From an uncultured Clostridia bacterium (GTDB lineage Bacteria > Bacillota > Clostridia > Christensenellales > UBA1242), in NCBI GenBank assembly GCA_944383915.1, contig CALWRJ010000022.1, forward strand, positions 1 to 36,550: a stretch of 36,550 bases of DNA. Direction: 5' to 3'. A program made the translations under genes and the position numbers. The notes beneath the pieces are model-generated. The model worked only from the letters and a program-made list of their open reading frames with translations. It was not told the origin of the DNA and made no database searches. Positions 1 to 36,550 of this stretch are shown in pieces. Positions within the stretch are counted from its first letter, which is position 1. Each line of letters starts with the position of its first letter.

Positions 1-812
1 TAAAAACTTTCTCTCTTTCTATGCTTTGCGGTGGGGGAGAATAAAAAATCTTGTACAACAACATAATTATTACTCGCTACGCTCGAATTTTGAGTTTTGA
101 ATTACGAATTAAGGCGGAAAATAGTAAATATCATATATTTTTGTATTCATAATTAACTAATAATTGCTACCTGCTAATTGCTAATTCTTGCGAAGCAAGT
201 AAGATTTCTAATTACTAATACTTAATTGGAGCGTAGCGATTAAGCACTGTCGAACAAATGTTCTAAAATCGGCTCATAGAGCGCGATAAAAAGGTTCAGA
301 CGAGTAATTTATCGAGAAAACAAAAGTTCGCGCGTTTAACCCCCTTTAAAAGCCTAAAAACGACATATACAATATTGATTATTCGCTTCGCTCAAATTAG
401 CAATTAGCAATCTTATTCGCTGACGCTCGAATTTTGAATTAGGAATTAGTAATTAGGAATTAAGGAAGGCATTTAATATTATTTTATACCCAGCAACAAC
501 TGCTAATTGCCTTCACGCTACGCCTTGATGCTTCGCTTTAATTTTGCCTTGGAGTGTGCAATGCACACGGAAAGCCATACGAAAGTAAGAGTAATTGTCA
601 AAGTGAGTGGCTCACGGCTGAACTTTGAATTTTGAATTTTGAGTTAAGGCAGGAATTATTTAAATATAATATAATTTTATACCCAGCAACAACTGCTAAT
701 TGCTAATTGCTAATTGCTAATTCTTGCGAAGCAAGTAAGATTGCTCATTGCTAATTTGAGCGTCAGCGAGTTTAATTCTCGCTATGCGAGTAAACTTTTT
801 GCTTAAATTTTG
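1..812. repeat. Repeat-filled intergenic region upstream of lemA
   Basis: No credible gene lies here. Heptamer arrays (TAATTGC)n sit near 160-186 and 690-722. Each is followed by the hairpin CTTGC-GAA-GCAAG (187-199 and 723-735), and a further CTCGC-TAT-GCGAG hairpin lies at 778-790. Two modules ending in TTTATACCCAGCAACAACTGC lie at about 457-510 and 643-700; an inverted copy occurs after the DUF2207 gene. A structured module occupies 541-640 and is described separately. The stretch at about 245-365 has no repeat or gene that I recognise. The block appears to be several nested or partial copies of the heptamer-arm/hairpin elements seen elsewhere in the window. Confidence 0.85.
547..628 (+). 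other. Structured module, copy A (two hairpins)
   Basis: CCTTGGAG leads into the perfect hairpin GTGTGC-AAT-GCACAC (554-568), followed by GGAAA. After a variable spacer comes a stem TCAAAGT/ACTTTGA (598-604 with 622-628) that encloses GTGAG-TGG-CTCAC. A close copy lies at 19401-19483. A diverged copy with a different but still complementary stem lies at 15503-15531. The sequence shows the repetition and the stem conservation. Whether this acts as RNA or as folded DNA is unknown. Confidence 0.6.
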
Positions 813-841
813 TTGCCAAAAGATATTTTATTTTATATAAT
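813..841 (+). promoter_or_regulatory. Promoter of lemA-DUF2207
   Basis: TTGCCA at 813-818 and TATAAT at 836-841, with exactly 17 bp between them. This puts transcription start near 848, about 48 nt before the lemA start codon. It follows directly on the upstream repeat block. Confidence 0.75.
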
Positions 842-895
842 TAACTGTATATAATTTTATTTTAGCAAATAAATTATCAAAAAGTGGTGTGTAAT

Positions 896-1462
896 ATGAC
901 AATTCTTGAAATCGTTGGTATTGTTATTGGGGTCGTTGTGGCGGTTGCTTTAATTGCGGTTGCTATTTGGCTTGTTTACTCATACAACTTTTTAAATAAA
1001 CTTCGCGACACGGTGCACGAGGCTTTTGACGCTATGAATAATTCTTTTAAAAAGCGCTATGATAGTGTAGCCGATGTCGTAAAAAGCGCCGAGAAATTAG
1101 ACCTTAAAGGCGAGTTTGACTTGCAAAATTTAAGCGATGTTTTAGAGCGCGCGCGTGCGAGCAAGAATTTAGTCGAGCAGGTGGGGTGCGAAATCGAGTT
1201 ATCTAATGATTTATCAAATCTTTTTGCCCTTATTAGCGCGCACGACATTCACGAAACAGACGAATTTAAGGCAAGCAAAAATTCAATTACTTCAATAAAT
1301 GACGAAATCGACAATTTGAGCAAGTACTACAACGCGAGCGTGAAAATTTTTAACGCAAAAAGGCTGATGTTCCCGACAAACTACATTGCAAAACTTAAAA
1401 AAATTGAGCCTTTTATACCGTACGAAACGGAAATTACAAAACATATGGACGGCGAAAAATAA
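896..1462 (+). CDS. lemA: LemA family membrane protein
   Basis: A 188-residue protein with one N-terminal membrane segment (about residues 4-27) followed by a helical domain. The family signature appears just after the membrane segment: YNFLNKLRDTVHEAFDAM, then KKRYDSVADVV. LemA proteins are small membrane-anchored coiled-helix proteins of uncertain function, often beside DUF2207 membrane proteins, as here. I chose the ATG at 896 and not the GTG at 884, because GTGGTG at 884-889 fits a ribosome binding site at normal spacing. The DUF2207 gene follows after 24 bp, so the two are probably co-transcribed from the promoter at 813-841. The family call is secure; the cellular role is not established. 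Confidence 0.88.
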   Translation: MTILEIVGIVIGVVVAVALIAVAIWLVYSYNFLNKLRDTVHEAFDAMNNSFKKRYDSVADVVKSAEKLDLKGEFDLQNLSDVLERARASKNLVEQVGCEIELSNDLSNLFALISAHDIHETDEFKASKNSITSINDEIDNLSKYYNASVKIFNAKRLMFPTNYIAKLKKIEPFIPYETEITKHMDGEK

Positions 1463-1486
1463 TTTTCGCCTTTTTATAAGGAAATT

Positions 1487-3250
1487 ATGACTACAAAAAA
1501 ATTAACTACAATAATTTTTGGCGTGCTTTTTGGCATACTCCTTGTGGGCGTTGTTGTTTTATCCGCGCTTTATTCGGTGTTTTTTATGAGTTCTACGGAT
1601 AGTAGTATTGACGAAAGTTACACAATTTCGCGCTACAACACGCAAATAAATGTGTTTGAAAATAGCCGAGCATACATTAGCGAGCAAATCGAAGTTCGAT
1701 ACAATACCACCGACCGCGCTTACGGGCTAACTCGAATATTGCCAAATGTTATTAACACAAATTATTTGGACACGAATAATTCTTATCGACTTAGGTATGA
1801 AATCGACTCGGTTAACCACAGTTACACGATGCAAAATAGAGATGGTGGGGTGGTGCTCAACCTTTTTAACGAAAATACAAACATCGCGACAGGCACTCCA
1901 TACATTTTTAGCATAAATTATTGGGTGTACTTTCCAAATGACAGAGTTAATAATGCTGATAATTTTTATTATGAAATCATTGATAGCAGTTGGGACACGA
2001 CTGTTTCAAATATAACGGTTAGCCTTTCATTTTTTGAAAGTATTCGTGAATATGTAGAAAGTCCAGAGTACGAAACGGCAATTTTTACGACAATAGACGG
2101 CGAAAAAACATCTTTTAGCCCCCTTTTAACGAGTGATACGCGCCTAACTTATACATATACAGGCACACTGCCCGCGCACACGGAATATGTGGTTTCTATT
2201 GGACTTCCAGAAGGCTTTTTTGTGTCCGCCTCGAATGATATATTCGGCATTGTTGCGCTAGTTTTGAGCATTTTAGCAGTTATTTTAGTGCTAATTATTT
2301 TCGCTACTACGCGCTCTAAAAATAAGGTAAAAATTACACCCAGTATAGTTGTGCCGAACGGCGTTAGTCCGCTCGAAGTGCGCTATTTATTAAACCAAAA
2401 AATTTTTGGTAGCGATTTTTATGCCATACTACTTTGTTGGCTCAAATCTCAAAATATCGCGCTCGAAAAAGACGAAAAAGGGCTTTTTGTAACGAAAATC
2501 AAGCCATTAGAAAAGTTAATTAAAGATTATGAAGTCGACTTATTTGATACTATTTTTGCGAAAAGCGATAGGGTAAATATCGAGACGATTAAAGAGATTA
2601 TTTGCGAAAAATTCCCTAGTATTAGCCTAAAAGTTGCCGAAAATGGCGAAAATTCGCTTTATGAGAAAAAATCACTTTTTGGAATGTGGGCAAATTTGCT
2701 AATTCCTTTTGTAGCGCTAATAATTTCGTTAATGCTCGCTATTTCTTATCTAAATTTTATTTCGGTAAATTACATCATAACCTTTGTGTTGGGTGTCGTG
2801 GTAACAGGGCTAGGGGTGGCGCTCCTTCGCCTAAAATTTGTAAAATTTGGCATTAAAAAATCAAAATTTATAGTACTTTCTATACTTTTTGGCGTGCTGA
2901 TACTCGGTGGACTTGTGGCAATCGGGCTACTTGCGGTAAACTTTGATTCGCTTTTAGGAATTGCGCTATTTATCGCGCTTTTTGGCGTTTTGTTAGGAGT
3001 TTTTTCGATAATTATACAAAACTTTTACTCAACTAGGGGAGCAATAATACTCGGCAAAATGCAAGGGCTAAAAAGTTATATCGAGTCTGCCACTGCTGAA
3101 AATTTAGACGAAATAACCAAAAACGAGGAAATGCTACTTAGTGTTTTGCCTTTTGCTGAAATACTAGGGGTAGGGGGGAAGTTATCGCAACTTCGTTGCG
3201 AATTAACAATTAGCAATCTATCACGCAATTACTCGCTTTGCGAGAATTAG
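1487..3250 (+). CDS. DUF2207 family membrane protein with a repeat-encoded C-terminus
   Basis: A 587-residue protein. It has an N-terminal membrane segment (about 8-33), an extracytoplasmic beta-rich domain (about 45-245), a second membrane helix (about 250-272), a cytoplasmic stretch with the family pattern beginning VPNGVSPLEVRYLL, and more helices between about 400 and 510. These are features of DUF2207 proteins, which commonly pair with LemA. The start is supported by AAGGA five bases upstream. The last 21 or so residues are unusual: from nucleotide 3185 the frame runs into a hairpin (TCGCAAC-TTC-GTTGCGA), a heptamer repeat and a second hairpin, and the stop TAG lies inside the repeat. 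The family's usual ending after the LPFAEILGV segment is missing, so the C-terminus was probably replaced by repeat insertion. Function is unknown. Confidence 0.85.
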   Translation: MTTKKLTTIIFGVLFGILLVGVVVLSALYSVFFMSSTDSSIDESYTISRYNTQINVFENSRAYISEQIEVRYNTTDRAYGLTRILPNVINTNYLDTNNSYRLRYEIDSVNHSYTMQNRDGGVVLNLFNENTNIATGTPYIFSINYWVYFPNDRVNNADNFYYEIIDSSWDTTVSNITVSLSFFESIREYVESPEYETAIFTTIDGEKTSFSPLLTSDTRLTYTYTGTLPAHTEYVVSIGLPEGFFVSASNDIFGIVALVLSILAVILVLIIFATTRSKNKVKITPSIVVPNGVSPLEVRYLLNQKIFGSDFYAILLCWLKSQNIALEKDEKGLFVTKIKPLEKLIKDYEVDLFDTIFAKSDRVNIETIKEIICEKFPSISLKVAENGENSLYEKKSLFGMWANLLIPFVALIISLMLAISYLNFISVNYIITFVLGVVVTGLGVALLRLKFVKFGIKKSKFIVLSILFGVLILGGLVAIGLLAVNFDSLLGIALFIALFGVLLGVFSIIIQNFYSTRGAIILGKMQGLKSYIESATAENLDEITKNEEMLLSVLPFAEILGVGGKLSQLRCELTISNLSRNYSLCEN

Positions 3251-3558
3251 CAATTAGCAATTAGCAATTAGCAGTTAATGCTGGGTATAAAATAATATTA
3301 AATACCTTCCTTAATTCCTAATTTAATTTATAGCGATGAGAGTAAAACTCTCATAGTACTATAATAATTGTATAAAATAAATAGTTGCTATTGTTTTTGA
3401 TTAATTAGTAAATGCTTTATTTGTACCTACGAACAAATGTTTAAAAAAATTTTAAGTGTGAAAAAGTAACAAAAATTAAGTTTATTATTTAATTGCTTGC
3501 GCGCACGCGCACATTAACTGCTAATTGCTCATTCTAATTGCTAATTTACGCTTTGCGT
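3232..3558. repeat. Inverted-arm hairpin-capped element E1
   Basis: The left cap is CTCGC-TTT-GCGAG (3232-3244). The left arm is four AATTAGC heptamers ending GCAGTTAATG (3245-3280). The right arm starts CATTAACTGC at 3512, the exact inverse, and continues with TAATTGC-type heptamers. The right cap is ACGC-TTT-GCGT (3548-3558). The core holds a TACCCAGC module in inverse orientation, a perfect hairpin ATGAGAGT-AAA-ACTCTCAT (3336-3354), and a GC-rich palindromic stretch GCGCGCACGCGC near 3500-3511. The element overlaps the DUF2207 stop codon. It probably lies in the 3' untranslated part of that transcript, because the first terminator I see is at 3746. Confidence 0.75.
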
Positions 3559-3559
3559 G

Positions 3560-3735
3560 GCAGATTGCTAATTCCTAATTCTCACAAAGCGAGCAAGATT
3601 GCAAATTGCTAATTCGCGTTTACGCGTTATATTCCTAATTACTCATTCCTAATTACTAATTAATTTTTAGCCTTAACTGCTAATTGCTACCTGCTAATTG
3701 CTAATTCGCGTGTAACGCGTAGCGTTTAATCACTA
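3560..3735. repeat. Further heptamer/hairpin cassettes
   Basis: Three more short hairpins alternate with GCTAATT-type spacers: CTCAC-AAA-GCGAG (3581-3593, one mismatch), CGCG-TTTA-CGCG (3615-3626) and CGCG-TGTAA-CGCG (3707-3719). The last is also present at 13274-13286, and in inverse loop orientation at 15327-15339. No open reading frame is credible here. Confidence 0.7.
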
Positions 3736-3745
3736 AAAATTTAAA

Positions 3746-3779
3746 AAGGGCATAATATAATTATGTCCTTCTCTTTTTT
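3746..3779 (+). terminator. Intrinsic terminator after lemA-DUF2207
   Basis: The stem AAGGGCATAA/TTATGTCCTT (3746-3755 with 3761-3770, one G-U pair) is followed by CTCTTTTTT. It ends the upstream operon about 500 nt after the DUF2207 stop, which implies that repeat element E1 is transcribed. Confidence 0.8.
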
Positions 3780-3825
3780 GACACATAAAAATATTTTGTC
3801 AAAATTTTTTATTTGTTCTCAATGC

Positions 3826-3854
3826 TTTACTTTGCTAAAAAATTATGCTATAAT
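3826..3854 (+). promoter_or_regulatory. Promoter of the large lipoprotein gene
   Basis: TTTACT (3826-3831), a 17 bp spacer and TATAAT (3849-3854), with an upstream TG giving an extended -10. The predicted transcript starts near 3861. An upstream in-frame ATG at 3813 would therefore not be transcribed, which supports the start at 3897. Confidence 0.75.
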
Positions 3855-3896
3855 AAACTCATAAAATCAAGTATTGTTCTTAAAGAAGGGAAATCA

Positions 3897-6800
3897 ATGA
3901 TTTTACAAAAAAATAAAAAATTAAGTTTTAGTATATTTTCAATTTTAATATTATTTGTATCAATGTTTATTTTTGCGGGATGTGGTGGTTCGACACCGAC
4001 ATCTTTTTCCGTTAGTGGTGTAGTTATGTGTGGCTCTACGCCAGTAAAAAATGCGAGCGTTGAAACAGATTTAGGGGTAACAACCACGACTGACGAAACA
4101 GGCGCTTTTTCTATTTCAAACCTTACGACTGCGACAATTTTATCCTTCTCGGCTAGTGGTTATGTATTTACCGAGTCTAAGGTGATTGTAAATAAAGAAA
4201 GTAGCGGAATCGTAGTTAACGCCGAGCAAATGTACACGCTAACTGGTAGGGTGTTATCAAATAATGTCGGGGTGGCTGGCGCGAAAATTATCGTTTCGGG
4301 GCTAGTAAACTTGACTGTTACAAGTGACTCAAACGGTTATTTCACCGCTCCTAATATCGCAGGCGAATCTCATGTGTCTGTTGAAAAGGACGGAATGGTT
4401 TTTGAGACGAAAACCGCGACTATTGATACTAACTACATCGAATTTTCTGGTACGACTTCAATTACTGCCACGGTTAGTGGATCAGACGGGGCAGTGCTAG
4501 AAGTAAACGGCGCGCCGATGTCTTTTGAAAATGGTAAGTATTCGGCAAGTAACATTGCGCTGGGTAGTATTGTAACTCCAAAACTAGATGGCTACCACTT
4601 TGAGCCAACGCAAATGACAGTTTCGCGCGAAAACCAAAATCTCGAATTTACCGCTTATCAACTATACTCAATTACAGGTACGGCTAAAAGTGGCGAAGTT
4701 GGAATTAGTGGTGTAAATATTTTGGTAAATGGAAAAGTTGCTGGCACGAGTAACGCAAACGGCGAATTTGTGCTAAACGACTTATGGGGCGAAAATAATA
4801 TTACTTACTCGCACTCGATTTTTAAATTTACAGGTGAAAAAGTTGACGGAGCGACTGCCTTAACCGCAGTTGGAACATTCAACTTTTCGGGAAAAATCGT
4901 ATCAAATGGCGTGGCGCTTGAAAATGTATTTGTAACATATAATAATGATATAATTTTAACTAACACACTAGGTGAGTTTACGCTAAATGGTGTAATGCTA
5001 GGCGATGAGATAACTTTTAGTAAAGACGGTTTTAGAGAAATAACTCATACTATAAACGCGACTAACTCGATAATTCTCGAAATGGTGGAATACTACGATG
5101 CGACAATCACAATTACTAGCGATGGCGAAGTTTTAGAGGGTGCGAAAATCACTCTTGACGGTGTGGAATATGAAAGCAACGACAGGGGGCAGATTGTTTT
5201 AAATAATTTGATAAAAGATTATTCGGCAACTCTTACTTGTGACGGATACACGAGCGCAGAAATTACTATTTCAAAGCAAAACTCGACTATAAATGTTGCT
5301 TTAAGTAAAATTTTTGATGTAAATATAACAGTCCACAGCGGAAGCACGGTTTTAGCAAATGCTAGCATTACTTACAACGGAACGAGTGCAACTACTAACG
5401 AATTAGGAGAGTTTAGTATATTAAACTTGACAAAGCCAACCGAGATTACGGTAAGTTTTGAAAACTACAATTCAAAAACGCTAACCGCAAGCAAAAATAA
5501 CACTACACTTGATTTTGACCTAGATTACACAATTTCGGGCTATGTGTATAATGGTGCACTCGGGGTAAATGGTGAGATTAAAGCGGAAAGTGGGGCGAGC
5601 GCGCAAATTGTAGATGGTGTTTATTCGATTACCCTAAAAGGCGCGGACAAAATTATCCCTGTTGTAAGTGGGCTAAATTTTACGGAGAGCGAAACAAAGG
5701 GAAATGACACTGTCGACTTCTACGCAAGTTATTCCATCTCGGGTACGCTTATTTCGGAAGATGTGCCTGTTAGCAATGCTATAGTAACTTTATTTGGTGG
5801 TGCTGAACCACAAGAGTATACTACAAAAGCGGACGGAAAGTACGAGTTTAGCGGACTTGCAGGAGTTTACACCTTACTTATAAGCGATTCGCAAGACACA
5901 ACACTTAACCCGCAGTATTATTTGATTACTTGTGGTGGTGAGTATGACTTTAACGCAAACGGATATGCGGTTAGCGGTAGAGTCGAAAGCGGTGGCATCG
6001 GCGTAAGCGGTGTAACGGTGTTCGCTGGTGACAATTCGACCACGACTGATGTTTCGGGAAACTTCACTTTTGATTTGTTAATTGGCGAAACTGTGATTTC
6101 TGCCTTTAAAGAAGGTTATACATTCGATGACGATATCGAAGTTAGTGACGATACAATCGGGCTTGTTATAAATGCGACATACGAAGTTAGCGGAACGGTT
6201 TTAAGTGGCACGACTCCTATTAGCGATGTGTTAGTAACAATTGGCGACAAATCGACCACGACAAATAGCGAAGGCAAGTTTACTCTATTAGGGCTAATAG
6301 GAAATAACGAACTAGTGTTAAGTAAGACGGGCTATTCGTTTACAAATATTAATATAAACGGCTACTTTAACGAAATTATTTACACGACATTTAGTATTTC
6401 GGGTAGCGCTAGTGTCGGCGAACGAGTTATGAGCGGTGCGACAATTTCTAATGGCAAAAACTCGACAACGACTAACGAACTCGGCGAATTTACTTTATCG
6501 GGCGTAAGCATTGGCGAAACTATTACAGCAACTCTTGACGGATACACATTTAATACAATTACAGTAACCGAGTACGGACAAGAGTTTGTTTTTAGCGGTA
6601 CTTATGAAATTAGCGGAACGGTTACCTCGGGCGGACGCGTTGTTGCTAATGTTTTGGTGCAACTCGGCGAATTTAGTACAACGACTGACGCGCTAGGGCG
6701 ATTCACTCTTAAAAATGTAAATGTGTTCGGCGAAATGACCTTTACGCTAGCAGGATACAATTTTAGCCCTGTAAATGTTGATGAACCGAAAGGAAGTCTA

Positions 6801-8441
6801 GATATTATGGCAACATTCGCTGTTAACGGTAAAATAACAATCGGTGGTGTTGGACTTAGCGGTGTTACTATTTCGTCAAATGGAATTAGTACGACAACTA
6901 ATACAAATGGCGAATACACATTAAGCGGACTTTCGACATCGGGATTACTTACCGTTGAAAAATACGGTTATGACTTTGAAGGAACGAAAATATTTACAGG
7001 CGCAAGCACACTTGACTTTACCGCAACTTACTGGGTAACAGTCGTTGTGTCTAGCGGTAGTGTCCAACTAAACGGAATTATCTTGACGCTCGAAAATGGC
7101 AGATACGAGGAAATGGGTAACGGCGTGTTTACCGTTCGTGGACTTGTTGGCGAAAATAAAATTTTTGCCGATGTAAACGGATATAACACGGGCGAAGTGG
7201 TTGTAACTGACCACGCGGAGAATGTGGCAATTAATATGACTTACGATGTAGTGCTAAAAATTAATGGAGCAAAACTTAATAATATAAATATTAGTTATAG
7301 TGACGAAAAGGGAAGTTATACCGACACATTTAGCGACATTCAATATATTTTAAGAACTCTAACTGGTACTGGTAGATTTGAGATTTCGCTTGACGGTTAC
7401 CGCTTTACTCCAAACACCGACTCTTACTCAATTCCTAAAACGGTAGAAATTAGTTATCAAGCCGTTTATACGGTAAGCGGACGCGTTACTACTAATAATG
7501 GAGTTGGGGTAAGCAATATGGAAATATCCTTTAAAGATGTTTCGACAACTACTGATACAGACGGAAATTATACTCTTACGGGGCTCATCGGTGACGGAAC
7601 GCTTTATGCGACACTTAGTGCGACCAACTGCGATACAGTTTTAAAATCAGCATATGTTTCAACATCGACTACGGTAAACTTTACTGTATCTGACTCTGAG
7701 TATGCTTGGTGGTTATTCCAAAGCGGTTACCAAAAACTTCGCGATTCTGAAACAGGGTATTTTAGCGAAACAAAGGGAAGTGTTAGGTCTGTTGTTGACC
7801 TTGGATTGACTCAAATTAATGTTAATCAAACTGTTTATTCTACAAAGCAAATGGAAAGAAAAGACGGACAAACTAGATACCTAACGCTAAACAGCAACTA
7901 TGGAACTACTTTTAAAGATACAAGAGTTGCCGTAGTTGGCTATTATGACGGAAACAGTTTACAGTATAAACATATAACAGGAGATAGTGTAAATAAACCT
8001 GATGGAAATGGCGTAGTAACTGGTAATTTTAGTGGTAGTTGGAATACAAATCTTGATTTAACGGGCTTTAAGGGTACCTATGGCTCTGAACCAACAGGAC
8101 TATATATTTACAATTTAACTAGCGCGTACTTTAACACGACTGTTTCAAGGTCAGGTGATAGTTTAACATTTACAGTAACAGTTGATAACCCTAGTGATAG
8201 TTTTGTTGCAAACTATAAAATACAAATGGCTTCACTTTCTGGGGTTGACCCTAGCGATGTAACATTTAAGAGTATAGCGCTAACTTACACATACGATTTA
8301 AACGGTAATTTAAAGAGCGTATATAGTAATGAAAGTTACGATGTTTATTACGGAGTTAATGCTAATACAACTTCAACGCTAACCGAAACATTTACAACGG
8401 ACGCAAGCAAGAGCGCAATTGACTTGAGTAAGTACGAGTAA
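3897..8441 (+). CDS. Giant lipoprotein of about 17 carboxypeptidase-regulatory-like repeats
   Basis: A 1514-residue exported lipoprotein. The start ATG at 3897 has an AGAAGGG-type binding site; the upstream in-frame ATG lies before the promoter. The signal peptide ends in the lipobox FAGC, with Cys29 the likely lipidated residue. From about residue 34 to 1264 there are about 17 repeats of 65-80 residues. Each opens with a motif like YEVSGTVLSGTTPISDV, continues with STTTNSEGKFTL, and ends near a GY(T/S)F turn. This is the pattern of carboxypeptidase-regulatory-like/CnaB-type beta-sandwich repeats. The last 250 or so residues (from SEYAWWLFQSGYQKL) form a different domain that I do not recognise. 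It is probably an extracellular stalk carrying a terminal binding or enzymatic domain. The next gene, also a large surface protein, follows after 105 bp with no visible terminator. Confidence 0.8.
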   Translation: MILQKNKKLSFSIFSILILFVSMFIFAGCGGSTPTSFSVSGVVMCGSTPVKNASVETDLGVTTTTDETGAFSISNLTTATILSFSASGYVFTESKVIVNKESSGIVVNAEQMYTLTGRVLSNNVGVAGAKIIVSGLVNLTVTSDSNGYFTAPNIAGESHVSVEKDGMVFETKTATIDTNYIEFSGTTSITATVSGSDGAVLEVNGAPMSFENGKYSASNIALGSIVTPKLDGYHFEPTQMTVSRENQNLEFTAYQLYSITGTAKSGEVGISGVNILVNGKVAGTSNANGEFVLNDLWGENNITYSHSIFKFTGEKVDGATALTAVGTFNFSGKIVSNGVALENVFVTYNNDIILTNTLGEFTLNGVMLGDEITFSKDGFREITHTINATNSIILEMVEYYDATITITSDGEVLEGAKITLDGVEYESNDRGQIVLNNLIKDYSATLTCDGYTSAEITISKQNSTINVALSKIFDVNITVHSGSTVLANASITYNGTSATTNELGEFSILNLTKPTEITVSFENYNSKTLTASKNNTTLDFDLDYTISGYVYNGALGVNGEIKAESGASAQIVDGVYSITLKGADKIIPVVSGLNFTESETKGNDTVDFYASYSISGTLISEDVPVSNAIVTLFGGAEPQEYTTKADGKYEFSGLAGVYTLLISDSQDTTLNPQYYLITCGGEYDFNANGYAVSGRVESGGIGVSGVTVFAGDNSTTTDVSGNFTFDLLIGETVISAFKEGYTFDDDIEVSDDTIGLVINATYEVSGTVLSGTTPISDVLVTIGDKSTTTNSEGKFTLLGLIGNNELVLSKTGYSFTNININGYFNEIIYTTFSISGSASVGERVMSGATISNGKNSTTTNELGEFTLSGVSIGETITATLDGYTFNTITVTEYGQEFVFSGTYEISGTVTSGGRVVANVLVQLGEFSTTTDALGRFTLKNVNVFGEMTFTLAGYNFSPVNVDEPKGSLDIMATFAVNGKITIGGVGLSGVTISSNGISTTTNTNGEYTLSGLSTSGLLTVEKYGYDFEGTKIFTGASTLDFTATYWVTVVVSSGSVQLNGIILTLENGRYEEMGNGVFTVRGLVGENKIFADVNGYNTGEVVVTDHAENVAINMTYDVVLKINGAKLNNINISYSDEKGSYTDTFSDIQYILRTLTGTGRFEISLDGYRFTPNTDSYSIPKTVEISYQAVYTVSGRVTTNNGVGVSNMEISFKDVSTTTDTDGNYTLTGLIGDGTLYATLSATNCDTVLKSAYVSTSTTVNFTVSDSEYAWWLFQSGYQKLRDSETGYFSETKGSVRSVVDLGLTQINVNQTVYSTKQMERKDGQTRYLTLNSNYGTTFKDTRVAVVGYYDGNSLQYKHITGDSVNKPDGNGVVTGNFSGSWNTNLDLTGFKGTYGSEPTGLYIYNLTSAYFNTTVSRSGDSLTFTVTVDNPSDSFVANYKIQMASLSGVDPSDVTFKSIALTYTYDLNGNLKSVYSNESYDVYYGVNANTTSTLTETFTTDASKSAIDLSKYE

Positions 8442-8546
8442 AACTGTATTATTTGCAAGAAAGACTAAAAAAACAATAAAATACTACAAAAATTCGACAA
8501 AAATTTTAAAAAATTAAAATTATCGCGATAAGCGAGCAGGTGAAAA

Positions 8547-11500
8547 ATGAGTAAAAGTAAGACAATTATTTCGAGTTTAATAGGATTTCTAGGGGTAATA
8601 ACACTATTACTCACTTTTCTAGTTATGCCAAATCAAAAGGCAAGTGTTAGCGCTGCAAGTGATGATGCGCAGAGCCTAGATATTACCTTAAATAACGACT
8701 TGTTTAGTACTAGCGGAAATACTCGTTCATTTACCTACAATTTATACGGCAATGGGCACAATATACTAGATTATTTTAGGTATCAAACGACAGGTGTTTA
8801 TAGTGATATGGGTGATGACAAAAATACGGAAACTTATTTCCGTCATCACAAAAAAACAGCAGCGGTAGCCTTTGGTGAAGATTATGGGCGTGGAACTATT
8901 ACTAGTGAAATAAAATTGACAAATGCACTAAAAGTTGCCGGTTTAAATGGTTTTTTAACAGTTAAGCCAGATGCTAGTTGGTTTGGAAATAGCAAGTCCA
9001 CATATATACAAGTGCAATTTTTGGCTGGCAGTACCGCTTTATACGATACGGGAAGGCAAACGGATATTGATGATACGCATTATTTAAACTGTGAACCTTA
9101 TAATGTAAATAGCGATGTTTACTACCTAATATTTATCGCAGCAAGTAGTCGTTATAACCTTACAAACGATGTAGACGCTAGATTTATTACACCTTCTCTA
9201 ACTTTCACCACGACTGATATTACTAATCCTATTATTGATAGTTTAACTGTGCAGGACGAAAATACTTTTACTATGTCTAAAACAGTTACACTTCAATTAA
9301 CTGATATTGAGTCTGGTATTGACAGAGTCGAAGTAAACGGAAGCGTTGCAAGTATTTCTTACACTGACGCAACACAACGCAACGCAACCGCAACATTTTT
9401 AGTAGACGAAAACGACAAGTTATACAATATAAAAGTTTATGATAATGTCGGCAATGTTACCGAGCAAAACTACACTTCGTCATTTATCGACAACACCGCT
9501 CCCGAGATAAGTATTCCTAATCTTGACGGCGTAACTTCAAATTACTTTAGTCTATCTTTTGATACTAGCATTTTAAGTAATGCGCAAAGTGACGAAACAT
9601 TTTACTATACCCTTGACGGAACTTCACCTGTTGACAGCGAAACTCGAAAAGTTTTGAATAGTGGTGCTAATAACCTAACATTTGACACAAACGGCACTTA
9701 TACTATGCAAGTGGTTGGTATCGATAGCGCTGGAAATGTTAGCGAAATAAAGACTTTTATCTTTACTATTGACGCATACTTTTATAAAATTGATAATGTT
9801 TTGCGTGGGAATAGCCCAACTGAAACAAATATTGATTATTACGAAGGCGCGACAACAGGGGAGAGCGTTACTTATGAAATACCTTCAACCTTAACCGAAA
9901 AAGGCGTTGATTATGAATTTTATCAATGCTATATAAACGGCGAACTGACAGAATTAGATACACTTGAATTTATATTTGATAAGACTTATGAAATTGACTT
10001 AATTTACCGCGAAGTTGTGAAAATTACACCAACGCTTGCTTACGCCTATACAGGTGAAAATATCATTCTCGATTATTCGGCAAATTGTGATACTTCCCTT
10101 ATAGAATGGACTATTACCAAAAATGGCGTACCTAGCGAACTCCGTACGCGCGGGTTATATAAGGCTAGTTACTTAGTTAATAATGAGTCTTACTCTGGTA
10201 GCGGGGAATTTAATATTAATATATACGAAGGCATTACTTTTACTCAAAATAAAGACGAATACACTTTTAATACAGACGGTTTTAACCTTGACTTTTCGTT
10301 AAGCAGTGATGTTGACTATACTTTGATATTTAGAAATAGCGAAGGGGTGGAGTACGACTATCTCAATAGTCTTACAAACCCGCTCGATGTTGGCGAATAT
10401 TCTTATACCTTAACTCTTACCGATGACGATTATTACATTGTTGGTAGCGAATTAGGAAATCGTGTTGTAACTGGTACTTTTTCTATAATGCCATTAAGCG
10501 TAGACTTAACCGAGTTTAACGAAAGTGTTAAATATTCAGGCGCAAATTATGAGTTTTCTAACCCTTATTTATATGATATAACGGTTGAATTTAAGCAAGA
10601 CGGAAGCGTTGTTACTCCTAAAAATGTTGGAGTTTACGATGTAACAATCATAGTTAATGAAAATAACTTTGTCGGCTCGACTTCGGGGACTTTGACTATT
10701 ACAAAAGCCGATTTAACCGTTACCGCGGACAACAAAACTAGCGTTTACGGTGATGAGAGTTTACCGCTTACAACCTCGATTTCAGGGCTTTTAGGTGATG
10801 ACGAGTTTACATTCTTGGCAACTTGCGATTTAGGTACAGATGCAAATACTTATATTATCGAAGTCGTTCCGCAAGAGTTAGCAAACTACAATGTTAAATA
10901 TATCAATGGCGAGTACACGATTACTCCACGCACGATAAATGTAATTGTTGTGTCGGGGCAAGGCAAACAATTTGGAGTAAAGGACGACCCCGAACTCAAA
11001 TATTCGGTTACAAATGCTGTGCCAGGCGATGATTTAGGGATAACAATCGTTCGCGAGCAAGGGGAAAGTGTAGGCAGTTATGCAATTACTTTGCAAGAAT
11101 GCACAAATAAAAACTACACGGTAAACTTTAAAGGTGATAACTTCCGCATCACTGTTGCGAGAATTATAATTTCTGCAAATCCTGTGACTATTTACTACGG
11201 AAATGAGCCTGAATTATCGTATTCAATCGTTTATGGTAATATTGTAGAAGGCTTTCCGCTAGATATTGAGTTATATACCGAAGCGAAAAGCGATGTTGGT
11301 AGATACGAAATCAAGATGAAGGAAATCACGGACAACAACTACGACATTATCTATATGAGTAATTACCTTACTATTTTAAAAGCGCAAGTTTCTATTACAG
11401 CAAACGACATTTCAAAGCCTTATGGTAGCGCCGACCCTACGCTAACTTTTACAGGTGGCGAAGGTATTGAATTTAACGGTGCGCTCTCTCGAAAGTTAGG

Positions 11501-12929
11501 GGAAAATGTAGGCAAGTACGAAATCACACTCGGCACTTTATCTAACCCGAATTACGAAATAATTTTTACCCCTGCAACTTTTGAAATAACTAAGGCGGAC
11601 ATCGTAATTACTATTTCGAACGGCTCTAAAATTTACGGCGAAAATGACGGAGAATTACAATTTACTACGGATACTCCTATTGATTTAGACAAAATTAGCG
11701 TAGTTTTGGCTCGCGAAAGCGGAGAAAATGTTGACGAGTACGAAATTACATTACAAAGTTTTGAAAGCGAATACTACAACCTTGTTTCATTTAGCAAGGC
11801 AACATTTGAGATTTTGAAAAAAACCGCGTATGTTTACTTTGACAACATTTCAAAAAATTATGGTGACGCAGAGCCAAACTACACCTATTCTACAAGCGGT
11901 GTGCTAGGTGATGACGATTTAGGGCTTGTGTTCTCGCGCGAGAGTGGGGAAAATGTTGGCTCTTACAAATTGAGCGCGACTGCGACAAACCAAAATTATT
12001 CGGTAGTTGTTGCCCCTGCATATCTTATAATTAATAAAGCCGATGTTTCGCTTGTTGCAAACGATGTAGTTACAACTTATGACGGAACGGAGAAAAATAT
12101 CGAAGTTGTGTTTAGTTTATCAAACGACTTAACATACCGCATTTTAAAGAATGGTGAACAAGTTGCGAGCGCTATCGATTCTGGCGTTTACGAAATAACA
12201 GTTTCGTACGCGGGTGACGAAAACCACAACAGCGCCACCGCTTCGGCAAGACTTACAATACTTAAAGCCGATGCGCAAGTTACAATTGTTCGCGATATTT
12301 TCGTGGCAAATGGCAATGTGCAGAACCCTGTAATCGAAAGCGAACTTGACTTTACTATTAATTACGAAAATGCGTCAGTTGTCGCAAATGTGGGTAAGCA
12401 CAACTACACAATTGTTTTCGATAACTCAAATTACAACTCAATTTCAAGTGTACTAACAATTCTTGATAAGCCAGCAAATGCAACGGACGGCGGAAGCGTT
12501 GAGTTTGAAAGCGGTGATGTAGACAACGAAAATGTTGATTTGGTAATCGAAAAGACAGAGGACAAAGACGGAGCGCAAACGGCTGTTACGGATAAAACTG
12601 TTGACGAAACTTACGAAATTAAGTACAATCAATCGAGCAGTGCGACAGTGAAAGTAGAACTAGACTATGTTGCAGACGATTATTCAAATGTCTATGTTTA
12701 TATGTACAACGACCAGGGCGAGTCAAAAGTATTACAATATAATGTCGTTGACGGTAAAATTGTATTTACCGTGCCAGCAGACAATTTAAAATTTGCAATT
12801 GTAAAGCAAGTTACGGGTATTTCAATATTAACTATTGGTATATTTGTAATTCTTGTTGGTGTGATTGCCCTAATAGTTGTTCGCCGTCAAATCAAACGCA
12901 AAAAAATTAAAATGATAAAAATTGGTTAA
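8547..12929 (+). CDS. Large MBG-repeat surface protein with C-terminal membrane anchor
   Basis: A 1460-residue exported protein. The signal peptide covers about residues 1-36 (cleavage likely after VSA). An N-terminal region of about 180 residues is not recognised. Ig-like domains follow (about 225-410); one contains FYYTLDGTSPVDSET, resembling chitobiase C-terminal/Ig folds. From about residue 717 to 1306 there is a run of MBG-type repeats, recognisable by motifs such as VYGDESLPLT, PYGSADPTLTF and YGENDGELQF, each followed by GxNVGxYEIT-like strands. One membrane helix (about 1425-1446) and a basic tail (RRQIKRKKIK) complete it. There is no LPXTG motif, so it is anchored through the membrane and not by sortase. 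AGGTG precedes the ATG. It is probably an adhesin or cell-surface structural protein. Confidence 0.8.
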   Translation: MSKSKTIISSLIGFLGVITLLLTFLVMPNQKASVSAASDDAQSLDITLNNDLFSTSGNTRSFTYNLYGNGHNILDYFRYQTTGVYSDMGDDKNTETYFRHHKKTAAVAFGEDYGRGTITSEIKLTNALKVAGLNGFLTVKPDASWFGNSKSTYIQVQFLAGSTALYDTGRQTDIDDTHYLNCEPYNVNSDVYYLIFIAASSRYNLTNDVDARFITPSLTFTTTDITNPIIDSLTVQDENTFTMSKTVTLQLTDIESGIDRVEVNGSVASISYTDATQRNATATFLVDENDKLYNIKVYDNVGNVTEQNYTSSFIDNTAPEISIPNLDGVTSNYFSLSFDTSILSNAQSDETFYYTLDGTSPVDSETRKVLNSGANNLTFDTNGTYTMQVVGIDSAGNVSEIKTFIFTIDAYFYKIDNVLRGNSPTETNIDYYEGATTGESVTYEIPSTLTEKGVDYEFYQCYINGELTELDTLEFIFDKTYEIDLIYREVVKITPTLAYAYTGENIILDYSANCDTSLIEWTITKNGVPSELRTRGLYKASYLVNNESYSGSGEFNINIYEGITFTQNKDEYTFNTDGFNLDFSLSSDVDYTLIFRNSEGVEYDYLNSLTNPLDVGEYSYTLTLTDDDYYIVGSELGNRVVTGTFSIMPLSVDLTEFNESVKYSGANYEFSNPYLYDITVEFKQDGSVVTPKNVGVYDVTIIVNENNFVGSTSGTLTITKADLTVTADNKTSVYGDESLPLTTSISGLLGDDEFTFLATCDLGTDANTYIIEVVPQELANYNVKYINGEYTITPRTINVIVVSGQGKQFGVKDDPELKYSVTNAVPGDDLGITIVREQGESVGSYAITLQECTNKNYTVNFKGDNFRITVARIIISANPVTIYYGNEPELSYSIVYGNIVEGFPLDIELYTEAKSDVGRYEIKMKEITDNNYDIIYMSNYLTILKAQVSITANDISKPYGSADPTLTFTGGEGIEFNGALSRKLGENVGKYEITLGTLSNPNYEIIFTPATFEITKADIVITISNGSKIYGENDGELQFTTDTPIDLDKISVVLARESGENVDEYEITLQSFESEYYNLVSFSKATFEILKKTAYVYFDNISKNYGDAEPNYTYSTSGVLGDDDLGLVFSRESGENVGSYKLSATATNQNYSVVVAPAYLIINKADVSLVANDVVTTYDGTEKNIEVVFSLSNDLTYRILKNGEQVASAIDSGVYEITVSYAGDENHNSATASARLTILKADAQVTIVRDIFVANGNVQNPVIESELDFTINYENASVVANVGKHNYTIVFDNSNYNSISSVLTILDKPANATDGGSVEFESGDVDNENVDLVIEKTEDKDGAQTAVTDKTVDETYEIKYNQSSSATVKVELDYVADDYSNVYVYMYNDQGESKVLQYNVVDGKIVFTVPADNLKFAIVKQVTGISILTIGIFVILVGVIALIVVRRQIKRKKIKMIKIG

Positions 12930-13090
12930 AAATTGATAAAATTTAACAAAATATACTAAAATTAAACAAAAAATCAATATTTTGAATAAAATAATTAATA
13001 CATTGGTAAGTTAGTATATTTTATTGAGCAAAATAAATAGTTTTTACAGTATATTTTGTTCAAAATTATCTAAATACAATCAATAAGTTT

Positions 13091-13124
13091 AAAAGAGTGC
13101 AAAAACCACCGCACTCTTTTTTGT
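13091..13124 (+). terminator. Intrinsic terminator after the MBG surface protein
   Basis: A perfect stem AAAAGAGTGC/GCACTCTTTT with a ten-base loop, followed by TTGTTTTGTT. It lies about 160 bp after the stop codon; the A-rich stretch between holds no gene. Confidence 0.85.
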
Positions 13125-13183
13125 TTTGTTAAGAAGGGCTTTTATAAAGTGACGAATAGTGAGCATTTTGTATAGAATTAAGA

Positions 13184-13286
13184 ATTTTGAATTAAGGAGT
13201 TAATATCTAAAAATAATTTTATAATTAGAAATACCTTCCTTAACTGCTAATTGCTAATTGCTCATTGCTAATTCGCGTGTAACGCG
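13184..13286. repeat. Half element closely matching 19483-19589, with a different hairpin cap
   Basis: About 90 bp here nearly match the right half of element E4: a GAATTAAGGAGTTA start, an ATAATTTTATAATTAGAAAT middle, then CCTTCCTTAACTGC and a heptamer arm. The match stops at the cap. Here the cap is CGCG-TGTAA-CGCG (13274-13286); in E4 it is TTCGCAAC-AAA-GTTGCGAA. No left arm is visible, so this is a half copy or solo end. Confidence 0.75.
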
Positions 13287-13355
13287 TAAGATTGCTAATT
13301 AAAGAAAAAATAACAGTATTGCATAATTAAGAAAATGCCATAATAAAATTAAACT

Positions 13356-13685
13356 ATGATAAAAGTATTAGAGCAATCGACTCGCAACACGCTACTTTAC
13401 ACTTGTGTGGCGGGCGACACATTAGAAAGTATCGCAAACAAGTTTGGTATCACGACAAGTGATATTTTGCGCGATAACCCGCTTTTTTCGTCAGTGTATC
13501 CAGGGTGCGTGCTGTATTTAACAAATCTCGGTAAAAAGCGAGTAATCGTTGCACCGCTCGAAACTTTGGACGACATCGCAAAAAGATACAATGTAACAGT
13601 TGACGAGATTATGAAAACTAATAACCTTGTCACTCGCAAAGTTTTTGTAGGTATGCAACTTTTAATAGACAAAAAAGGGGAGTAG
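13356..13685 (+). CDS. Two-LysM-domain protein
   Basis: A 109-residue protein made almost entirely of two LysM domains: about residues 14-55 (YTCVAGDTLESIANKFGI through GCVLYL) and 61-105 (VAPLETLDDIAKRYNV through GMQLLI). LysM domains bind N-acetylglucosamine-containing glycans such as peptidoglycan. No signal peptide is visible, so export or spore-coat-type localisation is uncertain. No convincing Shine-Dalgarno site precedes the ATG. An extended -10-like TGCCATAAT ends only 11 bases upstream, so the transcript could have almost no leader. The flippase gene begins three bases after the stop, indicating a two-gene operon with a cell-envelope theme. Confidence 0.82.
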   Translation: MIKVLEQSTRNTLLYTCVAGDTLESIANKFGITTSDILRDNPLFSSVYPGCVLYLTNLGKKRVIVAPLETLDDIAKRYNVTVDEIMKTNNLVTRKVFVGMQLLIDKKGE

Positions 13686-13688
13686 GCG

Positions 13689-15203
13689 TTGGCAAAATCA
13701 CTATTTCGTGCAGTATTGATAGTTGCGGGGTTCTCGGTGTTAACTCGATTTTTCGGGTTTCTTTTCCGCATTTATCTATCTCGCGAATTAGGACCCGAGT
13801 TGTTAGGCGTGTATCAAGTGGCTTCGTCAGTGTTTGGCGTGTTATCCGTGTTGGTGGCAAGTGGAATACCGCTCGCCATTTCAAAACTAACCGCAAAATA
13901 CCGAGTTTTAAAAGACATTAAGTCCGAAAATTCGGTGACTACTAGCGCGCTAATAATCGGCGTAACTGTGGCAATTTTATTGTGTTTGGTAATTGTGCTT
14001 TTCCGTGACTTTTTCGGCAAACTTTTTACTGACGAGCGGTGCATTTATATTTTAATAACACTTTTGCCAGCGGTAATCGCGGGGGCGGTTTATTCGGCGT
14101 TTCGTGGCTCGTTATGGGGCACGCAAAATTATTTTAGCGTGTGCTGGACGGAGTTAGCCGAACAGGTTTTGCGCATAGTTATATTCGTTATAATGGCTAA
14201 TTTCTTGTATATGGGGCTTGATAAGGCGAGTATGGCTGGGTGGTCGCTGTCTATTGCGTGTATAATAAGCGCGCTTTTAGCAATGATTGTGTACTTTAAA
14301 AGTGGCAAAAGGCTTGCGAATCCGCGCGGATATTTTCGCCCTGTATTAAACTCGGCAGTGCCTGTAACAGGAGTGCGGACAGCGAGCAGTTTAATTCAGC
14401 CTGTGATTGCCGTTTTATTTCCTGCTATGCTTGTACTCGCTGGATACACAAACGAGCAAGCAATGGCTAGTTACGGAATGGCAATGGGAATGACTTTTCC
14501 GCTCCTTTTTTTGCCGTCTACAATAGTTGGCGCGCTATCTTTTACGCTAATTCCCGAACTCTCAACCGCGATTGCGAAAAACGAAAAAGAACTAATTGCA
14601 AACCGCATAAAGACAAGCCTAATTTTCGCAGTTTTTATTTCGGCAATGGTAATTCCTTTTTATATGGGAGTAGGTGAGCCAATCGGCAAATTTTTATACA
14701 ATAATTCGGCAAGCGGATTATATCTCGCGCGCGCCGCGTGGGTAATGCTTCCGCTCGGGCTAAGTAATATCACAAGTAGCATACTAAATTCGTACAATCT
14801 CGAAGTCAAGAGTTTTATAAATAATATAATAGGTGGCGTCTTGCTTTTAGGCATAATCGCTGGTTTTAGCGGGCTAATGGGTGTCGATGCGCTAATTTGG
14901 GGCTTCGGCGCGTGTATGACGGTAACAACGCTTTTAAATCTTTATATGCTAAAACGCCACACTAAACTCTCTTTTGGGCTTGTAAAACCGACTCTATTAA
15001 TGATTGCCTTTTTAATTCCTTGCACACTGCTTGCGTATTTTTCGTATCCTTTGCTCGAAATTGCCTTTCCGCAGTTTTTAGCAATCGCCTTGTCCGCAGT
15101 TTTAAGTATGGGCTGTTTTGCACTCATGTGCTGGATATTTAAAATTATAGATTTTACCGCAGTGCTTGTAAAAATTAAACCAAAAGCAGTAAAGAGACAA
15201 TAA
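13689..15203 (+). CDS. SpoVB/MurJ-like polysaccharide or lipid-linked precursor flippase
   Basis: A 504-residue polytopic membrane protein with about 14 hydrophobic helices. It belongs to the MOP superfamily, in the SpoVB/YtgP/MurJ-like polysaccharide-transport branch. The N-terminus shows the family pattern (VLTRFFGFLFRIYLSRELGP, then GVYQVASSVFGVLSVLVASGIPLAISK). Members move lipid-linked cell-wall or polysaccharide precursors across the membrane; in spore formers SpoVB acts in cortex synthesis. The start is TTG at 13689 with GGGGAG seven or so bases upstream, overlapping the end of the LysM gene. The stop TAA is followed without a gap by the hairpin CTCGC-AAA-GCGAG of a repeat array, so a repeat sits exactly at the gene end. 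I cannot separate SpoVB from a MurJ or YtgP paralogue without a tree. Confidence 0.83.
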   Translation: MAKSLFRAVLIVAGFSVLTRFFGFLFRIYLSRELGPELLGVYQVASSVFGVLSVLVASGIPLAISKLTAKYRVLKDIKSENSVTTSALIIGVTVAILLCLVIVLFRDFFGKLFTDERCIYILITLLPAVIAGAVYSAFRGSLWGTQNYFSVCWTELAEQVLRIVIFVIMANFLYMGLDKASMAGWSLSIACIISALLAMIVYFKSGKRLANPRGYFRPVLNSAVPVTGVRTASSLIQPVIAVLFPAMLVLAGYTNEQAMASYGMAMGMTFPLLFLPSTIVGALSFTLIPELSTAIAKNEKELIANRIKTSLIFAVFISAMVIPFYMGVGEPIGKFLYNNSASGLYLARAAWVMLPLGLSNITSSILNSYNLEVKSFINNIIGGVLLLGIIAGFSGLMGVDALIWGFGACMTVTTLLNLYMLKRHTKLSFGLVKPTLLMIAFLIPCTLLAYFSYPLLEIAFPQFLAIALSAVLSMGCFALMCWIFKIIDFTAVLVKIKPKAVKRQ

Positions 15204-15339
15204 CTCGCAAAGCGAGAATTGCTTTGCGAGAATTAGCAATTAGCAATCTTACGCGATGCACGCGAATTAGCAATTAGCAATTAGCAATCTTACTCGCTTT
15301 GCGAGAATTAGCAATTAGCAATCTTACGCGTTACACGCG
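15204..15339. repeat. Array of alternating hairpin cassettes and AATTAGC heptamers
   Basis: Four cassettes stand in a row directly after the flippase stop codon: CTCGC-AAA-GCGAG (15204-15216) plus a partial CTTTGCGAG (15222-15230), CGCG-ATGCA-CGCG (15252-15264), CTCGC-TTT-GCGAG (15293-15305) and CGCG-TTACA-CGCG (15327-15339). Between them are AATTAGC heptamers in two or three copies, each spacer ending in ATCTTA. Stem type alternates while the spacers stay nearly identical. Confidence 0.85.
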
Positions 15340-15719
15340 AATTAGCAATTAGCAATTAGCAATTAGCAATTGTTGGGCGCTAGCGCGCAAGCGATTTATA
15401 GATAAATTAAACTTCCTTTTTTAATTAATCAAAAACAAAATAAAGAAATGTAAAAAAATTTACGGACTTCCGCGCATTTATGCGCTATTGGGAGTGCGCC
15501 CTCCTTGAAGTATCACGGGGTGATACGGAAAGTCTGGCGAAAGTGATAGTGGTTATAGGATATATAGCAACACGACAGCCCGCACCGCACCGCGCGTAGC
15601 GGAAATAATTAATAATTAGAAATTAGGAATTAGGAATTAAGGCTGAAATAACTAAATTATTTTAATGCTTGCGCGCTAGCGCACATTAATTGCTAATTGC
15701 TAACTGCTAATTGCTAATT
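15327..15719. repeat. Inverted-arm hairpin-capped element E2
   Basis: The left arm (15340-15372) is four AATTAGC heptamers followed by AATTG; the right arm (15688-15719) is the inverse type. Just inside each arm lies an inverted copy of a GC-rich block: GGGCGCTAGCGCGCAAGC at 15375-15392 matches the inverse of 15667-15684 at 17 of 18 positions, and both contain the palindrome GCGCTAGCGC. The core (about 15393-15666) holds the structured candidate at 15465-15552. No coding frame is credible. The symmetrical layout looks like a non-autonomous mobile element. Confidence 0.72.
15465..15552 (+). ncRNA. Candidate structured RNA with a four-helix junction
   Basis: The closing stem is GACTTCC (15465-15471) with GGAAAGTC (15527-15534, one bulged A). 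It encloses three hairpins: GCGCA-TTTA-TGCGC (15472-15485), GGAG-TGCGCC-CTCC (15491-15504) and GTATCAC-GGG-GTGATAC (15510-15526). The closing stem abuts the first and third hairpins without a gap, as in stacked junctions. CCTTGAAG, the third hairpin and GGAAA correspond to copies at 547 and 19401, where the stem is GTGTGC/GCACAC, so base pairing is kept while the sequence changes. Downstream CGAAAGTGATAGTGG resembles CGAAAGTAAGAGTAA of copy A. There is no cloverleaf anticodon or CCA, so it is not a tRNA. Transcription is unproven. Confidence 0.45.
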
Positions 15720-15739
15720 TGAGCGTAGCGATAAAAATT

Positions 15740-15933
15740 TTTGTTTTGAATGCGAAAATGTTTTGCGCACGCGCAATACTTTTCGCCTAACAATAAAACA
15801 AATAAAATAAATCAAAAAATAATAAAATAAAACAAAAAAGTACCAAAAAACAAATAAAACTTAATAAAATTTAAAAAAACAACAAAAAAATTAAAATTTG
15901 CATAAAAAAATTACAATTCGACAAAATAGCAGT
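15740..15933. other. A-rich leader region before the DUF421 gene
   Basis: The region is strongly biased to A over T, with many TAAAA and AACAAA words. I see no gene and no convincing promoter. Similar A-rich tracts in the same strand sense precede or follow other plus-strand genes (about 8455-8530, 12930-13000, 23985-24180). Confidence 0.4.
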
Positions 15934-16647
15934 ATGATTATAATATTGTTTAGAGTTTTAATAGTTTATTTGATTGTTTTACTGTACTTGCGCATAATGG
16001 GGAAGCGCCAGTTAGGCGAAATGCAACCTTTCGAACTCGTCATTACACTGCTAATCGCCGACATTGCAACACTCCCAATGACACAAACAAGTATGCCAAT
16101 TCTATTTAGTTTCGTGCCTTTGACCGCGCTTGTAATACTCCACTTTATAGTGTCCCTGCTCGCACGAAAAAGCATTGTTATGCGAAAAGTGATAAACGGC
16201 AAGCCCGTCCTTGTTGTTACCCCTGACGGCGTGCAGTATGACGCACTAAAAGAATTAAATATGTCGCTAGACGACCTTATGGAAGGGATTCGCAGTTGCG
16301 ATTACTTTAATATCGAGGACGTGCTGTACGCAATCGTTGAAACAAATGGAACAATTAATGTTATCCCTAAAATTGCGAGCGCAGGCGTAACAAACGAAAA
16401 CCTAAAATTAACTTTGCCCGAGTCAACTTTGCCTATGATGCTAGTGTCCGCTGGCAAAATTATCAACAACAATATGAAAACCGCAAAAATTACCCCTGAT
16501 TTTATCGAAAACTTGCTAAAAAAAGCCGAAATTGACGACATTAAGAAAATTTTACTTTTGACTATCGATACCGAAGGCAAGGTGTACATTCAAACGGTTG
16601 ACGGCGAAAGCAAAAACTTGCAGGTAGACTATAAGGGCGAGTGGTAG
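15934..16647 (+). CDS. DUF421 (YetF-like) membrane protein
   Basis: A 237-residue protein with about three N-terminal membrane helices followed by a soluble alpha/beta domain. Family signatures are LRIMGKRQLGEMQPFELVI near the N-terminus, then GKPVLVV and the MSLDDLMEGIRSCDYFNIEDVLYAIVE stretch in the cytoplasmic domain. DUF421/YetF proteins are widespread in Bacillota and their function is poorly defined. I start it at ATG 15934 because MIIILFRVLIVYLIVLL matches the usual first helix; a TTG 36 bases upstream adds unlikely residues. No strong ribosome binding site is visible before either. The DUF4363 gene follows after 7 bp; this gene pair is common in Clostridia. Confidence 0.88.
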   Translation: MIIILFRVLIVYLIVLLYLRIMGKRQLGEMQPFELVITLLIADIATLPMTQTSMPILFSFVPLTALVILHFIVSLLARKSIVMRKVINGKPVLVVTPDGVQYDALKELNMSLDDLMEGIRSCDYFNIEDVLYAIVETNGTINVIPKIASAGVTNENLKLTLPESTLPMMLVSAGKIINNNMKTAKITPDFIENLLKKAEIDDIKKILLLTIDTEGKVYIQTVDGESKNLQVDYKGEW

Positions 16648-16654
16648 GTGAACT

Positions 16655-17038
16655 ATGACGAAAAGATTAATTGCAATTTTGGTGTTGGTGCTAGTTTTAT
16701 TTGGTGTAGTAATCACCGAACAAGTGTACACGGACACAAAAATCAATGACTTACTTGAAAATGTTGCCCTGCTCGAAAGCGAAATCATTGCCGAAAATCT
16801 TGAAAATAGCAAAGTTTTAGCCCAAAAAGTCGTGGATATGTGGAACGAGTACGAAAAAGTGATTTGCTTGTTTGTCGATTTTAGGGATATTGAGCAAATA
16901 GGCAGGCAAACAGACCTCGTGCTTTCTCACCTAAATAATGGCGACTTCGAACTCGCGCGAGTCGAATGTAACACTTTAGAGCGCGTCATCGAAACATTTA
17001 ATAATATGGTGCGCTTCGACTGGCAAAATATTTTGTAG
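16655..17038 (+). CDS. DUF4363 family protein
   Basis: A 127-residue protein with one N-terminal membrane segment (about 4-22) and a helical extracytoplasmic domain of about 100 residues (KVVDMWNEYEKVICLFVDFRDIEQI). The size, the topology and the position directly after a DUF421 gene fit the DUF4363 family, whose role is unknown. AGGTG lies five bases upstream of the ATG, and the gap to the upstream stop is 7 bp, so translation is probably coupled. The bidirectional terminator at 17090 ends the pair. Confidence 0.78.
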   Translation: MTKRLIAILVLVLVLFGVVITEQVYTDTKINDLLENVALLESEIIAENLENSKVLAQKVVDMWNEYEKVICLFVDFRDIEQIGRQTDLVLSHLNNGDFELARVECNTLERVIETFNNMVRFDWQNIL

Positions 17039-17089
17039 GATGGTATAAGTGTTTATTAATTAGAAATTCTTTTTGAAATTAAAATAAAA

Positions 17090-17126
17090 AAACTTTGCAG
17101 TTGTAAATAACTACAAAGTTTTTAAT
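17090..17126. terminator. Bidirectional terminator between DUF4363 and HAD genes
   Basis: The stem AACTTTG/CAAAGTT (17091-17097 with 17114-17120) encloses a smaller AGTT/AACT pairing. It is flanked by A-runs on the left and T-runs on the right, so it can terminate transcripts in both directions. It abuts the stop codon of the minus-strand HAD gene. Confidence 0.8.
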
Positions 17127-17826
17127 TTTTGGTATTACTTAGGCTCGGCTCTTTTGTTATTCCGCAAAATTTGAGAATTTGCGTGAGATTTTCGCAGTTT
17201 TCAATGCCGTTGTGCCAGACTTTCGTGTTTTTAATGTCCGCGTCATCTGGGTTTATGCACAAAGTATTTACTCCGCTTAAATACACTTTTTCATCGTTTG
17301 CACCATTGCCAACAAATAAAATTTCATCACTATTTAGGTTATATTCCTTTTTAATAAGGTCGATGTACTCATTTTTGTTTTCAGGGTTGTGCAAATTTGG
17401 ACGCTTTAACCCGAGCAACTTGCCATTTTCATCAAAAATTAAGTCGTAAGTTTCAATTGAAGTGATAAATTTATCAACTTTTTCTCTCTTTAAAGTGTCC
17501 TCGATAATTTGTCTAATTCCACCAGACAAAATGAAAATTTTAATATCAAATTTGTAGAGTTGCTCGAGCGTTTCGTAAGTGCCAGGGAGTAGGGCGATGC
17601 TTTTAGAAATTTCGTGCAAATACTCTCGGCGAACATCAATTTGCTTGTATCGCTCAATTATCAACTCAAACCACTTTTTATCGTCAAATTCTTTGCGCTT
17701 GTACTTGTCATACAAAAAATTATCGTAGTCTAAGTCGTCCATATATTTCCAAACTTCGTACCAACAATTGCTCCCTTTTCGGCTCTTTGTTAGCGTTCCG
17801 TCAAAATCAAAAACTATTGCTTTCAT
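17122..17826 (-). CDS. HAD-superfamily phosphatase, phosphoserine-phosphatase-like
   Basis: A 234-residue soluble protein with all HAD motifs: FDFDGTLT (nucleophile Asp7, acid/base Asp9), ILSGG for motif II, a Lys-containing region KREKVDKF, and FVGNGANDE for motif IV. The helical cap between motifs I and II (about residues 15-85) places it in the HAD-IB type with SerB-like enzymes, acting on a small phosphorylated metabolite. The C-terminal NTKN tail is slightly long. AGGAGA precedes the ATG. The gene is transcribed alone on the minus strand and ends at the terminator shared with the DUF4363 gene. The substrate cannot be told from sequence. Confidence 0.85.
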   Translation of the reverse strand: MKAIVFDFDGTLTKSRKGSNCWYEVWKYMDDLDYDNFLYDKYKRKEFDDKKWFELIIERYKQIDVRREYLHEISKSIALLPGTYETLEQLYKFDIKIFILSGGIRQIIEDTLKREKVDKFITSIETYDLIFDENGKLLGLKRPNLHNPENKNEYIDLIKKEYNLNSDEILFVGNGANDEKVYLSGVNTLCINPDDADIKNTKVWHNGIENCENLTQILKFCGITKEPSLSNTKN

Positions 17827-18060
17827 AACTTTCTCCTATTTTATATTAAAAATTTCTTTTAAGTAGGGTATCATTTTTATAAATTTTTGTCAAATATTAT
17901 ATTTTAGGCACTTTTAGAAATTTTAAGTTGGTATTTCCTAAATAAAGTATTATGCATAGTACTATGCAACACATTTTGCGCAGAGTAGTACTTTTATTTA
18001 AGGGTTTTTGGCAAAATTTTGAATAAACAGTATTTAAGCGCTTTTTCGTAAAAACTTTAT
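17827..18060. promoter_or_regulatory. HAD gene upstream region with a perfect 16-bp palindrome
   Basis: The region contains TGCATAGTACTATGCA (17953-17968), identical to its own reverse complement, preceded by the related AAGTATTATGCA. The same AGTA(C/T)TATGCA word recurs several times at 32380-32501. It could be a dimeric regulator site about 130 bp upstream of the HAD start, or another small repeat. No gene is visible. Confidence 0.45.
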
Positions 18061-18094
18061 AAAAAGGCTATTTTCTAAATTTTAGATAGCCTTT
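18061..18094 (-). terminator. Intrinsic terminator after the small membrane protein
   Basis: The stem AAAAGGCTAT/ATAGCCTTTT, with A- and T-runs outside, lies about 60 bp beyond the stop of the minus-strand gene at 18156. It could work in both directions, but only the minus strand has a gene that needs it. Confidence 0.75.
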
Positions 18095-18155
18095 TATTAG
18101 TTTTTTAATAATAATTTTTTATTTTTTTAACCACTTAATTTTTTTAAACAAAAAA

Positions 18156-18557
18156 CTAGCGCTTTCTCTCTTGCTTTTCTAGTTGCTTTTGCTCTTTTAA
18201 AAGTTCGCGCTCTTGCTTGTGTCTTTCTTTTAATTGCTCAGTAGTAGGGTAATATTCGTCAAATATTTTTTGTGCGTCATCTTTTGAATAATTTAGGTGA
18301 ATTTGCGCAATTTCAAAACAATCTCGACTTACAAAATATGAAATTATTGATAAACCAAATGAGCCAAGCCCTACGCCTAAGGGTAGTATAAATTCACTAT
18401 CCGAAAGATACGCCGCAACTGAAAAGACAAGCATAAAATTCCCAAATTTGCTTGCGTTTATTGCAAAATTCCCAAACTTTTTCGAAGCCATTATGCTAGT
18501 TTCATAGTTGTCAAAAATTTCATTGCTGTTTTCATTTTCCATTTCGATTTCTTTCAT
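18156..18557 (-). CDS. Small membrane protein of unknown function
   Basis: A 133-residue protein that I do not recognise. It has an acidic N-terminus, two hydrophobic segments (about residues 37-56 and 58-75) and a charged C-terminal helix rich in Lys, Glu and Gln (KERHKQERELLKEQKQLEK) that probably forms a coiled coil. A possible promoter lies upstream (TTGCAA, 17 bp, TAAACT on the minus strand). The start is uncertain: ATG at 18557 or a second ATG five codons later; neither has a clear ribosome binding site. Element E3 begins about 50 bp upstream of it. Confidence 0.6.
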   Translation of the reverse strand: MKEIEMENENSNEIFDNYETSIMASKKFGNFAINASKFGNFMLVFSVAAYLSDSEFILPLGVGLGSFGLSIISYFVSRDCFEIAQIHLNYSKDDAQKIFDEYYPTTEQLKERHKQERELLKEQKQLEKQERKR

Positions 18558-18605
18558 AATGCTAGTAGTTTATCATATTTTAGGTTATTTTGCAAGAGGG
18601 GGATA

Positions 18606-18858
18606 GAGCGTAAGCGCAAAGGCTTACGCTCAAATTAGCAATTAGTAATTAGCAATTAGCAGTTAAGGAAGGGTATAGATTTCGCGCGCTTGCGCGCTAT
18701 TGAGTCCGCGGGGACTCTATCCCCGCCGCCGTCCGCGTAGGACATAAAATAATAATTAGTAATTAAGGCTGAAATAACTAAATTATTTTAATGCTTGCGC
18801 GCACGCGCACAATAACTGCTAATTGCTAATTGCTCATTGCTAATTCTTGCGAAGCAAG
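18606..18858. repeat. Inverted-arm hairpin-capped element E3
   Basis: The left cap is a 10-bp perfect stem GAGCGTAAGC/GCTTACGCTC (18606-18631). The left arm is four heptamers (one AATTAGT variant) ending AGTTA (18633-18665). The right arm starts TAACTGC at 18813. The right cap is CTTGC-GAA-GCAAG (18846-18858), followed by an outer CTCGC-TTT-GCGAG (18873-18885) inside the XRE gene. The core has three GC-rich hairpins at 18684-18743. The inner right block (GGCTGAAATAACTAAATTAT, then a GCTTGCGCGC palindrome) closely matches element E2 at about 15640-15685. Confidence 0.75.
18684..18743 (+). other. GC-rich hairpin cluster with two exclusive pairings
   Basis: The hairpins are GCGCGC-TT-GCGCGC (18684-18697), GAGTCC-GCGG-GGACTC (18702-18717) and GTCC-GCGTA-GGAC (18731-18743). 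The second can be replaced by GCGGGG (18708-18713) with CCCCGC (18721-18726), so two structures compete for the same bases. It sits in the core of E3, in the place taken by the four-helix candidate in E2; both share a GCGC hairpin followed by TATTG(A/G)G. Confidence 0.45.
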
Positions 18859-18866
18859 TTACTTTT

Positions 18867-19118
18867 CTAATTCTCGCTTTGCGAGTCAATATTCTTTTTA
18901 TCAAATAATTTATCATTAAAAAATTCGCCGAGAGTTATATCAAGCGCGTTGCAAATTTTTTGCAAAACTTTTAAGTGCATACTCTCATTTGCTTGATTTA
19001 AAATATTTGTAATTGTGTTTTGGGTAATGCCTGATATTGTGGCAAGTTCAACTTGCGTCATTTCTTTTTCAACTAATAAGTCGCCAAGCCTTAATGCAAC
19101 CGCAGTCATTAATTTCAT
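18867..19118 (-). CDS. XRE/Cro-CI family transcriptional regulator
   Basis: An 83-residue single-domain DNA-binding protein. Helix-turn-helix residues run from about 12 to 68 (LLVEKEMTQVELATISGITQNTITNIL, then LKVLQKICNALDITLGEFF), the standard XRE pattern. AAGGGG lies about ten bases upstream of the first ATG (19118); a second ATG three codons later is less well placed. The last residues (DSQSEN) are encoded by the repeat hairpin CTCGC-TTT-GCGAG, and the stop codon is the AATTAG that follows it, so the C-terminus is repeat-derived. There is no sensor domain. The target is unknown; no phage gene is nearby. Confidence 0.85.
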   Translation of the reverse strand: MKLMTAVALRLGDLLVEKEMTQVELATISGITQNTITNILNQANESMHLKVLQKICNALDITLGEFFNDKLFDKKNIDSQSEN

Positions 19119-19298
19119 AATTTTTTTACCCCTTTTGAAAATTTTATCATAAGTTTGTTATTTTTAGCAAATAATCTTTGTAAAATTTTTGTGTAATGCC
19201 GAAAATTATCAATATAACAGCATTTTTCACCTAAATTACACAATGATTTGGGAAAGTAGTTTGCTCGAAAAGCGAGGTTTAGTAATCTTGCTCGCTTT

Positions 19299-19589
19299 CT
19301 CGCTTTGCGAGAATTAGCAATTAGCAATTAGCAGTTATTGTGCGCGTGCGCGCGAAGCAATTTATAGATATATAAACTTCCTTATAATATTTAAATTTTG
19401 CCTTGGAGTGTGCAATGCACACGGAAAACTAGCTTTAAAAATAGAGTAATTGTCAAAGTGAAAGGCTCACGGCTGAACTTTGAATTTTGAATTACGGAGT
19501 TATTTCCAAAAATAATTTTATAATTAGAAATTCCTTCCTTAACTGCTAATTGCTAATTGCTCATTGCTAATTCGCAACAAAGTTGCGAA
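19299..19589. repeat. Inverted-arm hairpin-capped element E4
   Basis: The left cap is CTCGC-TTT-GCGAG (19299-19311), preceded by a partial copy. The left arm is three AATTAGC heptamers and AGTTA (19312-19337). The right arm is TAACTGC and heptamers (19540-19572). The right cap is TTCGCAAC-AAA-GTTGCGAA (19571-19589). Inside the left arm is GTGCGCGTGCGCGC followed by ATTTATAGAT, matching E2 near 15375-15400. The core carries the structured module at 19401-19483. It ends about 95 bp before the ftsH -35 box. Confidence 0.78.
19401..19483 (+). other. Structured module, copy C
   Basis: The first 28 bases, including CCTTGGAG and the GTGTGC-AAT-GCACAC hairpin (19408-19422), are identical to copy A at 547. 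The spacer differs. Then the stem TCAAAGT/ACTTTGA (19453-19459 with 19477-19483) is conserved, with GTGA/TCAC inside. Conservation of both stems around a changed spacer suggests that the folded form matters. Confidence 0.6.
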
Positions 19590-19684
19590 AGCGCAGCCGA
19601 ACGGCGTAGCGCAAAATGGCGAATTTTACAAGATTTGACTCGCAAACAAAAATTTTGCACTTTTTGCTTTATTTTTTTACTACT

Positions 19685-19713
19685 TTGTGTTATACTTGAC
19701 TCGTATTTATACT
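19685..19713 (+). promoter_or_regulatory. Promoter of ftsH
   Basis: TTGTGT (19685-19690), a 17 bp spacer and TATACT (19708-19713). Predicted initiation is near 19720, leaving a leader of about 26 nt that contains GGAGG. Confidence 0.6.
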
Positions 19714-19745
19714 ATTATAAAAACGATACTTGATTGGAGGATATA

Positions 19746-22097
19746 GTGGAAAATAATAGACCTATTGACACCGGACGCAGAAAGTTTCCATTCTTTACGG
19801 TACTTCTTATCGTGTTTATCGCGATTATTTTAATTATCACGCTTACAAGTGGCGGAACAAACACAGAAAAAGAAATCGACCGTACGAGTTTTTTAAACTC
19901 ATTAAATAATGGACAAGTTGCGGCAGTGCATTACAACAACACAACTTTTTACGGAATTTACACAGGGGAAACTGAGGAGGAAACTACTCAAAAACTCGAG
20001 TCTTTCCCGCGTGAATACGACTTTTATTTTATTGTGGCAACTAATCCCGAAATTGAAGGCATAATTTCCGCAATTGATAATTACAACACTGGTGGAGAAA
20101 CTGGAGTTGCGCCTGCGACAACTGTTGAGTTTACATCAGAGCCCGTGCGCGAAAGTTTGTTATCGCAACTCTTGCCTTGGATATATATCATATTATTAAT
20201 AGTACTTGGATACTTCATCTTTAAGTCTATTTCGCGTATGACAGGCAAAAATATGGACTTTGGCAAAAACAAAGCGCGTATGGAAGCAGGGCTAAAAGTT
20301 AGATTTAGTGATGTTGCTGGTTGCGAAGAGGAAAAACAAGAAATGCAGGAAATTGTCGAGTTCTTAAAGAACCCGCGCAAGTTTACCGACCTTGGAGCGC
20401 GCATTCCAAAGGGTGTGCTTTTAGTTGGACCACCAGGGACAGGTAAGACGCTACTTGCAAAGGCAATCGCAGGTGAGGCTGGCGTACCATTTTTCAGTAT
20501 CACAGGTAGTGACTTTGTAGAAATGTATGTCGGTGTTGGTGCTGCGCGCGTGCGTGATTTGTTTGAAACTGCAAAACGCAATATGCCGTGCCTTGTATTT
20601 ATTGACGAAATTGATGCCGTAGGGCGTCAGCGTGGGGCAGGGCTAGGCAACACTAATGACGAGCGCGAGCAAACGCTAAATCAATTGCTCGTGCAAATGG
20701 ACGGATTTGAATCAAGTGACGGAATCGTTGTAATTGCCGCTACAAACCGCCCTGATGTACTAGACCCTGCACTCCTTCGTGCTGGGCGTTTCGACAGACG
20801 AATTGTTGTGAACCGCCCAGACCTAGAAGGGCGCACAAAGATTTTAAAACTTTATGCTAAAAACAAGCCTTTTGCCGATGATATCGACTGGGAAGGAATT
20901 GCAAGGCGAATCCCTGGTTCAACTGGTGCAGACATTGAAAACATCTTAAACGAGGCGGCAATTCTCGCTGCTCGTGATAGTCGAAACCTTATTACCGAAA
21001 CTGATATTTTTGAAGCAACCTTAAAAGTTGAATACGGTCCATCTAAAAAGAATAAGAAAGTCGAGGAAGAGGACCGCAAAAACACCGCTTACCACGAAGC
21101 AGGACACGCGATTGCAAACAGAAAATCAAAATATTTAAAACAAGAAGTGCAAGAAGTTACTATTATTCCGCGTGGGTTCTCGGGTGGTATGACTGCGCGC
21201 GTTCCTGAAAAAGATTATTCTCAATACACGCGCGACCAATTAATAGACAACATCGTTGGCGCTATGGCTGGACGCGCTGCCGAAATTATTAAATTCGGCC
21301 ATGTAGCAACGGGTGCGTCAAACGATATTCAAGTGGCTACTGAAGTTGCGCGCGATATGGTTACTAAATACGGTATGAGCGAAAAGTTAGGACCTGTTTG
21401 CTATGCCGAGGAAGGCGAAGTATTTTTAGGGCGCGACTTCCAGCAACGCTCAAATATTAGTGATGCAACTGCAAAACTTATTGATGACGAGATAAAAGCG
21501 ATTATCGAGGACTGCCAACAACGCGCTATTGATATTCTAAAAGAAAATGAGGCAATTCTTGACCAAATGGCAAAAGTGCTTATCGAGCGCGAAACTATTT
21601 ACTCGGAGGAAGTAGACGAATTACTTTCTGGCAAGACTGCTGACGAAGTTATTCGCCTTATGGACGAGCGTCAAGAAAAGCGCAAACAAAAAGACAGGGA
21701 AGCGCTCGAACGCAAAGAAGCCGAAAGACGCGAGATGGAAAAGCGCGCTCAACAGTTGCACAGTGACTTTGAAAACACAGTTATGAACGCATTTTCTAAT
21801 AAACCTAGAAATGACGAAATAAAAATTACTTCAAATAACGCTAAAACGCAAAGTGCTAAAACTAGCGAAAGTGGAAACGAAGTTAAGGCTGAAAGCAAAG
21901 ATACTGATTTAAATAAAGAAAAAACTGCAACTCAAAACGACAGTAATTCAACAAATACTGAAGGTAAAAGTGCTGTAAAGCAAGAAAATACAGAAAAAAG
22001 TGTTAGCAAAAATGAAAAAGATAGTATAAAGACAGAAAAAAATACAAAGACTAACACCGACAATAAGCCAAATTCAAAAAATGACGGTGCAAAATAA
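19746..22097 (+). CDS. ftsH: ATP-dependent zinc metalloprotease FtsH
   Basis: A 783-residue membrane-anchored AAA+ protease that degrades unassembled membrane proteins and selected soluble proteins. The GTG start at 19746 has GGAGG five bases upstream; a TTG at 19734 overlaps that site and cannot be the start. Order of features: membrane helix (about 14-34), a short external domain, a second membrane helix (about 140-162), the AAA module with Walker A GPPGTGKT (about 228), Walker [10 protein letters not shown] and the arginine-finger region [21 protein letters not shown], then the zinc protease motif HEAGH (about 450). The C-terminal 130 or so residues, beyond the usual protease end, are low-complexity and rich in Lys, Asn, Ser, Thr and Glu, longer than in most FtsH proteins. 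The gene appears monocistronic. Confidence 0.97.
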
Positions 22098-22111
22098 TTC
22101 GCCGAATTTAG

Positions 22112-22140
22112 TTGACGAATAGGGCGCAATGTGTTAATAT
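22112..22140 (+). promoter_or_regulatory. Promoter of the 22170 gene
   Basis: TTGACG (22112-22117), 17 bp, TAATAT (22135-22140). It lies just after the ftsH stop codon and gives a leader of about 24 nt with GAGGAA. Confidence 0.6.
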
Positions 22141-22169
22141 ATTAGGTATAAAATTATAGAGGAACGAAA

Positions 22170-22835
22170 ATGAGCGAAACTAAAATGACATCTAAAATAC
22201 TCCGCAAGCGCAAGACAAATTTGATTATTTCAATCGTTTGTCTATCAATTATAGGACTTTTGATTTTGACAACTATTCTACTTGCGGTTATTCCCGTAAA
22301 TGCTGGTGCGCGCTATACGAATGCACCTGACCACATCTATTTAAAATATGGTAGCACGATTTACGAAGTTGAAAAAGACGATGAAGTAACAGGTGCTGAC
22401 TACGAGGCTATTTGGAATGCATATTTATCTGCAAGCAACCCAACCGTTATGGACACGATTTTTGGCGGATATGTAGGGCAGGGTATGACTGCAAATTATT
22501 CTCCTAGGAATTCTAAGTCTTTTGCAAATCTAGCAACTGACACGACTTTCTCGGTTTGCTTTTTCTGGAATGAATCGCAGACTATGATAAACCCAGATGG
22601 TAGTCAATTTACTTACACTATTGGAGACGCGACTATCAACTCGCCAACAAAATTTTACGAGGCATACTTTGCAGTATCTGATACAAATGCAGTACAAGAA
22701 AACACAATTTATTTGAGAACAAACACGACTTCAAGAACAACTAACTTTACCTATACAGGCGTGGCTAACTTTTACGGGCTTTACAACATTTTATTAAATA
22801 TGGTAGATGACGGAAAGTTCGTTACTACTTCATAA
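22170..22835 (+). CDS. Membrane-anchored extracytoplasmic protein of unknown function
   Basis: A 221-residue protein that I do not recognise. It has a basic N-terminus (SKILRKRKTN), one strong hydrophobic segment (about 17-42, which could be an uncleaved anchor or a signal peptide ending near VNAGA) and an external domain of about 180 residues rich in Thr, Asn and Tyr with few charges. GAGGAA precedes the ATG. It has its own promoter and terminator. The next gene also encodes a membrane protein of unknown role, so they may belong together, but they are separate transcription units. Confidence 0.65.
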   Translation: MSETKMTSKILRKRKTNLIISIVCLSIIGLLILTTILLAVIPVNAGARYTNAPDHIYLKYGSTIYEVEKDDEVTGADYEAIWNAYLSASNPTVMDTIFGGYVGQGMTANYSPRNSKSFANLATDTTFSVCFFWNESQTMINPDGSQFTYTIGDATINSPTKFYEAYFAVSDTNAVQENTIYLRTNTTSRTTNFTYTGVANFYGLYNILLNMVDDGKFVTTS

Positions 22836-22839
22836 AGTT

Positions 22840-22867
22840 GAAAGCACTTATTTTAAGTGCTTTTTTC
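22840..22867 (+). terminator. Intrinsic terminator after the 22170 gene
   Basis: The stem AAAGCACTT/AAGTGCTTT with an ATTTT loop and a run of T. It begins about five bases after the stop codon. Confidence 0.85.
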
Positions 22868-22878
22868 TTTACTACCTA

Positions 22879-22907
22879 TTGATTATTTGACGGTGTTGTG
22901 TTAAAAT
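22879..22907 (+). promoter_or_regulatory. Promoter of the 22935 gene
   Basis: TTGATT (22879-22884), 17 bp, TAAAAT (22902-22907). The leader of about 20 nt contains GAGGTAAGG. Confidence 0.55.
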
Positions 22908-22934
22908 ATTTAAAAGTAGAGGTAAGGTAGTGTT

Positions 22935-23984
22935 ATGGATAAAAAGCAAGAGAAAGTTTTAAAAATAGTTGCGTATGTTGTTAGCGCGGTGTTGACTTTG
23001 TTATTAATTTTTGGAATGACTTGTGTTATTTCAAAGTTTGACTACACTAATAAAACAGGCGATTTAGGCGTTTTTGGGACAACGACTGCGAGAGTCGATG
23101 CGACTTTTAGCGAAAGCGAGTTCGATGGTAGTGACGAAGTACTCGTTAAACTTGTCGATGTCGAAAATATAAAAATCGGCGATTATGTTAGATATGTTGA
23201 CGATGGACTAGATTTAAATAGCACCAACACAGCGCAATTTAACGGAATTGACGGCGAAATAGTAAGCCTAACTCTAAATGGCAACTATTTTGAAGTAAAT
23301 AGGGGCTCAATTTTAGGAGTTATTCAATTTGCGTTGCCTTCAACTTGCGGTTTTGTAAACTTCTTATGTAGCCTTTGGCCCTTATTTCTCTTTGTGATTA
23401 TCCCTGCACTTATCCTAATTGCCATTATCGCAATATTTTCTTACAAAAGATTAGCGGAAAGCAAAACTGAAAATGACGGAAACGAAAAAGCAAGTAACGA
23501 AACAAAGAATAGCGAAAAAGCAAGCGATAAGGACGATAACACCGACAAAAAGTCTAAAAAGGCAAAAAAAGAAAAGCCGATAAAGCCAAAACTTCCGCCA
23601 AAAGTTAAGAACGAAAAAGTTATCGGCGATAGCAAACAAATTGAATTTGATTTTGAGAGTTTGGATAAAAAGGCGGAGAGCGAAAAAGACGCCGAGAAAA
23701 AATCAAATAAAAAGACAAGCAAAAACGCAAAGGCGAGCCGTGACGATAACCACCTTTTACTAGAACCGAAAGAGAAAGGGGGGAGCAAAAGGCCGAAAAA
23801 GCAGAAGCCGATGCGAGTTATCGAAAAACCTATGGCAAAAAGGCAGGGCGATGACTATGTGTTTAGAGTCGATCCACCAATGGACACAAACACGCCGATT
23901 AAGGAAATGCTCGACAAAATCACAAATAGCAACGATGACGATGACGAAGTGCAAAATTTACTTGACAAAATGCGAAAACAATAA
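22935..23984 (+). CDS. Membrane protein resembling a SipW-type signal peptidase without catalytic residues
   Basis: A 349-residue protein. There is a membrane helix (about 9-32), an external domain (about 33-130), a second membrane helix (about 140-172), then a long charged cytoplasmic tail rich in Lys, Glu and Asp ending in a short helix. The external part has VLVKLVDVENIKIGDYVRYV, and the segment before the second helix reads ILGVIQFALPSTCGFVNFL, then FVIIPALILI. Both resemble the corresponding stretches of SipW-type (S26B) signal peptidases. Where those enzymes have SGSMEPT and a catalytic His, this protein has TARVDAT and no His, so it would be inactive. This relation is my inference from pattern; a plain membrane protein of unknown family is the alternative. 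The tail is atypical for a peptidase. Confidence 0.6.
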   Translation: MDKKQEKVLKIVAYVVSAVLTLLLIFGMTCVISKFDYTNKTGDLGVFGTTTARVDATFSESEFDGSDEVLVKLVDVENIKIGDYVRYVDDGLDLNSTNTAQFNGIDGEIVSLTLNGNYFEVNRGSILGVIQFALPSTCGFVNFLCSLWPLFLFVIIPALILIAIIAIFSYKRLAESKTENDGNEKASNETKNSEKASDKDDNTDKKSKKAKKEKPIKPKLPPKVKNEKVIGDSKQIEFDFESLDKKAESEKDAEKKSNKKTSKNAKASRDDNHLLLEPKEKGGSKRPKKQKPMRVIEKPMAKRQGDDYVFRVDPPMDTNTPIKEMLDKITNSNDDDDEVQNLLDKMRKQ

Positions 23985-24198
23985 TTAATTTGATAATTTT
24001 TGAAATTATAAACAAAAATCAAATTTTACGCAAGAAAACAAGACAAAATTTTAAATTACGACATAAAATTACAACATTATTACAAAAGCAGAAAAACAAT
24101 AAAATTAATATTATAGACTTCAAAGTACGGCTAAAAACAAATTTTTAATCGAAAACAAATGAAAAACAACAATTAAACTACTTAGGAGTACAAGAAAA
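23985..24198. other. A-rich intergenic region
   Basis: The stretch before the ATPase gene is strongly A-biased on the plus strand. I see no terminator after the preceding gene and no clear promoter, so the ATPase gene may be read from upstream. Confidence 0.4.
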
Positions 24199-25968
24199 AT
24201 GAAACTTACGATGTTTAGGGTGCAAAATTTTAGGTCTTTTATTGACAGCGGTTGGATAAAATGCCAAGATGTAACCGCGATTGCTGGAATGAACGAAGCA
24301 GGGAAAAGCAATCTTTTGCGCGCTCTTTGGAAATTGAAACCTGCTTTCCGTTCGGACAATAAAATTGTGCACAACGACTTGCCGATTGATAAGTTTGACG
24401 AGATTATGGACGGCGAACAAATGCCAAACTTTATTACAGCGCGCTTTAAGTTGCGCCCTGTTGACAAAGAGCAAATCAAAAAGAAATTCCCCGCAGTTGC
24501 GCCTTTTGATACTGTTGAAATATCACGAAGTTTGAGTGGACAGTATACGGTGAAATTCCCTGTAAGCGTACCCGAGGTGAATAGGGCAAAACTAGCAGAT
24601 TTTATGATTAAACTAATGCCTGGTTTTATCTATTATAGCAATTATGGAAATTTGGACAGCAATATTTACCTACCGCAAATGCTTGCAAAGTTTAATAAAT
24701 CAGGCGTAAACACGATTAGCAAATCAAAGCGCCGTACAATTAAACTTTTGCTTATGTATATAGGGATAACTCCTGAAATGCTCGTTTGCGATGCGCCGTT
24801 ATTAGAAAATGCTAGTAAAAAACATGTTACCCTTACAAAAGAGCAGTTGTTAGAACTCACCAAAACAAAAGAAAGGTACAAAAAATTATTTAAAGAGGCA
24901 GGCGAGCGCCTAACTCGTGAGTTTAACCAGTGGTGGCATCAAGGAAAATACAAGTTTGAGTTTGATTTTGACAATGGAAACTTGATGATTTTCGTTACCG
25001 ACAACGAAGGCGTGCGCGCGCCACTAACCGAGCGTAGTGTTGGTATTCAATGGTTTTTATCCTTCTTTTTGGTGTTCACTCTCGAAAGCCAACTTTTCTA
25101 CACAAACAATATTTTACTTCTTGATGAGAGTGGGGCAACATTGCATGGACTCGCTCAACAAGATTTGGTGCGCTTTTTTGACGAGTTGGCAAAAACTAAC
25201 CAACTTATTTACTCGACACACAGTAGTTATATGTTGCCGACTGACCAACTTAATAGGACAAAAATTGTCTACAAAGACAGCAAGGGCCACAGCATCGTAA
25301 ATAACGACTTAAACGCTAAGACAAATGCAAGTAAGGCATCACTAATTCCTATTAATACCGCAGTTAGTATGCAAATTTCTGACGAAGTTTTGCAAGAAAG
25401 CACCCCTGTAATCGTTATAAACGAAACGGACAAAATTTACCTAAACTTTATGAAATCGTATCTAACTTCTCTTGGACTTCTCAATCAAAAACGCAATAAA
25501 CCTATAATTTTTATAAAAGCAGGCGAAAACGGAATCGAGGGCACAGCGCAAGTTTTGTCGCGTGAAGGCGAACTACCGAGCATTTTTATTGAAAACAAAG
25601 GACACGCAAGCGAGATTGCAGGCAATCTTGAAAAAGGCGTGTACCAAAAAGAGCAAGACAAAATTGTTGGCCCCGCTAATGTTTCACCAAATTATCAAAC
25701 ATTAGAGGATTTAATTCCATACAGCGTGTTTGCTTCGGCTTGCGGAAGTTATCTTGTCGACATTTACGGAAATGAGTTTACAATCAAGACCTCACAGCCT
25801 TTTATTGAGCAGTTGGAAAATACAAAGCGAGTAAAAGTATTGCCAGACGACTATCGCGAGAAAATGGCAAGTTTGGCAGTTGAATATTTAGAAGCGAACA
25901 AGAAAAAACTCAAAAATGTCAAAAATTTCACTAGAAATTGGGAAAAACTCTTTGAGCGTTTTGAATAA
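24199..25968 (+). CDS. OLD/RecF-like AAA ATPase with a degenerate TOPRIM-like C-terminus
   Basis: A 589-residue soluble protein. The N-terminus (FRVQNFRSF) and Walker A GMNEAGKS (30-37) are typical of the SMC/RecF/OLD ATPase group. Walker B is ILLLDES (Asp309, Glu310), followed by a switch histidine in YSTHSSYML (His341). From about residue 403 a TOPRIM-like fold may start: VIVINETD (Glu409, Asp411) sits where OLD nucleases have VEGxxD. The later acidic pair is replaced by IENKG (465-468), so nuclease activity is doubtful. OLD-family proteins act in DNA processing and phage defence. TAGGAG supports the ATG. No partner gene is adjacent; the neighbours are membrane proteins and metG, so a defence role is only a guess. 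Confidence 0.75.
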   Translation: MKLTMFRVQNFRSFIDSGWIKCQDVTAIAGMNEAGKSNLLRALWKLKPAFRSDNKIVHNDLPIDKFDEIMDGEQMPNFITARFKLRPVDKEQIKKKFPAVAPFDTVEISRSLSGQYTVKFPVSVPEVNRAKLADFMIKLMPGFIYYSNYGNLDSNIYLPQMLAKFNKSGVNTISKSKRRTIKLLLMYIGITPEMLVCDAPLLENASKKHVTLTKEQLLELTKTKERYKKLFKEAGERLTREFNQWWHQGKYKFEFDFDNGNLMIFVTDNEGVRAPLTERSVGIQWFLSFFLVFTLESQLFYTNNILLLDESGATLHGLAQQDLVRFFDELAKTNQLIYSTHSSYMLPTDQLNRTKIVYKDSKGHSIVNNDLNAKTNASKASLIPINTAVSMQISDEVLQESTPVIVINETDKIYLNFMKSYLTSLGLLNQKRNKPIIFIKAGENGIEGTAQVLSREGELPSIFIENKGHASEIAGNLEKGVYQKEQDKIVGPANVSPNYQTLEDLIPYSVFASACGSYLVDIYGNEFTIKTSQPFIEQLENTKRVKVLPDDYREKMASLAVEYLEANKKKLKNVKNFTRNWEKLFERFE

Positions 25969-25972
25969 TTTT

Positions 25973-26003
25973 AGAGCCTTTAATAGTAGGCTCTTTATTA
26001 TTT
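25973..26003 (+). terminator. Intrinsic terminator after the OLD-like gene
   Basis: AGAGCCT (25973-25979) pairs with AGGCTCT (25988-25994) and is followed by TTATTATTT. It lies five bases after the stop codon. Confidence 0.8.
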
Positions 26004-26030
26004 GCAATTTTTATCTTTATGTGGTATAAT
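26002..26030 (+). promoter_or_regulatory. Promoter of metG
   Basis: TTGCAA (26002-26007), 17 bp, consensus TATAAT (26025-26030) with an upstream TG (extended -10). The leader of about 20 nt is too short for a T-box or an S-box riboswitch. Confidence 0.8.
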
Positions 26031-26056
26031 TAATATTATTGATTTTAGGAGTAATT

Positions 26057-27676
26057 ATGGACTCAAAAAAGAAAGTTTTAATTGGTATTGCGTGGACTTA
26101 CGCAAATAGTGATATACACTTAGGTCACATTGTAGCGTATATGGCGGGCGATGTGCTTGCGCGTTACCACAGAGCAAAAGGGAACGATGTCTTGATGGTT
26201 AGCGGAACGGATAGCCACGGTACACCGATTACCGAGCGCGCTATTCGAGAAAATAAGACGCCTGATGAAATTGTAGACCGCTATCACAAGCAATTTGTCG
26301 AAGTCTTTAAGCGCCTCGGTATGACTTATGACTGCTATACAAAAACTGCGACACCGTATCATATTGAGAAAGTGCAAGAAATGATTTTGCGCCTTAAAGA
26401 AAATGGCTACATTTATCCCAAAACCGAACCAGCAAGTTTTTGTCCAAAGTGCAACAAGTTTGTTTACGACCGCGAAGTCGAAGTAGTTTGTCCAAAATGT
26501 GGTGCAGTAAGCAAGGGCGACCAATGCGGAAATTGCGATTATGTATTTCAAGCGGAGGACTTGCTCTCTGGCAAATGTCGTATTTGCGGGAGTCAAACAG
26601 TCGTTCGCGACAACACAAACCTTTATTTTAAGTTGTCCGAATTTGAAAAGCCACTCCGCGAGCATTTCGAAAAGAGTAAGGGGTATTGGCGTAAAAACGC
26701 TGTAAACGAAACGGAAAAATTTTTAAACGAAGGCTTGCACGACCGCGCAGTTACGCGTGATTTGAGTTGGGGAGTGCCTGTGCCTTTGCCAAACTTTGAC
26801 GACAAGCGAATTTATGTTTGGATAGAAGCGCTTTGGGGCTATGTTACCGCGACTCAACTTTACTGCGAAAATAACAACCGCGATTGGCGCGATTTTTGGT
26901 ATAAATCAGACGAGCACGAAAACCTAATTTATATGTTCCACGGAAAAGATAATATCGTGTTCCATACTATTATTTTCCCAGCATTATTAATGGCAACAAA
27001 AGAGCCTTATGTAATGCCCGAACACTGCGTCAGCGCCGAATTTTTAAATGTGAACGGCGAAAAAATTAGTAAGAGTAAGGGTAACGGTTGGCCAATGCTC
27101 GATATGCTTGATAAATTTGATGCCGACAGCCTTAGATATTTCTGCATCGCAAATGGACCTGAAAAACACGATAGCAACTTCACTTTTGCCGATTACCACG
27201 CACTCCACAACGGAGAGATTGTAAACAAGTTTGGAAATTTTGTAAACCGTACGCTAAAATTTAAAGGGCTAAATGGAGTCCTTCCAAACGGAGAAATGGA
27301 CGAAAAAATTAAAGCCGAAATTGAAAACACTTATAAAAAAGTAGAAAACAACATTTTATCAAACAATTTTAAAGACGCTTTAAGCGATGTTATGGCGCTT
27401 GTCGATTTAGGAAATAAGTACTATGACGAGAAAGAGCCGTGGAAGTTGTTCCGCGAGAATAAGGCGGAATTTGACAATGTTATTTATACTTGCGTGCAAA
27501 TTATCGCAAATTTAAGCAACTTGTTTGAGCCTTTTATGCCTTTTGCTTCGAGAAAACTACGCAACTATTTAGGGCTAGAAAAACCAAGTTGGGAGTATGT
27601 TTCAGTTGAGTTAGGCGAAAACTTTGGCGAAATCGAGCCACTATTTACGCGCCTTACTGAAAAAGATGTCTTATAA
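26057..27676 (+). CDS. metG: Methionyl-tRNA synthetase
   Basis: A 539-residue class I synthetase that charges tRNA-Met. The ATG at 26057 has AGGAG five bases upstream; an in-frame TTG at 26039 lies too close to the promoter. The HIGH signature is HLGH in SDIHLGHIVAYMAGD, and the KMSKS loop is KISKSKGN (about residue 335). The connective domain has four CxxC-type pairs (CPKC, CPKC, CGNC, CRIC), i.e. two zinc knuckles. The protein ends after the anticodon-binding helical domain, without the C-terminal EMAP-like tRNA-binding domain that many Bacillota MetRS proteins carry. Two knuckles and no C-terminal extension are unlike the Bacillus type. Adjacent terminators and the promoter make it a single-gene unit. 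Confidence 0.97.
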   Translation: MDSKKKVLIGIAWTYANSDIHLGHIVAYMAGDVLARYHRAKGNDVLMVSGTDSHGTPITERAIRENKTPDEIVDRYHKQFVEVFKRLGMTYDCYTKTATPYHIEKVQEMILRLKENGYIYPKTEPASFCPKCNKFVYDREVEVVCPKCGAVSKGDQCGNCDYVFQAEDLLSGKCRICGSQTVVRDNTNLYFKLSEFEKPLREHFEKSKGYWRKNAVNETEKFLNEGLHDRAVTRDLSWGVPVPLPNFDDKRIYVWIEALWGYVTATQLYCENNNRDWRDFWYKSDEHENLIYMFHGKDNIVFHTIIFPALLMATKEPYVMPEHCVSAEFLNVNGEKISKSKGNGWPMLDMLDKFDADSLRYFCIANGPEKHDSNFTFADYHALHNGEIVNKFGNFVNRTLKFKGLNGVLPNGEMDEKIKAEIENTYKKVENNILSNNFKDALSDVMALVDLGNKYYDEKEPWKLFRENKAEFDNVIYTCVQIIANLSNLFEPFMPFASRKLRNYLGLEKPSWEYVSVELGENFGEIEPLFTRLTEKDVL

Positions 27677-27770
27677 AGTCTACTTTTTGCTATTTGAAAC
27701 TCTGCGTAAAATTTGAAGTTTAAAATACAAAAAATTAGGGAATAAAACAAAAACTATTCGCAAAAACAAA

Positions 27771-27802
27771 AAAGCCTACTATTTGTACAAGTAGGTTTTT
27801 TT
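27771..27802 (+). terminator. Intrinsic terminator after metG
   Basis: AAAGCCTACT pairs with AGTAGGTTT (one G-U pair) around an eight- or nine-base loop, followed by a T-run. It is about 95 bp after the stop codon. The rest of 27803-27955 holds no gene that I can see. Confidence 0.82.
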
Positions 27803-27955
27803 GTTATATGAAAATTGACTAGCGGTAAAAATTAATATATAACAGATTTTTGTTAGATTTTATAATTTAAATGCAATATTCACATTCCACTCACTTTATC
27901 GCGCAGATGATTTTATATGGTAAATTATAGATTGTTAATTATTTGAAGTAAAAAA

Positions 27956-27978
27956 TAAAAAGCCATTAGGCTTTTTTA
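27956..27978 (-). terminator. Intrinsic terminator of the five-gene minus-strand operon
   Basis: AAAAAGCC-ATTA-GGCTTTTTT, symmetric A- and T-runs, directly beyond the gtrA-like stop codon. It could also work on the plus strand as a backup for metG. Confidence 0.82.
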
Positions 27979-27984
27979 TCTATA

Positions 27985-28458
27985 TTAAGAGCGGTTGATT
28001 TGTTGAATATAAACATTTTTATCATTTTCGGCTTCATTATCTATTGATACCTTTTTATTTGCTCTGCGGTAGACAATATATTTTTGAAACAAGAATTCGG
28101 TTACAAAGTTTATAATCATCGTTCCGCCAAGGACGATATATTCATTCCAGCCAATATTTGTGAGCGCATCGCCCCAAAGGGTAGAAAGGGGAGTGAACAC
28201 CGCGTAATAGCAAAGCACCAAAAACATTGCAAGCGGTATGTTGTTATGAGCCTTAAATGTAAATTTTCTATTTAAAGTAAAGTTGTATATTACAGATAAC
28301 AAAAGCGAAATAATGTACGCGGGCCAATACGGGAAGGCGCACAATTCGTTTAAAAGCGTAAACGAAAGAATTTGAATAATTCCAGCAGTTATAGAAAAGC
28401 CTAAAAATTTAAGGGCTTGCATAAAGAAGGCTTTGTCGAGTTTATAAGATTTGTTCAT
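27985..28458 (-). CDS. GtrA-like membrane protein
   Basis: A 157-residue protein with four membrane helices (about residues 12-34, 40-60, 76-98 and 104-127), in the GtrA family. The motifs FLGFSITAGIIQILSF, SVIYNFTLNRKFTF and NFVTEFLFQKYIVYR are typical. GtrA proteins are thought to help move or present undecaprenyl-linked sugars for wall or surface glycan modification. I use the second ATG (28458), because the first (28470) overlaps the GGAG ribosome binding site. The start lies 17 bases inside the upstream phosphodiesterase gene, so translation is coupled. It is the last gene of its operon. No glycosyltransferase partner is in the window. Confidence 0.88.
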   Translation of the reverse strand: MNKSYKLDKAFFMQALKFLGFSITAGIIQILSFTLLNELCAFPYWPAYIISLLLSVIYNFTLNRKFTFKAHNNIPLAMFLVLCYYAVFTPLSTLWGDALTNIGWNEYIVLGGTMIINFVTEFLFQKYIVYRRANKKVSIDNEAENDKNVYIQQINRS

Positions 28459-29605
28459 TTTTATCTCCATAAATAATTAAAGGAACGCGCATCTCGGCAG
28501 GCGTTAGCCCACCGTGAATGCCAAAAGGTTGCGCCCTTGGACGCCCGTAAAGTGTTGTACTTACGATATTACAATCACTCACCGCGCACAAGACATAGTC
28601 CCCGAGTAAATAACTCATTTCGGGGTGTGGTTTGCCCGTGCCAAATAAATTTTCTTTTAGTGCTTTTTCGCGACTAAACAAAATAAATTTGTCGCCAAAA
28701 TAAGTTTTTGCCAACTTTTCAAAAGTTTTTTCTGCTCCGTGCCTAACTCTAAAATTAGCACAGCGCGTGCAACCGTCAGGGAGCATTATAAGGCAGTCGA
28801 GTAAGTCTGGATAGTCAAAAATGTCACGGCTTTCTAAAAGTTCGGTTTGTCCGTGGTCGGCAGAGATTAAAAACAGCGTATCAGGGCACGACTTACACAA
28901 ATTTTGCACTTGAAAATTTAAATCGAGCAAAATTTTATCCATTTCAGGCGAACGCGTGCCGAGTATGTGCATAGCATCGTCAGGGTAGCTGTGATAAGCG
29001 TAAATCAACCTTCTTTCAGGAAGCGAAGTCAGTGTCGCGATATACTCACACATTTCGTCAAAAGTGTTGTATGTTACTTGGAAAACGCCGAAATTGTCGC
29101 GCGCTTTGGCAGAGCAAAGGGTGTACGCCCTAAAATTCTCGCGATTCTTTTCTGTCGCCAAATCTAAAATATTCGTATACGGTAACACTTTATGCGCAAC
29201 ATCAGGTATTGGCACATTTTTTCGGCTAAACGCATCGTTATTTGTGTAAACATTAATAGTTTGCCCAAGTGAACGAAAATACAAAAAGTGCGACCACCAG
29301 CCGTGCTCAATAGGAGTTAGCCCTGTTTTAAAACTAACTGTTGCAGGCACCGTGCTACTAGGGTAGACTGCGCTCAATTCTTGCAAAAAATGAGTACGCA
29401 AAAAAGAGTCGTACGGTAAGCGCTCTTGTAAAGTCTGCTGTCCTAGTCCGTCTAAAAGCAGTACGACAACATTTTTGTAATTTTTATTTAGTTCCTTATC
29501 AACTAGTGGCAGTGTCGCGTGAGTTGGGGTTAGCCCAAAGTGCTTTGCTACCGAGTTCATAAGGTTTACACAGCAATTTTCGTAATCGGGTAATATGTAG
29601 CGCAT
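28442..29605 (-). CDS. Type I phosphodiesterase/nucleotide pyrophosphatase family hydrolase
   Basis: A 387-residue alkaline-phosphatase-superfamily enzyme. Metal-site motifs in order: LLLDGLG (Asp52), YPSSTVPATVSFKTG (Thr85 probable nucleophile), EHGWW (His101), YPDDAMHILG (Asp209 or 210, His213), SADHG (Asp250, His251), and FGIHGGLTPAEMRVP near the C-terminus with the last histidine. No signal peptide is visible, so it is probably cytoplasmic. Such enzymes cleave phosphodiester or phosphonate bonds in nucleotides or lipid headgroups; the substrate is not evident. Its ATG overlaps the stop of the upstream gene by one base (TAATG), and it overlaps the gtrA-like gene by 17 bases, so all three are coupled. 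Confidence 0.88.
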   Translation of the reverse strand: MRYILPDYENCCVNLMNSVAKHFGLTPTHATLPLVDKELNKNYKNVVVLLLDGLGQQTLQERLPYDSFLRTHFLQELSAVYPSSTVPATVSFKTGLTPIEHGWWSHFLYFRSLGQTINVYTNNDAFSRKNVPIPDVAHKVLPYTNILDLATEKNRENFRAYTLCSAKARDNFGVFQVTYNTFDEMCEYIATLTSLPERRLIYAYHSYPDDAMHILGTRSPEMDKILLDLNFQVQNLCKSCPDTLFLISADHGQTELLESRDIFDYPDLLDCLIMLPDGCTRCANFRVRHGAEKTFEKLAKTYFGDKFILFSREKALKENLFGTGKPHPEMSYLLGDYVLCAVSDCNIVSTTLYGRPRAQPFGIHGGLTPAEMRVPLIIYGDKNEQIL

Positions 29606-30042
29606 TAGTCTTTTGGTTGCTCCTTTAATGCACTATCAATTAGATTTTCATCAAATCCAGCCTCGCGATAGCCTTGTCTCAATGCTTCCAAATATTCGCT
29701 TGATGGTGTACCATGTCTTAATTTTTGCTTAGTAATATATACTTCGCCCTTCATTTTTGTGCGTCCAACAAGCGCAGTTACGGGAATTCTCTTATATAAA
29801 TAAGGGAAGGGCTCGTAGTTTGCGATAGTATAGCGAAGTTCGGGCGGAAATTCCCAAACGGCAACAGGAGTTTTTGCTCCGCGTTTTCGAGTAAGAGTCG
29901 CGATTGCGTGTCCGTCATAGCCAACAAATTCAAGCGCGTAGTTGTAAATATAACCATAACCTAAAATTTTAGCATCGGGGAAACTTTTTGTAAGTTCGCT
30001 ACTGCGAATATTTGTGCCATAGGCGATAAAATATTTGTTCAT
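29605..30042 (-). CDS. Gamma-glutamylcyclotransferase-like (AIG2-like) protein
   Basis: A 145-residue protein with the family's N-terminal motif YFIAYGTNI (usually YGSN) and the catalytic-type glutamate in NYEPFPYLYKRIPV (Glu77). These fit the GGCT/AIG2 fold, whose members release 5-oxoproline from gamma-glutamyl amines or peptides. The Ser-to-Thr change in the binding loop is conservative. AAGGAG precedes the ATG. It lies 9 bp after the YhhN-like gene and overlaps the phosphodiesterase gene by one base. The actual substrate is unknown. Confidence 0.82.
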   Translation of the reverse strand: MNKYFIAYGTNIRSSELTKSFPDAKILGYGYIYNYALEFVGYDGHAIATLTRKRGAKTPVAVWEFPPELRYTIANYEPFPYLYKRIPVTALVGRTKMKGEVYITKQKLRHGTPSSEYLEALRQGYREAGFDENLIDSALKEQPKD

Positions 30043-30051
30043 TTTTGCTCC

Positions 30052-30732
30052 TTAAATTCCTACAAAACTTAATGCAATGAATATTATTGCAAGGTAATAT
30101 GCAACATAGTTAATTTTTTGCACAATAGGTTTTTGAACGCCACCGAAGTAGATTTTGCTCAAAATTAAGTCTGAAATTATAAATAGGATAAAGCCGACTG
30201 CAAGTAAGATGTTTACAACATTAAATCCGCTTGTAAACATCAAAATTATTGACGCAGCGACATTGCTTCCTAATAATCCAGCATAAATTAGACTTGGTGC
30301 TAAAATGTTGCCGAAGTCGAGTTTCATCGGTTTTTTAACTAGATAAATAATTCCAGCGATTACAGCACCAGCGATAAGTCCGTATAGCGCAACGATGTCC
30401 ATAAAGGCAAGCATTATTAAAAATACAATTTGTGCAAGTGCAAATGAAATTTCACCGCTTTGTATTATGTTTTCGCGTTTGTCACTTCCGCATAATTCAA
30501 GAAGGGCAAGCACCAAATCGCCCATCATACAGAACGCAAGACCAACAAGTAACAAAATTGTTACAGTATCGAGTGTGTACATTGATACAGTTACAAGCCC
30601 TAATGCAATTACAGAAATTGTAGCAAGGCTTTTTAACATTATGCTAATAAGTGGGCGTTCGCGCGACCAAGCGCCGATAAAAATTCCACTCATTACAACA
30701 GCAACAGCAAGCATTACATAAAATGCAACCAT
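30052..30732 (-). CDS. YhhN-like (TMEM86/lysoplasmalogenase family) membrane protein
   Basis: A 226-residue protein with seven or eight hydrophobic helices. The family pattern is visible: LLVGLAFCMMGDLVLALL, then SGEISFALAQIVFLIM, AVGFILFIISDLILS and NYVAYYLAIIFIAL. The conserved GD and SD aspartates are in place. Animal members hydrolyse the vinyl-ether bond of lysoplasmalogens; bacterial members are little studied. This is suggestive because many anaerobic Clostridia make plasmalogens, but activity is not shown here. AAAGGAG precedes the ATG. It is 50 bp after the GNAT gene and 9 bp before the next, within the five-gene operon. Confidence 0.82.
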   Translation of the reverse strand: MVAFYVMLAVAVVMSGIFIGAWSRERPLISIMLKSLATISVIALGLVTVSMYTLDTVTILLLVGLAFCMMGDLVLALLELCGSDKRENIIQSGEISFALAQIVFLIMLAFMDIVALYGLIAGAVIAGIIYLVKKPMKLDFGNILAPSLIYAGLLGSNVAASIILMFTSGFNVVNILLAVGFILFIISDLILSKIYFGGVQKPIVQKINYVAYYLAIIFIALSFVGI

Positions 30733-30782
30733 TATTAAACTCCTTTTTTTATTTAATTTTTGTGCAAAAGCCTAAAAGTGTA

Positions 30783-31331
30783 CTATAATTTAGCATCGTA
30801 TTCAGTCTCTGTTAGCCCAAAAATAGACAAGTCGTGATATTCGCCACGGATAAAGTACTTTTCTTTAATCGTTCCTTCGTGCGTAAAACCACATTTTTTA
30901 GCCACTTTTACTGAGCCTAAATTACTAGGATAGGCTTCAATAATTAATTTGTGCAATTTTAAAGTTTTAAAACCAAAACGCACGATTTCTTGCACGGCTT
31001 CTGTCATTATGCCCTTATTCCAAAGCGTACTATCGAGCCAATAGCCAATTTCACCATAACTTAATTTTTGATTGTTTTTGATATCAATAAGCCCGATTAA
31101 TTCGTTTTCGTTGTCTTTTAGCGTGATTGCAAAACAGTACTTTTCGCCAGTTTCAAATTGCCTTGTCGCCTTTTCAATTTTTTTGTATGCGTCATCGAGC
31201 GTATAAGGGTGGGGCATAGTTAGCAAATTTTTGTAAATTATGTCGTTGTTACAGAGTTCAAAAAGTCTTGTCGCATCACTTTCTCTTAAAGGGCGCAAAA
31301 TTAACCTACTAGTACTAAGAATGTATTCCAC
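30783..31331 (-). CDS. GNAT acetyltransferase, RimJ/RimL-like
   Basis: A 182-residue protein with the RimJ/RimL/SpeG-type pattern: STSRLILRPLRESDA at the N-terminus, a middle LIGLIDIKNNQKLSYGEIGYWL, the acetyl-CoA loop WNKGIMTEAVQEIV (in place of the usual RGKGIA) and SNLGSVKVAKKCGFTHEGT at the end. It transfers an acetyl group to an amine, possibly a protein N-terminus or a small molecule. The start codon is GTG at 31331, with AGGAG ten bases upstream. It is the first gene of the minus-strand operon. Confidence 0.88.
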   Translation of the reverse strand: MEYILSTSRLILRPLRESDATRLFELCNNDIIYKNLLTMPHPYTLDDAYKKIEKATRQFETGEKYCFAITLKDNENELIGLIDIKNNQKLSYGEIGYWLDSTLWNKGIMTEAVQEIVRFGFKTLKLHKLIIEAYPSNLGSVKVAKKCGFTHEGTIKEKYFIRGEYHDLSIFGLTETEYDAKL

Positions 31332-31432
31332 TTAAGACTTTCTCCTTTTGTTTAGTTTAGCACAATTTAAGTATATAACTTTTTACTTAAAATGTAAAAC
31401 ATTTTACTTTGATATTTTAAAATTAAGTGATA

Positions 31433-31461
31433 TTGACGACTGCACTTTTTTGTGGTAAAAT
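31433..31461 (+). promoter_or_regulatory. Promoter of the 31487 gene
   Basis: TTGACG (31433-31438), 17 bp, TAAAAT (31456-31461) with an upstream TG. The leader is about 20 nt. Confidence 0.72.
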
Positions 31462-31486
31462 AGAATAGTAAAAGGCTGGTGAGATT

Positions 31487-32353
31487 GTGAATTACAGCAA
31501 ATTTTTAAAAGAAACTTTGAGAAAAACAACACTAAATCGTTTCGATACTTTTGGTATGAGCGGAAATGTTATCACAAATCAAGAGGAGTTTGATAACGCT
31601 TGTAGCGCGGGAATTTTAATAGGGGACTACTACATTCGCCCTGATGAAAATGATGAAGTCGATATTTCTAAAACCGTTTTTGTGTCTGGAAACTTAATTT
31701 TAGGCGGACAGGGCAAAATATTTTATCCGCAAACACCTTTGTTTATAAGTGGGAATTTGCTAATATTCGGTTATGGAGATATAAATCTAAATCTTTTCCC
31801 AGCAGTTGAAAGTATTGTAATATTTAACCATATCGGTGACATAGGGCTAAACATTTTACCAAATAATGAAATAAATTCGATTGCAAATTTAAGTATAGGG
31901 TTAATGGATGCACGCACCAAAATAACTATCAACGGACTTGATAAAGTAACAAGAAATTTGGATATTATGTACAATAAAGGGGATATTATGTTACCTAATT
32001 TAATTGAAGCAAAAAATTTGCTTGTGCATAATAATTGGGCACCGCTTTCTCTGCCAATAAAAAACGCTGATTTAGTCGATGTATCACAAAACGAAAGCAG
32101 TATTTCGCTAAATAAACTCGAAAGCATCAAAGACAGTGCAAATATCAATAGCAACATTATGCCCGACAAAAACAAATATTATCCGCGTGGGGCGTATGTT
32201 AATATGTCAAAACTTGTTACTTGCGGTTCAATAAACTGCACAAATAATGATTGCGTAAATTTATCAAATCTAACAACTTATTCTCATAAATATTTAGAGA
32301 AAAATAGCAAATTGTACACTAAAAATGGTATCGAATTTGAAAAAACTTTATAA
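31487..32353 (+). CDS. Protein of unknown family, possibly a beta-solenoid
   Basis: A 288-residue soluble protein with a GTG start at 31487 and a GGTGAG-type site upstream. I do not recognise the family. Residues 60-220 repeat short hydrophobic strands with Asn and Gly turns (VFVSGNLILGGQG, LFISGNLLIFGYG, LLVHNN), like a right-handed beta-helix or an irregular leucine-rich solenoid. A cysteine pair appears near the end (CGSINCTNNDC). There is no signal peptide. It has its own promoter and terminator and faces away from the operon on its left. Base composition is like its neighbours, so recent transfer is not evident. Confidence 0.65.
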   Translation: MNYSKFLKETLRKTTLNRFDTFGMSGNVITNQEEFDNACSAGILIGDYYIRPDENDEVDISKTVFVSGNLILGGQGKIFYPQTPLFISGNLLIFGYGDINLNLFPAVESIVIFNHIGDIGLNILPNNEINSIANLSIGLMDARTKITINGLDKVTRNLDIMYNKGDIMLPNLIEAKNLLVHNNWAPLSLPIKNADLVDVSQNESSISLNKLESIKDSANINSNIMPDKNKYYPRGAYVNMSKLVTCGSINCTNNDCVNLSNLTTYSHKYLEKNSKLYTKNGIEFEKTL

Positions 32354-32377
32354 AATATAGTGTTTTAACTTAAAAAA

Positions 32378-32505
32378 CAGTACTATGCATTAGGTATTAT
32401 GCGTAGTTTTTTGTTTTTAAAGTATGCATAAAAAACTAAAAAAGATACTAGTAAAAGTACCTTTTTAAGTATTATGCAAGTAGGGTTTTTAGTACTATGC
32501 AATTA
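32378..32505. repeat. Cluster of AGTA(C/T)TATGCA words
   Basis: Full or partial copies lie at about 32380, 32394, 32418, 32467 and 32491. The same word forms the perfect palindrome at 17953-17968. One pair here builds the terminator stem. Confidence 0.55.
32382..32412. terminator. Bidirectional intrinsic terminator
   Basis: ACTATGCAT (32382-32390) pairs with ATGCGTAGT (32399-32407, one G-U pair) and is followed by TTTTTT on the plus strand. The minus strand also ends in a T-run after AGTACTG. It serves the 31487 gene and possibly the minus-strand synthetase gene. Its stem is built from the AGTACTATGCA word. Confidence 0.75.
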
Positions 32506-32581
32506 GAATAATTGGTGTTATTTCGTGTGAGCCACCATAAATTCCAGAACTACTATCGTATTCAAAAATAATTCTTTCCAT
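32495..32581 (-). pseudogene. 28-codon open frame, possible gene remnant
   Basis: An ATG at 32581 on the minus strand opens a 28-residue frame (starts MERIIFEYDSSSGIYGG) that stops inside the AGTACTATGCA repeat cluster. It lies just beyond the synthetase stop codon on the same strand. The composition looks protein-like, but there is no clear ribosome binding site. It could be a small gene or the truncated 5' end of a larger one. Confidence 0.3.
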
Positions 32582-32600
32582 AGGTTTTAATCTTTTATGT

Positions 32601-34706
32601 TTATTCTAAAACAATTCGAGCATCGACAGTAAGCAAGCGTCCTTTGTCGTCTATCATTAGGGGATTTGCGTCAATTTCGGCAATTTCAGGAAAATCAGTT
32701 ACAAGTTGGCTAAGGCGAAGGAGCGTTTCCTCAACAATTTTTAGGTCAGTTGCCATTCCACCACGCACAAACCCCATAATATTTTTTGCCTTTGTGGCGT
32801 TTACTAAATCTTTGGCATCTTGCATAGTTAGAGGGCAGGGGCGGAAAGCAACTTCGTGCAAAGCCTCTACAAAAATTCCACCCAAACCAAACATAAGTTG
32901 GTGAACATCGCCTTTTTTAACAACTCCTGCGACAAGTTCACGATTCGCGCCTGTTACTTGTTGCATTACGACAATACCATCAAGACTTTCTACCAAATTT
33001 GCTTTATTTAATCTATCTACAAGCCTATTCCACCAAAAACCGAGTTCCTCCTCGTTGTTGATATTTGTAATTACACCGCCGATATCCGTCTTGTGCGTAA
33101 CAGTTTTACTTGACAATTTTAATACTACGGGATAACTAATTTGGTTGGAAATTTCTTTCGCGTCTTTTAAAGTTTGCGCTATGCCAAATCGGGGTAGGGG
33201 AAGTCCGTACGCGCCGAAAATTTGTAGGCTCTGCATAGTTGTAAGTTGTTTTATGCCTTGCGATTTTGCGCTCTCCATAATTTCACGAGCGCGATTTTTA
33301 TCGATATTAAGATTTGGAGTTGCTTCATCACCGCGATTAAGGTAATTTTTCCTTTCAATAAGGCGCGAAATTCCGTGAATTGCATCAACCATAAAATTGA
33401 ATGTCGGGATATCGAATGAAGGAATTTCTTGCTTTACCAAATCATCAAAATCAGGTGTTGTCATATAAACAGCCACAATCGGCTTGTTCGGGTGCTTTGC
33501 TTTTAAATTTTCGAGATATTTACTAATATTTATATCGTTTCGCCCTGCAATGTATAGGTAAATTACAAGCAAAATGTCGACTTCGCGCGCGTTTAGTAAA
33601 ATTTCCGCCGCGCTTTCGTATTGTTCGGCAGTCGCACTCGCGATTACATCAACAGGGTTTGCAACGCTCGCTTGTGGCGGAAGGACTGCACGAAGTTTAT
33701 TTACCGTGCTTGTGCTCAAATTTGCAAGGGGAATGTGGTAGTCGTTAGCGGTATCCGTTGCCAAAATTCCAGGACCGCCAGCATTTGTAATAATTGCTAG
33801 ATTATCGCCTTTTGGTAAGGGGCATTTAGAAAAAACTTGCGCGGTGTTGAACAAATCGCGTAGGTAAATTTCTCTAATTACGCCACTGCTCGCAAAAAGT
33901 CCGTTTGCCGTTGAATCGTCCCCAGCGAGACTTCCCGTGTGCGAAACACTCGCTTTTGCTCCGCGTTCACTGCGCCCAGCCTTAATAATTAAAATTGGCT
34001 TTTTCTTTGAAATTCGAGTTGCGATTTCGCGGAAGCGAATTGTGTCGGGGATACTCTCCAAATACATTAAAATTTGCTTAATGTTGTCGTCCCGCTCCCA
34101 CATTTCGAGTACATCAAGTGAATTAATTTGCGCTTGATTTCCAAGTGATATCATTTGCGCTAAGCCGATTTTTAGGTTAGGTAGCAAGTTAATAATTCCG
34201 CTTGCAAGCGCGCCAGACTGTGTGGCAAAACCAATACTTCCTTTTTCTGCTTGAATAGGCGCAAAGCAACCATTAAAGCGGACATTTTCATCATTATTAA
34301 TAACTCCTAAACAGTTTGGACCTAAAATATTTATATTGTTTTGATTGCAATAGTCTACGAGTTCATCTTGTAGAATTTTTCCTTGCTCGCCAACTTCTTT
34401 AAAGCCACTCGAAACGACAATCACATTTTTGATATTTGCTTTATTGCATTGTTGCACGACACTCAATACATTTTGCGCGGGTACGGCAATAATAGCCACA
34501 TCAATCGCGCTCGGCACATCTAAAATGCTAGGGTAGCAAGCCACACCTTCGATTTCAGTGTATTTTGGATTGACTCCAAAAATTTTTCCGTTAAATCTAG
34601 CATTAGTCGCTCTTTTTAAAAGTTCGTTACCAACGCTACTTGGCTTTGGACTTGCTCCAATTATTGCAATAGTTTTAGGGTTCATCATTTTTGTTAAATC
34701 TTTCAT
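32601..34706 (-). CDS. Acyl-CoA synthetase (NDP-forming), acetate-CoA ligase ADP-forming type
   Basis: A 701-residue fused alpha-beta enzyme converting acyl-CoA, ADP and phosphate to the acid, CoA and ATP (or the reverse). Domain order: CoA-binding Rossmann domain (about 8-130; AIIGASPKPSSVGN and NILGPNCLGVIN), two succinyl-CoA-ligase-like domains (about 150-290 and 300-460), and an ATP-grasp domain (about 480-700; VVLKLSSKTVTHKTDIGGV, then MFGLGGIFVEAL). His256 in VSHTGSLAGDD matches the phosphohistidine site of the family. AAAGGAG precedes the ATG. It probably yields ATP at the end of fermentation (acetate or branched-chain acids). It has its own promoter. Confidence 0.93.
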   Translation of the reverse strand: MKDLTKMMNPKTIAIIGASPKPSSVGNELLKRATNARFNGKIFGVNPKYTEIEGVACYPSILDVPSAIDVAIIAVPAQNVLSVVQQCNKANIKNVIVVSSGFKEVGEQGKILQDELVDYCNQNNINILGPNCLGVINNDENVRFNGCFAPIQAEKGSIGFATQSGALASGIINLLPNLKIGLAQMISLGNQAQINSLDVLEMWERDDNIKQILMYLESIPDTIRFREIATRISKKKPILIIKAGRSERGAKASVSHTGSLAGDDSTANGLFASSGVIREIYLRDLFNTAQVFSKCPLPKGDNLAIITNAGGPGILATDTANDYHIPLANLSTSTVNKLRAVLPPQASVANPVDVIASATAEQYESAAEILLNAREVDILLVIYLYIAGRNDINISKYLENLKAKHPNKPIVAVYMTTPDFDDLVKQEIPSFDIPTFNFMVDAIHGISRLIERKNYLNRGDEATPNLNIDKNRAREIMESAKSQGIKQLTTMQSLQIFGAYGLPLPRFGIAQTLKDAKEISNQISYPVVLKLSSKTVTHKTDIGGVITNINNEEELGFWWNRLVDRLNKANLVESLDGIVVMQQVTGANRELVAGVVKKGDVHQLMFGLGGIFVEALHEVAFRPCPLTMQDAKDLVNATKAKNIMGFVRGGMATDLKIVEETLLRLSQLVTDFPEIAEIDANPLMIDDKGRLLTVDARIVLE

Positions 34707-34769
34707 AAAATCGTCTCCTTTGTAGTAGTGTGCTTCATTTTTTTATTTTAAAGCACAAAATTTATAATT

Positions 34770-34797
34770 ATTATACTCTAAAACTTCCTTTTTTCAA
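34770..34797 (-). promoter_or_regulatory. Promoter of the acyl-CoA synthetase gene
   Basis: On the minus strand, TTGAAA (34797-34792), 16 bp, TATAAT (34775-34770). It gives a leader of about 55 nt. Confidence 0.7.
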
Positions 34798-34840
34798 AAT
34801 GATTTGATAAATTATATATACTAAAATTACAAAAATAAAA

Positions 34841-34865
34841 AAAACAGGTTTGAAAACCTGTTTAT
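34841..34865 (-). terminator. Orphan intrinsic terminator upstream of the synthetase
   Basis: On the minus strand, AAACAGGT and ACCTGTTT around a TTTC loop, followed by eight T. It lies upstream of the synthetase promoter, and no gene is seen between it and the tRNA operon. It would end a minus-strand transcript from 34870-35080, or act as a leader attenuator if an additional promoter exists upstream. Confidence 0.7.
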
Positions 34866-35060
34866 ATAGTCTAATATAAGTTATCTATCATATTCTCTGT
34901 TATATTGTCTATTGTCAATAGTTTTTAACAAAAAAATACAAATTGTCAATAGTTTAATGAATTGTATTTTAATGCTGAATTATCTTTTTTATATATAGTT
35001 GGCAAAAAATTTAAATTAATTAGTCGTTATTAAAAAACTAAAAAAATTTATAAAATTCTG
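34866..35060. other. AT-rich intergenic region with a 13-bp direct repeat
   Basis: TTGTCAATAGTTT occurs at 34912-34924 and again at 34943-34955, a 31-bp spacing. On the minus strand each contains TTGACA, but no good -10 lies at a normal distance. No gene is visible. Confidence 0.4.
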
Positions 35061-35089
35061 TTGACAAATTATAAAAATTAATGTATCAT
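35061..35089 (+). promoter_or_regulatory. Promoter of the tRNA operon
   Basis: Consensus TTGACA (35061-35066), 17 bp, TATCAT (35084-35089). The transcript would start near 35096, 14 bases before tRNA-Pro. Confidence 0.85.
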
Positions 35090-35109
35090 TGAATCGTTAT
35101 ATCACCTTA

Positions 35110-35185
35110 CGGGGTGTAGCGCAGTTGGTAGCGCACATGGTTTGGGACCATGGGGCCGAAGGTTCGAGTCCTTTCACCCCGACCA
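35110..35185 (+). tRNA. tRNA-Pro(TGG)
   Basis: A 76-nt cloverleaf. The acceptor CGGGGTG pairs with CACCCCG; the anticodon loop is TTTGGGA with anticodon TGG; the T-arm GGTTCGAGTCC is intact; CCA is encoded. First gene of the operon. Confidence 0.96.
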
Positions 35186-35208
35186 TTACCGATATAACGG
35201 TTTTTTAT

Positions 35209-35285
35209 GGCTCAGTAGCTCAGTTGGTTAGAGCGCCGCCCTGTCACGGCGGAGGTCGTGGGTTCGAGCCCCATCTGAGTCGCCA
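35209..35285 (+). tRNA. tRNA-Asp(GTC)
   Basis: A 77-nt cloverleaf. The acceptor GGCTCAG pairs with CTGAGTC (one G-U); the anticodon loop is CTGTCAC with anticodon GTC; the discriminator is G as expected for Asp; CCA is encoded. Confidence 0.96.
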
Positions 35286-35397
35286 TTCTCAAAGTATTCT
35301 TTGAGATAAAGACGACTAGAAATTTCGTATTTTGATATTTTAAAATTAGATTTTGTCGTTTTTTGTTTAATTAGGACCAACCTTACTAATTTTTTAT

Positions 35398-35474
35398 GGG
35401 ACTTTAGCTCAGTTGGTTAGAGCGTCCGGCTCATAACCGGATGGTCCAAGGTTCGAGTCCTTGAAGTCCCACCA
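35398..35474 (+). tRNA. tRNA with CAT anticodon: elongator Met or Ile2
   Basis: A 77-nt cloverleaf. The acceptor GGGACTT pairs with AAGTCCC; the anticodon loop is CTCATAA; CCA is encoded. A normal G1-C72 pair and no GGG/CCC anticodon stem rule out the initiator. The CTCATAA loop and the A73 discriminator also fit the lysidine-modified Ile2 tRNA, which I slightly favour. Confidence 0.9.
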
Positions 35475-35518
35475 TTTAGTAAGGTTTTATTTAGGGACAA
35501 AAGGCTTGTTTTTTGCAA

Positions 35519-35594
35519 GCCCCGGTAGCTCAGTTGGTAGAGCATAGGACTGAAAATCCTTGTGTCGGGGGTTCGAGTCCCCCCTGGGGCACCA
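35519..35594 (+). tRNA. tRNA-Phe(GAA)
   Basis: A 76-nt cloverleaf. The acceptor GCCCCGG pairs with CTGGGGC (one G-U); the anticodon loop is CTGAAAA with anticodon GAA; CCA is encoded. Its 3' end is repeated downstream at 35718-35737 and 35875-35897. Confidence 0.96.
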
Positions 35595-35940
35595 TTGACA
35601 CGGAAGTGTCATAGAAATAGGTGGGGGACTCTCACCCCCGGATTGCGATTAAGCAAATCGGTATGTGATTTACTCCGCCCGCGATTACGGGGGTCTTACG
35701 AAAAAAGTTTTCGTAACGAGTCCCCCCTGGGGCACCAATCGAATACATAGTACAAATTATGTATTCGAATATACGAGTGTTTTCTATAAGGGGACTCGAA
35801 CGGGCACGTTAAGAAATAAGTTGCCAGTGGCAAGTTTTTAGTGCCCCGGCGTGAAAGCACCGAAAGGTGCGGAGCGAGTCCCCCCCTAAAGGCACCATTG
35901 ACACGAAAGTGTCATAGAAATGGGGGACACTTGCCCCGAA
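35595..35940 (+). repeat. Hairpin array with tRNA-Phe 3'-end copies
   Basis: A run of closely spaced hairpins with unrelated stems: GACAC-GGAA-GTGTC (35597-35610), GGGGG/CCCCC (35623-35639), TTACGAAAA/TTTTCGTAA (35696-35716), an 11-bp stem TCGAATACATA/TATGTATTCGA (35739-35768), TTGCC-AGT-GGCAA (35821-35833), GCACC-GAAA-GGTGC (35857-35870) and GACAC-GAAA-GTGTC (near 35899-35912). Among them are a direct copy of the last 20 bases of tRNA-Phe (35718-35737), an inverted T-arm piece GGGGACTCGAACGGGCAC (35790-35807), and a 45-bp near copy of the tRNA-Phe end plus its trailer (35875-35920). It probably lies inside the tRNA precursor. Confidence 0.7.
35843..35897 (+). pseudogene. tRNA-Phe-derived remnant
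   Basis: It starts with GCCCCGG, the tRNA-Phe acceptor 5' strand, and ends with CGAGTCCCCCCC, a changed acceptor strand and GGCACCA. The D-arm and anticodon arm are missing and a GCACC-GAAA-GGTGC hairpin stands in their place. It cannot act as a normal tRNA. Confidence 0.4.
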
Positions 35941-35967
35941 ATTTAAAAATATCTGTTAGGTTTATAT

Positions 35968-36043
35968 GCTGGCGTGGCTCAATTGGCAGAGCAGCTGACT
36001 TGTAATCAGCAGGTTGATGGTTCGATTCCATTCGCCAGCTCCA
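35968..36043 (+). tRNA. tRNA-Thr(TGT)
   Basis: A 76-nt cloverleaf. The acceptor GCTGGCG pairs with CGCCAGC; the anticodon loop is CTTGTAA with anticodon TGT; the discriminator is T; CCA is encoded. Confidence 0.96.
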
Positions 36044-36081
36044 TTACTAACAGATATACAAGGAATTATTTCCTTTATTAT

Positions 36082-36167
36082 GGGAGCTTTCCAGAGTGGC
36101 CAAATGGAGCAGACTGTAAATCTGTTGTCGGAAGACTTCCGGGGTTCGAATCCCTGAGCTCCCACCA
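36082..36167 (+). tRNA. tRNA-Tyr(GTA)
   Basis: An 86-nt class II tRNA with a long variable arm. The acceptor GGGAGCT pairs with AGCTCCC; the anticodon loop is CTGTAAA with anticodon GTA; CCA is encoded. Last tRNA of the operon. Confidence 0.96.
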
Positions 36168-36179
36168 CAAGTCAAGGAG

Positions 36180-36222
36180 AACGAGAAAACTTGCACGCGT
36201 AAGCGTGAAGTACTCGTTTTTT
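36180..36222 (+). terminator. Terminator of the tRNA operon
   Basis: A long interrupted stem: AACGA with TCGTT outside, ACTT with AAGT in the middle, and CACGC-GTAA-GCGTG at the tip, followed by six T. It starts 12 bases after tRNA-Tyr. Confidence 0.85.
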
Positions 36223-36273
36223 ATTTTGCGTTACACTTGCGTATAAGCATATATAAAAACGATGTGCTTTCAT

Positions 36274-36536
36274 ATTGCGTAGCAATGTGCAAGTTTTTGA
36301 GTGGCTTGCGCAGTGGTCTACCGCAAGGCAGTTTACTGCCGCGGCTAGACAAAATCTCCTTGCGTTGCTAAAATATCGTAAATGATAGACGAGTGTTTTT
36401 TGTTTTTGTGCTTGGCAATGCCAAGCGGATTCGAACCCTTTGGGGTTCGCTCCGTTACGCGAAAAAATTTCGCTCCACTATCACGCCTGCCAAGACGCAA
36501 GGTCTTGTCCAATTTGCTGATACTTGCCACAGGCAA
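36274..36536. repeat. Second hairpin array at the window end
   Basis: Hairpins in sequence: ATTGC-GTA-GCAAT (36274-36286), CTTGCG/CGCAAG (36305-36327), GGCAGT-TT-ACTGCC (36327-36340), CTTGGC-AAT-GCCAAG (36411-36425), CGAACCC-TTTG-GGGTTCG (36432-36449, extended outside by CGGA/TCCG), GCGAAA-AAA-TTTCGC (36459-36473), CAAGAC/GTCTTG (36491-36507) and TTGCC-ACA-GGCAA (36524-36536). GGATTCGAACC resembles an inverted tRNA T-arm. The last hairpin is an inverted relative of the one at 35821. On the minus strand GTGATAGTGG also occurs at 15543 in element E2. There is no complete tRNA and no credible coding frame. Confidence 0.6.
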
Positions 36537-36550
36537 TTATCTTTTTCGCA

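Follow-up and report, generated by a model that had tools for sequence, protein, structure and literature searches.

A genome-wide family of mosaic, heptad-armed intergenic repeats in an uncultured Clostridia bacterium

We analyzed a window of 36,550 nucleotides from the genome of an uncultured Clostridia bacterium (the stretch starting contig CALWRJ010000022.1) and found non-coding, hairpin-capped loci that probably stem from a genome-wide burst at the species level. The repeats would be non-autonomous mosaics of a REP/MITE-like kind, mobilized in trans and recombined via their heptads. The smallest recurring unit consists of a hairpin cassette, an (AATTNNN)n array, an AT-rich core of ~45 bp, inverted heptads and, often, another hairpin cassette. 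The core opens with AATT-NNGG (or AGTTAAGG) and closes with the inverse. Small bacterial repeats are usually sorted as REPs or MITEs; a sequence-only reading of the window had placed the loci in no class by name, and none of the named families tested fits them by its definition.

Within the window, (AATTAGC)2 occurs 23 times on the two strands, where 200 dinucleotide shuffles averaged 0.01 copies and never exceeded 1, and (AATTNNN)3AATT nine times (shuffle mean 0.005, maximum 1). The four loci reported by the sequence-only reading, with heptad arms and hairpin caps, were present on re-reading and far above chance; the claim that they share one plan needs correcting, the loci being composites of smaller units. 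In the coordinates below, features given without a sign carry no strand. The first element consists of the cap CTCGCTTTGCGAG (3232–3244), an S arm of (AATTAGC)n with a GCAGTTA end (3245–3277, +), a non-coding core (3278–3514) and an inverted S arm (3515–3547, starting with TAACTGC) followed by the cap ACGCTTTGCGT (3548–3558; 3515–3558 together, –). The 18606 element has a cap (18606–18631) and S arm (18633–18665; 18606–18665 together, +), a core (18666–18812), and an inverted S arm (18813–18845) with the cap CTTGCGAAGCAAG (18846–18858; 18813–18858 together, –). The 19299 element similarly combines a cap (19299–19311) and S arm (19312–19337; 19299–19337 together, +), a core holding an GTGCGCGTGCGCGC hairpin and the CCTTGGAG module (19338–19539), and an inverted S arm (19540–19572) with the cap CGCAACAAAGTTGCG (19573–19587; 19540–19587 together, –). 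As had been noted, GCAGTTA and TAACTGC inner ends face each other in three of the four loci (3264–3277/3515–3528, 18652–18665/18813–18826 and 19324–19337/19540–19553), the pair missing from the 15327 locus. That locus (15327–15719) leads from an S arm through a long core, an R arm and a 49-bp core to another S arm: tandem S arms with hairpin cassettes between them (15204–15371, +; last cap 15327–15339, last arm 15340–15371) precede a long core containing palindromic modules (15372–15606), and the remainder (15607–15719) comprises an R arm (15607–15638), a 49-bp core opening with AATTAAGGCTG and an inverted S arm (15687–15719).

The partial copies at 1–800, 3560–3735 and 13184–13286 proved genuine on reading the sequence. 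The 1–800 mosaic contains a T-type heptad array (AATTTTG; 86–110, +), an R/T-type array (430–461, +) followed by a core that opens with AATTAAGGAAGG and closes before AACTGCTAATTGC, an 80-bp palindromic module (CCTTGGAG..TGCACAC..GTGAGTGGCTCACGGCTG..; 547–626, +) flanked by AATTTTG-type heptads, and an S-type arm with the cap CTTGCGAAGCAAG (698–735, –; cap 723–735). Partial arms and caps stand in tandem at 3560–3735, while 13176–13286 is a single small unit: a T arm (13176–13193), a 55-bp core, an S arm (13241–13273) and the cap CGCGTGTAACGCG (13274–13286). At the gathering score, the only Rfam matches in the window were six tRNAs.

Genome-wide, we found TAACTGCTAATTGC inner junctions 111 times in 1.18 Mb and 38+67 matches to (AATTAGC)3 (reversed control, 0), so the further copies sought after the sequence-only reading are many. 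In 36 stretches of the genome (197,939 bp) we identified 225 heptad arrays, 224 of them outside ORFs of at least 70 aa. Gene gaps with arrays were tandem in 40 cases, convergent in 15 and divergent in 2, and those without arrays 48, 4 and 9, respectively (ORFs of at least 90 aa). Gaps between convergent arrays were 39–62 bp long in 34 of 51 cases; among 94 gaps between arrays of the same direction, 17 measured 16–18 bp and 14 measured 23 bp. Across the short cores, homotypic arm pairs were depleted (2/36 in comparison with a mean of 10.7 on re-pairing, P=0.00045). Since the two arms usually differ in heptad type (34/36), the arms of units with ~45-bp cores do not look like simple terminal inverted repeats; the composites show S...S inverted arms. 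A plain MITE with matching terminal inverted repeats was rejected on the same heterotypic arms.

The AATT-NNGG end was found in 77 of 196 arrays of the genome (12.8 expected). As a universal rule it failed: outside G000 and G361, viral arrays showed it in 14 of 208 cases (22.4 expected), and the counts were 0/6 in G275, 1/4 in G141, 0/2 in G087 and 0/13 in a mixed set of six genomes. A strict AATT rule was likewise rejected, as single changes fell inside AATT in 0 of 29 cases in R arrays but in 28 of 38 in S and 2 of 11 in T arrays.

The hairpin caps retain a 5-3-5 stem-loop while the stem letters vary, and the cap stems covary. The 61 caps comprise 23 distinct 13-mers, 9 of them fully paired, and Watson–Crick pairing in the stems was 0.78 in comparison with 0.58 after re-pairing, with none of 5,000 re-pairings as high. 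The tags 3' of the 13-nt stem-loop were TAAGATT (28), TAAAATT (12), TAAGAC (12), GTAGATT (6) and GTAAATT (3). Outer hairpins of at least 5 bp adjoined 12 of 91 arrays with RHKG ends in G000, where the control rate was 0.051, and 8 of 36 such arrays in G361 (control rate 0.037); these hairpins are enriched next to arrays yet far from universal.

The comparisons among relatives rest on one genome per species. The (AATTAGC)3 arm, present in our genome, was found in none of 98 relatives. Between a flippase gene (ending at 15203) and a YetF gene (starting at 15898) lie 694 bp, and in all eight relatives compared the gap between tblastn alignments is 9–196 bp (at most 64 bp in seven of them; only alignments longer than about 40 aa were considered), with no (AATTNNN)2AATT run in these loci. 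The arm plan recurs in other genomes. G006, of the same genus, keeps the inner junction AGTTAAGGC with AATTGAA heptads instead. In G361, a distant genome, heptad arms occur together with the AATT-NNGG core opening (NNGG ends in 30 of 46 arrays, 3.3 expected), and the AATTAAGGAAGG opening is shared. With relatives lacking the elements at the site compared and a distant genome carrying a similar plan, a process copying and reshuffling them seems to be at work. All three rrn spacers of G361 are filled and gave no empty site (G361 is the one genome of its genus in the set), and one right arm is precisely three heptads shorter. Across the phylum, 398 genomes were sampled and 22 of them, our own among these, carry AATT heptads; the corresponding counts for TTAA, ATAT and TATA are 12, 6 and 7. 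Nostoc-type chromosomes may carry AATTACG/AATTCGT heptads. Two of our elements each had one short match, of 45 bases in one case and 33 in the other, to a single Pseudanabaena plasmid, 100 kb of which contained no array of four AATT. The region 3232–3735 had no phage match, a viral heptad array had no plasmid match, and (AATTAGC)3AGTTA was in no IMG/VR contig.

In our favored reading, the units would spread as non-autonomous elements through a putative enzyme acting in trans. Their heptad arrays may lengthen and shorten by slippage and could serve as homology tracts for swapping cores and caps; where a short core is flanked by long, perfectly palindromic arms, loss of such palindromes would leave the heterotypic arms. 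The swapped caps and changing heptad numbers described from the sequence alone were supported. Among 26 presence/absence pairs listed of 737 candidates, many breaks fell, by eye, inside heptads; most listed pairs were heptad-to-heptad exchanges and a few were unrelated protein-gene or AT repeats. We relied on two pairs: a 92-bp stretch of heptad, core, S-type end and hairpin side (448–539), missing from a paralogous heptad array in L086, and the 80-bp module of 547–626, which has a second copy near 19401–19481 and is missing from a paralogous array in L065. The paralogous pairs have AATT or heptads at both edges and are indistinguishable from recombination products; because the breakpoints sit in repeated heptads, recombination or slippage fits them as well as insertion.

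The earlier REP- or MITE-like reading stands in that the elements are gene-free, multicopy and extragenic and the orthologous gap lacks them in eight relatives; membership of either family does not follow, given a broken Y1 gene, few GTAG motifs, heterotypic arms and no duplication beyond AATT itself demonstrated in the orthologous gap or the paralogous pairs. That the elements are of REP/REPIN type and were mobilized by a RAYT (Y1) transposase since broken or lost is very unlikely in our view. REPs are palindromes with an unpaired GTAG or CGTC motif at one end, GTAG lying 5'; GTAG/CGTC was not found in this role, GTAG occurring in 6 of 61 caps and only on the 3' side. The inverted doublets in extragenic space agree with REPINs, and a broken Y1_Tnp is present, but this single match is interrupted by two in-frame stops, and the 1.5 kb around it hold no heptad array. 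No RAYT gene flanked by the repeats was found, although part of the genome is masked and may hide another copy, and RAYT mobilization was rejected as a candidate. The genome-wide search for the suggested Y1 or HUH transposase with arms in its flanks, made for the Y1_Tnp family, gave no enzyme with arms. In agreement with the claim of no transposase in the window, none was seen among its 23 proteins (Pfam; nine overlapping ORFs left out), nor among ten proteins from contigs C10 and C2. Y1_Tnp does not clearly track the heptads: of the genomes tested, 9 of the 18 with heptads have it, as does 1 of the 4 from the same genus that gave no heptad matches. REPs are also reported to lie between tandem and convergent genes (PMC3733652), and their subfamilies are described with alternative stems, both resembling our elements.

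An explanation without mobility, in which ordinary 7-nt slippage repeats were born beside terminators and hairpins and spread only by gene conversion, is unlikely, if somewhat less so. Earlier work cited in PMC4679880 describes heptanucleotide repeats as the commonest of the long simple repeats in most genomes and proposes polymerase slippage, and the G361 arrays vary by whole heptads; slippage alone, however, gives no inverted arms, fixed-end ~45-bp core or covarying caps, nor an inner junction shared with a sister species that has a different heptad. We assign as little probability as to the RAYT origin to the elements being useful to the host, either as transcribed terminator or mRNA-stabilizer hairpins or as origin-proximal chromosome-organizing sites. 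The arrays lie a median of 38 bp from 3' gene ends versus 149 bp from 5' starts and nearly avoid divergent gaps, the 15327–15719 locus folds as RNA with z=–12, and elements cluster near dnaA and gyrB-type genes. Yet tolerance of insertions also predicts 3' placement, the mosaics are varied with no single conserved form, and relatives have the same flippase–YetF gap without an element.

More tentatively, the elements may form an unnamed bacterial class: end arrays of AATT spaced by 7 bp, the other three bases replaceable wholesale between species, an opening fixed as AATT-NNGG (RHKG in most cases) or as AGTTAAGG, interchangeable hairpin caps and a putative enzyme reading or cutting at AATT. This possibility, which we consider doubtful but less so than the alternatives above, is supported by the NNGG ends shared with G361, by AGTTAAGGC occurring with AATTGAA in G006 and by the AATT counts in the phylum sample. 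One idea, retained within this reading alone, would derive the 7-bp unit from a duplicated AATT (4 bp) and a footprint of 3 bp left by excision; the core ends AAG/CTT do not give the common NNN (AGC, AGG, TTG). An AATT-frame family with swappable hairpins and heptads and one core opening in two distant genomes suggests a common enzyme or a repeatable DNA route, either of which would offer a concrete handle on the origin and spread of heptanucleotide repeats.

Known systems, as described, resemble the elements in part. REP, BIME and REPIN sequences (PMC3733652, PMC3116915) share small hairpins, inverted pairs, mosaic clusters and extragenic placement in tandem and convergent gaps, but not the heptad arms, the fixed-end ~45-bp core, the rare 3' GTAG or the lack of an intact RAYT. 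In the Nostoc trnL intron P6b (TDNGATT/NNTGAGT; PMC4476775), a stem-loop carries 7-nt repeats along each of its sides; these change by whole-repeat indels, and one repeat class is exchanged for another with the structure kept; those repeats pair within one group I intron, whereas ours are dispersed and intergenic, with core, caps and unlike short-core arms, and the window gave no group I intron match. The TAACTGA heptamers of Beggiatoaceae, cyanobacteria and Bacteroidetes (PMC4679880) are likewise sporadic, intergenic, mixed, subject to 7-nt indels and missing from some close relatives, but form direct arrays, which in the genome studied best mostly sit just 5' of a start codon; an arm-core-arm plan or caps are not among the features described there. 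BrickBuilt, a minisatellite MITE of Porphyromonas gingivalis (PMC4596501), is likewise intergenic and holds a tandem repeat inside small inverted-repeat ends, though as one array of 23-nt units versus two inverted heptad arms. Foldback and Galileo of Drosophila are eukaryotic, and Galileo has transposase-coding sequence, of which we found none; the MITEs of PMC4853749 and PMC3542288 are, in the parts seen, described without a cap-arm-core-arm plan. Six heptad-dimer strings had no match in the literature searched, mostly papers free of subscription, which does not imply absence from print. On the practical side, an element lies no more than about 150 bp from an end of each of the contigs C2, C5, C8, C10 and C18 of this assembly.

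The sequence-only reading described four elements (3232-3558, 15327-15719, 18606-18858 and 19299-19589) sharing one plan: hairpin cap, (AATTAGC)n arm, non-coding core, inverted arm and cap. On re-reading the sequence we found heptad arms and caps at all four positions and facing GCAGTTA and TAACTGC ends in three, the 15327 locus being without the pair; 200 dinucleotide shuffles of the window yielded virtually no such heptad arrays. The arms and caps are real, but the four loci are composites of small arm-core-arm units rather than elements of a single plan.

For the census, an array was defined as three or more AATT repeated every 7 bp, with one-mismatch positions bridged, and 225 were found in 36 stretches of the own genome (197,939 bp) chosen around matches. 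Three arm types, distinguished by the last three bases of the heptad AATTNNN, were dominant: S (AGC), R (AGG, AGA and AGT) and T (TTG). Neighbouring arrays at most 500 bp apart were convergent in 51 cases, in the same direction in 94 and divergent in 14. As 34 of the 51 convergent gaps measured 39-62 bp, the small unit consists of an arm, a core of about 45 bp and an inverted arm. Among the 94 same-direction gaps, 17 were of 16-18 bp and 14 of 23 bp, approximately the length of the hairpin cassette without or with one extra heptad. Cores open with AATT-AAGG, ATGG, ACGG or GTGG, or with AGTTAAGG, and end with the inverse of an opening; a few half-sites are interchangeable.

The arms facing each other across short cores were mostly of different type (16 S-T, 11 R-S, 7 R-T, 2 R-R and no S-S among 36 pairs). 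Homotypic pairs thus numbered 2 against 10.7 on re-pairing (P=0.00045), and 2 of 33 when cores were deduplicated (P=0.00035); convergent pairs with gaps of 66-499 bp were of the same type in six cases and different in eight. We read the heterotypic short-core arms as the outcome of losing long perfect palindromes around short loops, the alternative being a built-in difference between left and right.

The caps are structural cassettes, laid out as a 5-nt stem, a 3-nt loop and a 5-nt stem followed by TAAGATT (in 28 of 61) or one of its variants. The 61 occurrences comprise 23 distinct 13-mers, of which at least two are plainly not caps; Watson-Crick pairing among the 23 was 0.78 compared with 0.58 with the halves re-paired (0 of 5,000 as high), a test on events that are not independent because distinct cassettes are related. 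Nine of the 23 were fully paired, with stems CTCGC, CTTGC, CACGC and CGCGT. The RNA fold of 15327-15719 had a z of -12; single-strand DNA folds were strong for two window stretches (z -4.8 and -3.6) and for a unit of G361, a genome from another family of the phylum (-6.4); two other units of the window folded weakly (-1.5 and -1.65). An 83-aa minus-strand ORF (18867-19118) with a Cro/C1-type HTH (HTH_26) ends next to the 18606 element, at its outer hairpin.

All but one of the 225 arrays lay outside ORFs of at least 70 aa in sequence that is 77% coding, the exception being a chance-looking array within a surface-protein gene. With ORFs of at least 90 aa, gaps with arrays were tandem in 40 cases, convergent in 15 and divergent in 2, compared with 48, 4 and 9 for gaps without; the median distance from array edge to a neighbouring 3' end was 38 bp, and to a 5' start 149 bp. 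Elements were dense around the dnaA, RecF/SMC-type and gyrB-type genes at C10:193-212 kb (L065), which also holds the genes for ClpX, ClpP and trigger factor. With some 1.5% of the genome, this stretch accounts for 14 of the 111 inner junctions. In tandem gaps, S arrays ran with transcription 50 times and against it 16 times, a bias to which the tandem copies around dnaA contribute much. The DUF2207 ORF at 1487-3250 runs into an element and, by eye, stops at a TAG inside an AATTAGC heptad.

Further copies, for which a search had been proposed, occur many times across the own genome (1,184,381 bp in 23 contigs, the window being C22): (AATTAGC)3 occurred 38+67 times, there were 111 copies of the inner junction TAACTGCTAATTGC, and neither reversed control occurred. 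(AATTAGC)3 was found in 0 of 98 relatives searched, nine congeneric among them. The comparison of an orthologous site covered one gap, between the flippase gene (13689-15203, Pfam Polysacc_synt) and YetF, in eight relatives with matching gene order, picked via the flippase protein and labelled Clostridia bacterium (two from deer gut) and, for one, uncultured Christensenella. The gap is 694 bp in the window and 9-196 bp between tblastn alignments in the relatives (at most 64 bp in seven), whose loci contained no (AATTNNN)2AATT run. Identical tRNA-side sequence lies beside an element at the ends of contigs C18 and C10 (start of L083, end of L086), and the assembly appears to be broken there by these repeats.

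Self-comparison revealed paralogous stretches differing by the presence or absence of a module, two of them clear: a 92-bp stretch of core plus S end (448-539 vs L086) and an 80-bp palindromic module (547-626 vs L065:13470-13650), both within heptad arrays. Judged from sequence, these differences may equally reflect insertion or recombination through the heptads, the two being inseparable. Whole-heptad length change was seen directly in three paralogous rrn spacers of G361, one copy of the element being exactly three heptads shorter.

As the sequence-only reading had stated, no transposase was found by Pfam among the 23 window proteins. The single Y1_Tnp match of the own genome is interrupted by two in-frame stops, and no heptad array lies closer to it than 1.5 kb. 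Of the genomes tested for Y1_Tnp, 9 of 18 with heptads had it, as did one of four same-genus genomes without heptad matches, so that it does not clearly track the heptads. We read the family as non-autonomous mosaic repeats that have undergone a species-level burst; on this reading they work like REPs or MITEs, as proposed, but fail or do not pass the tests that define those classes.

The unusual part is the AATT frame with replaceable bases, common to congeneric species, together with the recurrence of frame and identical core opening in the distant G361. Of 398 genomes sampled from the phylum, 22 contained (AATTNNN)4AATT, the own one included (355 forward matches), as did 7 of 99 among relatives, own included; the TTAA, ATAT and TATA frames were present in 12 (83 matches), 6 (13) and 7 (23) of the 398, counts that are raw with respect to base composition and enter AATTAAG-like arrays under both AATT and TTAA. 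In the same-genus genome G006, hairpin-(AATTGAA)n-AGTTAAGGC(T/A)G is the own junction with the heptad replaced. The junction pattern matched 50 times in the own genome, three times in G006 and once in each of six others, where the matches look like background since the reversed control also matched once in each of four genomes.

G361 has at least 40 element places (from 86 matches), a lower bound with 40 of 132 candidates scored. The units inspected consist of (AATTNNN)n, AATT-ATGG/GTGG/AAGG, usually two GC hairpins, CCTT-AATT and inverted heptads. NNGG followed 30 of 46 distinct arrays in G361, where 3.3 were expected, and 77 of 196 in the own genome, where the expectation was 12.8; no other of the twelve offsets came as high. 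A longer AATT-heptad version occurs in at least 120 IMG/VR stretches (80 loci listed), and viral arrays lacked the NNGG enrichment (14 of 208 vs 22.4 expected). Both genomes use AATTAAGGAAGG, which was absent from 716 kb of viral loci and 135 kb of the eight relatives' loci; its raw count of 10 in G361 is inflated because the stretches overlap; of 42 half-sites left after deduplication, 7 begin AAGGAAGG.

A different form, without NNGG, was found in G275 (L094, L096, L099): a 146-bp dispersed MITE-like repeat whose ends are GATAT..ATATC and which carries AATTTAC/AAC/GAC arms on either side. This one-contig genome gave no Y1_Tnp match and offers a cleaner system for seeking the enzyme. In G087 (L106 1854-2340), heptad arms flank both sides of a GTCATTCTGAGCGAAGCGAAGAATC palindrome, which we take to be a common MAG repeat. 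A short GCTAATT-type heptad run also lies at uraD on a cyanobacterial (Pseudanabaena) plasmid (NZ_AP017563.1 18662-18703, L248).
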